From positions 1 through 42,999 of the IMG/VR virus record IMGVR_UViG_3300050821_015776: a stretch of DNA of 42,999 nucleotides. One strand, 5' to 3'. The translations under genes were made by a program, and so were the position numbers. Of the stretch, positions 1-42,999 are shown piece by piece. Origin of the DNA: a virus. Within the stretch, counting starts at the first letter, position 1. The number at the start of each line of letters is the position of its first letter. Under the pieces are notes generated by a model. It worked only from the letters and a program-made list of their open reading frames with translations. It searched no databases and was not told the origin of the DNA.

Positions 1-821
1 ATTGCACCGAGATTCGGCCCGGCGGTCGTAGTGGGCCTCACGTCATTAGAAATATATCCCTGGCCGCCCTGCTGATTCTCGTTGTCATACAGCGCGGTTT
101 CACCGACGACATTGTAGAGTTCACAGATTGGAAGTTTATTCGCGGGATAGGTAGGTGCGACGGGAGATGCGTTCTCAGCCCCCGTTGTCCATGCGAGCGT
201 GCCTGACGTGTCAATTGTAAGGACGTCAATGCGGGGATTAGAAACTGGACCAGTGACGGTTGGCGTTGAACCGCCGGTAAACAGGTATCGGGTGCCGTTG
301 ATGTAATAGCTTCCATCTTCTACATAGAGCTGCATCGTCTGCGCAGTCCATGTGCCACTCGTAACCGTGATGCCAGTGATATTGAAACTGGTCAAAAGGC
401 CCGTGATTCCATTCACGTTCTTGTTCAGGGAAAAGGGAACGATATTCGTCGAGCTGCCGGGCCATGCCCAGCCGACGTATGACAAGAGTACTTGGTTGGC
501 GCTCGATGCGGCTATCTGCGTTGAAGTCGTCAAATCGGGACGGCGAAGGAATTGAATGAGATTCGTGACGAAGCCGGCCGCCGTTCCGGGCGCTTTCACG
601 TCATTCGGATTAGTCGGGCTGCCGGTGACGGCCGTAACAGTGATTGTCGTCCCGTTTATCACAATCGGGATCACCTGATTGTTCGAGGGGCCGGTGCCTA
701 GCGCAAGGACGCCGAGCTGCTGATGCGTGAACAAAAAGCTTCCGCCCCGGGCGTCATCGCGTGCGGAATCAAGCTGACTTGCCCTGCCCGTCATGCCGGT
801 TGCAATTGGTCTGCTCTTCAT
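1..821 (-). CDS. tail/fibre-like virion protein, C-terminus cut by window edge
   Basis: The frame is open from an ATG at 821 down to base 1 with no stop, giving at least 273 residues, so this is the N-terminal part of a longer protein. It is rich in Thr, Gly, Ser and Asn. Around residues 175-195 it has the motif YYINGTRYLF and near the end YDNENQQGGQGYI, a pattern I associate with phage tail-fibre or baseplate-associated proteins that carry a carbohydrate- or appendage-like beta region. The start overlaps the stop of the next gene (ATGA at 818-821), indicating translational coupling at the distal end of the tail operon. There is no Shine-Dalgarno site. The role is inferred from composition and position downstream of the tape measure and hub. 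Confidence 0.75.
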   Translation of the reverse strand, partial: MKSRPIATGMTGRASQLDSARDDARGGSFLFTHQQLGVLALGTGPSNNQVIPIVINGTTITVTAVTGSPTNPNDVKAPGTAAGFVTNLIQFLRRPDLTTSTQIAASSANQVLLSYVGWAWPGSSTNIVPFSLNKNVNGITGLLTSFNITGITVTSGTWTAQTMQLYVEDGSYYINGTRYLFTGGSTPTVTGPVSNPRIDVLTIDTSGTLAWTTGAENASPVAPTYPANKLPICELYNVVGETALYDNENQQGGQGYISNDVRPTTTAGPNLGA

Positions 822-1372
822 GAAATGGTGATGTCAATTTCGAGGGTCGTATCGGTTCCACTGGATTTTGAGTAGGGCGAGCTAAATAGCGCGTGGTTGA
901 ACATGTTGCCGGAACCGATTAATGACGATCCTCCGATGAAGCTGCCGCACTCGTAATAAGTTCCGTTCGCAAGCGATGCATCCGGAAAGAAGAACTGGAG
1001 CTGGGCCTCGTTGAAGCCGAGGTCGGCCGCATAGGCGACAGTGGCCCGGTTCGTTGGTGTGGTTAGCGCGGTATCGCTGGCCGCCGGCGTGGTATTCCCA
1101 GTTCCGATCTCTCCCCAGGCTATCCCCAGTGGAAATGGATTTGACCCGGCGTACGCGCTGATTAGGTATTGCACAAGGATGTCCTTGCCATAATTGGAGG
1201 AATCAACTATTAGGTTCTTCTGCTCAACTTCGATTCTTCCGCCACTCAGCAGTTCCCGCGCGAGATCGAGTCTCCGAAGGTCCACAAGCGATTGATAGAG
1301 GTGCAGAGTACCTGCCGGGTGCGACCGGACAATGATCTTCCCTGAAACTGAAAGAGCCTCGCTGGTTTTCAT
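818..1372 (-). CDS. phage tail-associated protein of unknown function
   Basis: This 184-aa protein lies between the hub-like protein and the partial tail/fibre protein in the tail operon. Its middle part (GTGNTTPAASDTALTTPTNRAT, about residues 90-112) is a segment seen in many phage tail and fibre-associated proteins, followed by aromatic and beta-rich sequence ending in LEIDITIS. No catalytic motif is visible. The stop overlaps the next ATG. The leader at 1373-1439 has no Shine-Dalgarno sequence. A baseplate or fibre-connector role is inferred from gene order only. Confidence 0.7.
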   Translation of the reverse strand: MKTSEALSVSGKIIVRSHPAGTLHLYQSLVDLRRLDLARELLSGGRIEVEQKNLIVDSSNYGKDILVQYLISAYAGSNPFPLGIAWGEIGTGNTTPAASDTALTTPTNRATVAYAADLGFNEAQLQFFFPDASLANGTYYECGSFIGGSSLIGSGNMFNHALFSSPYSKSSGTDTTLEIDITIS

Positions 1373-1439
1373 TGGATGTGGGGTTATCTAAATCATAGCG
1401 ACGAATAGGCGGCAAAACCATAGAGCGGCTGTGGAGAAG

Positions 1440-2906
1440 TCAGCTCCATGTGAAGAAATCCCAGCGGAAGCTATCCCATACGTAGGGACTCGTTCCTGGC
1501 GTAGCACTCACGGCTTCGGTAAGCGTCGCGGTTTCCCCGACGACCTCAAGGTTCTCGTTAATCGTCGAGTCGTCCACCTGTGTCTGGGTCGCTTCTTCTT
1601 GGAGGAGTGTCGTCATGAGATCGGTGAAGGTCACGTTATCCGACCCGATGCACTCGACCTGGTATTCAAGCTGGCCGTTCGCGCCTGGCACGTAGCCGGT
1701 CGCTTCGACCCGCTTGATGACGAGCTGCTTGTCCGAGATCCCGAACGCAGGGAGATTGACGGTGATTACCTGGCCTATCGCGCATCCGGGGACGAGCGTC
1801 TTGAACTTGATGTCATACACCGGATGGCCGAACTGGAGGACGGCCGCCTGCGCCCGCTGCTGGGCCTCCGGAACCGATGTGATCTTCACATCGACAATGA
1901 CCGTCTGGTATTCGCCATAGGTGGCGATACTCGCCGCGTTGCCCGCGTGCGCGACGATTGGCACTTTCGCATTGCCATACACCTTCACGGTGTGGCCGTT
2001 GGCGGGTGCGCCGGCGGTGAACTGAATCCACCGTTGGGCGTCGTTATAGAGGACCTGCACCGAGCCGGGCGCCGTCTGGTTCGCCGTGCCGACAGTCTGG
2101 GCGACTCCGTCCAACGTTACCGTGATGGTGGCAATGTCGTAGGGATACGACGTGGTGAAGAACTGCGTAGTGCCATCGGTCGGAAAGCTGTCAGGCGTGT
2201 TCCCCGCGGTGAAGGTCTTCACATATGTGCCACCGATAACAAACACGCTGTTCTGCATGTTCTGCAGATTGAGATCCACGTCAAGCGAGTTCCATTCAAT
2301 CTTGCCGCTCGTCGCATCCACCGTGATAGGGGCGACACCGCCTTCGCCCACGGCGTTATCTACGTCGCCCAGGAAAAAATGGATGTCTTTGTTCGGATCG
2401 ATGTACCAGTCCCATCCGATGAGCTTCGCGAGCGACTGAAGGCACTTGGTCGGCTGCTGGTAATTGAACTTGATCGACGGCACGAGGAAATTCGCTTTCT
2501 GGACGTGGTTCGTCGTGAAGCCCTTGCCAACGGCAAAATTGGTGATGATGTCGACCACGATGTCGTGAGGGTCCATCATCGCGTAGTTCTTTTTGACCAG
2601 ATTCCCGTCGAGTAAATATCCGTAGTCGCTTACAGTGATTTGATTCGTAATGAGAAGACCTTCAATAGTTGCTTCCACTTCTGTCACCGTACCCCCAAAG
2701 ATGACTCCGGTGGAATCGTAGAGTTGAACAGAATTGCCGATCGCCGGAATGGTGATTGCCGGATAGGTTTGTCCGACACCTTGCCTAACCGTGAACTTCA
2801 AATTTGCGTTTTCCTTTGTGAGCACTGAAACGCAGTCGATAGATTTGTAATCGACCGACGATGAAATATCGGTACCATTGCATTTGACGATTACGGGATT
2901 CGTCAT
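1440..2906 (-). CDS. tail-tip/baseplate hub-like protein
   Basis: This 488-aa protein is encoded immediately after the tape measure gene with a 3-bp gap, the usual place for distal tail or hub proteins in siphoviruses. The N-terminal half contains FTVRQGVGQTYPAI and, at about residues 160-180, LAKLIGWDWYIDPNKDIHFF. This kind of sequence is typical of phage hub domains related to T4 gp27 and Mu gpD, in which a beta barrel is followed by a conserved W-x-I-D-P-N strand. The C-terminus is acidic and Thr-rich, then ends in WDSFRWDFFTWS, a short aromatic tail. The family placement is by motif and position; no peptidase domain is visible. Confidence 0.75.
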   Translation of the reverse strand: MTNPVIVKCNGTDISSSVDYKSIDCVSVLTKENANLKFTVRQGVGQTYPAITIPAIGNSVQLYDSTGVIFGGTVTEVEATIEGLLITNQITVSDYGYLLDGNLVKKNYAMMDPHDIVVDIITNFAVGKGFTTNHVQKANFLVPSIKFNYQQPTKCLQSLAKLIGWDWYIDPNKDIHFFLGDVDNAVGEGGVAPITVDATSGKIEWNSLDVDLNLQNMQNSVFVIGGTYVKTFTAGNTPDSFPTDGTTQFFTTSYPYDIATITVTLDGVAQTVGTANQTAPGSVQVLYNDAQRWIQFTAGAPANGHTVKVYGNAKVPIVAHAGNAASIATYGEYQTVIVDVKITSVPEAQQRAQAAVLQFGHPVYDIKFKTLVPGCAIGQVITVNLPAFGISDKQLVIKRVEATGYVPGANGQLEYQVECIGSDNVTFTDLMTTLLQEEATQTQVDDSTINENLEVVGETATLTEAVSATPGTSPYVWDSFRWDFFTWS

Positions 2907-2909
2907 ATA

Positions 2910-4652
2910 TCAGGATGCGTAGTTACGGGTCCTGAGCGACATATTGATCTGCTTTGCGAGCAAGTCCCCGATCTGGCGGATTGCCGACGAATCGGCCGGA
3001 AAGATCCCGCCATTGATGTTTATAACGATCTGCTGACCACCGGGACCGCCGGCTCCCATTGAAGACAGCGGCACGACTGCCTCCGGCCCCCCTTCCCCGA
3101 TAAGCGCAAGGGTCGGACCGGTGACTATCCCGCCAGCGGCGAGCATCGGGATGTCCGGGATATTAAATCCGAGATTGAGGGCGGGCGTGGCGATCTTCGT
3201 GCCGGGTATGGAAATGGACGGGAGCGAAATATGGATCGCATCAAGCGCATTGATGAAGGCGTTAATGCCCCAGATCTCGTAGTTAATGCCGTCCTTTATG
3301 GTCGTCTTGATGACGTTCCAAATAGTGCCGAGAAAGTCGGACATACCTTGCCACGCGGTGTTCCAGATATTTCCTATCTCTCCGAGCGAGGAACTAAACA
3401 GGCTCTTAACCCAATTCCAGCCGGTCGAGAAGAACGATTCGAGAGTTTGCCATGTAGCGACAAAGTTGTCGCGAATATAATCCCAATTCTCGACGACGGC
3501 GACACCAATCGCGACAAGTGCGGCGATCGCGACGGCTACGGCAGCGGCGATGCCTACGAAGGCGGCGCTCAATCCGGCGGTAAGCGCAAGGCCGACAGTC
3601 CCCACAACAACAAGGACGGTGCCGAGGATCGTGAGCATGACGCCGAGGACGCCGACGAACACAAGGAGCGCTTCGGTGAGCTTCGGGTGAGCGGTGATCC
3701 ACGAGTCTACTGCATCAATGATCTTTACAAACACTTCCAAAAGCTTAGTGAGCAACGGCAACTGGGTGCTTCCCATATCGGACAGGAGCTTATTAAAGCT
3801 GGCCATCGCTATGGAGAGCTGGCCGGTGAGTGTCTCAGCGTAGGCTTGAGATTGACCATTTACCGCGCCTTGAACCGCTTGCAATGCCTCCATGCCGGAG
3901 AGGCCGTCTTTGATCTGAATGCCGTAGGTCGCAAGAGCGCGGCCCTGGCCGTTCATGGCAAGAATGACCTGATTCGTGGCAGTCGCGAGGTCGATGTTCT
4001 TCGCGCGAGCGAGATCCATCGCGGCCTGGTTGACTTGCATCGCTTCGCTCACACTTTTGGTGGCCGTAAAGGCCTGTGAGAGGCTCCGCGTGCTATCAGC
4101 AATCGAAAAGCCCAGCGACACGTTTGCGGTAGCCTGGGTATCGAGTTTGCCGGTAATGTCATCAAGGCTGTCACCCTCAAGCTGCTGTGAATTCTGGAGG
4201 ATGTCAAGTTGGGCCTGATACTTGGCCATATTGACCTGATCGGTGGCGATTTTGGCGGCTGCGGCTTCGTGAGCGGCGGCGACTTTCTCCGTGCTGCCAG
4301 TGTGCGTGTCGAGGGTGGCGGTCGCTGACGCGATTGACGCCTTATAGCTGTCGATCTTGTCCTGAAGGAATTTGACCTGCGTCGCGTATGAGTTGCTGGA
4401 GGTGCTCGCGCCCGCCATTGCATCCGTCACGGCCTGCTTCAGATTGTCCTGGGATTCTTGAACGTTCGCCGCTGAATCGACGATGCCCACGTAGGCCGCG
4501 GTGATGGCGGCCCCTGCAATCGCAAGCTGCGTTCCCGCCGTAACGGCCGCCTGGCTCATATCCTTCAGGTTATTCTGAGCGTTCTCAAGCCCGGCCGCTG
4601 ATTGGTCGACCGCCTGGATGATAATTTCTAAAATTGATTGCGATGCGGCCAT
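2910..4652 (-). CDS. tail tape measure protein
   Basis: This 580-aa protein sets tail length and is probably released into the cell at infection. It shows the full tape-measure pattern: an N-terminal coiled region (VDQSAAGLENAQNNLKDM), long Ala/Thr-rich helices with QAQLDILQNSQQL, a hydrophobic central segment of about 60 residues (roughly 325-385, ALLVFVGVLGVMLTILGTVL and following), and a C-terminal GGIVTGPTLALIGEGGPEAV motif common in these proteins. It sits between the 98-aa membrane protein and chaperone genes upstream and the hub downstream. At 580 aa it is on the short side, implying a fairly short tail, by the general correlation between tape measure length and tail length. There is no Shine-Dalgarno site before the ATG at 4652. 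Confidence 0.93.
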   Translation of the reverse strand: MAASQSILEIIIQAVDQSAAGLENAQNNLKDMSQAAVTAGTQLAIAGAAITAAYVGIVDSAANVQESQDNLKQAVTDAMAGASTSSNSYATQVKFLQDKIDSYKASIASATATLDTHTGSTEKVAAAHEAAAAKIATDQVNMAKYQAQLDILQNSQQLEGDSLDDITGKLDTQATANVSLGFSIADSTRSLSQAFTATKSVSEAMQVNQAAMDLARAKNIDLATATNQVILAMNGQGRALATYGIQIKDGLSGMEALQAVQGAVNGQSQAYAETLTGQLSIAMASFNKLLSDMGSTQLPLLTKLLEVFVKIIDAVDSWITAHPKLTEALLVFVGVLGVMLTILGTVLVVVGTVGLALTAGLSAAFVGIAAAVAVAIAALVAIGVAVVENWDYIRDNFVATWQTLESFFSTGWNWVKSLFSSSLGEIGNIWNTAWQGMSDFLGTIWNVIKTTIKDGINYEIWGINAFINALDAIHISLPSISIPGTKIATPALNLGFNIPDIPMLAAGGIVTGPTLALIGEGGPEAVVPLSSMGAGGPGGQQIVININGGIFPADSSAIRQIGDLLAKQINMSLRTRNYAS

Positions 4653-4674
4653 TACAAGCGAGGATCGGTTGCGA

Positions 4675-4971
4675 TTACGAGGCGGTTTGTGGTTTAAGTG
4701 AAGTGAGAGATGCAGGCAAGCCCGTCCATTCGCACTGGCGGCAACGCACGGTGACTATTCTCATTTTGGGGATGAGATAGAGGACAATCGTTGCTGGTAT
4801 TAGGACAACATCAGCGAGCGCCAATGGAATAAATAGCAGCCATCCGATAATCGGGATGCACATCGTTATGATGCTACCGAGCACGAGCGATAGCGCAAGC
4901 CCCGCCGGACTCCACGACCACAATTTGTATGCATGGCACTGTGGGCAAGCAATCTTTAGCTTTTTGAGCAT
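4675..4971 (-). CDS. small zinc-ribbon membrane protein
   Basis: This 98-aa protein begins with CPQC (residues 9-12), continues with two hydrophobic helices (about 24-44 and 46-68, GSIITMCIPIIGWLLFIPLA) and ends with CRQC (77-80). The two Cys pairs on either side of a membrane hairpin suggest one zinc site formed on the cytoplasmic face. Its position between the GT chaperone and the tape measure is unusual for a membrane protein. No function can be assigned; a membrane factor, lysis aid or envelope-directed component are possibilities. Confidence 0.7.
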   Translation of the reverse strand: MLKKLKIACPQCHAYKLWSWSPAGLALSLVLGSIITMCIPIIGWLLFIPLALADVVLIPATIVLYLIPKMRIVTVRCRQCEWTGLPASLTSLKPQTAS

Positions 4972-5048
4972 TGATGAATGTAAGTTGTTTATTGACCTTT
5001 CCTATCGTTTTAACAATGCCCCGAAACCGGCGTTTTGGCAAGGGGCGG

Positions 5049-5572
5049 CTACTGCTTTGCCCGGCGGTTCGCCTCCTCTGCTTCCTCATGGAGCATTGAG
5101 AGAACGACGTCGATAAACCATTTTGGCTGGTCCTGATACGTGTGCCAATCCCAGTGCATTTCCCTGCAAATGATCGCAGCGATCTGTTCGGGATAGAGCT
5201 CGGCACGTCCAACGGCGAAGAAGGTGTGCCAGCGGTGATCAACTTCGCCTGCTAAAAATTTCCGTCAGCGAGCGTTTTAACTTCGTTGAGGATGGTGGTG
5301 TATTCCGCCGCGGGAAGGTCCTGTAAACGATCGGCGAGGTTCTCTGTTGAGCCTTCGAGCGAGACAACTGCCGTTTCGATGAGTTTTATGTTGCGCTCGA
5401 TACCCACGACCATCGACAGTTTGGCTTGTGGCGAACCGTCGGCCTGCGCGGACACTTCCTGTGAACCGAATATCTGCCTGAGAACGTTGTTCACTTCCCG
5501 GGCGGTCAAGAACGTCTTTACGATGACCTGCCGGCCGCCGGGCGTGGTGAATTCTTTTGTTTCTCTTTCCAT
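5049..5572 (-). CDS. tail assembly chaperone GT fusion made by -1 frameshift
   Basis: Reading gene G from 5572 and slipping back one base on A AAT TTT (5255-5261) just before the G stop yields a continuous 174-aa product: 106 residues of G followed by 68 new residues starting LAGEVDHRW and ending EEANRRAKQ with the stop at 5049-5051. The extension has good protein-like sequence (EMHWDWHTYQDQPKWFIDVV) and no in-frame ATG of its own until well inside. This is the lambda gpG/gpGT arrangement: the fusion binds tape measure and major tail protein during tail assembly, and the ratio of G to GT is set by frameshifting. The position between major tail protein and tape measure fits exactly. The slip itself is inferred. 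Confidence 0.85.
5252..5572 (-). CDS. tail assembly chaperone, unshifted G product
   Basis: This 106-aa zero-frame product has the stop TAG at 5252-5254. It contains FTTPGGRQVIVKTFLTAREVNNVLRQIF and a helical, acidic C-terminus ending LADGNF, fitting small tail chaperones that bind the tape measure. It lies between the major tail protein gene and the tape measure region. The final codons AAT TTT are part of the slippery heptamer that gives the GT form. There is no clear Shine-Dalgarno sequence before the ATG at 5572 (leader rich in A and C). Confidence 0.85.
   Translation of the reverse strand: MERETKEFTTPGGRQVIVKTFLTAREVNNVLRQIFGSQEVSAQADGSPQAKLSMVVGIERNIKLIETAVVSLEGSTENLADRLQDLPAAEYTTILNEVKTLADGNF
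5255..5261 (-). promoter_or_regulatory. programmed -1 ribosomal frameshift site
   Basis: On the minus strand the codons GGA AAT TTT TAG contain A AAT TTT, which fits the X XXY YYZ rule (X=A, Y=T, Z=T), directly before the G stop. Shifting -1 reads TTA GCA GGC and opens 68 further codons. The site abutting the stop codon may itself help pausing; no strong pseudoknot was obvious by eye. Confidence 0.8.
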
Positions 5573-5599
5573 GGTGAGGATTTTGTTTGATTAACTGAT

Positions 5600-6796
5600 T
5601 TAGTAGCTTGCGACCGTATTCGTCGTTGTGACGGCGATCATCTCGCTCGTGGTCGTGTTATAGACGGCCTTAAATTTTAACGTTTGGTAAACGAGGTCCT
5701 TAACTTTGAACGGACGCGAGATGTCTTTGAAGTACACCTTGTCGAACAGTATTTTCACTGTCGGATGCGAGGGGACAACACCGATGCTCACGTCGCTGTT
5801 TGTAAGAGAGACGAGCATCGCCTGCGCGACGTTCGGGGTGACGAGTGCAACTGTCTTGAAATCCGACTCGTTCTGCCAGATGGCTTCGAGCGTACCCTCC
5901 ACCTTGAACTCCTTATTGAGAAAGTCCTGGGGGGCGACATTCGAGAGCACCTCCTGATCTTCGAGGTTCGAGTCGATCGTCATTTTGAACGATTTGAGCT
6001 TGACCGGGTTTCCGCTGAACGTGAGCGTTCCGATCGCGCCGGTGGATGCTACCGAGAGGTCGAACGCCGACGCGCTGACGATTGCCGCCACCATGGCGCC
6101 TGCCGGGACATTGGTACCTGATACGGGCATACCGACGTTCAGGAGCGTCGTGCTGATGCTGAGACCCGTCACGTGGATTGTTGTTGCCGCTGTGCCGGTC
6201 GCCGTTAGCGTGCCGTTTACTCCGGCGACGCTCGGCGCATACGAGAACGACATGTACTGCGGGAGGAACCGGTTTTCCGCCGCGATCGACGGGGTGAACG
6301 TGCTCTGCGATACGCCCTTCAGCGCTTTTACCGAAAGCGACAGTTCCGCGAATTTCTTCAGCTCAACGTCGAATTCCGTCTTATGGATCACGCCGAGCGC
6401 GTGTGAGTAGTCCACGCCCGCCAGCGGATCATGGATGAACATCGTGAGTGACTGGTGCTGTGCAGACTCGCCGACGGTCGCCTTGTGGTCATAGACGGTC
6501 GATTCGCCCGCGTGCGTGCTGTCGGCGTTCGCGCCGAGCTGCGCGAGGAGGAGGAGCGGCAGACTCTGGTCCGTTACCGGAACTTTGACCGTACCTTCCA
6601 TCCAGTTTTTGACGCGGAATTCGCCTACGGAATCTTCGATGATCCCGTACGCTTCATCCTGCTCGACATTTTCGAATTTCTCGTCAAGCGAGAGGTCGCT
6701 GAACGGGAGCCAATATGAGGCGGAGCCGATAGCAGTCCCGCGGGTCGTTTCCTTTGCTATGCCGACTGCCCCTAATCTTCCTATTCCTTTTGGCAT
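5600..6796 (-). CDS. major tail tube protein
   Basis: This 398-aa protein is the tail tube building block by position (head-tail joining genes upstream, G/GT and tape measure downstream) and by its N-terminus, MPKGIGRLGAVGIAKETTRGTA, a common opening of phage tail tube proteins, with beta-rich sequence after it. The C-terminal part contains KSFKMTIDSNLEDQEVL, typical of the tail tube fold. About residues 190-268 form an inserted Thr/Ser/Gly module (SISTTLLNVGMPVSGTNVPAGAMV) that also appears, diverged, in two other virion proteins here (8003-8875 and 8956-9603). The insert probably decorates the tail surface; that is inference. Confidence 0.85.
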   Translation of the reverse strand: MPKGIGRLGAVGIAKETTRGTAIGSASYWLPFSDLSLDEKFENVEQDEAYGIIEDSVGEFRVKNWMEGTVKVPVTDQSLPLLLLAQLGANADSTHAGESTVYDHKATVGESAQHQSLTMFIHDPLAGVDYSHALGVIHKTEFDVELKKFAELSLSVKALKGVSQSTFTPSIAAENRFLPQYMSFSYAPSVAGVNGTLTATGTAATTIHVTGLSISTTLLNVGMPVSGTNVPAGAMVAAIVSASAFDLSVASTGAIGTLTFSGNPVKLKSFKMTIDSNLEDQEVLSNVAPQDFLNKEFKVEGTLEAIWQNESDFKTVALVTPNVAQAMLVSLTNSDVSIGVVPSHPTVKILFDKVYFKDISRPFKVKDLVYQTLKFKAVYNTTTSEMIAVTTTNTVASY

Positions 6797-6798
6797 GG

Positions 6799-7053
6799 TT
6801 ATTCGTTATTGGTTTCTTTACTGTCTTCGACCTTTTCAGGTTCCGGAATCATCGGCTTCCGCCTTGCGAGATAGATCTTCTGCGCGTCATCGATAGTGGC
6901 CGCGCGCACGGAGATGGCCTGATAGCCATTCGTCTCGGGGTAGAAATATTCGTTCTCAAGGACGGAGGCCGCGATTGCGGTCGTCGGCTGAACGTCCTTG
7001 TTTGCGGCGGAATCGCCGTCGATCATTTTGTTTTGAGTTGAGGATATATCCAC
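6799..7053 (-). CDS. small hypothetical phage protein between tail genes
   Basis: This 84-aa protein uses GTG at 7053 and stops 2 bp before the major tail protein start. It contains NEYFYPETNGYQAISVRAATIDDAQKIYLARRK and a charged tail. The sequence resembles a short scaffold- or connector-associated protein, but no family is recognised. Tight spacing on both sides supports a real operon gene. Confidence 0.65.
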   Translation of the reverse strand: MDISSTQNKMIDGDSAANKDVQPTTAIAASVLENEYFYPETNGYQAISVRAATIDDAQKIYLARRKPMIPEPEKVEDSKETNNE

Positions 7054-7070
7054 GAATGTAATGAGTTAAT

Positions 7071-7535
7071 TTATTGGACTGCCGCGGGCACGAGGACCTT
7101 TGCTTTCAATTGTAGGGCGTAAATCACATAAGTGATAGAGCCGCTACTCACAGGCCCCGGAGGGTCAAGGATCGCGGGTGATACGCCTCCGACCGCCATG
7201 CCCTGCAAGGTCACATCGTTGTCGAAAACCTGCAACGTGTTGTCAATCAGGCTTTCGAGGTAAGTGGGGTCGGTGGGCCGCAGGTTCTCCGGCGTTGTGA
7301 CCACCATGACATACCATGTGTATTCGCGCAGGTTCGTGGCGACATCGTAGTACTCGGAAGCGCTTACCGTGGGCGGAATGACGAGCGCGGCCGGAAACGA
7401 CCCCCAGGTACGATCGAGCGGGTTGAGTTTCGTGAAATCATCGGCACTTACCGATCCGAGCACACCGCTTGCGACGAGCGACCGCAGATCGGTGATGATG
7501 GATTGCTTTATGTTTTGTGCCGGTGTTTTAGCCAT
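7071..7535 (-). CDS. tail terminator-like protein
   Basis: This 154-aa protein overlaps the preceding HK97 gp10-like gene by 8 bp and precedes the tail tube operon. It starts with a helix (IKQSIITDLRSLVASG) and follows with beta strands including YYDVATNLREYTWYVMVVTTPE and a final strand ALQLKAKVLVP. That layout and position match tail terminator or completion proteins, which form the ring capping the tail tube at the head end. No direct motif proves the family, so the call rests on gene order and architecture. Confidence 0.65.
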   Translation of the reverse strand: MAKTPAQNIKQSIITDLRSLVASGVLGSVSADDFTKLNPLDRTWGSFPAALVIPPTVSASEYYDVATNLREYTWYVMVVTTPENLRPTDPTYLESLIDNTLQVFDNDVTLQGMAVGGVSPAILDPPGPVSSGSITYVIYALQLKAKVLVPAAVQ

Positions 7536-7998
7536 TGGCTTGGTTTGCGATCGCTAGGGTTACCTGGTCGAGCGCGGTACCGAACAGCGTGTCAATCTCC
7601 GGCTGTGCCGACGCAACGATTCTTTCCATGAAGGGGTTTGCCTTCGTGCCAGGGTGATGGACAAGCGTGCCATAGATCTCGCCGGTCTGCGCATTCGCAA
7701 GGACACGCTTATTCACGGGCCGGATCTCATGCGGCGCCGTGCCGAACTCGACATAGGGCGCGTAGCTCGCCCGCGGATACCATCGCGCCATCAGATTGCC
7801 GACCTCGAACGCCCAGTTCTGCACAAGGTAGCCGGTGCGGATGGGAACGGTTGCCGCGGTCGTGAACTTCGCAAGGATCGCCTGCGCTGCCACGATTGCC
7901 CGCTGCACGATCGGTGCGGAGATCGCCGGATAGTTGGCAAGGGCTTCCTGGAGCTTTGGGAGGTTGGGGATGGTTACTCTAAATTGCGTGTCGGCCAT
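7528..7998 (-). CDS. HK97 gp10-like head-tail joining protein
   Basis: This 156-aa protein carries the family signature of HK97 gp10-like proteins: VPIRTGYLVQNW, then YAPYVEFGTAPHEIRP, then a C-terminal HHPGTKANPFMERIV. The proteins join tail to head or act as tail completion factors in siphoviruses. It starts at ATG 7998, 4 bp after the connector stop, and overlaps the terminator-like gene. Confidence is high because the YVEFGT...HPGTK..PFM pattern is quite specific. Confidence 0.88.
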   Translation of the reverse strand: MADTQFRVTIPNLPKLQEALANYPAISAPIVQRAIVAAQAILAKFTTAATVPIRTGYLVQNWAFEVGNLMARWYPRASYAPYVEFGTAPHEIRPVNKRVLANAQTGEIYGTLVHHPGTKANPFMERIVASAQPEIDTLFGTALDQVTLAIANQANG

Positions 7999-8002
7999 GT
8001 GA

Positions 8003-8875
8003 TTAGAAAATGAGTGCCGGACGGCGGTAATTATTGATCACATTCTGATCGAAGGAATCGAGGCCATCGCGCCACGCGGTCGTAGCGCCCGCGATGTTTT
8101 CGCTTGCTTTGCCGTCGAGCTGACGCCGCTTGTAAATGCGGACCACAATGTTTTCACAAAGATTGGAGAGATCACTCGGAAGCTGATGGCTTGCGCCATT
8201 TCCGGCGTTCTGCCAGTCCACCGGATACCCGGCGACGTAGGTAGCGCGGATCATGTTGTTGTAGAGTCCGGGAATCGAGCCGTAGACGCGGATGATGCCG
8301 GAACGACCCTGCTGGTCGAGTTCGAACTGGTCCTGAATAAAGGATGTCCATTGAGGATTGCTCGGGGTGCCGGAGCGCCACTGGAATGAGATGAGGCCGC
8401 TGATCTCGAACACGGCTCCGGTCAGCGAAACGCTCGCGGGTTGGCTCATGGTGAGCGCTCCCGAAGTGCCAACAGTTGCGACGGTCGTGCCCTGCGGAAA
8501 GAGGCCCTGAATGTTGTACAGCGGCATGCCGGCAACGATGCCGATATACGGAGCGACGGTCACGGATGTGGAGCCTGCTGTCAGATTCCCGGTGACCGTG
8601 AGATAGGTGACGGGGGAATTGCGGAGGACAAGGTGTTCCTGGTTCCTTCCCCGCGCAGTATAGACGTCGTTCGTGTACGTTTTCTGCACGAAATGGCCGT
8701 CGTTCGGGTAGGCTTCGAGGCCCGTCTTGCCACACTCGCGCTCAATGTAGTCGGTGACGGAATTGATCATGCGCGTCAAAACCGCATCTTTGTCGTCGAT
8801 AGTGATGTCCAACCTGTCTTTAACGCGCGATAAAGTTGTGAGGGCGTATTTTGCAACCTGTTCTTGAGTGGTCAT
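8003..8875 (-). CDS. head-tail connector (gp6/gp15-like adaptor) with inserted module
   Basis: This 290-aa protein begins TLSRVKDRLDITIDDKDAVLTRMINSVTDYIERECG, the usual opening of the phage head-tail connector family. The C-terminus has LCENIVVRIYKRRQLDGKASENIAGATTAWRDG, again typical of adaptors that bind the portal. The middle (about 85-150) is enlarged by a Ser/Thr/Gly segment (GNLTAGSTSVTVAPYIGIVAG) resembling modules in the tail tube and 8956-9603 proteins. At 290 aa it is longer than the usual 100-200 because of this insert. Confidence 0.85.
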   Translation of the reverse strand: MTTQEQVAKYALTTLSRVKDRLDITIDDKDAVLTRMINSVTDYIERECGKTGLEAYPNDGHFVQKTYTNDVYTARGRNQEHLVLRNSPVTYLTVTGNLTAGSTSVTVAPYIGIVAGMPLYNIQGLFPQGTTVATVGTSGALTMSQPASVSLTGAVFEISGLISFQWRSGTPSNPQWTSFIQDQFELDQQGRSGIIRVYGSIPGLYNNMIRATYVAGYPVDWQNAGNGASHQLPSDLSNLCENIVVRIYKRRQLDGKASENIAGATTAWRDGLDSFDQNVINNYRRPALIF

Positions 8876-8882
8876 TGTAGAT

Positions 8883-8930
8883 CGAGGAAGATCCTCGCGT
8901 CGTGCCCCTTACCTCACCGGAAGGGGCACG
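8883..8930. terminator. two adjacent stem-loops in connector leader
   Basis: Positions 8901-8910 and 8921-8930 form a perfect 10-bp stem (CGTGCCCCTT/AAGGGGCACG) with a 10-nt loop; beside it, 8883-8888 and 8892-8897 form a second short stem (CGAGGA/TCCTCG). They lie in the 80-bp gap between the 215-aa structural gene and the connector. No T-run follows on the transcribed strand, so an attenuating or RNA-stabilising hairpin is as likely as a terminator. Confidence 0.6.
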
Positions 8931-8955
8931 GAACGAAGATTCGAATGCCTATTGA

Positions 8956-9603
8956 CTAGGTATTCGACACAACGGTCGTGACGGGGAGCTGCTGCGGAGG
9001 TCCGCCCTGGACGATCTCGGCAATGACCGGAGCCGCGGGGCTCGATCCCCCGGTGAAGGTCGGGGTGACAACCGCCCGAAGGTACCGCTTCCGATTAAGG
9101 TTGAGGCCTTCGATGCGGGCTTCGAGGTCGCCGGAGAACGAGAGCGTAACGCCGCTGTTCGAAGCCGTTGCATTCGCGCTGAGCGTGAGGGTCGTTGTCC
9201 CTACGGACGTGACCACCGTGCCCGCCGGAATACCGGTGCCCGTAACGAGTGCGCCGACGTTCAAGCCGGTAACGCTCGACAGTGCCGTGACGGTATTCGA
9301 ACCGCTTACGGTCGTGCCGGTCGCGCCGACAAGCAACGTGAGCGTTCCGCCGATCGTCGCGCCGGTGTTATCGAGCGCAGCCGCGAATGCAGTCGTGCCG
9401 TTATCGGGCGATTCCTGCAACGCAACCACGAACGATGCGCCGGTCGGTGATCCCGTCGGGATGCCGACGCAGATGCGGAGCGCAGCATCGGTCATTCCCT
9501 GGGTGTCGATTCCCGCACCGTTCACGGCCGAAGAGCCGCTCACGTTCGAGATGACGCTTGCGGAGCCGACAAGCTTCACGCTGTCATAAATTGAATCGCG
9601 CAT
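8956..9603 (-). CDS. Thr/Ser-rich structural or decoration protein next to the capsid gene
   Basis: This 215-aa protein lies just downstream of the major capsid gene, the place for decoration or minor capsid proteins. It shows VVALQESPDNGTTAF, common in small phage structural proteins of the head-tail region, and contains the repeated module VTGLNVGALVTGTGIPAGTVV (about residues 118-150) shared with the tail tube protein. Ends with LNRKRYLRAVVTPTFTGG, a beta-sandwich-like motif. Capsid decoration is inferred from position and composition. Confidence 0.7.
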   Translation of the reverse strand: MRDSIYDSVKLVGSASVISNVSGSSAVNGAGIDTQGMTDAALRICVGIPTGSPTGASFVVALQESPDNGTTAFAAALDNTGATIGGTLTLLVGATGTTVSGSNTVTALSSVTGLNVGALVTGTGIPAGTVVTSVGTTTLTLSANATASNSGVTLSFSGDLEARIEGLNLNRKRYLRAVVTPTFTGGSSPAAPVIAEIVQGGPPQQLPVTTVVSNT

Positions 9604-9747
9604 TGAATTTGATTGATTGGCCCCTGCCTTCCTTCGACTTTAATCGGAAGGGATGAAACGCTTGCGCGCTTCACGGGCGGTTTATTACCCCGTCCGCTCC
9701 GGCGGCGCCGAGGAATCAGCGCACGCCTGGAACGGATTGCAGCAAGA

Positions 9748-10992
9748 CTAGGACACCGATGTGCTGATGACCACGAATGCTTTGGGGAGCACGACCACGA
9801 ATGCGTGGCGATGCTTGTAGACGATGCCGCGCTGGTCAGCAAGCGCGATCTCTTTGCCGCCGAACGAGCCTGACTCGAACTGCGCGACGCGGAGGTCGCC
9901 CTTGTCGCCGAACGCACATGCCTTGAGGTTGCCGAAGATCATGAACGGCGTGTTTGCCGCCGTGGTCGACTGCTGAGGAAGCCAACGGTTCGTATAAACC
10001 GGGAAGCCTCCCATGTGTCCTGCCGGAACGATCGGGCCGCCATACGGGTCCTTATCGAGTTCGGAACCTTTCGCGAACCCGCCCAAGAACAAGTACGGAA
10101 TGCCTGACGTCGAAGCGAGAACCTGAGAGACGGTCGCCCAAACGGTGCGGTGCATATAGAATGCGGCGCCGTCGAGGATCGATTCTTCAAGCTGTGCGAT
10201 GATGTTCGTCGTATCCTTCACCGGGTCGAACTTCGCGTACGAAGTGCTGCCCGAGGTGGAGGAGTTGCCGAGGAAGTACGTGTTGACGTTCGCGGTATTC
10301 ATGATGCCGACGAACGGACCCGCGTAGTTCACGCCTGCGACAGTGCCGCCGCCGACGAATCCCTGCTGGTCAACCATATTTGCGAGCGCCTCGCCTGCCA
10401 TCGCCATAAGCCAGTCCGCGAGCTGCACCGAAGCATCGGCCAAAAGGTCGTTGCCAACGGTGAACGCGAGCTGCCACTTACGGGCAATGAGGACCGCCTG
10501 GCCGAACGTGAGTCCGGTGACGGTACCAGGGAGATCGACGCCGATATAGGAACCGGTGAGGAAGGAGCCGGTGTAATTGGGGATGCCCAATTCATCGGTC
10601 CTCATCGGCCAGTTCTGTGCCTGCTTCAGGATCGTACCGACGGACGCCGCGATGCGAAGGATCGCTGCTGCGACTTCCGGTTCGACCAAGTAGCCGCCAC
10701 GGTTGTCCTGTTCCTCGATGAGCGCTTCGTTGGCTTTCACCTTCAAAGCTCCATCGCGGTTACCACGGAAAACGGCCTGCACCTGTTTGGCGAAGGCAAT
10801 CTTCTGGTCGGTCGTCATGCCGGAGATGTCGCGTCCCTTAACTGAACGCTCCACCAAAGCCTGTTCGACGATTGTGCGTGCGGTCTTCACGGAGATCTCT
10901 TCCATAGTCGGAACGAGCTGCTTCTCCATGAAGTCGTTGAACCCATCGGAGACGGTCTTCGAGACCACCTCTACGATTTCTTTCTTATCCAC
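9748..10992 (-). CDS. HK97-fold major capsid protein
   Basis: This 414-aa protein forms the icosahedral head. An N-terminal coiled region of about 110 residues (delta domain, removed by the prohead protease) is followed by the typical DNRGGYLVEPEVAAAILRIA segment and the core domain with IARKWQLAFTVGNDLLADAS and WLMAMAGEALANMVDQQGFVGG. The C-terminus ends with QRGIVYKHRHAFVVVLPKAF, like other HK97 capsids. It sits directly downstream of the protease. The start is a GTG at 10992 with an A/C-rich leader and no Shine-Dalgarno sequence, surprising for what should be the most abundant virion protein. Confidence 0.95.
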   Translation of the reverse strand: MDKKEIVEVVSKTVSDGFNDFMEKQLVPTMEEISVKTARTIVEQALVERSVKGRDISGMTTDQKIAFAKQVQAVFRGNRDGALKVKANEALIEEQDNRGGYLVEPEVAAAILRIAASVGTILKQAQNWPMRTDELGIPNYTGSFLTGSYIGVDLPGTVTGLTFGQAVLIARKWQLAFTVGNDLLADASVQLADWLMAMAGEALANMVDQQGFVGGGTVAGVNYAGPFVGIMNTANVNTYFLGNSSTSGSTSYAKFDPVKDTTNIIAQLEESILDGAAFYMHRTVWATVSQVLASTSGIPYLFLGGFAKGSELDKDPYGGPIVPAGHMGGFPVYTNRWLPQQSTTAANTPFMIFGNLKACAFGDKGDLRVAQFESGSFGGKEIALADQRGIVYKHRHAFVVVLPKAFVVISTSVS

Positions 10993-11015
10993 TTGTTTGT
11001 TGTTGTGTGATAGGT

Positions 11016-11804
11016 CTATCTGCCCGGAGTGCGCGCCTTCTTAATTTTGTCGTTAATCTGACGGAGAGCACCTTCGGTAGCAGTCTTGACCTGCCTCACG
11101 AGCCGCTGGGTGAAGAGGTAAGTCTCCAACTCTGCAGTTGCTCCTGAGGTGCTCGACCTTTCGTTCAGGGCCTTCTCCTCGCCTTTCGGCTCGGTGGAAG
11201 GTTCCTCCCCTCCGTCGCCTGACGCCATGATGGCCTTCAGGGCTGCGGTTACATCGTCAATAGCTTTCCCATGTTCCGTATGATGGTCCTCAAGGGCTTT
11301 GATGACCTTCTCAATAGCGTCTCGGTTCTTCGCTGAAATGGCGCGGCCGGATTTAACAATGGCGTCTGCGAGCGCCTTTTCCTCTTCCTCTGGTGCCGGC
11401 GCGTGTTCCTCCATGAGATCACCGTGCGCCTTTTCATGGCGGTCAAGTTCGGCGCTGGCCGATTTCGTGAATTCGTCGATGGCCTTTGCCGAAGCATCCT
11501 CGCCATCGGCGGCAGTCATGGCACTCTTGAATTCGTCAATGGCTTTGTCGAAGCACTTTACATGCTTCAGGTGCTCCGCTTTCATATCGGACTTGAATTC
11601 ATCGATCGTTTTCTTCGGCTTCTGATCCTCAAGCTCGTAGCTCTCGTCGATGGCCTTCATGCACTTGTTGAGATGGTCGGCGTTCTCGGAGTCCATCTTT
11701 TCCTCAAAGTCGTCAATGGCCTTGAATTCATCGATCGCTTTGCCAATCTCCTTGCCATGCCGTCCGTCTTCCGCCTTTATTTTCTTTTCGAGTTCGTTAT
11801 TCAT
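11016..11804 (-). CDS. possible separate scaffold product from an internal start
   Basis: Met225 of the protease/scaffold gene (ATG at 11804) lies at the junction between the protease domain linker and the charged helical region. It would yield a 262-aa scaffold beginning MNNELEKKIKAEDG. The bases before it (CAAACAAATCCGAATCT) resemble the A/C-rich leaders of other backbone genes in this window. Independent scaffolds nested in protease genes are known in lambda (Nu3 in C). The internal start here is inference. Confidence 0.4.
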   Translation of the reverse strand: MNNELEKKIKAEDGRHGKEIGKAIDEFKAIDDFEEKMDSENADHLNKCMKAIDESYELEDQKPKKTIDEFKSDMKAEHLKHVKCFDKAIDEFKSAMTAADGEDASAKAIDEFTKSASAELDRHEKAHGDLMEEHAPAPEEEEKALADAIVKSGRAISAKNRDAIEKVIKALEDHHTEHGKAIDDVTAALKAIMASGDGGEEPSTEPKGEEKALNERSSTSGATAELETYLFTQRLVRQVKTATEGALRQINDKIKKARTPGR

Positions 11805-12476
11805 AGATTCGGATTTGTTTGATTTCGAGGGGACGCATACGAGGGCTCCGGGATTCTTGTCGTCATCTGCGAGTATCCCGACCGTTCCGTCGTCCGTCTC
11901 GCAGCGGTCGCCGATCTGGGGCGACTTATTCTTCTTCTCTTCATAGAAAAAGCCCTTGGCAACGAGTTCACCGGTCGACACGCCGAGCTTTCCAACCTGG
12001 CGAAGCGACAGCGCATAGCGTCCGGCCGGAACCGGGCAAAAGCTCATTTCAAGCAGCTCGCGCGTGCCGTCGTCGTTTTGGATGTAGCCGGGGGAGACCG
12101 TACGGAGGATCTTCTCCTGGTACAGCGCGCATGCCATGTCGGCTTCGGGATTCACGCCTGCCGGCGCGAACTTGCCCGTGGCGATCGCTTGATCGCCGTC
12201 GATGCGGATGTCATCAACGACACCGATGGGGAAGCTGCCGTAATCGTGAGCCCACAATACAACGGGGTTCATCTCGAAGTACTTTAAATCCCACTTGGAC
12301 TGGTCGAGCTCATCGCCCTGGCGGTCTTCGTCGGATGTGCTCATCACTACTTCAAAGCTCCGGTCGTCGCCGGATGCTTTGGTCGCCTTGATGAATTCCT
12401 TTGTCTCTTCGGTCTCTAGTTTCTTTCGGAGGTCATCGGCGAGTGCGGTTGAAAATTGTTTGAGTGCTTCGTTCAT
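11016..12476 (-). CDS. HK97-type prohead protease fused to a scaffold domain
   Basis: This 486-aa protein has an N-terminal serine protease of the phage prohead family (about residues 30-165): candidate catalytic His77 in VLWAHDYGSFPIG, Ser128 in LRTVSPGYI and an acidic residue in ELLEMSFCPVPAGRY. The protease cleaves scaffold and capsid delta domains before packaging. Residues 225-486 are highly charged and helical, with repeated (K)AIDEF/AIDDF motifs at about 247, 253, 275, 290, 311 and 331, a scaffold-like region. Such fusions are common in HK97-type phages and may also express the scaffold separately. It precedes the capsid gene. Confidence 0.92.
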   Translation of the reverse strand: MNEALKQFSTALADDLRKKLETEETKEFIKATKASGDDRSFEVVMSTSDEDRQGDELDQSKWDLKYFEMNPVVLWAHDYGSFPIGVVDDIRIDGDQAIATGKFAPAGVNPEADMACALYQEKILRTVSPGYIQNDDGTRELLEMSFCPVPAGRYALSLRQVGKLGVSTGELVAKGFFYEEKKNKSPQIGDRCETDDGTVGILADDDKNPGALVCVPSKSNKSESMNNELEKKIKAEDGRHGKEIGKAIDEFKAIDDFEEKMDSENADHLNKCMKAIDESYELEDQKPKKTIDEFKSDMKAEHLKHVKCFDKAIDEFKSAMTAADGEDASAKAIDEFTKSASAELDRHEKAHGDLMEEHAPAPEEEEKALADAIVKSGRAISAKNRDAIEKVIKALEDHHTEHGKAIDDVTAALKAIMASGDGGEEPSTEPKGEEKALNERSSTSGATAELETYLFTQRLVRQVKTATEGALRQINDKIKKARTPGR

Positions 12477-12494
12477 GTCCCGTTTGAAATGGGA

Positions 12495-13073
12495 TTAGAC
12501 GCCGGTATGGAAGCAGGTGGTCTTCACGGTGCTCGATACGCCGGTTATGGTGCTCGTCGCGGTCACGGTGATCGATGCGCCGGATGCATTTAAGATATTC
12601 ACGGTCGAGGTCACGGCGTTGCCGCTTACCGCGGAGACGTTCGCGCTCGTTAACAAAGTGGATGTCGTGCCCGTGTATTCAACCTCGCACGGGTCGCCGA
12701 CGGAAAAACCCGAAGCAGTGAAACTGACCTGGGTCGTGGTCGCCGATCCGAATGGCGTCGACGAGCTGAGGATGGTCGTAGCCGCTGTCGGCCACACCGA
12801 AACGCCGGTAAAGATAACCGTGAGGGCGTTGTTTGCCGACTGGCCACCCGCGCCGATCGCTCCACTCGCAAGCATCCCAAGGCTGCCGGCCGGAGTAACG
12901 TAGCCGTTTCCGGCGCCACCCGACGCGCTGGCCGTGAAGAGCTGCGACGGCGTCACGCCGCCCGCGAAATCGCCTCCGACCATAGGCACTAATTTATTTG
13001 CTGCGACACCCCCGACCAAACCTCCGACGATGCTTGCCACCGCAAGGATGGCGATGAGTGATTTGTTATTCAT
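12495..13073 (-). CDS. signal-anchored Gly/Ser/Thr-rich protein in the structural operon
   Basis: This 192-aa protein has an N-terminal hydrophobic helix (SLIAILAVASIVGGLVGGVAA, about 4-25) after a short Asn/Lys start, and a long low-complexity Ser/Thr/Ala/Gly region with TTILSSSTPFGSATTTQV. The style matches that of the 982-aa neighbour at 14340-17288. A secretion signal or membrane anchor in a protein encoded between head genes is odd: it could be an envelope-exposed fibre or an exported host-surface modifier. No domain is recognised. Confidence 0.65.
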   Translation of the reverse strand: MNNKSLIAILAVASIVGGLVGGVAANKLVPMVGGDFAGGVTPSQLFTASASGGAGNGYVTPAGSLGMLASGAIGAGGQSANNALTVIFTGVSVWPTAATTILSSSTPFGSATTTQVSFTASGFSVGDPCEVEYTGTTSTLLTSANVSAVSGNAVTSTVNILNASGASITVTATSTITGVSSTVKTTCFHTGV

Positions 13074-13091
13074 ACCCTAATTCTATGAACG

Positions 13092-13256
13092 TCAAGCCTT
13101 CTTGGATATGTGCAGAACTCCGCGCTTCCGGTCCCGGTCTTTCTTTTGCCGGCACGATGAGCAGATGGGATTTGAGACGCCCTTCCGGCGATTGATCGTT
13201 GCCCCACATTTGCATTTGGTCTCTTCGTAGTAGGGAGACTTGGAGCCGGTAATCAT
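13092..13256 (-). CDS. 54-aa zinc-finger protein
   Basis: A short gene with ATG at 13256 and TGA at 13092-13094, starting 1 bp after the stop of the BppU-like gene. The protein has CKCG (residues 15-18) and CSSC (32-35), a four-cysteine zinc ribbon spaced by 13 residues, followed by a very basic segment (RQKKDRDRKRG). That resembles small phage zinc-binding proteins that touch nucleic acid. The tight spacing to the upstream gene and the intact Cys pattern support it as real. Confidence 0.65.
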   Translation of the reverse strand: MITGSKSPYYEETKCKCGATINRRKGVSNPICSSCRQKKDRDRKRGVLHISKKA

Positions 13257-13257
13257 C

Positions 13258-13599
13258 TCAGTTGATGGCCTTCGGAAGTTTCGGCTCGACGATGATCTTG
13301 ATTCCCGACCACGTGAGCGCCTCGGAAGACGACCAGGTGGCGACGACTTGCGCGAGAAATGTTCCGGGATTCGGGAAATTGCCGGAACCGACGGTGTAGT
13401 GGCAGGTACCGGAAGGCCCGTTATCCACGGTCATGGCGCCGCTAAAGAGGACGGTCTGCGTGGCGTCCTGGCTGTCCTGCACATTAATCACGAGGGATGC
13501 GGTTGAGATGTCAACCGGATTGCCGTTGCCATCCTGGAGTGTGAAGGGGAGCTGATAGCCGTAGTCGCCTTGGCCGACGATCTGGGGTTGGAGGATCAT
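13258..13599 (-). CDS. BppU-like Ig-fold baseplate protein
   Basis: This 113-aa protein has the pattern QGDYGYQLPFTLQDGNGNPVDISTASLVINVQD, then a short TCHYTV strand and PGTFLAQVV, typical of the N-terminal domain of phage BppU-like baseplate proteins, a small beta-sandwich anchoring receptor-binding parts. Its stop is directly followed by the zinc-finger gene, and its start overlaps the previous gene by 4 bp (ATGA at 13596-13599). Position far from the tail-tip genes, between head genes, is unusual. Confidence 0.7.
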   Translation of the reverse strand: MILQPQIVGQGDYGYQLPFTLQDGNGNPVDISTASLVINVQDSQDATQTVLFSGAMTVDNGPSGTCHYTVGSGNFPNPGTFLAQVVATWSSSEALTWSGIKIIVEPKLPKAIN

Positions 13600-13844
13600 A
13601 GTTCGAGTGTTCGTTGGTTTGTTTCGGGATTCGAGAGCGTGAGGCTGCGGAATCGGAGTGGAAGCGCCATCGGGCTTGGGTCTCTTCGGAGAACTGCGAC
13701 CGGACGGAATTGAAGCGTCAGCTTCGCGGCCACGTTATAGGCGTTCTGCACGATCCTCACGGCGAGCTTCACAAGCGGTCCGGCGATCTGGCTTTGCCGT
13801 TCCGATCCGTAAGCAGATGTTCCGTAGCCAGAAAACCCGTACAT
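13596..13844 (-). CDS. small hypothetical virion-cluster protein
   Basis: This 82-aa protein opens with MYGFSGYGTSAYGSERQS, a Gly/Tyr/Ser-rich start seen in small phage tail-associated proteins, followed by hydrophobic and basic sequence (VKLAVRIVQNAYNVAAKLTLQFRP). It overlaps the BppU-like gene start by 4 bp, which implies coupled translation. No function is assigned. Confidence 0.6.
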   Translation of the reverse strand: MYGFSGYGTSAYGSERQSQIAGPLVKLAVRIVQNAYNVAAKLTLQFRPVAVLRRDPSPMALPLRFRSLTLSNPETNQRTLEL

Positions 13845-13846
13845 GA

Positions 13847-14032
13847 TTATCTAAAGATGATGATTAACTGCAGAACGACAATGGCGATGAGCAGAACTTT
13901 GATGACACGCTGGCGGCTGTCGAACACCTCGAAGCGGCGCCATCGGCGCTCCAGAGCATCGATGCGGAGCGGATCAACCCAGCCGTCGGGCACCTTCTCT
14001 TTTACTTTTGGCTTTGCCTTTGCGGATTTCAT
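13847..14032 (-). CDS. small membrane protein with a basic N-terminus
   Basis: This 61-aa protein is basic at the N-terminus (MKSAKAKPKVKEKV), then has ALERRWRRFEVFDSRQRVIKV and a C-terminal hydrophobic helix (LLIAIVVLQLIIIF). One tail-anchored membrane helix is thus predicted, with the body in the cytoplasm. It overlaps the next gene by 4 bp (ATGA at 14029-14032). A holin-like or spanin-like role cannot be excluded, but nothing specific points to it. Confidence 0.6.
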   Translation of the reverse strand: MKSAKAKPKVKEKVPDGWVDPLRIDALERRWRRFEVFDSRQRVIKVLLIAIVVLQLIIIFR

Positions 14033-14331
14033 ACGGGCTGTGCGGGATCAGTAGTTGTCATGGTCGTCGGCGTCGCGACCACATCGGGGGCATTCAGGGA
14101 AGTAATTTGATCGTTAATCGTTTGAATCTGCGCGGTGAGGGTTGCCGCAGTTTCTTGGTCGGCAGCAATGCGCTGTTGGAGTGATGCGATGTCATCATTG
14201 AGTGTATTAAGTTGTGCTGCGAGCGGGATGATCTGGTCTTGAAGGTCGGATACGGTGAAGGTCGGCCCTGCGAGCTGAATTGCTTTCGTTACTCCGTCCG
14301 CTAAGGTGATGATTTGGTATTGTGGGTTCAT
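14029..14331 (-). CDS. coiled-coil small protein
   Basis: This 100-aa protein has a helical heptad-like centre (LAAQLNTLNDDIASLQQRIAAD, about 37-58, continuing to about 76) and Thr/Pro-rich C-terminus. It is encoded just upstream of the tail-anchored membrane protein and 8 bp downstream of the 982-aa anchored protein. A trimerising or adaptor role for fibre-like neighbours is plausible but inferred. Confidence 0.6.
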   Translation of the reverse strand: MNPQYQIITLADGVTKAIQLAGPTFTVSDLQDQIIPLAAQLNTLNDDIASLQQRIAADQETAATLTAQIQTINDQITSLNAPDVVATPTTMTTTDPAQPV

Positions 14332-14339
14332 AATTATTT

Positions 14340-17288
14340 TTAATAGGTTGATAGCATGGGAATGATGCCGCTTGTGGTTATGGATGAGGTGGGGATCGTG
14401 GTTGGGAGCGTATTGCCTCCCTGCGTGAAACTATTGGTCGGAGTTGATGCAAGGACACCGATAAAGTGGTCTGACGAACGGGAATTGAGCATCGTGATAT
14501 ACCACACTCCTGGCGTGACTGAGAACGTGCTTTGGAATGCCTGATGGACGGCGGCAAAGGTTCCGGGCAGCGTTGCGCCGGTGCTCGATGCGACGAGAGT
14601 CCCTGCATAGTTATAAAGTCCCACTGTTGAGCTCCCTGCCGCGACATCCCATGTGGCGAAGCTGATGCCAGTTAACGTTTCGTTATAGGGAATCTGAACG
14701 GCGGTGATGTTGAGCGTCGTCGTACCGTTGTTAACGTTATTGTTCCAAAAGACGTTTGTCGGGCCATAGGTCGCAAGGGTCTGCGGAGGGAGGGTAAGCA
14801 CGGGCGAACCTTGTACGGTAGTGGTTGCTGAAATGCTTACTGGTCCATTAAATGTTGAACTTCCGTTCACCCCAAGTGTCGCTCCAAGATCCGTTGATGT
14901 GCCAAGATTCCAATCTCCATTCGGAGCAATAAATCCATAATAATTTCCCGTAGATGATGCAAACACAATTTTCTGTGAAGTATAGGGCTGGATTTCGGTT
15001 GAGGTATTCAATCCTCCCGTGAAAACATACACGCCGTTATTCGATGTTTGGAGCGCGAGTGTCGTAGCGGGGCCGATGCTACAAGTGCTCACTGATCCGC
15101 ACAGTGCTAATGCACCTCCTCCGATACTGCTGACTCCTGTCGTACCCAAGGATGCGGCAAAACTATAGGTAACAGGCATGACGGGGAGAACACCGAATCC
15201 CAACTGACCGGGAGACTCAAAAGACATCAGCGGGGCGACGTTATTTCCCGATGCAAAGATCGGTTCAAAGTATTCGATAAATGAACTCGTCGTGAGATTT
15301 AATGCCGATGTACCGAACATCCCACGGGTAAGTCCCACGATGCTCACCGTCGAGGTATTAAGCGAATTGTAGTGGATAATTTCATGTTGAGCGAGAACAG
15401 AATTATTCGGGTCGTATTCAATAAAGCCTGATGCGGGCAGTCCGGTCGTCGTTGCGACTAACATACTAGAGGTGACGGTCGAAGCATAGCTTGATGAGAG
15501 GTGAGAAAATGAAAGTGCATTGTTATTGACAAAGTAAACCGACCCCGTTGCATTGATTCCCGTCCCATAAATATTCGTCGTGGTCGTAAACCCGCCAAAG
15601 TCCGCCGCGCCATTCACGGTGAATGTAGAATTAGAGGATGTTGTATTCACGCTGACATTTCCATAGAACGTTGAGGTCTGGATAACGGTGAGGGTACTCG
15701 ATACGGTGACAGGCCCGCTCGATGCCACGATAAGTCGATCGGTGCTGTTTGAATCTCTCAACCGAATCGCCTGATTGGTGTACGGGGTGAGTACCGTATC
15801 GGTCGCAACACCTGTTGAAAAGACCCTTATATTATTCGTATTGGTCATAATGGAAATCGTATTCGCCGATCCGATTGTGCACGTGGTGGTAAAGTTACAA
15901 ACGTTAAGTACGGCTCCGTATGAATTGATGGCATTCGCATGGATGGCTCCATTGACATTGAGGAGTCGAGGGCCACTGCTATTGGGAACTGCGCCAATAG
16001 CCTCATCGCACGGAGTCGTCCCCGCATTCGTAAAACATTGCGCCATGAATATGGGAAGTTGTGATGTGGACTGGGAAATGACATCAGAAATGGCATTCAC
16101 CACAGTGCCAGCACTAGCAGCAGTGGCAACGGTGGAAAAAAGTCCCCGCGTAACATTATTGAGGGTCGAGCTTGCCCCATTCGCGGTAAAGGAGCCATAA
16201 CTCACCACTTCCACATTGTTGATTTCCGCATAGCCAGAAGCAGAAAGACCCGTGGTGGTAGAGATCATAATCGAGGTCGAAGCAGAACCAATCGGAAGGG
16301 AAGTCGTGGCATTCAGCCAGTCACTGGTTTCAAAATCGATAGTGCCGCTTACGTTGAATAATGAGTTGGTACTCGTCGTGCCAACGCCAACATTTCCTCC
16401 TGATTGGAAAATTGACGACGTGGCAGAAAGCGCATTTCCCAAAGCACCCCACAGAGGGAAATACCCAGCCGTTCCCGTAGCATTGAAGGTCGAAGTCGAG
16501 ATATAGCCGCTGGGGTTCGACGCGAGATAGAAGGTGGTTGAATTGGTTCCCTGCCAGGTCCCCGCCCAGTTGCCGGTGTTGATTATTGAAAAGGTCGTGG
16601 TCGTGCCGTTCACGGTGCTCGTGACGGTCGTGCCGTCGCCGATCAGACTGAAGACGATCGCCTGAGCGTTATTGATTGTCGTGGTTGCAACAGAACTGAT
16701 CGTTACTGCTCCCGACTGGCCGTTGACCGTTGCCACGTAAACTGTAGACGACGGCAAGAGGTCCGAAAAATTGTATTGCGATGCCGATTTGAGGTTGAGC
16801 GAGGACGAGGAGACGCTGAAGACGCCGGTGGATGAATTGTAGGCAGCAAGACCGACAGCCGAGAGTGCATTCAATACCGACTGGATCGTCGTTGTGGTGA
16901 AGCCGTTGCCGTTGAAAAGCGAAAGGGTGTTTGTCGCTACGCCGAGCGTCGATGACGTGATCGTCACCGCGCCGCTTTGCCCATTGACCGCGGAGACATA
17001 CACGGTGCTTGAGGGCAAAAAGTCGCCATTCTTCACTGCGAGCGTGATGCTGCCGGATGCGTTCGTGATGATGATGTCGGTACCCGGGGTGATAAGCGCC
17101 GGTGTGTACGTACCTGCGCCGGTCCCGATCGGTATTGTGCCCGATGCCGGAGTCTGGCTGGTACCCGTGCCGCCTACACCGGTGGGATAGGGCGCCGCGA
17201 ATGCATCCACGGCCCAGATGAAACCAAAGACAACAATGATCGCGACGACGACCGCGATTGCTTTGCGAAGGTTAATGTGGGTGGTCAC
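14340..17288 (-). CDS. giant signal-anchored Thr/Ser-rich fibre/adhesin-like protein
   Basis: This 982-aa protein is the longest in the window. It starts at a GTG (17288) and has a hydrophobic N-terminus (LRKAIAVVVAIIVVFGFIWAV, about 7-28) followed by AFAAPYP, which looks like a signal peptide with a cleavage site. The remainder is beta-rich with repeated segments LPSSTVYVSAVNGQSGAVTI and LPSSTVYVATVNGQSGAVTI (near 90 and 180), VSSTL, and short SNSTF-type units, as in trimeric phage fibres and in surface proteins I have seen from Patescibacteria. The C-terminal 130 residues form a jelly-roll-like domain (TGISFATWDVAAGSSTVGLY). A leader peptide on a fibre-like protein in a phage head operon is unusual; it may be exported to the host surface. 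Confidence 0.75.
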   Translation of the reverse strand: MTTHINLRKAIAVVVAIIVVFGFIWAVDAFAAPYPTGVGGTGTSQTPASGTIPIGTGAGTYTPALITPGTDIIITNASGSITLAVKNGDFLPSSTVYVSAVNGQSGAVTITSSTLGVATNTLSLFNGNGFTTTTIQSVLNALSAVGLAAYNSSTGVFSVSSSSLNLKSASQYNFSDLLPSSTVYVATVNGQSGAVTISSVATTTINNAQAIVFSLIGDGTTVTSTVNGTTTTFSIINTGNWAGTWQGTNSTTFYLASNPSGYISTSTFNATGTAGYFPLWGALGNALSATSSIFQSGGNVGVGTTSTNSLFNVSGTIDFETSDWLNATTSLPIGSASTSIMISTTTGLSASGYAEINNVEVVSYGSFTANGASSTLNNVTRGLFSTVATAASAGTVVNAISDVISQSTSQLPIFMAQCFTNAGTTPCDEAIGAVPNSSGPRLLNVNGAIHANAINSYGAVLNVCNFTTTCTIGSANTISIMTNTNNIRVFSTGVATDTVLTPYTNQAIRLRDSNSTDRLIVASSGPVTVSSTLTVIQTSTFYGNVSVNTTSSNSTFTVNGAADFGGFTTTTNIYGTGINATGSVYFVNNNALSFSHLSSSYASTVTSSMLVATTTGLPASGFIEYDPNNSVLAQHEIIHYNSLNTSTVSIVGLTRGMFGTSALNLTTSSFIEYFEPIFASGNNVAPLMSFESPGQLGFGVLPVMPVTYSFAASLGTTGVSSIGGGALALCGSVSTCSIGPATTLALQTSNNGVYVFTGGLNTSTEIQPYTSQKIVFASSTGNYYGFIAPNGDWNLGTSTDLGATLGVNGSSTFNGPVSISATTTVQGSPVLTLPPQTLATYGPTNVFWNNNVNNGTTTLNITAVQIPYNETLTGISFATWDVAAGSSTVGLYNYAGTLVASSTGATLPGTFAAVHQAFQSTFSVTPGVWYITMLNSRSSDHFIGVLASTPTNSFTQGGNTLPTTIPTSSITTSGIIPMLSTY

Positions 17289-17292
17289 GGGA

Positions 17293-17865
17293 TTATTGGT
17301 ATTTTGCGGTATGGGGTTGGCCGCTCAGTGAGGGGTCGGGCGGGGTTATATAGCTAATCGTAACGCCGCTAAGAGTGTAGTCAATGCCCTGCTCCTGCGG
17401 CTGGCGGGCAAGTTTGACATCCATGGAGTTCGGATCGAATGGCGTGATGCTTCCGTGGAGCGTAAACGTCGTATTCACGCCATCGATCACGCCGTCCACG
17501 TTCACGAGCCGCCACGGCTTCTGAAGGTTGTTTCCGATGTCCTCGATCATCTTGGCCGTAATGCCGAGGACGAGCGAATAGGACTTGCCGGCGGTGTTCT
17601 TGGTCGAAGCGGCTGTGCCTTCCTGGGCGCGGGTGATCGGCAGTGTATTGCCGGAGATACCGGGTCCGTTCACGCGGACGATCTCGGCATTCGGATCAAG
17701 AGACGGGTCGGGAAAGTCCGTGCTGTTCCACCAAACCGCGTTCCAAGAGGCGGAGGTCGGGAGCGTTGAGCCGCCGGACACGACGACAATCGAAGTGTCG
17801 GTTGTGCCGTACGTTCCGCTTACGATGAGCCTGATTAGGTTTGCGACTGGGTCGAGTATTGCCAT
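17293..17865 (-). CDS. hypothetical phage structural protein
   Basis: This 190-aa protein sits between MuF and the giant anchored protein. It contains NAVWWNSTDFPDPSLDPNAEIVRVNG and LPITRAQEGTAAS (about 76-88), the latter a phrase common in phage tail and baseplate proteins that present a receptor-binding domain. The C-terminus has VDGVIDGVNTTFTLHGSI and DVKLARQPQEQGIDYTLSG, as in phage proteins ending with a small beta domain. Likely a virion protein; exact role not assigned. Confidence 0.7.
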   Translation of the reverse strand: MAILDPVANLIRLIVSGTYGTTDTSIVVVSGGSTLPTSASWNAVWWNSTDFPDPSLDPNAEIVRVNGPGISGNTLPITRAQEGTAASTKNTAGKSYSLVLGITAKMIEDIGNNLQKPWRLVNVDGVIDGVNTTFTLHGSITPFDPNSMDVKLARQPQEQGIDYTLSGVTISYITPPDPSLSGQPHTAKYQ

Positions 17866-17874
17866 TGTGCGGCG

Positions 17875-18918
17875 CTAAATTTCGACGTCTTCGGGACGCA
17901 GGAAGCACATGCAATTGGGATGAAGTGGGGGCGCGCCAACATCACCGTAGTCAAGCGACATGGTCTGCGCGTTATCGCCTTCCCCGACCGTGAGGCTATC
18001 GCCGTTGTCGAAAAAGTTGTCATCGACGCTGATTGTCTTGCCGTCCATGCTCTGGCAGAACGGGCAGGGATTGTTCGCGTTGTACCAGCGCACCGTCTTC
18101 ACAACGCCGGACTCCTGCCATGCGGTCTTTAGCGCGTCGTTCGCGGTCCGGAAGGATTCTGTCTTTGCCACGGTCGCCGCGCGCTTGTCGTCGCTCCATT
18201 CGTAGATCTGTTCCACGCGCTTCGTAATGTCCGCAAGCGGCTCGCCGGCCTGGAGTCCGTCATTGATTTTTGCTTCAAGGACATTCAGCGTCGTCTGGTT
18301 ATAGCTCTCGGACATCAACTGAACGGAACGGTGAACCGCCGCGCGTGAGGTGTCATTGAACGGATTGAGCTCCGGCTTGCCGACTTCCGCCGCGGCTGCC
18401 CGCGCCTGGTGCTCAAAGAGCGTGTCCATGATCGGCGTCAACGCATCGGTCGTGATGGAGATCCACTTGTCGATGTCGAAAAGATCGGCAGGGTTGATGC
18501 CTTTCGTGATCGCCGCCGGAAGGTTGTCGAGCACTTCTTTCTTCTGCTCGGCATTCAGCTTCTTCACCGTCTGAGCGATGTCTTTTTCGGCCTGCGCCGT
18601 GTAGTCGCTCCATTCCTTCCAGCGCGCTTCATCCTGCTCCTTGGTGCTCTCGAACTTCTTTGCGGCAAGGCGGGCGGTGAGTTTGTCCGCAATCGTCTTC
18701 TTGAGTGACTCGGCCATCTCCGTGCGGGCTTTCGAGCGGGACTGCAGCTTCGTCCGCGCAGGGCGGTATGCGACGCGCTGGCCGTTCGCGGCTTTCTGAA
18801 CCTTCGCTTCGATCGCTTTGCGGGTCATCTTTCCTGTGTCAGTTCCACCGGCCGCTTGCGGGTTTACATCACCATCCCCTTTCGGCTCTCCGACCGGCGT
18901 CATCGTCGAAGGCGACAT
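17875..18918 (-). CDS. MuF-like head morphogenesis protein
   Basis: This 347-aa protein has a long charged helical N-terminal part (KKTIADKLTARLAAKKFE) and a C-terminal MuF domain: RAATVAKTESFRTANDALKTAW, then NANNPCPFCQSMDGKTISVDD and PPLHPNCMCFLRPEDVEI. The conserved CPFC and HPNC residues may bind a metal. MuF proteins associate with the portal and are minor head components, sometimes injected. The ATG (18918) overlaps the portal 3' end by 50 bp. Confidence 0.92.
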   Translation of the reverse strand: MSPSTMTPVGEPKGDGDVNPQAAGGTDTGKMTRKAIEAKVQKAANGQRVAYRPARTKLQSRSKARTEMAESLKKTIADKLTARLAAKKFESTKEQDEARWKEWSDYTAQAEKDIAQTVKKLNAEQKKEVLDNLPAAITKGINPADLFDIDKWISITTDALTPIMDTLFEHQARAAAAEVGKPELNPFNDTSRAAVHRSVQLMSESYNQTTLNVLEAKINDGLQAGEPLADITKRVEQIYEWSDDKRAATVAKTESFRTANDALKTAWQESGVVKTVRWYNANNPCPFCQSMDGKTISVDDNFFDNGDSLTVGEGDNAQTMSLDYGDVGAPPLHPNCMCFLRPEDVEI

Positions 18919-20224
18919 AAGGGCATCGCCGCCCTCGACCGGGCCAAGCCATGAATTCGTCGCGGGCTTCGTTGATCGTGAGGATCGGTTGGCTTGCTAC
19001 GGCCGCTTGCATCTCAGTCGTGCGCGCGCCACGGTCTTCCGGCACAGGATCAATGAAACTGATGTAAAGGTCATCGGCATATCGGGGCACGAGCTTCTCA
19101 TTCAGGAAATCGCAGATGCGCTGCATGTGCGGCTTGATGACTCGCTTTGAAAAGACATAGTCCGCCGTCTCGGCCGTCGCGCGGTTGGTATCTGACTCGG
19201 CGGTTCCCAGGATCGTCTTCGACACGCCAAAGAGCGCAAGGATGCGATCGCGCATATCCTCGGACATGTTCTTGAAGTCCATGTCTTTTGGGCTCGCACC
19301 TGCCGGCGACCACTTCACGCCTTTCGGCAGGACGGCGATGCGCTGCATGTTGTCGATGCCTTCATGCACCTCGGCAAAGCCAACTTTGATCGCCTCGATC
19401 TGGGCTTCTGCTACGCCCTCGGTTTCAAGGAATCCCGCCGGCCGCGCGCCATTGATAAAGAACTTGCGGTTGAACTCCATCGCATAGTTGTCGTTGTCGA
19501 TATACTCGGCGCCGGCCTGCACGATACCGCGGCCCTCGAATACGTTCATCGGATCGGGTGAGCGGAAATGGATAACGCACGCGGGGTCGAACGTGTACGT
19601 CTTGTTGCCGAGCTTCATCCGGTAGGCTTTGATGTGCGCCGGGAAATTGTCGGTGTCGATGAGGGGATGAACTTTCGACGGATCGAGGATATAAATTGCA
19701 TCCGGCTTGTCGAGGTCGCCCTTGACCGGCTTGCCGTTCTTATCAGTGAGCAGCCAATAACAATTCCCGACGAGGTCGAGATGCGACGACGTGAGGTATT
19801 TCAACTCCGCGCCGATCATGTCCGGATTCACCCCATCCAGGAGATCGAGAAGATCGTGCGTCGTCTTTTCCTTGTGATCTTCGCCGTCCACTTCGAAAAG
19901 CCGGAAGTCGATGTTTTGCACCTCGCGGGCCTTCGCGTTCACGGCCGCATAGACATAGCCGCGATTGTTGAGAAGCGCTTTCTCTGGGTCGATGTGATGT
20001 CCGCCGCCCGGTCGTTCAATGGCAAACTGGTTACCGCCGGATTGCGAGAACTCGCCGAACACCGCGGCGCCGCCCTTGCCCGTGGCGCGCTTGATAACGC
20101 CATAGCGGGTCATCTCGATCGGACCCTGTTCGTATACCTCCGGGTCGATGCGCGAAGCGATGCCGCGCATGAGGCGCGGGAACCATCCCGGCTTGTTATT
20201 GGAATTAAGGGATGGGGATGACAT
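18869..20224 (-). CDS. portal protein
   Basis: This 451-aa protein forms the dodecameric DNA gate at one vertex. Family features include RGYVYAAVNAKAREVQNIDFRLFEV, SHLDLVGNCYWLLTDKNGKP, VIHFRSPDPMNVFEGRG and VAVLPKG-like IAVLPKGVKWSPAGASPKDMDFKNM followed by LALFGVSKTILG, the standard HK97-type portal pattern. The C-terminus, RDEFMAWPGRGRR, ends inside the MuF gene in another frame. It lies downstream of the HAD and Zn-ribbon genes, upstream of MuF, the usual portal-MuF order. Confidence 0.95.
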   Translation of the reverse strand: MSSPSLNSNNKPGWFPRLMRGIASRIDPEVYEQGPIEMTRYGVIKRATGKGGAAVFGEFSQSGGNQFAIERPGGGHHIDPEKALLNNRGYVYAAVNAKAREVQNIDFRLFEVDGEDHKEKTTHDLLDLLDGVNPDMIGAELKYLTSSHLDLVGNCYWLLTDKNGKPVKGDLDKPDAIYILDPSKVHPLIDTDNFPAHIKAYRMKLGNKTYTFDPACVIHFRSPDPMNVFEGRGIVQAGAEYIDNDNYAMEFNRKFFINGARPAGFLETEGVAEAQIEAIKVGFAEVHEGIDNMQRIAVLPKGVKWSPAGASPKDMDFKNMSEDMRDRILALFGVSKTILGTAESDTNRATAETADYVFSKRVIKPHMQRICDFLNEKLVPRYADDLYISFIDPVPEDRGARTTEMQAAVASQPILTINEARDEFMAWPGRGRRCPYVAFDDDAGRRAERGW

Positions 20225-20647
20225 TTATGCGTTCAAATAGGCAATTACTTTGTCAGAAATCTCTGGGGTGATTCCGGTTTCCCACTCCGTGTGAAACAAG
20301 TGATCCATCTGCTCCGGGAGCATGTCGCTATCGTCGTCTAGAATCGCGTAACGCTGCACCTCTGGATGCCGGTCGAGCCAATCCTTAATCTCATCGCCGC
20401 GGACAGCACCTTCATCAGGTATATGCTTGGTGCAATCAATGAAGTCGTACACCTGCTTCCTGATTTCGTCCTCGCCTTCCGGCCATCCACGCCAGGAAGA
20501 GCTGAGAACAACCTTGGCATCCGTGTTCAAAATAATGCGCCCGACGAGGAATGCCATGTGAGGATCGATGCCGATTACCCCGCGATAACGGGCGGTCGTT
20601 CTCACACAATTCACCACGCCGTCGATGTCGAGAAAAAGCACCTTCAT
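20225..20647 (-). CDS. HAD-superfamily phosphatase
   Basis: This 140-aa protein shows motif I FLDIDGVVN (Asp7 nucleophile, Asp9 acid/base), a motif II Ser in VVLSSSWRGW and the acidic motif LDDDSDM near residue 105. The length and SSSW-type motif resemble the HAD domain found in 'Swiss army knife' RNA repair proteins and in small phage phosphatases that may remove 3' phosphates from nucleic acid ends. Its stop directly abuts the portal start, so it is part of the packaging operon. Substrate unknown. Confidence 0.8.
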   Translation of the reverse strand: MKVLFLDIDGVVNCVRTTARYRGVIGIDPHMAFLVGRIILNTDAKVVLSSSWRGWPEGEDEIRKQVYDFIDCTKHIPDEGAVRGDEIKDWLDRHPEVQRYAILDDDSDMLPEQMDHLFHTEWETGITPEISDKVIAYLNA

Positions 20648-21031
20648 CTACGCAAGCATAATCTTTCCTTCAGCGACGTTGAAGGTGTTAGTGCGGCAAT
20701 ACGGGCAGGTGAGCGGCGTTTCGATGGTGAGCGGCTCAAGGCTCACGATCTTATGGCTTCGCGTCGTGGCGAGGGGGCTGTTGCACTCTGGGCAGTTCAA
20801 GATGATCGTATCGATCTCCGGCCAGAGGAGCTCGACGATCTGCTTCGTGTCGTGCTTCTTCCCAAACAGGCTCCACCACAACCGGCGGAAGGCGCCTGTC
20901 GGCGGGTCGAGGGGAACGCTCTGGAAAGTGCGGATGGGCTCACGCTTGGATATGAAAACGAACTCGCCTGGGTGAAGGAGATCTTCAGAATGAGGTACCC
21001 GCTTGACTTCTAGCGCGGTGGTGGGCGACAT
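20648..21031 (-). CDS. zinc-ribbon protein of unknown role
   Basis: This 127-aa protein has a C-terminal zinc ribbon: CPEC (residues 80-83) and CPYC (109-112), separated by 25 residues containing strands. The N-terminal part includes HSEDLLHPGEFVFISKREPIRT. It is co-transcribed with the HAD and portal genes (stop directly precedes the HAD start). No known family is recognised. It marks the edge of the segment where plus-strand accessory genes were inserted. Confidence 0.65.
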   Translation of the reverse strand: MSPTTALEVKRVPHSEDLLHPGEFVFISKREPIRTFQSVPLDPPTGAFRRLWWSLFGKKHDTKQIVELLWPEIDTIILNCPECNSPLATTRSHKIVSLEPLTIETPLTCPYCRTNTFNVAEGKIMLA

Positions 21032-21117
21032 TTGGAGGGATTACCTTCAGCGTAGCAAACTGGTGCTTTTCGGCAAGTGGATAACAAAGACCCTGATTCC
21101 TCTCAGGAGGCCGGTCT

Positions 21118-22017
21118 ATGATGCTTTTTGCAGTAGACGCGCAGAAGTCCGACTGGCTGTCAGTGTGGAATATTTGCTCCATCGTCCTGACAGGCTTATT
21201 TGGCATTCTTGGTCTCGCGACCGACTTCAAAAGGTCAAAGAAGGACGATGAGCATAAGAAAATTTCGCTTCCGGGATGGATTGCACTATTCGGAATTGTG
21301 GTCACCACAATCTTGGGAGCTGCTGCACAAATGAAGAAAGCGCGTGATGATAAGAAAGAATCGGAGGAGATGAATGAGCGGTCTCTGAGGACTTTGGCGG
21401 CTGTTACAAGGGCGCTCTCTCCGATCCGGGGATCAGCTGTAATTGTCTCGTTTAAGTCAACCTGCGAAGACAAGAGATTCGGAGAGCTGTGTCGAGAATT
21501 CAAAGCAACGCAAAAGCCTTGGTTATTGATGAAACAGCCAATGGACGGTCCGCCCAAGCTATTAGATTATGTCGTGGAGATTTATTCGCATCAAGAGGAT
21601 ATTGGTGCTGTACATAGCGGTCTTGAAGGTGGTCCCGATTTCGGATTCGTTGGAAAACAAGACAAAAATAGCATTGGGCAGCGCTTCTACGCGAATTACG
21701 ATTCATCGGACAATTCGCTCGAAATTGATCTTGAGGACAACACTGCTGAAATATGGCGCAATTCTGGAGTCATTCATAGCATGCGTGATCTTCAGGGGAA
21801 AGTGGCTCTTGTTCGCGGTAGTATTTGGGGCAACTCGATGGATCCTGTAAGCGTAATGATTCGAAATGACATTGGAGAATGGGTGTCGTGTGAATCGTTT
21901 CAGAAATATTGGGTCAAGGAAGAACGACGGGACGCGCATATTTGCACTCATATCACAGGACAAAACTATGAGGACTTTACGGCTACGTCTCAATCCAGCG
22001 GATCGTCGGCGAGGTGA
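21118..22017 (+). CDS. two-TM coiled-coil accessory protein (moron)
   Basis: This 299-aa protein is encoded opposite to the phage backbone between portal and terminase blocks. It has two membrane helices (about 15-34, WNICSIVLTGLFGILGLA, and 51-68, GWIALFGIVVTTILGAA), a charged coil (KKARDDKKESEEMNER) and a 200-residue soluble part. The start ATG at 21118 follows a CAGGAGG site with 8-nt spacing. The two-helix plus coil plus domain plan resembles a family of bacterial hypothetical proteins I have seen in Acidobacteriota and Proteobacteria. A host-modifying function such as superinfection exclusion is inference. Confidence 0.7.
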   Translation: MMLFAVDAQKSDWLSVWNICSIVLTGLFGILGLATDFKRSKKDDEHKKISLPGWIALFGIVVTTILGAAAQMKKARDDKKESEEMNERSLRTLAAVTRALSPIRGSAVIVSFKSTCEDKRFGELCREFKATQKPWLLMKQPMDGPPKLLDYVVEIYSHQEDIGAVHSGLEGGPDFGFVGKQDKNSIGQRFYANYDSSDNSLEIDLEDNTAEIWRNSGVIHSMRDLQGKVALVRGSIWGNSMDPVSVMIRNDIGEWVSCESFQKYWVKEERRDAHICTHITGQNYEDFTATSQSSGSSAR

Positions 22018-22101
22018 TTATCGCTTGACTTCCGGCGCGGTGGTGGAGGGCATCTACTCTAAGTATAGAAAAATGAGCAATGAGCGCGAGGTGTGTATAT
22101 C

Positions 22102-22806
22102 ATGGTGTCCATGCTACCGACATGGGATCAGGTCGAATTATGGCTGTTTACGCTGGTCTGCGCCGGGGTGGGAGCGTATGCAGGGGCATATTTGAAGAAG
22201 AAGGGTGAGAATCTTGCCACAAAGGACGATTTCAAAGATCTGAAGTTTCAGACGATGGAGCTAAGAAAAGCGACAAAAAAGATTGAGTCAAACATAGAGA
22301 ATCGGGTATGGGGTGAGCAACGACAATGGGAATTGAGTCGTGACACGCTGTTAGTTACTATGACTGCTCTGCGCAAAGCGCACAATGCCGTTAACGCTCT
22401 GTATAGTGCTTACGGCGGCGATATGAAGGTCAAGGACGCACAATGGAAAGAGCGGATCCTGGATGAAACTAAACATTGCTCCGACCTGCTCGCGGATTTC
22501 GATGAGAAGCGCTTCGCCGCTTCTCTCGTGTGTAGTAAGGTAGTGAATTCTGCTGTGAATAGCCCGGCGCAAGTGATGAGAGTTTGCATCATAAGGGCTG
22601 CAAACGGGGATTTTAAGAAGGGGAGCGATCTAATTCCTCGTTTAGGTGATGCCGTGAATCTTGCTATCGACTTCATGCGCTATGAATTAGGTGTCACGCC
22701 TCTATCCAGTGAATCTTCGGAAGTTCCAAGCCTTGCATTATTAAACCGTTTAATAGCGTCGTCAGACCGTCACAAAGATCATCATGACTCTCCACCCCAA
22801 GATTGA
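22102..22806 (+). CDS. single-TM anchored accessory protein (moron)
   Basis: This 234-aa protein uses ATG 22102 after GAGGTG (8-nt spacing); a GTG at 22093 is in frame but lies inside that site. The N-terminus is a membrane helix (LWLFTLVCAGVGAYAGAYL), then KKKGENLATKDDFKDL, a phrase common in bacterial membrane-anchored proteins of unknown function, followed by a helical domain. It is in tandem with the two-TM gene, 84 bp downstream. Its last 113 bp overlap the terminase large subunit 3' end on the opposite strand, so the insertion has not damaged the terminase. Confidence 0.7.
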   Translation: MVSMLPTWDQVELWLFTLVCAGVGAYAGAYLKKKGENLATKDDFKDLKFQTMELRKATKKIESNIENRVWGEQRQWELSRDTLLVTMTALRKAHNAVNALYSAYGGDMKVKDAQWKERILDETKHCSDLLADFDEKRFAASLVCSKVVNSAVNSPAQVMRVCIIRAANGDFKKGSDLIPRLGDAVNLAIDFMRYELGVTPLSSESSEVPSLALLNRLIASSDRHKDHHDSPPQD

Positions 22807-24136
22807 ACACCTGGCCTAACAGCTCCTCGCAACCGACGCGCGGGAAGCACACTGTCCCGTTCTTGATAAGCGGCGCGACGGTCTGCAGGCGGCTGCGCTT
22901 GTCTGTCGTCGGCCTCATTGGCACGACCGGGAGCAGCGCCCGTTCCATCTCCTGGATCGCCGCCTTCTGATATGCCACATCTTCCACAAAGAACAGGTTC
23001 GCGCCACCAAGCTCGCCAGGGATGTTCCGCACCTTGAGCAGGAAATTATGGAAGGTGACGTGCTCGTTGTACGGATTCGGGCGGATGTAAATCTTCGGCG
23101 CCCCATCGTCGTAGAACACCTCGCCGCTGACGATCGTCGTATAGTCGGCACTCTCCTTCTGCGAGATGGCAAGGTCGATGCCGTGGCCTTTGATCGCCGC
23201 GATGCCCGTCGGCCGCTCGTCGTAGTAATGGATGTCCTCCGGCTTGATGACCGCTTCGTCGTCGGCCACGATCTTGAGCAACATTTCGCGCTGCCACGCG
23301 ATCGCCCCCATGTCGCGCTCTTTGTCCTTGAGCGATTGCTCCGTGGGGTACATCGCGGGCCATGTGCATTTGCCCTCGTCGTCGATCAGCGGGAAGGCGA
23401 GGCAGGTGAAGCCGGTGCCGGGCGCACGGAGCCGTGACAACAGCGCGTCCATGTGCAGCAGGTTGCCGATGACGACCAGCTTGCCTTTGCGGGCGTCCAT
23501 GCCCGGCATGATCTCGGAATGCAGCCACCGGTCGGTCTTGTCGCGGTTCTCTTTCGTCCTGACCCATTCGCCGTCCTCAGGGTCGTCCACGACGATGAGC
23601 CGCGGCCGGTGCTGGAGATGGCGCAGACCGCGCACCTTCTGCCCACGGGAACGGGCAAGGATGCGCACGCCATTCGACAGGACGATATTTTGCTTTTGCC
23701 ATTCCTCACCCTCGCCCTGAAGCGTGAAATCCTCGATGACGTTTCCACGGATCTCGCCGTAGTCCTGCTTGATGAGCTGATTCGTTTCGAGCTCGTGCTT
23801 GATCGCGGAGATGTTGAGCGTCGCCTGGCGGCTGCTGTCGGCGACAAGGATGATGAAGGGATACTTTTCGGGGTATTCGAGCGCGGCCCAGAGCGGGAGC
23901 GCCATGCTCCCGAACGTGCTTTTGCCGGAGCCGCGGAAACCGAGGATCAGGACGCGGCGCTCATCCTCGGTTTCAAGGGCGTGGATAAGCTGTGGATGGA
24001 ACAGGGCGGGGGGATCAGTGAAATAGCCGGTGAGGTATACCAGCGAAAAGCCAAGCAGCCGTTTCCGGGCTTCTTTGCGTGCCTCGAAGCTGTCGAACGT
24101 GAGGCTAAGGCTGGATGTCGGTTGGTGGGGTGGCAT
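22694..24136 (-). CDS. terminase large subunit
   Basis: This 480-aa packaging motor has an ATPase domain with Walker A GFRGSGKST (about 66-74), Walker B LIVVDD (180-185) and a C-motif-like VVIGN (222-226). The nuclease domain has GIDLAIS (Asp321 with Asp331 nearby), FFVEDVAYQK (Glu385/Asp386) and SHDDLCDG (Asp452/453/456), giving the acidic metal-binding cluster. The ATG at 24136 is preceded by AGGAGG directly adjacent, too close for an ideal site; a TTG at 24154 is an alternative. It overlaps the small subunit by 32 bp. The 3' end lies under a converging accessory gene. Confidence 0.95.
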   Translation of the reverse strand: MPPHQPTSSLSLTFDSFEARKEARKRLLGFSLVYLTGYFTDPPALFHPQLIHALETEDERRVLILGFRGSGKSTFGSMALPLWAALEYPEKYPFIILVADSSRQATLNISAIKHELETNQLIKQDYGEIRGNVIEDFTLQGEGEEWQKQNIVLSNGVRILARSRGQKVRGLRHLQHRPRLIVVDDPEDGEWVRTKENRDKTDRWLHSEIMPGMDARKGKLVVIGNLLHMDALLSRLRAPGTGFTCLAFPLIDDEGKCTWPAMYPTEQSLKDKERDMGAIAWQREMLLKIVADDEAVIKPEDIHYYDERPTGIAAIKGHGIDLAISQKESADYTTIVSGEVFYDDGAPKIYIRPNPYNEHVTFHNFLLKVRNIPGELGGANLFFVEDVAYQKAAIQEMERALLPVVPMRPTTDKRSRLQTVAPLIKNGTVCFPRVGCEELLGQVFNLGVESHDDLCDGLTTLLNGLIMQGLELPKIHWIEA

Positions 24137-24665
24137 CCTCCTTAGGCGGTGCAATCTGAAGTGAATCTGAAGTAATCTGAAGTGGCTCCTGTGGTATCAG
24201 CCCCCAGTTTGCGAATACAGCCTCTATGGACTGTTTCTTATCTTCTGATAGCGGGGTGTTACGGATCGTGGCGTCGAGGGTGCCGAGCTTGCGTTCGAAG
24301 ACGCCGGCGTCAAACATCTTTTCAAACACGAGGTTATACGCCTCACGGATCTCGCGCAGGGCTGCGGCACGGTCGCGGCCGGGCGCCATTTGATCGTTTG
24401 CTATTTCCCAGCCGACGCGCACCACTTCCCCCATCGCGTCCTGGAGGGCAGTGAGCGCGTTGTTCAGCGTCCACGTTTCCGCGCGTTTTGCTCGCTCGCG
24501 GTGAATGTCGTTTACGATGCCATTGATGTAGTTCCGATCAAGCACCAGGCCGTCTTGTTCGAGCTTGCGGCGGATATGCTCACCGGCAAGCATTGGGTTC
24601 TGGACGAGAATACTGCGGACACGTTCGCGGTGGTACTTCTTGGTGTCGGATGAATAGGCGGGCAT
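24105..24665 (-). CDS. terminase small subunit-like protein
   Basis: This 186-aa protein precedes and overlaps the large terminase. The N-terminal part (residues about 8-60) is a helix-turn-helix type segment with VRSILVQNPMLAGEHIRRKLEQDGLVLDRNYING, followed by helices with LREIREAYNLVFEKMFDAGVFERK and a Pro/Thr tail. The position, HTH-like start and oligomerisation helices suit a small terminase that recognises the packaging site. I chose ATG 24665 over an upstream TTG. It could also be another DNA-binding packaging helper. Confidence 0.7.
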   Translation of the reverse strand: MPAYSSDTKKYHRERVRSILVQNPMLAGEHIRRKLEQDGLVLDRNYINGIVNDIHRERAKRAETWTLNNALTALQDAMGEVVRVGWEIANDQMAPGRDRAAALREIREAYNLVFEKMFDAGVFERKLGTLDATIRNTPLSEDKKQSIEAVFANWGLIPQEPLQITSDSLQIAPPKEDATPPTDIQP

Positions 24666-24726
24666 GCTTGCGGTGGAGGGTTTAGACAATCATGCCATCG
24701 ATCCGAAGATCACGCAAGAAAGACGA

Positions 24727-25110
24727 TCACCTGTGTCTAAACCAATAGGCGAGAACCATCATTAAACTGCCGAACGCGAATGCCCTACTTGCCTTATCGT
24801 AATGCTTCTTGAACAGCCACATGACGAAACCCAATACGACCAGAGTCAAGAACGCTCTGATGACCATCACTAGTTGGTCAAACCGATCAGCTGCCTTCAT
24901 GTGTTGATCAGCTGCATCCATGCCCGATTTGACGGCGTCCCGCGTAGCAGGCTGTATCGCGTGATCGGCTGCTATCTGTTTGTCGATTTCATGCCAGCTT
25001 TGGAGAGCTTGTGCTGCCCACTTCATTTCCAGGTAACAGCGCAGTTCGCACAGCCCGACGAGCAACGTGACCACCAATAAACAAACGGAAATAATGCGCG
25101 GGATGCTCAC
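24727..25110 (-). CDS. three-helix membrane protein
   Basis: This 127-aa protein starts with GTG at 25110 behind AAGGAGG (about 10-nt spacing), one of the few minus-strand genes in the phage part with a clear ribosome binding site. Helices lie at about 5-25 (IISVCLLVVTLLVGLCELRC), 80-100 (LVMVIRAFLTLVVLGFVMWLF) and 108-124. The loop between helices 1 and 2 is long and helical (ALQSWHEIDKQIAADH). No similarity to a known holin is recognised. The SD and position suggest an accessory gene. Confidence 0.65.
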   Translation of the reverse strand: MSIPRIISVCLLVVTLLVGLCELRCYLEMKWAAQALQSWHEIDKQIAADHAIQPATRDAVKSGMDAADQHMKAADRFDQLVMVIRAFLTLVVLGFVMWLFKKHYDKASRAFAFGSLMMVLAYWFRHR

Positions 25111-25146
25111 GGGTTTGTATCCTCCTTCTGGGCAGTGCCGATTATA

Positions 25147-25332
25147 TTACTGCTTGAGCGAAAGCATCCGCAATACTTCGGCCAACTTTTTCAAATCCTC
25201 CGCCTCCCCGATAAGCTCAATCCGAGCTTTTAGCTTGTGAGCATCCGAAAGGTCGCCACCTTCATTCAGCGCCTTCTCAAGTTCCTTCTGGCTCACTGCC
25301 GGCCCGACTTTTATGGTGTAGCGTTCGATCAT
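25147..25332 (-). CDS. small alpha/beta protein of unknown function
   Basis: This 61-aa acidic/basic protein (KVGPAVSQKELEKALNEGGDL, then ARIELIGEAEDLKKLAEVLR) has a ferredoxin-like beta-alpha-beta look with no catalytic motif. It starts at ATG 25332, directly after the stop of the 53-aa membrane peptide gene, so the two are one unit. Function unknown. Confidence 0.55.
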   Translation of the reverse strand: MIERYTIKVGPAVSQKELEKALNEGGDLSDAHKLKARIELIGEAEDLKKLAEVLRMLSLKQ

Positions 25333-25494
25333 TTACTGAGGTGAACACATTTTGATTATTTCAAAAACGATGACTTTTCCGGACGCCCACTGAATAAAAG
25401 CCCATGTCCACATTAGCGAGAAGAGGACTGCGAATATAAAGCGACGCGGATTGGCTTTGATTAACGCGGTCGTTCTTGGAAGAGGATTACTCAT
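25333..25494 (-). CDS. 53-aa single-TM peptide
   Basis: The gene runs from ATG 25494 to TAA 25333-25335 and abuts the next ATG. The peptide has a basic N-terminus (PRTTALIKANPRRF), a membrane helix (IFAVLFSLMWTWAFIQWA) and a short tail. The hydrophobic helix and tight coupling to the 61-aa gene support a real membrane peptide. Role unknown. Confidence 0.5.
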   Translation of the reverse strand: MSNPLPRTTALIKANPRRFIFAVLFSLMWTWAFIQWASGKVIVFEIIKMCSPQ

Positions 25495-25504
25495 TTGTTT
25501 GAAA

Positions 25505-25634
25505 ATGGGCCGGGAAGCTCCTGATGCCCGACAGATGGGGCGGTTGCACAGCGTTCGTTGATATACGGGTGGATTGCGAGGCCCGATCCGCCTATTCGCT
25601 ATCGCCGCGTTGCCGTTTGGCGTTCCCGGCCCAT
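25505..25634. repeat. 130-bp intergenic inverted repeat
   Basis: Positions 25505-25516 (ATGGGCCGGGAA) and 25623-25634 (TTCCCGGCCCAT) are perfect 12-bp inverted repeats enclosing 106 bp. The interior holds a further stem (GGTGGAT with ATCCGCC, one G-T pair) around a short loop. It lies in a gap with no convincing ORF between the 53-aa peptide gene and the 84-aa acidic protein gene. Candidate structured RNA, small mobile element end pair or termination structure. Confidence 0.6.
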
Positions 25635-25640
25635 GACTAG

Positions 25641-25895
25641 CTATTCTGCGCTCTCCGACTCTTCCTCTTCCTTCGATTCGTCGGACGATTCGGATTCCAT
25701 CTCGCCTTCTGCGGCAGCTTCTTCCGAAGCTCCCGCCGGGCCGAACTTGTCCGCGGTTCCGGTTTCCGTCGCTTCGGCGCCGGCCTCATCCGTGTATTTC
25801 ACGGTGACCTGGCCGTCCTCCGAGACTGCGGTTACTTCGCCCTGCTTGTTGACATCAAGGATGGTTACCTTGTCGCCTACTTTGAATTCATTCAT
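25641..25895 (-). CDS. SH3/KOW-like acidic protein
   Basis: This 84-aa protein opens MNEFKVGDKVTILDVNKQGEV and DGQVTVKYTDE, a small SH3/KOW-like beta barrel found in phage 'DUF2158-like' proteins, and ends with a very acidic Ser/Glu tail (SDESKEEEESESAE). A nucleic-acid or protein binding adaptor is likely. The leader is A/C-rich without Shine-Dalgarno sequence. Family call is tentative. Confidence 0.6.
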   Translation of the reverse strand: MNEFKVGDKVTILDVNKQGEVTAVSEDGQVTVKYTDEAGAEATETGTADKFGPAGASEEAAAEGEMESESSDESKEEEESESAE

Positions 25896-25927
25896 TGCTT
25901 TACGTTGTTATTTAGATTTTCGACCTT

Positions 25928-26452
25928 TTACAATTTCCGGATTTTGTCGGCAATTGTACGATTGTTCTGGGCGAGGTCGCGGAAGTACTTGGCAGTCTTT
26001 TCGCTGTTCGCCGCGTTCTCTTCCTCCGCCTTCACCGTTGCGCGCTTGTCGTCGGCGATTTTCTGAGCCTCGCCGCGGTCTTTATCGGACTCGTATCTCT
26101 CCTGGCCGGACATCTGATCGCGCTTGATGAACTTCATGGCATTTCCACATTGAGGACAGGGCAAGGTTGCCGTTGCGATGTCTTTGATTGGCTCCGCTGT
26201 ACCAACCGCAAAACCGTCCGGAAGCTCATGTCCCGCCAAGCACTCCCAAAAGCCTTTCTCTTCCATCTCGGCGGCCTCCTTGATGCGCGCATCCATCGCA
26301 TCTGCCTCTTTCGTGACGCGCGCAACAAGCTCTCTTTTTTCCTGGGCGAGGCGCGTGGCAAGGCCGGCGTGAAGCAGGTTCGTTTCCGCTTCTACTTCCT
26401 GTCGCCATCGATATTGGATCTTCGCGGCAACTTTCGCAATGAATCTAAACAT
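25928..26452 (-). CDS. coiled-coil protein with CPQC zinc half-site
   Basis: This 174-aa protein starts with a membrane-proximal basic helix (MFRFIAKVAAKIQYRWRQ), followed by charged coiled-coil sequence and a CPQCGNAMKF segment at about 98-107, with an upstream Cys at about residue 70 (FWECLAGHEL) and His nearby. The pattern FWEC..H...CPQCG is like a zinc ribbon inserted in a coil. The C-terminus is again coil (KYFRDLAQNNRTIADK). Function unknown. Confidence 0.6.
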   Translation of the reverse strand: MFRFIAKVAAKIQYRWRQEVEAETNLLHAGLATRLAQEKRELVARVTKEADAMDARIKEAAEMEEKGFWECLAGHELPDGFAVGTAEPIKDIATATLPCPQCGNAMKFIKRDQMSGQERYESDKDRGEAQKIADDKRATVKAEEENAANSEKTAKYFRDLAQNNRTIADKIRKL

Positions 26453-26455
26453 AAG

Positions 26456-26563
26456 TTATTGAATGACCGCTTTAATGATTTCGACGATGATCGCGGCTTC
26501 GATGACGACCAATGCAATGATGGCAATGAGGCGCACGGACTTGGTGAATTTCTTCGCGCTCAT
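26456..26563 (-). CDS. 35-aa membrane micropeptide
   Basis: ATG at 26563 (MSAKKFTKSVRLIAIIALVV), stop 26456-26458. One hydrophobic helix (about 11-31) follows a basic N-terminus, giving a clean signal-anchor shape. It lies 3 bp upstream of the next ATG and 14 bp downstream of the preceding gene, so it is well placed in the operon. Too short for homology-based claims. Confidence 0.45.
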   Translation of the reverse strand: MSAKKFTKSVRLIAIIALVVIEAAIIVEIIKAVIQ

Positions 26564-26577
26564 GGTGGTGATGTGGG

Positions 26578-26799
26578 TTACTTAGATGATACCGCGTGGG
26601 GATGTAAAATCAATCGCTCATGCTGGGGATAAACCCCGGCCGGATCGTGGCACGCGCACGTACACGGTTTGATCTTCGGAGGATAGGCGATCGGGTCGCC
26701 GAGCACAACCTCAAGGGGACAATCCGGATGCTTGCCGGCCCTGCACTCCTCAGAGCGGTGCTTTGCCTGTATGTCCTTGAAGAAGTCTGGGCGGGGCAT
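26578..26799 (-). CDS. small Cys/His-rich protein
   Basis: This 73-aa protein carries CRAGKHPDCPL (residues 19-29) and CTCACHDPAG (46-55), giving five Cys and two nearby His residues, suitable for one or two zinc ions. Short phage proteins with C..G.H..C and CTC.CH are familiar in metagenomic phages but have no known role. It is the first gene transcribed leftward after the plus-strand accessory block. Confidence 0.6.
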   Translation of the reverse strand: MPRPDFFKDIQAKHRSEECRAGKHPDCPLEVVLGDPIAYPPKIKPCTCACHDPAGVYPQHERLILHPHAVSSK

Positions 26800-26856
26800 G
26801 GGGTTATGGGGTGTTCATGATTGGGAGGTGGGGAGTGTGGGTTTACTACTAAAGAG

Positions 26857-26862
26857 TACAAT
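26857..26862 (+). promoter_or_regulatory. candidate -10 box for accessory genes
   Basis: TACAAT (5 of 6 matches to the -10 consensus) lies 32 bp before the GTG start of the 84-aa membrane protein. No good -35 was found. A similar TACAAT occurs near 28230 before the plus-strand gene at 28257. Confidence 0.35.
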
Positions 26863-26894
26863 TAACGCAAATTCTGTTCAAATAGAGGCCCCCT

Positions 26895-27149
26895 GTGACT
26901 TGGTTCAAAGATCACGTCTTCCTCACCGCGTGGATTGCTCTCCCGTTCACTGTTTGGTCTGCAATCTCGAAGATTCACGCCAAAGGCGGAGGCGTGATTG
27001 ACTGGACGTGGGCGATTATCATCCTGACGTTCGGGATCACACTGGGCATCACCTTCACGCCAGGCTTTGATCAATTGTCCCGGGACTTTGCAAAAACGTT
27101 GGCAATGTTCAGCTTCATGGCAATCTTTTTTAGTCGGAGACCGACGTAA
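26895..27149 (+). CDS. two-helix membrane protein
   Basis: This 84-aa protein begins at a GTG preceded by AGAGG (7-nt spacing). Hydrophobic segments lie at about 9-24 (FLTAWIALPFTVWSAI) and 37-54 (WTWAIIILTFGITLGITF), with a third amphipathic stretch toward the end (AMFSFMAIFFSRR). It is the first of three plus-strand genes with strong ribosome binding sites. Function unknown; moron-like. Confidence 0.6.
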   Translation: MTWFKDHVFLTAWIALPFTVWSAISKIHAKGGGVIDWTWAIIILTFGITLGITFTPGFDQLSRDFAKTLAMFSFMAIFFSRRPT

Positions 27150-27169
27150 ACGAACAACGAGGAGAACCA

Positions 27170-27424
27170 ATGCAGAAAGGTTACATTTCGCGAGCTGAGC
27201 GCGATGCGCCGCCGAACGATAACCGGAACATCTACCATTTCTGTCAGGTTCCGGAAGACGCAATGTATTGGGAGAGTCGCCATGAGGCTGAGATCGAATG
27301 CATCGACCTCAATCGCGGTGTAACGATTCCTCCCGGGGGAACACACCTCTGCACCAATTTCCAAGTTGAAGAGGCAGCACCGGACAGATTCCTGATCTGT
27401 TGCGAAGCGCCATTCGAAGTGTGA
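27170..27424 (+). CDS. hypothetical small protein
   Basis: This 84-aa soluble protein (HFCQVPEDAMYWESRHEAEIE; TIPPGGTHLCTNFQVEE; FLICCEAPFEV) starts behind GAGGAGA. Its Cys residues (about 24, 59, 76, 77) are not arranged as an obvious zinc site. It is in tandem between two membrane-protein genes with gaps of about 20 bp, so the three are likely co-transcribed. Confidence 0.55.
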   Translation: MQKGYISRAERDAPPNDNRNIYHFCQVPEDAMYWESRHEAEIECIDLNRGVTIPPGGTHLCTNFQVEEAAPDRFLICCEAPFEV

Positions 27425-27442
27425 ACGAGCTCAAGGAGGGTT

Positions 27443-27874
27443 ATGGATCAGCAGACGGTAACGCTCGTGGTCGCGGGGGTTGGCATGGGCGGGGCGCTCA
27501 TCGGAATTGTCGTGGGCCACTTCTTAACGCGCAACAGTCAGCACATGCAGTGGCTACGTGACAATCGAAAGCAGGAATTCAAGGAGACCGTGACAGCGAT
27601 GAGTCATTACATCCTTGAACACATGAGCTACACTGCCTCTTTGAACTCCGAGCTGCCTCAATCAAAGCAGTCGTACCTGGATTCGATGAAAGCGGCGGGG
27701 GTCGTACTCACCGACCGCATATACATCCATGCCGATCTTGACAAGACGGACATACCGACACGCTTTCTAGAAATCATGGAGCAGTTTCGGGACTCTGGTT
27801 CAGAATGGGATGCCCCCGCCGATCGGGCCACGAAGCTTCTTGAAGAACTCATCGCCATGGCGCGCAAAGGCTAA
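27443..27874 (+). CDS. single-TM anchored coiled-coil protein
   Basis: This 143-aa protein has an N-terminal membrane helix (TLVVAGVGMGGALIGIVVGHFLT) followed by QWLRDNRKQEFKETV and a helical bundle. This TM plus QWL.DNR.QEF arrangement is a recurring family of bacterial hypothetical proteins, which I recall from Acidobacteriota and others. AAGGAGG lies 6 nt before the ATG. The gene ends against the RusA gene, overlapping it by 4 bp tail to tail. Confidence 0.65.
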   Translation: MDQQTVTLVVAGVGMGGALIGIVVGHFLTRNSQHMQWLRDNRKQEFKETVTAMSHYILEHMSYTASLNSELPQSKQSYLDSMKAAGVVLTDRIYIHADLDKTDIPTRFLEIMEQFRDSGSEWDAPADRATKLLEELIAMARKG

Positions 27875-28257
27875 ATGCCACTAATTTCGAACCCCGCGTA
27901 CTCCTGCCCCTTCGGCACAATGACCTTCTCCACATCCCAGTGGTAGATGTCCCGGTCGTTGAAGCCGTACTTCTCGCAAAGCGCGTCCTGAAAACTCTTG
28001 ATCAGATTGTCGCCGTCTGCGGCTTTGGAAGATACGCCAAAGACATACGTGACTCTGAGCGGGCCTTTTGGGATTGAGAGCGGCGGTAAAAGGTAAATGA
28101 GTGCTTGCTTGAAGGCCTTTAACTCGGGCGTTGCAAATCTCCGCCCTTGGTAGCTTCGGTTTACGGTGAGAGGTTTTATAGGGATGTGGTGCACGAAAAT
28201 CTGTGGCGGGGAGTTTTGCAATAAGGATACAATTCTGATCGCTGAGGTCAAACCCAA
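27871..28257 (-). CDS. RusA-type Holliday junction endonuclease
   Basis: This protein of up to 128 aa contains the RusA core: VNRSYQGRRFATPELKAFKQAL near the N-terminus, then DGDNLIKSFQDALCEKYGFNDRDIYHWDVEKV. The D.DN..K and NDRDI acidic residues bind the catalytic metal. RusA resolves four-way junctions in phage DNA before packaging. No ATG is present; starts could be TTG 28257, TTG 28221 or GTG 28194, and I kept the longest. It is convergent with the upstream accessory genes and shares its start region with the divergent gene at 28257. Confidence 0.88.
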   Translation of the reverse strand: MGLTSAIRIVSLLQNSPPQIFVHHIPIKPLTVNRSYQGRRFATPELKAFKQALIYLLPPLSIPKGPLRVTYVFGVSSKAADGDNLIKSFQDALCEKYGFNDRDIYHWDVEKVIVPKGQEYAGFEISGI

Positions 28258-28748
28258 TGAAAGTTACTGAAGCTGTCGCCGCGGCGGTGTTGTGCCTTTA
28301 CCTTGTTCCGCTGGGGTGCACGCAAGCGGTGGCGTGGAAGGAGGAAAAGGATCTGAAGAATTGGCCGGAATATTCGGCGCGGTATTCCCTCTTTGAATCA
28401 CCGAGAAGAGACACATCCAGTTGCCAGATCCTCGTCACACGCGATGGGACGACTATGTACGTCACGGCGACTGATGTGCACTATAAATTCACCAAGGAGC
28501 ATGACCCTAAGCAATCTGAATGGGAAATGGTGCAGACTCTCAAATTCATCAAGAAGCCCGACGGAACAGTCGACTACAAGGTTGGATGGAGCGCAAGCCG
28601 GGCGGGCGGTTTGATGGATGTCTTCTTCTCCCGCGAGCACCCCGAAATCTTTGCGGACAAATTTGCCCAGTACGCGAAGCTCCTTCCCAAGGACGTTCAG
28701 GAACGATTCGCCGGCCATTACGGCATCGGCGCGGCTCCAGTACATTGA
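28257..28748 (+). CDS. signal-peptide protein, possible lipoprotein
   Basis: This 163-aa protein begins with MKVTEAVAAAVLCLYLVPLGC, a signal peptide that could end in a lipobox-like Cys21 although Pro at -3 is unusual. The exported part includes SCQILVTRDGTTMYVTATDVHYKFTKE and GTVDYKVGWSASRAGGLMDVF. GAGGTC precedes the ATG. Its start codon overlaps the first bases of the divergent RusA frame, so one control region serves both. A periplasmic or membrane-linked moron is likely; no family recognised. Confidence 0.6.
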   Translation: MKVTEAVAAAVLCLYLVPLGCTQAVAWKEEKDLKNWPEYSARYSLFESPRRDTSSCQILVTRDGTTMYVTATDVHYKFTKEHDPKQSEWEMVQTLKFIKKPDGTVDYKVGWSASRAGGLMDVFFSREHPEIFADKFAQYAKLLPKDVQERFAGHYGIGAAPVH

Positions 28749-28821
28749 ATCGCTCAGCACACGCCCTGTGGCCCGTCCCAGTCCGGCTTTGGCTGTGGCT
28801 TTGGTTTCGACCTTCTCCTTC

Positions 28822-29250
28822 TCATTTCGCTATCTCGCTCTGCATATAATTCAGCACGCTCATGAGATCGCTCGAACTGCCGTTGCCGATGGGCACCGAG
28901 ATATTGTTGCCAGAGATCGTGAAGTTGCCGGATCGGAGTGTATTGAGGAGCAAGATGTCGGCCTTGAAGTCCTGAATGCTCACAACGCAAGTATCGCCCT
29001 GACCAAAGAAACATGAGAACTCCTGGGTAGACGATGAAGATTGCCAAAATATTGATTGCATTTCCATCTTGGAAGGAGGCGTATCAACGACCAATGTCGA
29101 TGATGCGTTGATATAGTAGGTCGATGTCGCGGCGACTGCCGGGGTGGATGCGGGCTGGCGGGCGATCGATATTACAACGGCGCCGCACAGGAGTGCACCG
29201 GAGATGCTGCCCACCATGAGGCCGGTTACGAGATATTGTTTTGGTGTCAT
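28822..29250 (-). CDS. signal-anchored secreted-type protein
   Basis: This 142-aa protein has an N-terminal hydrophobic helix (YLVTGLMVGSISGALLCGAVVI, about 5-27) and a Ser/Thr-rich exported part with CFFGQGDTC (two Cys that could form a disulphide) and ISGNNISVPIG. The style resembles the 12495-13073 and 14340-17288 proteins. It is followed directly upstream by the winged-helix gene (4-bp gap), in the early/replication region. Function unknown. Confidence 0.6.
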   Translation of the reverse strand: MTPKQYLVTGLMVGSISGALLCGAVVISIARQPASTPAVAATSTYYINASSTLVVDTPPSKMEMQSIFWQSSSSTQEFSCFFGQGDTCVVSIQDFKADILLLNTLRSGNFTISGNNISVPIGNGSSSDLMSVLNYMQSEIAK

Positions 29251-29254
29251 TGTG

Positions 29255-29584
29255 CTAATTGAATAGTTTGTTTGTTGGTTCTGAATGCTTCGGGGGGAAT
29301 GCGGGCGGCAGTTCGATCGGCGGCTTTACCTTCCACACGTGCGCCATGTTCCCAGTGAGTTTGTCCCGGCGCTTTCCGCCGTCGATCACGAGCGGCACCG
29401 GCTTCGTCTTGCGCAATTCATTGACCCGCCCGGTAACCCGGTTGATGGGCCAGTCGAGAATGTCTGCGAGCTCGTTATTCGTGGAATTGGGGTATTGCCG
29501 GATGGCGGCGAGAACCTGCTTTTGTGCGTAGCCGAGCTTGGACTGCAGGTTGTGCCAGGCGGCGATTGATGTGTCTTGAATCAT
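29255..29584 (-). CDS. winged-helix DNA-binding protein
   Basis: This 109-aa protein has a winged-helix core: KLGYAQKQVLAAIRQYPNSTNNELADILDWPINRVTGRVNELRK, followed by a wing with PVPLVIDGGKRRD and NMAHVWKVK. This pattern is common in small phage proteins that bind near replication genes. It lies at the leftward edge of the non-coding control region (29585-29885), which includes a 19-bp palindrome, so it could bind there; that link is inference. Confidence 0.75.
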   Translation of the reverse strand: MIQDTSIAAWHNLQSKLGYAQKQVLAAIRQYPNSTNNELADILDWPINRVTGRVNELRKTKPVPLVIDGGKRRDKLTGNMAHVWKVKPPIELPPAFPPKHSEPTNKLFN

Positions 29585-29691
29585 TAGAATTCGAGAATTT
29601 GTTTCTTTTTGGATCTACAAAATTTTTTTCTATGTCTACTCAAGCCTCACTCTTGTCTACATATAGGGAGTTTGCTTCACTTATGGGGCCC

Positions 29692-29700
29692 TGTGGAAAA
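29692..29700 (-). promoter_or_regulatory. DnaA-box-like sequence
   Basis: Read on the minus strand, TTTTCCACA matches the DnaA box pattern TT(A/T)TNCACA. One copy alone is weak evidence. It lies in the 300-bp control region between divergent genes, which also contains two GTAGACA repeats and an AT-rich run. Confidence 0.3.
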
Positions 29701-29757
29701 AACTTGTAAGACTATCGTGGTCTATGAATTCCCTTAGGTAACTTCCCAAAGATTTTT

Positions 29758-29776
29758 CACAAAAGTTACTTTTGTG
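29758..29776. promoter_or_regulatory. 19-bp palindromic operator candidate
   Basis: CACAAAAGTTACTTTTGTG has perfect 9-bp arms around a single central T. A minus-strand TTGACT (29779-29784) begins 3 bp beyond it, so a repressor bound here could block leftward transcription. The regulator may be the winged-helix protein at 29255-29584 or another HTH protein. Confidence 0.6.
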
Positions 29777-29885
29777 GTAGTCAAGCGCGACCTTATGGGT
29801 TATGCTGTTGACGCAAGAGGTTTATTGACTCAGGCGTTGCGTCCCATTGCATTCCGTGAAACACTGTTTGCAATGGAGGGCGATG

Positions 29886-30113
29886 ATGCTTTCCCTGATC
29901 GGCGAAGTCCTTCTTCAAATTAGAACCATCGCGTTGGAGTGTTGCGAGACATTCCTCTTCGTATGCATGGCAGTGGTTCTAACTATCCACACTGCGAAGC
30001 TCATCATAGCCTTCCTGGGCCGAGAGAAGGTTCCTGTCAAGATGGAAAAGCCTGGCGGCAACGAACGAGTCGAGGTTCGCAAAAAACGGCGTGACAGAAC
30101 ATGGATGGACTAG
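29886..30113 (+). CDS. small membrane protein with basic tail
   Basis: ATG 29886 is the better start: GGAGG at 29875-29879 lies 6 nt before it (a second ATG at 29883 is too close). The 75-aa product has amphipathic and hydrophobic helices (EVLLQIRTIALECCETFLFVC and AVVLTIHTAKLIIAFLG) and a basic tail (RVEVRKKRRDRTWMD). It is transcribed away from the control region. Function unknown. Confidence 0.55.
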   Translation: MLSLIGEVLLQIRTIALECCETFLFVCMAVVLTIHTAKLIIAFLGREKVPVKMEKPGGNERVEVRKKRRDRTWMD

Positions 30114-30218
30114 CTGCAATCTCGCGTCGCTCACCTAATCGGGGAGGGACGAATGAGGGTACTTAGAAACCCACCGCACTATTGCCCCGCGCTTATTCGT
30201 GCGGAATCCCTTGATGGT

Positions 30219-30716
30219 TTAGAACGGCGGCTCTCCGATGTCGTCGCCTTCGCCGGCAAACGCAGGCTTCATGGTGCGGCCGCTATCTTCCTCATCGCCA
30301 CTGAGCAGTGGCATTGGCTCGTGCCGTTCAGTAATGATCGACCTTTTTGCCGGCTCTGGTGCTTTCTCTGCCGGCGCTGCCTGCCCCGTCGGCCGCGGAC
30401 CGAACTGGACGTCTTCCGCGATGATCTCCGTCGATTTGCGCGCGACACCCGCCTTGTCCGTCCAACTCCGCGTTTCGAGACGCCCTTCCACGAGCACGAG
30501 CGATCCCTTCTGGAGATAGGTGCTCGCGATCTCGGCCGTCTTACCCCACATCACGATCGTGTGAAACTCGGCAGCTTCCTGCTTCGCACCGGCTTTATCC
30601 GTCCATGTGCGATTGGTTGCGACGCCCATGGTTGCAACTGACTGTCCGCTCGGCGTTGTCCGCAGCTCCGGCGCCTGGGACACGCAGCCTGAGATGATTA
30701 CTTTGTTCAAATTCAT
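30219..30716 (-). CDS. ssb: single-stranded DNA-binding protein
   Basis: This 165-aa protein has the SSB OB-fold: MNLNKVIISGCVSQAPELRTTPSGQSVATMGVATNRTW, then EFHTIVMWGKTAEIASTYLQKGSLVLVEGRLETRSW, with ending EIIAEDVQFGPRP. A flexible Pro-rich linker leads to the acidic tip DDIGEPPF, which resembles the DDDIPF tip used to recruit partner proteins. It supports phage replication and Sak4-type recombination. It is the last gene of the 30.2-32.9 kb leftward operon. No Shine-Dalgarno site is seen. Confidence 0.95.
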   Translation of the reverse strand: MNLNKVIISGCVSQAPELRTTPSGQSVATMGVATNRTWTDKAGAKQEAAEFHTIVMWGKTAEIASTYLQKGSLVLVEGRLETRSWTDKAGVARKSTEIIAEDVQFGPRPTGQAAPAEKAPEPAKRSIITERHEPMPLLSGDEEDSGRTMKPAFAGEGDDIGEPPF

Positions 30717-30733
30717 TGGTGTTGATCGTTAAG

Positions 30734-31180
30734 TTATTTTGTGAGCAATTCGGGATTTTCGTAGATGTTGCCGCCTGGAAACTTCTTCATCTCGCTCATT
30801 ACCCGCGCCCAGCTCACCCTTTCATCCGGCTTCAGTGTGCCTTTCTGACTGTGAAACTTAATGGCGAGGAGGGCTTGGGTTTTCTTCTCTTGAAGGAAAG
30901 GCGAGATCGTCGTGAGGAAATCCGCAGCCTCAGATGACGTGATTTGCCAGTTGAAGATCGTCTTGTTCACTCCCTTTTCCTGCATACGAATTGTGCCGCC
31001 AAAGAGATCTTGCACCTGTTCCAAAATCATCTGGTTCGTATTGGTAATATGCGCGATGACGTAATAGGAACTCTCGTTCTGATTCGATTGCTTCAATCTC
31101 ACGCACCCTTCCCCATCGAAGAATCCTGCGATATAAGCGATCTTAGCCGTAATGGTTTCTCTGCCATTCTTAACCTTCAT
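30734..31180 (-). CDS. LAGLIDADG homing endonuclease
   Basis: This 148-aa protein contains IAYIAGFFDGEGCVRL near residues 13-28, the LAGLIDADG helix and catalytic Asp/Glu in the form AGFFDGEG, and typical strands (YYVIAHITNTNQMILEQVQDLFGGTI). One motif per chain implies a homodimer. It lies between SSB and the YopX-like gene, overlapping the latter by 11 bp. It is free-standing, not in an intron or intein visible here, and may target phages lacking it. Confidence 0.85.
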   Translation of the reverse strand: MKVKNGRETITAKIAYIAGFFDGEGCVRLKQSNQNESSYYVIAHITNTNQMILEQVQDLFGGTIRMQEKGVNKTIFNWQITSSEAADFLTTISPFLQEKKTQALLAIKFHSQKGTLKPDERVSWARVMSEMKKFPGGNIYENPELLTK

Positions 31181-31565
31181 AGATATTGCCAGTTATTTCA
31201 AAGCCATCACTTCCAAAGGCTCCGAGCGATCCGACCCAATCGCCCTTTTCATTTACGATGGCAAAGGTGGCGAACTCATCAATCCATTTCACGATGCCAT
31301 GATGCTGAGATAAACGATTCTGAACTCTGTCGCCTTCAAAGCACGCTTTCCCGTTCTTGTCCTTGAGACCGGTGAACTGCATGACTTTCAAATCATCCGG
31401 TGTATAGCCGTCCCTGCCGAATAGGAATTTATCCATTGTGGATGACCATTCTCCGAGAAGAACGCATTCACCAAACAAACTGAATCCTCCTAAGTTCGGC
31501 ATTTCGTAGCCCATGAGCCATTCTTTCTTCTTGTCGTCCCACGCCCTGAATTTGATGTCTCTCAT
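31170..31565 (-). CDS. YopX-like protein
   Basis: This 131-aa protein matches the phage YopX family: MRDIKFRAWDDKKKEWLMGYEM at the start and MQFTGLKDKNGKACFEGDRV in the middle, followed by GIVKWIDEFATFAIV and ITGNIYE at the end. These proteins are common in phages and have an uncertain, possibly regulatory role. It overlaps the homing endonuclease gene and lies 5 bp downstream of the Sak4-like gene. Confidence 0.85.
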   Translation of the reverse strand: MRDIKFRAWDDKKKEWLMGYEMPNLGGFSLFGECVLLGEWSSTMDKFLFGRDGYTPDDLKVMQFTGLKDKNGKACFEGDRVQNRLSQHHGIVKWIDEFATFAIVNEKGDWVGSLGAFGSDGFEITGNIYEG

Positions 31566-31570
31566 CGTTT

Positions 31571-32488
31571 TTATGCCGCTGCGGCAGGCGTTCCGAAAAC
31601 GGCTTCATACGCGGCCTTTTTATCGGTCAATGCGGTAAGCGCTGCGAGGATCTCCGCGAGTTTCTCATCCGTGAGATCAAGGCCGGTGAGTTTCTTCACC
31701 GCGCCTGAAACGAAGTCGCGCACCTGATCTCGATTTTCAGGAACAAGAATATCGAGGCGGACAAACTGCTCCATGATGCTATGTTTCAAGGCATTCAAGT
31801 CCTCTTTGCCTTCCTCAAGCCATTTCGAGAGCCGTATGCCGGTCTGCTCATCCATGATGAAGACCTCGTTGCCAAACATATTTGTCCGGTCCTTCGTCGC
31901 TTTCGCGTAATGGTCCTGCGAGATGTCGAAGAAGACCGTGAACTCGTACTCCATGCCCTCGCGCTGCACCGGCGCCAGGCCGAGCTTCTTAACGCTCGCC
32001 TTCCCCTTGTCGTCGGTCTCCATCGCATACTCCTGCTTGGAGCGCATCGTGCCGATGATGTGCTTCTGTGAATTGAGCAATGCATTCACAAGTCGACGGT
32101 GCTGCGGGGTGAGATCCGCCCAGAGCGTAAAGCGGTTTTTGCCGCTGTTCTGCATCTTGTCCGCCTGGTCAAGGATGCCACCCTCATCGCTCCAGAAGTG
32201 CGAGAGCGAATCAATGATGATGACGTTGAAGGCCGCCTTCTCCGCTGCATGGATCGCTTCGATGAGCGTATCCGGTTTGAACGGAGGCTCAAGCGTGATT
32301 ACTGAATAGTCGTAGAGATTCGCGTAGAGATCGCCGGAGCCGCGCTCGGTGTCAATCAGGCACACCGGGCCGCCGATACCATTGGCGATTTTCAACGCAC
32401 TCATTGTCTTGCCTGATCCCGAAGGGCCTGCGAGTCCGAGCCGGAGCTTGGACTTGACCCGCTCTGCCTTTCTAATTTCAATAGCCAT
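31571..32488 (-). CDS. Sak4-like RecA-fold recombination ATPase
   Basis: This 305-aa protein has Walker A GPSGSGKT (about 21-28), IDTERGSGDL just after the first strand, Walker B VIIIDSLSHFW (about 89-99) and a C-terminal helical extension. This matches the phage AAA_24/Sak4 group, RecA-like ATPases that work with a phage SSB for single-strand annealing. An ssb gene lies in the same operon, supporting the assignment. No separate exonuclease is visible nearby. Confidence 0.88.
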   Translation of the reverse strand: MAIEIRKAERVKSKLRLGLAGPSGSGKTMSALKIANGIGGPVCLIDTERGSGDLYANLYDYSVITLEPPFKPDTLIEAIHAAEKAAFNVIIIDSLSHFWSDEGGILDQADKMQNSGKNRFTLWADLTPQHRRLVNALLNSQKHIIGTMRSKQEYAMETDDKGKASVKKLGLAPVQREGMEYEFTVFFDISQDHYAKATKDRTNMFGNEVFIMDEQTGIRLSKWLEEGKEDLNALKHSIMEQFVRLDILVPENRDQVRDFVSGAVKKLTGLDLTDEKLAEILAALTALTDKKAAYEAVFGTPAAAA

Positions 32489-32669
32489 TATCTAAGTTGT
32501 TATTTTTATTTTCTTTTGTGGGCGGCTGGCATTCGACGTGCCGCACGACCCATTTTTTCGTCCCCCAGCCCGCCGACCCCTCCTCCCGGTCAATCTGCTC
32601 GGCGATCCCCTTTTCTTCTTCGACAACATCGCCGCAGACGTAGCAATACCCTTCGCGTTGATTCTTCAT
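32478..32669 (-). CDS. small zinc-binding protein
   Basis: This 63-aa protein overlaps the Sak4-like gene start by 11 bp. It has CYVCGDVVEEEKG (Cys9, Cys12) and a later RHVEC (His44, Cys47), giving a plausible zinc site CC...HC. Such proteins accompany phage replication genes often. Function unknown. Confidence 0.6.
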   Translation of the reverse strand: MKNQREGYCYVCGDVVEEEKGIAEQIDREEGSAGWGTKKWVVRHVECQPPTKENKNNNLDNGY

Positions 32670-32687
32670 TTGATTGCGTTGATGAAT

Positions 32688-32855
32688 TTATAAAACTGCG
32701 AATCCAACGAGCAACGCGTAAATCACGGGCACTGCAACCGCGGCGGTGATCAATCCTGCGATGACCGCAAGTGCCACACCGAGCGCGGTGAGCTCAAGGC
32801 GGGGCCTGCACTGTATCGGGTCATAGTCCCAATACGTAAAGAGTTTGTTTTTCAT
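32688..32855 (-). CDS. 55-aa membrane protein
   Basis: ATG 32855, stop 32688-32690. The start MKNKLFTYWDYDPIQCRPRLE is followed by two hydrophobic segments (LTALGVALAVIAGLITAAVAV and VIYALLVGFAVL), forming a membrane hairpin. It is the first or second gene of the leftward replication operon. Too short for a family assignment. Confidence 0.5.
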   Translation of the reverse strand: MKNKLFTYWDYDPIQCRPRLELTALGVALAVIAGLITAAVAVPVIYALLVGFAVL

Positions 32856-32927
32856 TGTTTCTAAGTTCTTGCTTTGCGACCTTTGGTACCCTCTAACAAT
32901 AGCACCCTCGCGTAACCTTGCAAGTCC

Positions 32928-33098
32928 TTAACTGGGGATAACTCGTGTAACCTTCCTCGCCCTTAGTTCATAGGTCTTCCGGCGAGCCGCGTTGATCTTC
33001 GCGCGGTTCTTTCTCTTGTACTCCCGATGATATGCGTTATAACGCTTCCTGCCTTCCCGCTTTCCGAAGATCCGGACGTAATAACTGAGTGATGCCAT
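32928..33098 (-). CDS. small very basic protein
   Basis: The chosen start is ATG 33098, giving 56 aa: MASLSYYVRIFGKREGRKRYNAYHREYKRKNRAKINAARRK and so on, net strongly positive. The Y.R.YK.KNR.KI..ARR pattern is common in small phage nucleic-acid binding or HNH-neighbour proteins. A longer frame extends upstream but would overlap the opposite-strand gene at 33210. Confidence 0.5.
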   Translation of the reverse strand: MASLSYYVRIFGKREGRKRYNAYHREYKRKNRAKINAARRKTYELRARKVTRVIPS

Positions 33099-33209
33099 TA
33101 CCTTCACTAAAGCACATCTGCGGGTAACCGCAAGTGAGGTTATCCCCACCTTGCGTTCTCCTGTCCATTTCCTATGCTGAAAGTGGCTCTTTGAAAGGAA
33201 GCCACAGAA

Positions 33210-33383
33210 ATGGCCGACAAGCAAACTCCGCTTACGGTCTTCGCAATCGAGGACAACGGCGGCGACAAGAAATACTGGCACGAAGTAGGCGTGGCGTTCC
33301 GCAATCAGGACCGCTCGCTCAACGTGAAGCTTTACATGCTGCCGCTATTGAAGCTGCAGATCCGCGAGAAAAAGTCAGACTAG
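33210..33383 (+). CDS. conserved small protein upstream of primase
   Basis: This 57-aa protein (KYWHEVGVAFRNQDRSLNVKLYMLPLLKLQIREKK) begins at ATG 33210 behind AAAGGAAG (8-nt spacing). The YWH.VGVAF.N.D.S.NV pattern is a small conserved family in bacterial mobile elements, often with primases or plasmid genes. It is likely co-transcribed with the primase (94-bp gap). The biochemical role is unknown. Confidence 0.65.
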   Translation: MADKQTPLTVFAIEDNGGDKKYWHEVGVAFRNQDRSLNVKLYMLPLLKLQIREKKSD

Positions 33384-33476
33384 TTTCCAATCCAACCATT
33401 CCAGCGTTAGCGGCGGTAGTTCTTCTCTTACACTCCCTGAAAAACATCTTCACGATTAAAGCAAAGAGGTGTTCCT

Positions 33477-34508
33477 ATGGATCGCCCTAAGCTGCCCTTC
33501 GCGCAGATCAAGCGCGAAGTGTCCGTCGTGTCCGTGGCTCGACGATATGGGTTCGAGCTGAAACCAAATGGCGATAAGAACTGGCTACACGGCGAATGCC
33601 GCCTTCGTACACACGAATCGAAGAAGAGCAAGACTTCGTTCGGCGTGAACATCGCCGGCAATTACTGGGTATGCCATTCCGATTCCTGCAAGGCGAACAG
33701 GGAAGGAAAGAGCGGGGGGGATGTCATCACGCTCGTGCATCTGCTCGACGGTTGCGACTATTACACGGCCGCCAAAAAGTTGATGGACGATTTCCTCGGT
33801 GTCGCCCCGACGGCACCTTCCAAACCTGAGAACGGCCACAAGCCGTCGCCCAAAGCGGAACCTGAAAAGAAGCCGGAGCCCACAAAAGCGGAGGCTCCCA
33901 TTGCAAACCTGCCGCTCAAATTTCAATCGGGATTCAAGGACATCGACCATGCCCACGAATACCTGAAACGGCGCGGCATCAAACCCGAAACGGCAAAGGC
34001 GTTCGGCGTCGGGTTCTACGGCGGGAAATCCACCGTCATTAAGGACCCGTACCGGATCGTCATTCCCATCCACAACCGCCTGGCCGAGCTCGTCGCCTAT
34101 GTGGGACGATCGATCGATCCGGAGGCGAACGACAAGTACCACTTTCCTTCCGGATTCCACAAGACCCTCGAACTTTTCAATCTACATCGAGTAGGCGAAC
34201 AGGCCGACATGGTGGCAATTGTTGAGGGATTCTTCGGCACCATGAAGGTCAGTCAAGCCGGTTTTCCCAGCGTCGTCGCACTCATGGGACGGACGCTCTC
34301 GGAGGCGCAAGAACATCTTCTTGCGCGCTTTGACCGCATCGTTCTCATGCTCGATCCTGATGTGCCGGGAAGGGAAGCGCAGGCGGAACTCCTGCCCCGA
34401 CTCGCCGCCCGTCATTTCGTGTATGCGGTGAATCTGTCGGACGGAAACCAGCCCGACAGCCTCTCCTCGGAAGCAATCCAAAAACTCTTAGCCCCTATCA
34501 TGCGATAG
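33477..34508 (+). CDS. CHC2/Toprim DNA primase
   Basis: This 343-aa protein has an N-terminal zinc-binding domain with Cys41, His46, Cys66 and Cys71 (C-x4-H ... C-x4-C, wider than the classical CHC2 spacing) in a DnaG-like context (FAQIKREVSVVSVARRYGFEL, then SGGDVITLVHLLDG). A Pro/Lys linker follows, then a Toprim domain with VAIVEGFFGTMKV (Glu250), VALMGRTLS and LMLDPDVPGR (Asp293, Asp295), the catalytic acidic set. It makes replication primers. AGAGGTG precedes the ATG. Its final codons and stop form part of a terminator hairpin. No linked helicase domain is present. Confidence 0.92.
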   Translation: MDRPKLPFAQIKREVSVVSVARRYGFELKPNGDKNWLHGECRLRTHESKKSKTSFGVNIAGNYWVCHSDSCKANREGKSGGDVITLVHLLDGCDYYTAAKKLMDDFLGVAPTAPSKPENGHKPSPKAEPEKKPEPTKAEAPIANLPLKFQSGFKDIDHAHEYLKRRGIKPETAKAFGVGFYGGKSTVIKDPYRIVIPIHNRLAELVAYVGRSIDPEANDKYHFPSGFHKTLELFNLHRVGEQADMVAIVEGFFGTMKVSQAGFPSVVALMGRTLSEAQEHLLARFDRIVLMLDPDVPGREAQAELLPRLAARHFVYAVNLSDGNQPDSLSSEAIQKLLAPIMR

Positions 34509-34517
34509 GGGCTTTTT
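34490..34517. terminator. bidirectional Rho-independent terminator
   Basis: Stem AGCCCCTATC (34490-34499) pairs with GATAGGGGCT (34504-34513) around ATGC, followed by a T-run on the plus strand. On the minus strand the stem is followed by AAGAGTTTTT. It overlaps the primase stop codon and precedes the convergent secreted-protein gene end at 34516. Confidence 0.9.
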
Positions 34518-35115
34518 ATTGGATGGGCGGAACCGATGCCGGCGTCGAATCCCCTGAATCGAGATCGTCCTTGCCCGAAGGCAACGGCTCTTTTCCGTTG
34601 TGCACTTTTATCTTCACCGTAATCGGCGGTTCGTCGCCTTGTTGATCCCGGACCACCGCGTATGCGCGGAGCATTCCATGCCCTTGAAATCGGACGGGAT
34701 TGTCAGAATCAGGAAGGTTGTGCGCCGTGTTCATGATGTTGGCACTAAATGGACCATAGGGACTCGCGACATTGTGCCGCCAATAAGCAACCCAGTCATC
34801 CGGATTATTCCCCATCATCTGGTATTGCCAGTTCCGCCATTTTTGGGGAAAGGTAACCCACCCTCCGAAACATCCTGCGTTCAGTTCGATGTCAATATAC
34901 GGAGGGTTCCGCTTTCCGAGAGGTGCTTCGCTCTGATAGGCATCGTCGCAGATGAGTTGGCTGTAGCGCATCGGAGCTGATTGCTGGGAAGTCGCGCTTG
35001 CGGTCTTTATAAGCGGCCGCCTCGCCATCAACCAAATGATGCCGAATAGCACGAAAACAAACAAAAGCGCAAAAAGGCCAAACAATATGGCACGCGACGT
35101 GTGCTTGAGGCTCAT
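34516..35115 (-). CDS. signal-anchored extracytoplasmic protein
   Basis: This 199-aa protein has an N-terminal membrane helix (AILFGLFALLFVFVLFGIIWLM, about 9-30) followed by a 170-residue exported domain with Trp-rich strands (GCFGGWVTFPQKWRNWQYQ; WVAYWRHNVAS) and RFQGHGMLRAYAVVR. Two Cys residues (about 56 and 82) could form a disulphide. It is convergent with the primase across a terminator. No family is recognised; host envelope modification is plausible. Confidence 0.6.
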   Translation of the reverse strand: MSLKHTSRAILFGLFALLFVFVLFGIIWLMARRPLIKTASATSQQSAPMRYSQLICDDAYQSEAPLGKRNPPYIDIELNAGCFGGWVTFPQKWRNWQYQMMGNNPDDWVAYWRHNVASPYGPFSANIMNTAHNLPDSDNPVRFQGHGMLRAYAVVRDQQGDEPPITVKIKVHNGKEPLPSGKDDLDSGDSTPASVPPIQ

Positions 35116-35133
35116 TGTCCGGCACTATATCAT
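35105..35133 (+). promoter_or_regulatory. promoter for the HEPN-like gene
   Basis: TTGAGG (35105-35110) and TATCAT (35128-35133, 5 of 6 to consensus) are separated by 17 bp, predicting transcription from about 35140, 25 bp before the start codon at 35165. The promoter overlaps the first codons of the divergent gene. Confidence 0.55.
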
Positions 35134-35164
35134 ATGAGGAAAAGGGGAGGTTAGACTTTCTAAT

Positions 35165-35815
35165 ATGAACGATGATGAGTGGATCGATGATGGGGTGGAA
35201 GATGAACCAGTCTACCCATACGACGCATTTGATAAAAGGGACTATCGTAAGGTGCTTTCGGAGGAGCCCGACAGGATTGTTTACCCCGGCTATAGTGATT
35301 CTTATTTCCAGGCGAGCAAGTATCTAATGAAGGGGATCGTAGAAGGCGAGCTCGACGCGCGCGCATATGGTACGGCAACGACGTTTCTCTTTCGCCATTA
35401 CATTGAATTGAGTGTGAAGGAGCTCGTGCTCAGTGCTCGTTCTATAAAGAGTGACGGGACAAATGCTGAAGAGATCAAGAAGATCAAGTGGGAGCATTTC
35501 CTGAAGAAGCTCTGGAATGAATTTTGTGATGCTGCGCCTCATAGAATAGGTGAGAAGTTTTGGCGACAAATCGATAAGGAATACATCACCGGCCTGATCG
35601 AGGAGTTTGACGACAAAGACCGGAAGAGCATGGCGTTCCGATATGACGATCAGCAGAAGTACAACACTGACTTCAGGGAGCTGTACGAGAACCTTGATCA
35701 CATTCATGACGTGTTGAATAAGCTCAGCGCCTATCTAGTCGATAGATATTTGAAGAACTTGGATGGCAATTGGAACCTCGCGCTGTCCTACCTGGATGTT
35801 CCTGATTTTGATTAG
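35165..35815 (+). CDS. HEPN-like helical protein
   Basis: This 216-aa protein is mostly helical. Its most telling stretch, TATTFLFRHYIELSVKELVLSARSI (about 71-95), resembles the conserved first helices of a HEPN-like group linked to toxin-antitoxin and defence loci. A classical R-x4-6-H active site is not clearly present (RHYIEL only). It stands alone with its own promoter and a strong terminator, as expected of a moron. A GGAGG lies 14 nt before the ATG, too far for an ideal site. Function as RNase or binding factor is inference. Confidence 0.6.
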   Translation: MNDDEWIDDGVEDEPVYPYDAFDKRDYRKVLSEEPDRIVYPGYSDSYFQASKYLMKGIVEGELDARAYGTATTFLFRHYIELSVKELVLSARSIKSDGTNAEEIKKIKWEHFLKKLWNEFCDAAPHRIGEKFWRQIDKEYITGLIEEFDDKDRKSMAFRYDDQQKYNTDFRELYENLDHIHDVLNKLSAYLVDRYLKNLDGNWNLALSYLDVPDFD

Positions 35816-35839
35816 CAACATGTGCAAGCACGAAAAAAA

Positions 35840-35876
35840 GCCCCGCACACTCACAAGGTGGCGGGGCGAAATTTTT
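35840..35876. terminator. bidirectional Rho-independent terminator
   Basis: GCCCCGC (35840-35846) pairs with GCGGGGC (35861-35867); plus-strand T-run ATTTTT follows at 35871-35876, and on the minus strand a T-run lies at 35839-35833. It separates the HEPN-like gene from the convergent DUF3560 gene. Confidence 0.85.
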
Positions 35877-36576
35877 AAAGTTTAGCGATAAGGTGCTTAA
35901 CTGCGAATCGGGCGTTCGGCGTGATCTTACGCACCCACGCCTTACGTGATGGCGACCAGAGGAAGGCATAGGAACGCAAGAGCTTCTTCAGGGAATCATC
36001 CGGCCGCGCATCAAGCGTGAGAACGATACGGTTATCGTCAACATCTTCTCTAATCCTCCAGCCATCACCACTCAGAGGCGATTCCGCGGGATGAGACGCA
36101 ATGTGCTCCAGACCTTGGATGCGATTCTTTATGGCCGTAATCCGTGCTCGGCTATTGGAGATTTGCCAATGAAAATAAGGGATCACATTCCCACAGTGCC
36201 GCGCATCCTTGTTGCACGCGAGCATAAACGCGTGTGTTTCCTCAGCATCAAGCAACTTCTTCTTAAGCTTTTGAACTGCCTCTGGATCGTCAGAGGATAT
36301 ACCACCCGCAAGAAGTGACTCGGCTTTTCGTTCCAACTTTTCGGCCTTCGAGGCTACTTCGAACGAACGATTGATCTTAGCAACGGCTCTCGCTCGATAC
36401 GATCTATCGGACTTTTCGCTATGATGGCCGACGAGAATTGGTTGGCCGAATGGGATAGCCCCTAACGCTTTTATTCCGTCAGCGTGCAGCGCATCAGCTT
36501 TCGCCCTCAAAATTGCGGCGCGAGATTGTAAGGCTTCCTTCTTCCTCGCCTGCTTTTCTTCGTAAGAATTAGACAT
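35875..36576 (-). CDS. DUF3560-like protein
   Basis: The start at ATG 36576 (MSNSYEEKQARKKEAL) fits a transcription start near 36610; an upstream GTG at 36612 would add 12 unlikely residues. The 233-aa protein has the DUF3560 hallmark GQPILVGHHSEKSDRSYRARAVAKINRSFEVASKAEKLERKAESL (about 45-90 region), then coil, and a C-terminal domain with RPDDSLKKLLRSYAFLWSPSRKAWVR. DUF3560 genes are common on plasmids and integrative elements and have no defined role. No Shine-Dalgarno sequence is seen. Confidence 0.85.
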   Translation of the reverse strand: MSNSYEEKQARKKEALQSRAAILRAKADALHADGIKALGAIPFGQPILVGHHSEKSDRSYRARAVAKINRSFEVASKAEKLERKAESLLAGGISSDDPEAVQKLKKKLLDAEETHAFMLACNKDARHCGNVIPYFHWQISNSRARITAIKNRIQGLEHIASHPAESPLSGDGWRIREDVDDNRIVLTLDARPDDSLKKLLRSYAFLWSPSRKAWVRKITPNARFAVKHLIAKL

Positions 36577-36616
36577 AGATATGTTGGCATTAATTAATTT
36601 ACTTTTGCGCACTTTA

Positions 36617-36644
36617 ATTATGGGTTACCCACCTAGAAACACAA
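36617..36644 (-). promoter_or_regulatory. leftward promoter with palindrome
   Basis: On the minus strand, TTGTGT (36639-36644) and CATAAT (36617-36622, 5 of 6) have a 16-bp spacer. TGGGTTACCCA (36621-36631), a 5-bp-arm palindrome, lies in the spacer and could be an operator. It drives the DUF3560 gene. Confidence 0.45.
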
Positions 36645-36655
36645 GCCCCTCCGCA

Positions 36656-36829
36656 CTAGTCAGTACTCGCTAGAACCTCGATCTCGAAGTCGCCCAGGAC
36701 GGTGTCATCGGTGCCGTGGAGCGTATCGAGCACTTTCTCGACAGCTTCGTCGATGCACGCGGCATCAACGTCCACAAATTTCTTCTTGCCGGAGATGAAG
36801 TGGATTCGGTAATAGTTCATGTTTTTCAT
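36656..36829 (-). CDS. small hypothetical protein
   Basis: With ATG 36829 the product is 57 aa: MKNMNYYRIHFISGKKKFVDVDAACIDEAVEKVLDTLHG and an acidic C-terminus (DFEIEVLASTD). It looks like a small alpha/beta domain. A longer start at 36868 is possible. It lies upstream of the DUF3560 promoter and downstream of a large inverted repeat. Confidence 0.5.
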   Translation of the reverse strand: MKNMNYYRIHFISGKKKFVDVDAACIDEAVEKVLDTLHGTDDTVLGDFEIEVLASTD

Positions 36830-36881
36830 TTTTGATTTGTTTTCGACCTTTGCGCAGTGCTGCTTCACTGCTGTTCATTGA

Positions 36882-36997
36882 GGTATGGGGAGGGTTCCCT
36901 CGACGGTCAAGGAGGAACGTCCAAAGGGCCGCTCGGCGCGTGAGCGACGGCGGCAAAGGGTCGTAGTTCCTTGAGGGGCGAGGGGACGCCCCATACC
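36882..36997. repeat. 116-bp nested inverted repeat (long hairpin)
   Basis: Three nested complementary segments occur in order: 36882-36890 GGTATGGGG with 36989-36997 CCCCATACC; 36897-36902 CCCTCG with 36979-36984 CGAGGG; 36907-36918 with 36966-36974 (TCAAGG...GAAC against GTTCCTTGA, 3-nt bulge). Gaps on the two sides are nearly equal, so a long rod with a GC-rich head is predicted. It lies just after the distal ATPase gene, in 250 bp without a gene. Candidate non-coding RNA, transfer origin or mRNA end. Confidence 0.7.
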
Positions 36998-37073
36998 ATG
37001 AAAAAGCATGTGAAGCACTCTTAACCTGGGGTGGCGGGCGGGAATAACAGGCGAGGCGAAGCCCTGTAGCGGA

Positions 37074-37090
37074 AACTCGCTCTTAGCGAG
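37074..37090. repeat. short stem-loop over the ATPase stop codon
   Basis: ACTCGCT (37074-37080), CTT, then AGCGAGT (37084-37090) form a perfect 7-bp stem covering the stop codon of the ATPase gene. No T-run follows, so it may stabilise the mRNA end. Confidence 0.5.
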
Positions 37091-38372
37091 TGCGCCGCGA
37101 AGGACGAGGCGAGCGATCCTTTCGAGGGGGCGTCTCTTTCGGCGTGAGGAATTGCAGGATGGGGGCGTCCGCGGCATTGCGCTCGACGCAGTAGCGCCGG
37201 AAGCTCTCCGCAATGACGGCGCCGGCCGGCGGTTCAGTGCCGGTCTTGCGGATGGCCCTCAGCGCCTTTACCACGCCGGAGTTGACGGGGGTTGCGCCCT
37301 TCACGTGATAGCAGATGAACTCGTGGTTCGCGAGGCCGACGATGAGATTGGCCGCGCCCTCGTCCAGGTAGTTCTCCTCGATCTCCTTCGCGTCGCGCCC
37401 GCTCACGCGATAGACGATCGCGTTCTGGCAGTTGCCGAAGAGGGATGAGAGAGAAGGAAAGTTCTCTAGATACTGCGACGCCATGCACAGCGAAATATTG
37501 TATTTACGCAGCTCTGCGAGGAAGGTCTCGAAGTCAACGCCATGGAGAAAATTCTGCACCTCGTCCACGAAGACGAAGAACTGCGGCGCGTCCGGCTTCC
37601 GGCGGAGGGCCGCGATGGAGATGTTCCCAAGGATAATGGAGCCGATCAGTTGTGACGCTTCGGACCCCAGGGCGCCCTTGGACACATCGACCAATATGAT
37701 TTTGCGCTCGTTCATGGCACGCAGAAAATCTATGGGCCGTTCACGCGACATGAGGGGACGAAGCGTGGGAAGGACGAAGCCGTCGATCTTGTTGAGCGGC
37801 GGCGAGAACTTCGCCATCTGCTCGGTGGTGCGGAGTTTGGCGTCGTACTGCTCTGAGAAATCCGCGAGGAGCGGGTTCGTGCATTTGGAAAGGATGTCTT
37901 TGCGGAACGTGTCGCGGGCGATAAAGAGATAGATGGCGGGGATATTGATAAAGCCGTAGTACTCCGTGATGGCGAGAAGCGCACCCATGAAGATGCGCTC
38001 TGTTTCGTCTCCCCAGGCGTTGCGGAAGATCGATTTGAACATGCTGACGAAGAGGGAAATGTAAAGCTGCTCCTCCTCCTTCGACGCGTATTGCGGGATG
38101 ATTCCGGGGACATGGCTTGCGGTGGGGCGAACGAGGATCACATCGTTCATCCGGTGTTTAGGAATGTAATGGAGAATCTTATCAACCGCCGTGCCGTGCG
38201 GGTCCTGAAAAAGGCCGCCATATCCCTGCCGGATCAGCGAAATGAACTGGTTAGTAAGCATCGTTGACTTGCCTACGCCGGTTTGCCCAACGCAAAAACT
38301 GTGCGGCTTCATATTGATCGAGAACGGCGTGTTTACCGCCGTGCCGATCGTGATGGGGATATTGTCATTCAT
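37083..38372 (-). CDS. TraG/VirD4/HerA-like DNA-translocase ATPase B
   Basis: This 429-aa protein (ATG 38372; a GTG at 38390 is also in frame) has Walker A GQTGVGKST (29-37), QDPHGTAVD (56-64) as in TraG-type and HerA-type ATPases, Walker B FFVFVDE (265-271) and a motif LRKYNISLCMASQ (288-300) equivalent to the glutamine sensor of coupling proteins. No N-terminal membrane helices are present, unlike VirD4. Such soluble ATPases occur with replication-relaxation proteins in mobile elements. The basic C-terminus (RKDRSPRPSRRTR) may touch DNA. It is the last gene of the mobilisation-like operon. Confidence 0.85.
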   Translation of the reverse strand: MNDNIPITIGTAVNTPFSINMKPHSFCVGQTGVGKSTMLTNQFISLIRQGYGGLFQDPHGTAVDKILHYIPKHRMNDVILVRPTASHVPGIIPQYASKEEEQLYISLFVSMFKSIFRNAWGDETERIFMGALLAITEYYGFINIPAIYLFIARDTFRKDILSKCTNPLLADFSEQYDAKLRTTEQMAKFSPPLNKIDGFVLPTLRPLMSRERPIDFLRAMNERKIILVDVSKGALGSEASQLIGSIILGNISIAALRRKPDAPQFFVFVDEVQNFLHGVDFETFLAELRKYNISLCMASQYLENFPSLSSLFGNCQNAIVYRVSGRDAKEIEENYLDEGAANLIVGLANHEFICYHVKGATPVNSGVVKALRAIRKTGTEPPAGAVIAESFRRYCVERNAADAPILQFLTPKETPPRKDRSPRPSRRTR

Positions 38373-38381
38373 GTCCTTCGT

Positions 38382-38424
38382 CCTTCCCACCGTGCGAGGC
38401 GGACACCGCCTCGAAGCGGGAAGG
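38382..38424 (-). promoter_or_regulatory. leader hairpin that covers a ribosome binding site
   Basis: Outer stem CCTTCCC (38382-38388) / GGGAAGG (38418-38424) and inner stem CGAGGCGG (38395-38402) / CCGCCTCG (38406-38413) are perfect. On the mRNA the 3' outer arm is GGGAAGG, the best Shine-Dalgarno match for ATPase B, 9 nt before its ATG. Folding would hide it. Confidence 0.6.
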
Positions 38425-38490
38425 TACGAGGGACGGAGTACCCGGAATCCCCTGGGGGAAGCCGATCATTATTAAGTGTGTCATTTCTGC

Positions 38491-38670
38491 TTAAGAAGTC
38501 GAGGCGCGGTTGGGGCAAGTCTTCGCCTGGTGACCCTCTGTTTGGCAAAGACTGCATTTCTTTGGACCGCGAGATGAGTTGTGAGCGGCCTGATCCTGTG
38601 GTGAGAGCTCAACGTACACTCTGCCCTCGTGGACGATGAAGGACTGTCCCTGCAGTTCGAAGATGTTCAT
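38491..38670 (-). CDS. 59-aa CCHC zinc-knuckle protein
   Basis: ATG 38670, stop 38491-38493, with an AAAGGT site upstream. The sequence MNIFELQGQSFIVHEGRVYV forms likely strands, and residues 39-52 read CSLCQTEGHQAKTC, an exact C-x2-C-x4-H-x4-C zinc knuckle as in retroviral nucleocapsids, preceded and followed by basic residues. Zinc knuckles bind single-stranded nucleic acid. It lies between the replication-relaxation-like gene and ATPase B, so a role in handling the transferred strand is plausible inference. Confidence 0.75.
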   Translation of the reverse strand: MNIFELQGQSFIVHEGRVYVELSPQDQAAHNSSRGPKKCSLCQTEGHQAKTCPNRASTS

Positions 38671-38694
38671 ACGTTACCTTTCGTGTTGGTGGCG

Positions 38695-39543
38695 TTATTC
38701 GATGAGTCCGTGCGGCCGAACGTCAAAATCTTTCGGCGCGTAGAAGATCTTCTCCGTGGGCCGCGTGGTGATGGAGTCAAGGTCGGTGATGTGGGGCCAC
38801 AGATACGGGAACTGCCCCGCGATCCGGTTCACAAAGTTCTCCACCATGGCGCGTTCGCGAAAGATGAAGAGGACTTTGCCCTTCTGCTTCCGCATGAGCT
38901 CGTTGTACCGGCGCACCTTGAGCACGATGTCGCTCTCACCGTTCACGCTTGAGGGTTCCGAGTTGGCGTACTCGATCCATATTGGTTCGCCGCCAAGGGT
39001 CGCCTGCGCGTCGGGATAGAAAGAGATCACTTCGCCATCGACGTCCACGGTCGTCTTCACATCCTGCTTCTGCTGGCGCCAGTCGTCGAGGGCGGCGCCG
39101 AACGCGTGGTCGAGCGCCAGGTGGATGATCGTGATGACGCGGTCATGGTCAACCCGACTCTCCGCTTTCGATCGCCATGCAATCGGATTCTCGATGACCG
39201 CCGACGCCTTCGCTCCTCCTTGGTCGGTGAGGTAATGGAAGTTCGGTTTCGGCCTGATCCTGCCATCGGGCAACGCGAGCTTGTTCACAGTGCCGCATTT
39301 CCGGCAGATGATTTCCCTAAAGAAATCCTCCCGTTGTTTTCCGCCTTCCACGCGCCCGAGGAGTCCGATCAGGCATAGCTGGCGGAGCCGCTTCCGGAGG
39401 GAGACGACGTTGCGGTCGGACAATACGGCAAGCTCGTCGGCGGTTAGGAAGCTGAACTTACCGACGTAAAGATAAATGTCATCATCCTCACTCCGGCGAT
39501 AGAGGCCTCTTTTTTGCGGGCTTTGGTTTAGGGATCGCGGCAT
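38695..39543 (-). CDS. replication-relaxation family protein (relaxase-like)
   Basis: The ATG at 39543 has AAAGGAGA 6-7 nt upstream; a longer ATG start at 39603 is possible. The 282-aa product has an N-terminal winged helix (DIYLYVGKFSFLTADELAVL, residues about 22-65), a Cys pair CRKC (80-83), then a domain with FYPDAQATLGGEPIWIEYANSE and ESDIVLKVRRYNEL. The spacing PD-x12-E-x17-K (Asp178, Glu191, Lys209) resembles a PD-(D/E)xK-like nuclease core, as in Replic_Relax proteins of mobile elements. It overlaps ATPase A by 56 bp. Nicking at an origin is inferred from the family. Confidence 0.75.
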   Translation of the reverse strand: MPRSLNQSPQKRGLYRRSEDDDIYLYVGKFSFLTADELAVLSDRNVVSLRKRLRQLCLIGLLGRVEGGKQREDFFREIICRKCGTVNKLALPDGRIRPKPNFHYLTDQGGAKASAVIENPIAWRSKAESRVDHDRVITIIHLALDHAFGAALDDWRQQKQDVKTTVDVDGEVISFYPDAQATLGGEPIWIEYANSEPSSVNGESDIVLKVRRYNELMRKQKGKVLFIFRERAMVENFVNRIAGQFPYLWPHITDLDSITTRPTEKIFYAPKDFDVRPHGLIE

Positions 39544-41035
39544 GGACGTCTCCTTTCTCAAGGAAACGAGCTTCCGCTTCTTGGAGGATGCGGTTGACTT
39601 CATCGGTGGGTATTGCCTGTTTTTGGAGGGCTTGCTTACATTCTAGAATTGTTTTGGAATTGAGCAAGCCGGCATAGTCCGTCACCAGGGGCACCTTGAA
39701 AAAGCGAACCCCTTGGGGCGTCTTGATGTAGCACTCACGCTTCCGGAGGAAGACGATGCGCTCCGCGAGCTGGGCGATTTTCTCCTCGCGAGTCCAGTCC
39801 TCCTGGCCGTCCCGTTCTTTGCGAAGGCGCGGCTCGAACCGGGTACCGCGGCTGACGGAGCTCGACATCGAATACCCGCCACCCTCGGTCTTTCGTTCGC
39901 CGGACTCTGCCCAATTGGATTGGTCGCCCCACCCGCTGTTCTCAATCTCGTAGGCGACCTTCTCGTATTCCGTGACATATCGGAAGCGCTCCTCCTTGCA
40001 CTTCCGCGCGTTGGCTTCCAAGAACCAGAATTCCTCGGCCCACATCTTGGCTTCGGGGATCGGGCTGCCGCCGAAAACGACTTTGATCTGCGCATTGGTC
40101 TGCATGGACCCCAGGAGATGATGCTTCCCGGCAAATTGTCCCAAGTGCTGAAAGACAAGCGTCACCCGCAACCCGGACTTGGTGACCTCATCGAGGATGC
40201 GTCCGTCCTCGTCGGATAGATAATTGCTCGCCTCGTCGAAATACGCGAAACATTTTTTGGGGTCGTTGGCGTTCATCATCGCCGCGTCGAAAAGCTCCGA
40301 GACCATGAGCGACGCGAACACCCTGGCCGAGTCGCGGTCCAAATAATCGGAGTGCTCAAGATTCACGAGGACGATCGCCTTTTGCCGGATGCACTCGGCG
40401 AGGGAGATCGATTCTCCCTGGACGCCCATGAACCGGATGACCGCGGGGGAACTAAGGAAGCGGCCGAGCCGGTTCTGGGTGGAAAGCACATGGGTGTCCC
40501 ACTCGCGCAGTGTTTTGATGTACTGCAGTGTCTTCCACTGCTGCCGCACGCGTTCGTTTGCGATCGAGGAGATGGCATAATTGCGCAGTCCAGGGTTCGC
40601 AAAGTCGAGGAGCTGCGCGGCATGGTGGAGAGGTTCGCCGGTCTCGGCCATGAACTGGACAACCATCTTGATGATCCGTTCGAGGGTCGGCTTGTCATTC
40701 AAGTTCGATTCGCCCCAGGGCTTCACGAGCAGGGACGCCGTGCGGTTCACGTGGGTCGAAACCTGGCGCCCCGGCCTGAGTGCGAATGGGTTGTACGGGA
40801 CGACGCAGTCCGGGCTCGACGGGTCGATCAGGATCACCGGCCGCTTCGGCCGCTGGTATGAGAGGAAGCCCACGAGCGAGCGGTACATCCTCCCGTGCCA
40901 GTCAAGCGCGAACACCGCGGCGTCGCCGTTCACGATGTGTTTGCGGATGCAGAACTCGCACCATTTGGACTTGCCGCTTTGCGTGGTGCCGCCGCACATG
41001 CAATGAGTCGATAGACGATACTGGCTAGGCAGCAT
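39488..41035 (-). CDS. TraG/VirD4/HerA-like ATPase A
   Basis: This 515-aa protein starts at ATG 41035 behind AGGAGG (5-nt spacing). It has Walker A GGTTQSGKS (15-23), ALDWHGRMY (43-51), Walker B CFAYFDEAS (262-270) and a glutamine motif GLRVTLVFQHLGQF (288-301). The region after residue 330 is charged and helical. Like ATPase B it lacks membrane helices. Its Walker A is only 15 residues from the start, so the protein begins directly with the motor domain. Two different TraG-like motors in one operon suggests a heteromeric machine or separate steps. Confidence 0.85.
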   Translation of the reverse strand: MLPSQYRLSTHCMCGGTTQSGKSKWCEFCIRKHIVNGDAAVFALDWHGRMYRSLVGFLSYQRPKRPVILIDPSSPDCVVPYNPFALRPGRQVSTHVNRTASLLVKPWGESNLNDKPTLERIIKMVVQFMAETGEPLHHAAQLLDFANPGLRNYAISSIANERVRQQWKTLQYIKTLREWDTHVLSTQNRLGRFLSSPAVIRFMGVQGESISLAECIRQKAIVLVNLEHSDYLDRDSARVFASLMVSELFDAAMMNANDPKKCFAYFDEASNYLSDEDGRILDEVTKSGLRVTLVFQHLGQFAGKHHLLGSMQTNAQIKVVFGGSPIPEAKMWAEEFWFLEANARKCKEERFRYVTEYEKVAYEIENSGWGDQSNWAESGERKTEGGGYSMSSSVSRGTRFEPRLRKERDGQEDWTREEKIAQLAERIVFLRKRECYIKTPQGVRFFKVPLVTDYAGLLNSKTILECKQALQKQAIPTDEVNRILQEAEARFLEKGDVHAAIPKPKPAKKRPLSPE

Positions 41036-41288
41036 AGCTGCCTCCTATTCCAGTACCGCCACCCCGCCGCGTCGCGACGGATCGGGTACCTGGCCGGTGC
41101 TGATAAGCAATTTCGAAGCGATAGTGAGAAATAGGACAGGTACCCGAGCCGGAGCGAGGGCGGGGTGGCGAATCAGTAGCGTGCGTTAGCACATTGATTT
41201 TTCGGTAATTATTAAAGGCACGGCACTTCTTCGCGACAATTTTTTTCGGCGTACCGGCGATAGCAGGACGATACGATTTGGATTTCAT
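41025..41288 (-). CDS. possible 87-aa basic protein spanning a hairpin
   Basis: ATG 41288 overlaps the previous stop (ATGA) and has GGAGG 7 nt upstream. The first 30 residues (KSYRPAIAGTPKKIVAKKCRAFNNYRK) look like a basic protein; the rest is encoded by the strong inverted repeat at 41057-41170 and has unusual composition. The stop falls inside ATPase A. It could be a leader whose translation opens the hairpin, rather than a functional protein. Confidence 0.4.
   Translation of the reverse strand: MKSKSYRPAIAGTPKKIVAKKCRAFNNYRKINVLTHATDSPPRPRSGSGTCPISHYRFEIAYQHRPGTRSVATRRGGGTGIGGSYAA
41057..41170. repeat. 114-bp nested inverted repeat upstream of ATPase A
   Basis: Outer arms 41057-41068 and 41159-41170 (CGCCACCCCGCC/GGCGGGGTGGCG) are perfect 12-mers; inner arms 41083-41092 and 41137-41146 (CGGGTACCTG/CAGGTACCCG) are perfect 10-mers. 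The repeat ends 11 bp before the AGGAGG of ATPase A. A candidate origin of transfer, attenuator or regulatory leader. Confidence 0.7.
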
Positions 41289-41887
41289 ATACCGTCCTCC
41301 TCATTCTCGGTAATGCGAAAGAAGCGGTTACGAAATGTATCAAGAGCTTCTTCCACCGAGGTTCCAAAGTCACTAACATTCCAGATGTCTTTGAATTCTT
41401 GGCGAATGAATGATCGACCCCTCTCGACCTTGGCTGCTGCGTGGAGCCGCTCAAGAAATTCAAGGGTCTCCCGTTCGCTGCGACTGGGTTGATGACGCGG
41501 CGGACGAGAGGGTGAGGGGAGACAGAGGGGTTTGGGTGGATCGGGGCGAGGCGAAAGCGGTTTGATCTGACGGACGACAGCCCTCCGGATTTCAAAACCC
41601 GGCGGGCTGATGATCCTAAGGCCGATGGCGAGGGAGTGATACGCGGAAGGATCGATCGCCGCGTCCGCCGATGGAAATTGCAAAACCCAGCGGTTGGTGA
41701 TTGCCTCAGCCTCATGGGAAAGTTGGCGCCTGATTTCTTCCGTGCTCCCATCGGTGTCGAGCACGAACTGACAAAACGTGGAGATCTTGGTACACGCCAG
41801 AATGAAATCCAGTGTGACGCTGATCTCTTCTCTGCTTTTGAGTTGGGGTATGAAGGTGAATGAGAAATCCAGCTCATCGTGTCTCAT
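41285..41887 (-). CDS. unknown 200-aa protein of the mobilisation-like operon
   Basis: This protein overlaps its upstream neighbour by 4 bp and its downstream neighbour by 4 bp (ATGA at both ends), giving strong evidence for real, coupled translation. The N-terminal part includes FSFTFIPQLKSREEISVTLDFILAC, the middle is Pro-rich (PLSPRPDPPKPLCLPSPSRPPRHQP) and the C-terminus is helical with RFFRITENEEDG. No known domain is seen. It may be a partner of the ATPases or the HTH protein. Confidence 0.65.
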   Translation of the reverse strand: MRHDELDFSFTFIPQLKSREEISVTLDFILACTKISTFCQFVLDTDGSTEEIRRQLSHEAEAITNRWVLQFPSADAAIDPSAYHSLAIGLRIISPPGFEIRRAVVRQIKPLSPRPDPPKPLCLPSPSRPPRHQPSRSERETLEFLERLHAAAKVERGRSFIRQEFKDIWNVSDFGTSVEEALDTFRNRFFRITENEEDGI

Positions 41888-42147
41888 CGGCCACCCCCGA
41901 AGTGTCCTTCGCCGAGGAGCCGGCGATAGACGCGCTCGACCACGGGTTCAGGGATGCGGAGCATCACCCATTTGCGGGGTTTTCGATGGCCCGTTTTGGA
42001 AGGGGGGCGTTCGTGCAGAGAGGTTCGGCGACTGATCTTGATTACGCCGGGTTCATTGGCGAAGAGGTCGCGGATGAGATCGGTTGAGGCGTTCCAGCAG
42101 GTGGCGAGCTCAATGACGGAGAAATGCCGCTCACGTGGATTGAACAT
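41884..42147 (-). CDS. excisionase/MerR-like HTH protein
   Basis: ATG 42147 follows GAAGGAG (5-nt spacing), better than a longer start inside the repeats. The 87-aa protein has FSVIELATCWNASTDLIRDLFANEPGVIKI, a MerR/excisionase type winged HTH, and ends KWVMLRIPEPVVERVYRRLLG. This RIPE.V.ERV.RRL ending is a pattern I recall from many small HTH proteins of Acidobacteriota. It is the first gene of the operon and lies next to direct repeats that could be its binding sites. Confidence 0.75.
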   Translation of the reverse strand: MFNPRERHFSVIELATCWNASTDLIRDLFANEPGVIKISRRTSLHERPPSKTGHRKPRKWVMLRIPEPVVERVYRRLLGEGHFGGGR

Positions 42148-42180
42148 ACGAATGCTCCTTCGGCAATCGAACGTCCGATT

Positions 42181-42282
42181 CTCGTGAGGCACACCCCCTA
42201 TCAAGGAAGATGGTCCACTGCAATCGACCTTCTATGTCCGCCTCGTGAGGCACACCCCCTATCAAGGAAGATGGTCCACTGC
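42181..42282. repeat. tandem direct repeats upstream of the HTH gene
   Basis: A 41-bp sequence at 42181-42221 is repeated exactly at 42242-42282 (period 61). The 20-bp between them begins AATCGACC and ends GTCCGC, and bases before the first copy (GCAATCGA...GTCCG at about 42163-42177) match this spacer in part. It is therefore an imperfect 61-bp tandem duplication rather than a CRISPR. Candidate operator or iteron for the HTH protein. Confidence 0.75.
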
Positions 42283-42378
42283 GCGCGCATAGGGCAATAC
42301 TGTCTATATCGCTTTTTGAAGCTACGCCCCGCGCTTAGGAGTGCAAACTTCTACCAGGATATAGCGAATGCATAGTTC

Positions 42379-42407
42379 TTTTAACCGATTAGAAGCGGAT
42401 TAGTCAA
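42379..42407 (-). promoter_or_regulatory. promoter of the mobilisation-like operon
   Basis: On the minus strand TTGACT (42402-42407), a 17-bp spacer and TTAAAA (42379-42384) form a promoter-like pair about 230 bp before the HTH gene. The repeats at 42181-42282 lie between this promoter and the gene, suitable for control. The -10 is only a 3 of 6 match. Confidence 0.4.
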
Positions 42408-42452
42408 GGTTTAATTTGGTTCTAAAAGACGAAATAAAACGTTCGGGCAAAT

Positions 42453-42487
42453 AAAAGCCCCGGTTAGTAACGCCGGGGCTTTTCTTT
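42453..42487. terminator. bidirectional Rho-independent terminator
   Basis: AAAAGCCCCGG (42453-42463) pairs with CCGGGGCTTTT (42473-42483) around a 9-nt loop. T-rich ends follow in both directions (TTTCTTT on plus, TTTTATTT on minus). Confidence 0.85.
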
Positions 42488-42582
42488 ACATCGCGCCAAA
42501 TCAAGGAGGAGTCGCGGGTGGTAAGTCCGCTAGGTGAGTGAAAAGAGCATAGCATCTGAATTGAGGAAGCGGAAGGTAAAAT

Positions 42583-42795
42583 ATGACTGACATTGAGCTC
42601 GCCCTTGAATACTTGAGTAAGCAGGGTGCGATTGTTTCCATGACTCCGGAAAATCGGGAGTTGGGTACGCGGGTCCTGTCATTTCCGAATGGAGATCAGT
42701 ATGAGCTTACCGACGACGAGATCCTGGATTTGAAGGTGCAAGGGAAGTTGTCGCACGAGGGAATTACGGAAGTAAAAGGCGCGCCCGAAGAATGA
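42583..42795 (+). CDS. small acidic hypothetical protein
   Basis: This 70-aa protein (MTDIELALEYLSKQGAIVSMTPEN; GDQYELTDDEILDLKVQGKLSHEG) is alpha/beta and acidic. GGAAGG lies about 7 nt upstream of the ATG. It stands alone between the terminator and the tRNA-like fragment. No family recognised. Confidence 0.55.
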   Translation: MTDIELALEYLSKQGAIVSMTPENRELGTRVLSFPNGDQYELTDDEILDLKVQGKLSHEGITEVKGAPEE

Positions 42796-42897
42796 AAAGG
42801 CATGTACTTGTGGCGTACTTCAAGTCGGTGTTTCTGACGTTTCGAGCGTTTCCTGCTTCTCAGAGAAGTCAGTAAGTTGAACAGAATCAGCGGCTTG

Positions 42898-42926
42898 GAC
42901 AAGTTCGATCCTGTCCTCCGCCACCA
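42898..42926 (+). other. tRNA 3'-end fragment, likely attachment-site core
   Basis: GTTCGATC, CTGTC and CTCCGCC-A-CCA (42903-42926) read as the T-loop, 3' T-stem, 3' acceptor strand, discriminator and CCA of a tRNA. The 5' T-stem is imperfect (GACAAG where GACAG is expected) and no GGCGGAG acceptor 5' strand, D-arm or anticodon arm occurs in the preceding 100 bp. A 3' fragment without its 5' half is typical of a phage or island att core. No integrase is in the window. Confidence 0.65.
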
Positions 42927-42999
42927 TAGAATCAATGGTTTACCTGTCATTCATTCAAAACTGCGCCCGGACCAGCCCGCGTTAAGCTTCGCGACCATC

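Follow-up and report, generated by a model that had tools for sequence, protein, structure and literature searches.

Initiation of translation without a Shine-Dalgarno (SD) site is usually seen as a trait of host lineages. In Bacteroidota and their phages, such as Bacteroides phage B40-8, SD sites are absent and leaders are unstructured and G-depleted (8 to 12% G in B40-8), a loss that is host- and genome-wide because the anti-SD sequence is sequestered (PMC9976891). Leaders of the Bacteroidota type are A/T-rich and favor A at positions -3 and -6 (PMC6847099). In phage T4, early messages with GGAG in their SD sites are told apart from later ones by RegB, while middle and late GGAG messages resist cleavage and keep their G (PMC3014915). 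For phages that encode the ribosomal protein bS21, which have Bacteroidetes hosts and genomes of up to 331 kb, altered ribosomes were proposed to select phage messages late (PMC9723584).

The 42,999-base virus record IMGVR_UViG_3300050821_015776, analyzed over its whole length and called the window below, belongs to a family of soil bacterial viruses and resembles each of these systems in part. As in Bacteroidota, SD sites are absent and leaders are depleted of G, but only in one phage unit; C stays near 30% in the leaders, other phage genes keep SD, and the known hosts of related phages use SD. As in T4, early SD messages are distinct from later ones, but here it is the late leaders that lose G. 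Selection of phage messages late would be an idea similar to that proposed for bS21. A Pfam and PHROG search with 104 proteins gave no regB homologue and no bS21 among the matches listed (first 25 families). In a literature search that had most subscription journals and all preprints outside its scope, we found no earlier description of a split confined to one gene unit of one virus lineage with SD-using hosts. Such a split makes SD-independent initiation testable inside one genome and one cell, provides natural A/C-rich leaders as a resource for expression work, and cautions that SD sites are unreliable for host prediction or phage gene calling.

Two classes of translation start in the window

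Genes of the window were assigned by PHROGs and Pfam matches. They include the HK97-type capsid, portal, large terminase, and tape measure of an HK97-type tailed phage (Caudoviricetes), with structural matches to phrog_10, phrog_2662, phrog_38, and phrog_991. The features are as follows.

818-6796, minus strand: tail section of the late SD-less unit, including a tail protein, the baseplate hub, and the tape measure (PHROGs tail matches), with starts at 1372, 2906, 4652, 5572, and 6796 that lack SD in the window and in orthologues
6799-9603, minus strand: connector and head genes, all SD-less, with starts at 7053 (GTG), 7535, 7998 (neck), 8875 (head-tail adaptor), and 9603
9748-10992, minus strand: major capsid protein, HK97-type, GTG start (phrog_10, E 9e-26)
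10993-11015, minus strand: capsid leader ACCTATCACACAACAACAAACAA, a 23-nt intergenic spacer with zero G
11016-17288, minus strand: further late-unit genes without SD, with starts at 12476, 13073, 13599, 14331, and 17288 (GTG)
17293-21031, minus strand: minor head (17875-18918), portal (18869-20224), and neighbors, SD-less except for an SD-like stretch before 18918
21118-22806, plus strand: two rightward SD-bearing genes with low GC3, between structural genes
22694-24689, minus strand: TerL (ATG at 24136) and probable TerS (24105-24665), the TerS start SD-less
24727-25110, minus strand: private SD-bearing gene (GTG start, duplex energy -12.2) inside the leftward region
25147-32855, minus strand: leftward small genes and private genes, all SD-less, with SSB (30219-30716) and a Sak4-like AAA ATPase (31571-32488)
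26895-28748, plus strand: four mostly private SD-bearing genes with low GC3, starts at 26895, 27170, 27443, and 28257
33210-34508, plus strand: small ORF and DNA primase (33477-34508), SD-bearing (PHROG DNA primase, E 6e-44)
35165-35815, plus strand: private gene with SD
37083-42147, minus strand: SD-bearing conserved module of a TraG/TrwB-like ATPase (37083-38372), Replic_Relax (38695-39543), a phrog_5156 protein (39488-41035), and three more genes (41025-41288, 41285-41887, and 41884-42147)

The original prediction distinguished 13 SD-less starts (set A) from 13 starts with GGAGG-type sites (set B), and these two classes are real, with all 26 starts present. Duplex energies computed against 5'-ACCUCCUUU-3' range from -4.0 to +2.3 in set A (mean -0.23) and from -5.8 to -12.2 in set B (mean -9.07), without overlap, against a baseline of -2.84 over the full set of 1,420 ATGs of the two strands. 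The list of SD starts needs some correction: 29886 is doubtful, as it has no homologue and falls below the coding-score caller, and SD sites at 41887 and 35165 were overlooked, as were many more SD-less genes. The p value for A versus B (1.6e-5) is circular since the sets were picked by eye, and the test was therefore repeated without SD in the choice of starts. With each start fixed by its distance to the previous stop, which is blind to SD, 21 operon-spacing starts in the window have a mean of 0.02 kcal, 11% G, and no SD. Among homologue-supported genes, SD is found in 0 of 30 in the leftward unit, a count that does not include its two exceptions, TerL and the minor head gene, and in 7 of 8 others, so that gene selections blind to SD still separate (Mann-Whitney p 1.8e-5). 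The operon-spacing method was used instead of a maximum-codon-score start caller, which put host starts too far upstream. It agrees with annotation for 28 of 34 starts in phages lambda, GBK2, P12026, and Dagobah and recovers their SD; phage B40-8, with only late starts listed, is not part of this count.

Misannotated starts were rejected as the source of the split: most late genes have no alternative strong-SD start within their first 17 codons, and alignments with orthologues mostly begin at codon 1, those of the capsid at residue 1 in most cases. An artefact of base composition was rejected as well, with G at 0.21 to 0.33 in late-strand coding sequence versus 0.03 to 0.22 in leaders. Of the two exceptions, TerL has its ATG abutted by GGAGG or a GAAGGAGG-type sequence at a spacing of 0 in most orthologues; this stretch encodes the C terminus of TerS, whose stop codon overlaps the TerL ATG. 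Before the minor head gene, the SD-like GGCGG lies inside the portal ORF, and the next ATG, at 18903, is without SD.

Conservation of the split and SD use by hosts of relatives

A search with the capsid protein found 73 loci. In 55 of the 56 that have enough genes, extending to 28% capsid identity, the virion genes are without SD, and the capsid-strand genes have mean energies of -2.5 to +1.4 kcal and less G in leaders than in coding sequence; the sole exception, L101 (26% capsid identity), is a normal SD phage. Gene families were also clustered across ten genomes for SD counts. SD is borne by the integrase in 6 of 7 members, DUF932 in 4 of 5, and the primase in 4 of 6, and the Replic_Relax family mostly keeps it, so that the genome-wide absence of SD typical of Bacteroidota does not extend to these phages. 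In the virion families SD is almost absent, with TerL and the minor head start as exceptions. With families labeled early or late from gene function, and with TerL left out, SD occurs in 7 of 196 late members versus 17 of 31 early members (Fisher p 3e-12, for rows that are not independent). Primase orthologues carry SD in G008, G003, and pp13; a clear SD is lacking at the primase genes of G004 and G009 and, in several relatives, at the TraG-like genes. The SD split is inherited within this HK97-type tailed-phage lineage.

Two relatives have identified hosts. The first, G009, has 81% capsid identity to the window (its capsid homologue was found by PF05065) and lies in an Acidobacterium MAG (Acidobacteriota). 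The empty site in three related genomes joins base 116,035 to ~168,238, and a 23-bp repeat at the prophage matches the 3' end of a tRNA-Met gene, which together indicate a real prophage of ~52 kb. In this host, 40% of genes have SD, leader G is 37%, and ribosomal-protein leaders are purine-rich; a 16S gene is missing from the MAG, and in relatives of its family the 16S tail, GGATCACCTCCTTTCTAA, is intact. For Acidobacteriia, a published survey puts the share of SD genes at 45% (PMC10783764). The second relative, with 37% capsid identity to the window, is a prophage in the isolate Parerythrobacter lacustris, a host with 37% SD genes; its virion genes are SD-less, and its primase and integrase bear SD. 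Neither host has the SD-blind ribosomes expected from a Bacteroidota-type background.

The late genes of unrelated capsid-bearing prophages of Terriglobia, the same class, have SD in 51% of cases, and those of the control phages lambda, GBK2, P12026, and Dagobah in 47 to 95%. A trait imposed by the host was rejected, since both the relatives' hosts and other prophages of Terriglobia use SD. Capsid homologues are also present in small-genome MAGs labeled Kaiserbacteria, Peribacteria, and an unnamed bacterium (L105, L106, and L107), which could come from phages that infect very small bacteria or from wrongly binned contigs.

Leader anatomy and a proposed route of initiation

A profile of 286 distinct leaders, drawn from 18 genomes or loci, shows that in SD-less leaders G declines from ~25% to ~9% over positions -23 to -21 and remains low through -1. 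The depletion is strongest where the intergenic gap is at least 12 nt, and where genes overlap G still drops, to ~11 to 20%, within the upstream coding sequence. A has maxima at -20 to -19 and at -6 to -4 (52% at -6, 49% at -5, 42% at -4, and 37% at -3), and C has its maximum at -15 to -7. A k-mer search of the leaders gave no motif beyond composition and stop codons. The avoidance covers all G and exceeds mere SD avoidance, and the capsid leader is G-poor and SD-less in close orthologues too. These leaders are predicted to lack structure: the predicted unpaired probability peaks over -24 to -1, at 0.53 to 0.65 versus ~0.42 in host genes, and the predicted MFE of the start region is -4.9 versus -10.7 in host genes (p 5e-18), less than half as stable. 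In a shuffle control, this predicted openness arises from composition alone.

The two gene sets suggest translation by different routes. We consider it probable, if well short of certain, that the late unit uses SD-independent initiation on unstructured G-free leaders and that the early and lysogenic genes use SD initiation. In this proposal, the virion, packaging, SSB, and Sak4-like recombinase genes of the leftward unit would initiate from leaders with almost no G over -22 to -1, a stretch about the size of the 30S footprint. The near absence of G would leave the leaders unstructured and without pairing to the 16S tail, and the host 30S subunit could bind them directly. Ribosomal protein S1 would probably help; its role, like the actual protein yield from such leaders, is something we infer. 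Genes for integration and the start of replication would initiate at ordinary SD sites, and the split would track the transcription unit and probably timing, as read from gene function, rather than recent gene origin. In published reporter tests, a lack of local structure was enough for SD-independent initiation (PMC3121790).

Open-leader binding alone does not explain strict G avoidance by a whole unit in SD-using hosts, which gives a phage-made switch some weight, though we think it unlikely. An early product might mask or cut the anti-SD sequence, or recruit ribosomes to A/C-rich G-free leaders, and so silence host and early phage SD messages while sparing late ones, in the manner of T4 RegB, which cleaves GGAG within the SD sites of early messages and so inactivates them (PMC3014915). 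Early SD and late G-free leaders are the pattern that such a product would select in hosts with G-rich leaders, and avoidance of G beyond SD avoidance points the same way. However, among the matches listed for the 104 non-structural proteins, none is to a ribosomal protein, an initiation factor, or a RegB-like RNase, and the window and the Parerythrobacter prophage share mostly structural genes. If true, a ribosome switch would shut off the host and keep virion proteins locked during lysogeny.

Two hairpins occur in leaders of the family. One of the CGAGGA/TCCTCG type, at 8883-8897 (minus strand) before the head-tail adaptor start at 8875, is found in ~30 relatives, among which one pair shows a G-C/A-U exchange, and masks an SD-like GAGG. 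In the distant relatives L080 and L090, a hairpin GTAGCT..AGCTAC lies directly before the capsid start, with no G-free leader.

Gene origin, host history, and operon structure

The original prediction read the split as a backbone fitted to an SD-less host background that had received accessory genes from SD-using hosts. SD-less starts of the structural genes, kept by selection, are supported; an SD-less host behind them is not, since the identified hosts of relatives use SD, with an intact anti-SD sequence. In favor of this reading, the Bacteroides phage is equally depleted of G, and eight mostly private SD genes differ in GC3 (0.59 versus 0.71, p 1e-4), from which some of them are probably recent arrivals. 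These eight are the subset that fits the prediction. Conserved core genes, namely the primase and the Replic_Relax/TraG-like module, carry SD, as do the integrase and DUF932, which are core in relatives. In codon usage, the conserved SD genes match the backbone (RSCU distance 0.061, null 0.049 to 0.105; GC3 p 0.98). Conversely, seven window-private genes of the leftward unit (25641, 28822, 30734, 32688, 26578, 13847, and 14029) are SD-less and also low in GC3. Start class follows the transcription unit, not gene origin or core versus accessory status, and the SD-less-host reading is largely contradicted and now improbable.

A host jump is equally improbable. It would make the usual hosts SD-blind and the Acidobacteriota and Parerythrobacter prophages outliers with old leaders, and most relatives are indeed metagenomic contigs with no host assigned, with the capsid gene in just 1 of 399 sampled Terriglobia genomes. 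Nevertheless, the branches at 81% and 37% capsid identity to the window diverged deeply, both sit in SD-using hosts, and both keep the split; strong SD sites on early genes would be useless in an SD-blind host.

Translational coupling, in which tightly packed late genes are reinitiated from the previous stop and SD is needless, is very doubtful. Many late genes do overlap or lie a few bases apart, as in the Parerythrobacter prophage, where a stop codon, CCT, and ATG follow one another. However, the capsid gene and the genes at 8875 and 9603, with spacers of 23, 80, and 144 nt before them, are equally SD-less, G depletion is greatest at gaps of at least 12 nt, and late operons of control phages, packed as tightly, have SD. 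Leaderless messages, predicted for 9.7 to 19.4% of genes in Acidobacteria (PMC3160421) and hinted at by TATAAT at about -13 in some Parerythrobacter prophage leaders, are scarcely credible here, as each late start codon would need its own promoter directly upstream, even inside overlapping ORFs, and the A/C-rich leaders of the window's clade have no -10 motif.

Three genes or gene pairs of the window are unusual in other respects. The TraG/TrwB-like ATPase gene adjoins the Replic_Relax gene (37083-41035, minus strand), an arrangement in a phage that is kept in several relatives and looks like a plasmid-type module. A LAGLIDADG homing-endonuclease-like gene (30734-31180, minus strand), itself without SD, lies inside the SD-less unit. 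At 25147-25332 (minus strand), a 61-aa protein with the motif YTIKxGPAVSQKEL is strongly conserved in 8 genomes, and its fold prediction has a pLDDT of 72 and a pTM of 0.41.

Follow-up and report, generated by a model that had tools for sequence, protein, structure and literature searches.

The window, by which we mean the whole 42,999-nucleotide stretch of viral DNA analysed here (IMG/VR record IMGVR_UViG_3300050821_015776), carries six open reading frames on the minus strand at positions 37083–42204, all of which were verified. An earlier note on this DNA had described them as an operon of the order HTH protein, 200-residue protein, ATPase A, Replic_Relax-like protein, CCHC protein and ATPase B, and we confirm this operon together with the two Walker motifs ascribed to its ATPases. 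The features of the locus are as follows.

42181–42282, no strand assigned: a pair of exact direct repeats of 41 bp, separated by 61 bp and lying upstream of the operon; candidate operator or binding site for the relaxase
41884–42147, minus: small, DNA-binding-like HTH protein; 87 residues from ATG 42147, 106 from TTG 42204
41285–41887, minus: 200-residue protein, fold unknown; 4-bp overlap with the HTH gene
41057–41170, minus: hairpin H1, in the spacer that precedes ATPase A; z = −6.0 relative to dinucleotide shuffles, the strongest hairpin of the window
39488–41035, minus: ATPase A, type IV coupling protein (T4CP)-like motor, 515 residues; AlphaFold2 pLDDT 81; PHROG 5156, 1.5e-16
38695–39543, minus: Replic_Relax (PF13814) protein, 282 residues, candidate MOB_C-type relaxase from its PF13814 match (3.1e-05), fold and invariant residues
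38491–38670, minus: CCHC zinc-knuckle protein, 59 residues, from its orthologue in prophage G049 and PF00098
38372–38435, minus: hairpin H2, in the spacer that precedes ATPase B; z = −4.3
37083–38372, minus: ATPase B, VirD4/TraG-like motor, 429 residues from ATG; PHROG 5156, 2e-35
36879–36999, minus: hairpin H3, directly 3′ of ATPase B; z = −5.4
34516–35115, minus: single-pass membrane protein, 199 residues; phmmer 2.6e-9 to the G049 membrane protein
33477–34508, plus: DnaG-like primase, encoded close to the module but on the other strand; its Toprim and DNAG_N matches exceed the cut-off

The likely starts of the HTH, Replic_Relax and ATPase B genes are the ATG codons at 42147, 39543 and 38372, respectively. 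The operon frames are conserved in independent contigs at 16–53% identity, and we conclude from this that the operon is not a product of chance. Among its smaller genes, those for the HTH protein (43–44% identity, E = 5e-18, same position) and the 200-residue protein (35% identity, E = 1e-30) have orthologues in phage G038. No membrane segment was found in the 200-residue protein, and its C-terminal part weakly resembles (E about 1e-3) small membrane proteins whose genes precede that of ATPase A in G032 and G028. The CCHC protein matches PF00098 weakly, at 18.3 bits against a cut-off of 20.8; its orthologue in the G049 prophage (41% identity, E = 7e-15), encoded between Replic_Relax and ATPase B, passes at 23.4 bits. 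The operon does not directly adjoin the virion genes, as had been stated, since some 12 kb of replication and small genes separate it from the terminase.

The Walker A motifs GGTTQSGKS and GQTGVGKST are both present, and the Walker A and B residues of the ATPases are invariant across homologues. Comparison of the ATPase A model with the PDB using Foldseek gave Cag-beta (8dol, 1.5e-10) and TrwB (1e9s, 5e-10) as the best matches, followed by VirB4 and HerA at about 1e-6. Helices 92–203 of the model form an insertion between core strands at the position where TrwB has its all-alpha domain. In the predicted structure, ATPase A therefore combines the RecA-like motor, the Walker A and B motifs and the all-alpha-domain insertion by which a T4CP is recognised. 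ATPase B is a paralogue of ATPase A, with orthologues in seven phages at 31–47% identity; its match to TraG-D_C (4e-4) falls under the cut-off. The N-terminal transmembrane domain that also characterises T4CPs was found in neither ATPase of the window.

Such a domain may instead be supplied by a separate chain. In most relatives ATPase A is preceded by, or fused to, a membrane protein: in the G049 prophage the gene for this protein runs into the beginning of the ATPase A gene, and in L066 the membrane domain and the ATPase A homologue form one chain. In the window the corresponding gene lies 2 kb downstream of the operon, and by sequence similarity its 199-residue product is probably the membrane partner of ATPase A and part of the module. 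Both this protein and the three long spacer hairpins had been overlooked in the earlier note.

The PF13814 score of the 282-residue protein is 24.6 bits, against a curated Pfam cut-off of 25.3. Its orthologues score above that cut-off, at 38.7–48.7 bits (G048, 38.7; L082, 48.1), and the family was matched at E ≤ 0.01 in six of the eight phage members. Residues H133, P177–D178, E191 and K209 are invariant in 29 sequences. The predicted structure (pLDDT 88) consists of a winged helix and an alpha-beta core of the PD-(D/E)XK nuclease type, so that the protein is nuclease-like, as had been proposed on the understanding that the lack of such a fold would tell against the proposal. The two best PDB matches spanning the model, VC1899 (a significant match) and Can2, have low global TM-scores of 0.34 and 0.31; both are nucleases built from a wHTH and a nuclease core. 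The model and the conserved acidic residues thus point to the PD-(D/E)XK core expected of a MOB_C protein. MOB_C relaxases are related to PD-(D/E)XK enzymes (PMC12857230), and the link of the 282-residue protein to them, like a putative relation to CloDF13 MobC or pAD1 TraX, comes through the equation of PF13814 with the CONJscan MOB_C (MobC) family (PMC5357655). The earlier note was right that the operon has no classical HUH relaxase; that it has no relaxase does not follow, because PF13814 is a family of non-HUH MOB_C relaxases.

H1, H2 and H3 are the top three hairpins of the entire 43 kb. H1 is 84% identical in G038, hairpins occur in the spacer before ATPase B in several relatives, not all of them strong, and in four phages a hairpin with compensatory changes occupies the H3 position. 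That these are general host repeats is unsupported: H3 was found in none of six host genomes, an empty answer that carries little weight. The 41-bp direct repeats were considered as a conserved oriT and rejected, as they occur in the window only; no exact repeats were found at the position upstream of the operon in seven relatives.

When ATPase A, ATPase B and Replic_Relax were each used alone to scan IMG/VR and GTDB contigs, no matches were obtained; the relatives were reached through a terminase search. The order ATPase A–Replic_Relax–ATPase B, whose conserved co-occurrence had been proposed as a check, recurs in related phages and in Acidobacteria MAGs, and ATPase B is present in all eight related contigs that clearly extend beyond the primase. 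One relative is a complete 52.1-kb prophage in an Acidobacterium MAG, carrying the module and flanked by 23-bp att repeats at a tRNA-Met gene; others have an integrase beside a tRNA gene, and the operon and the integrase adjoin across attP. The module is a backbone part of a family of temperate siphophages of about 52 kb infecting (soil) Acidobacteriota. A Patescibacteria host, first suggested by sequence style, was dropped in favour of Acidobacteriota on the evidence of the integrases, host genes and complete prophage, and the identical layout in independent contigs rules out a chimeric contig. Two origins suggested earlier find no support here: a phage-plasmid, because the relatives are prophages that have an integrase and are inserted at tRNA genes, and a satellite integrated beside a phage, because the module is present in all eight related phage contigs that reach the locus.

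The core of the operon also occurs without phage genes, as the earlier note had proposed to check. Loci in Verrucomicrobiota and Planctomycetes have the order ATPase–Replic_Relax–primase, often with ArdC, an antirestriction protein linked to conjugation (PMC7213743), and sometimes with ParAB.

The description of the operon as mobilisation-like is well supported by the coupling-protein fold, the MOB_C-type nuclease and the core genes on plasmid- or IME-like loci. The suggestion of a minimal conjugation module is overstated: Pfam, PHROG and NCBIfam scans of the window turned up no VirB4 or mating-pair formation genes, and with the T4SS channel absent the module is at most mobilisable in trans. 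We favour, with a probability of about 0.45, a mobilisation module of the CloDF13 kind, MOB_C-type relaxase with coupling ATPases, set in a phage backbone and able to use a helper T4SS. The conserved nuclease residues, the gene order, the T4CP-like ATPase A with its membrane partner and the non-phage loci with ArdC argue for it, as do the integrase beside the operon across attP and the VirB4-like proteins that host genomes G049, G048 and G087 encode at other places. Against it, these VirB4 matches lie below the equivalog cut-off, the TM-scores of the nuclease are low, ATPase A has no membrane domain of its own, and neither T4SS genes nor a recognised oriT were found in the phage. MOB_C relaxases are not known to form a covalent DNA intermediate, which makes a pilot function doubtful, two motors are atypical of a mobilisation module, and conservation in eight of eight phages exceeds what an optional transfer module would lead one to expect.

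Under the mobilisation reading, excision of the prophage would come first, and the Replic_Relax nuclease would then introduce a nick into one strand of the circular phage genome, at an origin within the operon or close to it, with primase and SSB aiding strand replacement. The single-pass partner would hold ATPase A at the inner membrane, where it could dock the nicked molecule on a type IV secretion channel from another element in the cell; ATPase B may be a second DNA motor or the partner of ATPase A. Since the genes resemble that half of a plasmid-transfer system which nicks and pumps DNA, these phages may also be able to move through the conjugation channel of another element. It is possible, but doubtful, that a temperate tailed phage spreads in two ways, in the virion and as naked DNA through a borrowed channel, by means of a backbone relaxase and coupling protein.

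The same proteins could serve replication. Replic_Relax would nick the phage origin to start replication of the rolling-circle type, as P2 gpA does with a different nuclease fold, and the motors would unwind or resolve DNA or feed packaging, with no transfer between cells. The neighbours of the module, a primase, an SSB and an annealing-type AAA_24 protein, fit this; the primase adjoins it in related phages and also in 14 of 17 Verrucomicrobiota/Planctomycetes loci, the families searched yielded no further replication initiator or helicase in the window, and the presence of the module in all eight phages agrees. However, no replicative motor is known among T4CP-type ATPases that have membrane partners, and divergence is far greater in the module genes than in some replication neighbours, AAA_24 being 83–85% identical and Replic_Relax 16–21% in the same phages. 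We consider this explanation rather unlikely.

A role in defence or superinfection exclusion, in which a HerA/VirD4-like motor and a PD-(D/E)XK nuclease at the integrase end of the prophage degrade or block competitor DNA, is improbable. Defence systems are commonly built from a motor and a nuclease, ATPase A has HerA defence complexes among its secondary structural matches, and defence genes typically show both rapid divergence and a location next to the integrase. PADLOC, however, gave no full known system, only single ATPase similarities such as that of ATPase B to the MADS protein mad8 (2e-16), and no further mad protein was matched by operon proteins; we judged the likeness of the ATPases to MADS and CedD to be general motor homology. 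ATPase A matches T4CPs better than HerA, the triad is retained in all relatives and never swapped for other systems, and ArdC, ParAB and primase on the non-phage loci better suit mobile-element functions. Segregation or maintenance of an episomal prophage, as proposed for Bacillus phages in which Replic_Relax accompanies FtsK/SpoIIIE or a T4SS protein and ParM/RHH genes, is more improbable still, for although G032 has a ParB gene 3′ of the module, the relatives carry an integrase and sit in the chromosome at tRNA genes, and scans of the window recognised neither ParA nor ParM.

Phages and conjugative elements are usually seen as separate routes of transfer. Were the mobilisation reading correct, a phage family with a backbone MOB_C-type relaxase and T4CP-like motors would join the two, relaxase-based mobility typing could label a phage as mobilisable, and virus-calling tools might trim the module genes as non-viral. 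The system also allows MOB_C-type nucleases to be tested in transfer, replication or both.

Several known systems share parts of this arrangement. The Verrucomicrobiota and Planctomycetes loci (L113, L150, L102 and others), which are plasmid- or IME-like, have ATPase, Replic_Relax and primase in common with the window, but have a single ATPase, often ArdC, and no recognised phage genes nearby. Replic_Relax also occurs in the Bacillus phages Tsamsa/Izhevsk, Kirov, Novomoskovsk and Thrax, some with an FtsK-like or ‘type IV secretion’ gene (PMC9658697, PMC9703825); these are suspected plasmid prophages, whereas the relatives of the window are tRNA-integrated, and no protein similarity was found in the phage collection. 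On pGIAK1-like plasmids Replic_Relax is followed directly by VirD4 (PMC3756968), but pGIAK1 has a VirB4-like gene as well, and there are no phage genes. IMEs with Rel_PF13814/MobC (PMC5357655) combine an integrase and a relaxase, again with no channel, and differ in being without virion genes. The model for the reading favoured here is CloDF13, a plasmid of the MOB_C1 class that encodes a T4CP of its own; mobilisation depends on the membrane domain of this T4CP (PMC7431656). CloDF13 (T4CP MobB and MobC) and the window would share, at the level of protein class and gene content, a PD-(D/E)XK relaxase of MOB_C type, a coupling ATPase of their own and the need for a helper T4SS in place of a channel; the window differs in its two ATPases, its separate membrane anchor protein and its HK97-type phage setting.

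ORF analysis bore out the six minus-strand genes of the operon at 37083-42204, which the earlier note had proposed to be mobilisation-like with two motors. The 282-aa Replic_Relax protein scores 24.3-24.6 bits against Pfam Replic_Relax, for which the cut-off is 25.3, ATPase B and the 59-aa CCHC protein match TraG-D_C and the zinc knuckle weakly, and the Pfam scan gave no useful family match for ATPase A. Both ATPases are assigned in PHROGs to phrog_5156, a family of unknown function, and are therefore paralogues. Features of the operon and its spacers are as follows.

42181-42282, exact direct repeat of 41 bp, its two copies separated by 61 bp, immediately upstream of the operon
42147 (-), probable ATG start codon of the HTH gene
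41057-41170, hairpin H1, operon spacer
39543 (-), probable ATG start codon of the Replic_Relax gene
38372-38435, hairpin H2, operon spacer
38372 (-), probable ATG start codon of the ATPase B gene
36879-36999, hairpin H3, spacer after ATPase B

The three hairpins are the most stable of the whole window. H3 is kept at the same place, with compensatory changes, in three other phages; a search of six host genomes did not find it. Possible roles for the hairpins are as oriT-like sites, regulatory elements or terminators. The 41-bp repeat is absent from the relatives checked.

Querying IMG/VR with the ATPases and Replic_Relax alone retrieved no relatives; the terminase retrieved 47 related phage contigs, many 79-87% identical. 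Of 28 contigs taken from the longer ones, the primase is present in 15, and ATPase B is encoded in all eight of these that extend well beyond it, the remaining seven stopping within 1.6 kb of the primase. These seven (G002, G009, G012, G018, G027, G031 and G036) thus end just before the module, either because assemblies broke where the region is variable or because genes that look non-viral were trimmed from the provirus. At annotated loci the genes lie on the same strand upstream of the primase, running from ATPase A through Replic_Relax and any small genes to ATPase B, and a second scan found the same triad in further phage contigs and two Acidobacteria MAGs. We conclude that this operon is a conserved module. 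Its divergence far exceeds that of neighbouring genes: Replic_Relax is only 16-30% identical in relatives whose terminases are 81-87% identical, whereas the most divergent terminase among the phages compared (57%) accompanies the closest Replic_Relax (43%). This disagreement between identities suggests exchange of modules from phage to phage. In phage G032 the module is followed downstream by a gene for a ParB-like protein (L062, 3055-4422, minus strand), which a gene in G028 resembles.

The MAG of Acidobacterium sp. palsa_291 (G049) contains a prophage that is flanked on both sides by host genes and is collinear with the window; identity is 86% for the terminase, 82% for the portal and 81% for the major capsid protein. 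The prophage is bounded by 23-bp repeats at 116013 and 168104, one of them located where a tRNA-Met gene has its 3' end, and is thus 52.1 kb long; its integrase gene occupies 116078-117160, and the module lies at the opposite end (160923-166741). From this layout, the window, an entire IMG/VR virus record of 42,999 bases in which no terminal repeats were detected, is a fragment stopping before the integrase. Other relatives carry their integrase next to a tRNA gene (SeC, Leu) and immediately upstream of the module. The module-bearing phages are integrating temperate phages; neither a phage-plasmid nor a neighbouring satellite, both raised earlier, is borne out, since relatives integrate and the module is present in all eight related contigs that reach its locus.

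In the predicted Replic_Relax structure (pLDDT 88, pTM 0.83) a winged helix leads into an alpha-beta core whose adjacent strands carry D and E, with K in the following helix; H133, W155, P177, D178, E191 and K209 are invariant in 29 homologues. Its best two chain-spanning PDB matches, with low TM scores, are VC1899 (6e-5) and Can2 (2e-3), which we take to be winged-helix PD-(D/E)XK nucleases. The model therefore has the nuclease-like fold whose absence would have refuted the earlier proposal. PF13814 (Replic_Relax) is given as the MobC relaxase superfamily (PMC5357655), and MOB_C relaxases are related to PD-(D/E)XK enzymes, with no covalent DNA link detected (PMC12857230).

The ATPase A model (pLDDT 81) best matches Cag-beta (1.5e-10) and TrwB (5e-10), followed by VirB4 and HerA at about 1e-6. 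Upstream of ATPase A, relatives have a gene for a membrane protein, predicted to contain between one and three membrane segments; in G049 this gene overlaps the start of ATPase A, and in G026 membrane part and ATPase form one fused protein. Because the 199-aa membrane protein at 34516-35115 of the window is homologous to that of G049 (phmmer 2.6e-9), the module extends beyond the six genes. Between this membrane protein gene and the rest of the module lies an opposite-strand gene (35165-35815) for a 216-aa protein without a Pfam or NCBIfam match. Elsewhere, a LAGLIDADG-type endonuclease gene (30734-31180) is flanked by YopX-like and SSB genes.

Related ATPase and Replic_Relax genes occur without recognised phage genes nearby at 17 loci in Verrucomicrobiota and one Planctomycetes MAG; within the fetched DNA, primase accompanies them at 14 and ArdC at 10, with ParAB at some. 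Judged by eye, one Verrucomicrobia locus (L113) has JAB/E1-, E2- and ubiquitin-like genes (5177-7779) upstream of an ATPase–ArdC–Replic_Relax–primase cluster and metal-efflux-like cargo downstream. Acidobacteriota MAG G087 has an ATPase–Replic_Relax pair close to a recombinase-like gene, and nothing in the 19 kb fetched matched the window's virion genes. Patescibacteria genomes widely encode one larger ATPase B relative of about 600-940 aa (L083-L159), with no Replic_Relax neighbour and with an N-terminal membrane segment in both proteins checked.

A replication role stays alive, as the module occurs in all phages examined, a primase is nearby and no other initiator or helicase was recognised in the window among the families searched. 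A defence role, to which the motor-plus-nuclease build would be suited, is possible. The fold, the active site, the membrane partner and the gene neighbourhoods agree with a mobilisation module like that of CloDF13, a function that we infer; helpers may exist, because host genomes carry VirB4-like genes elsewhere. Replic_Relax in phages has a precedent, being already known from Bacillus phages. The MOB_C1 plasmid CloDF13 encodes its own T4CP (type IV coupling protein), and its mobilisation requires the membrane domain of that protein (PMC7431656); the phage module resembles it in pairing a candidate MOB_C-type relaxase with its own T4CP-like motor.
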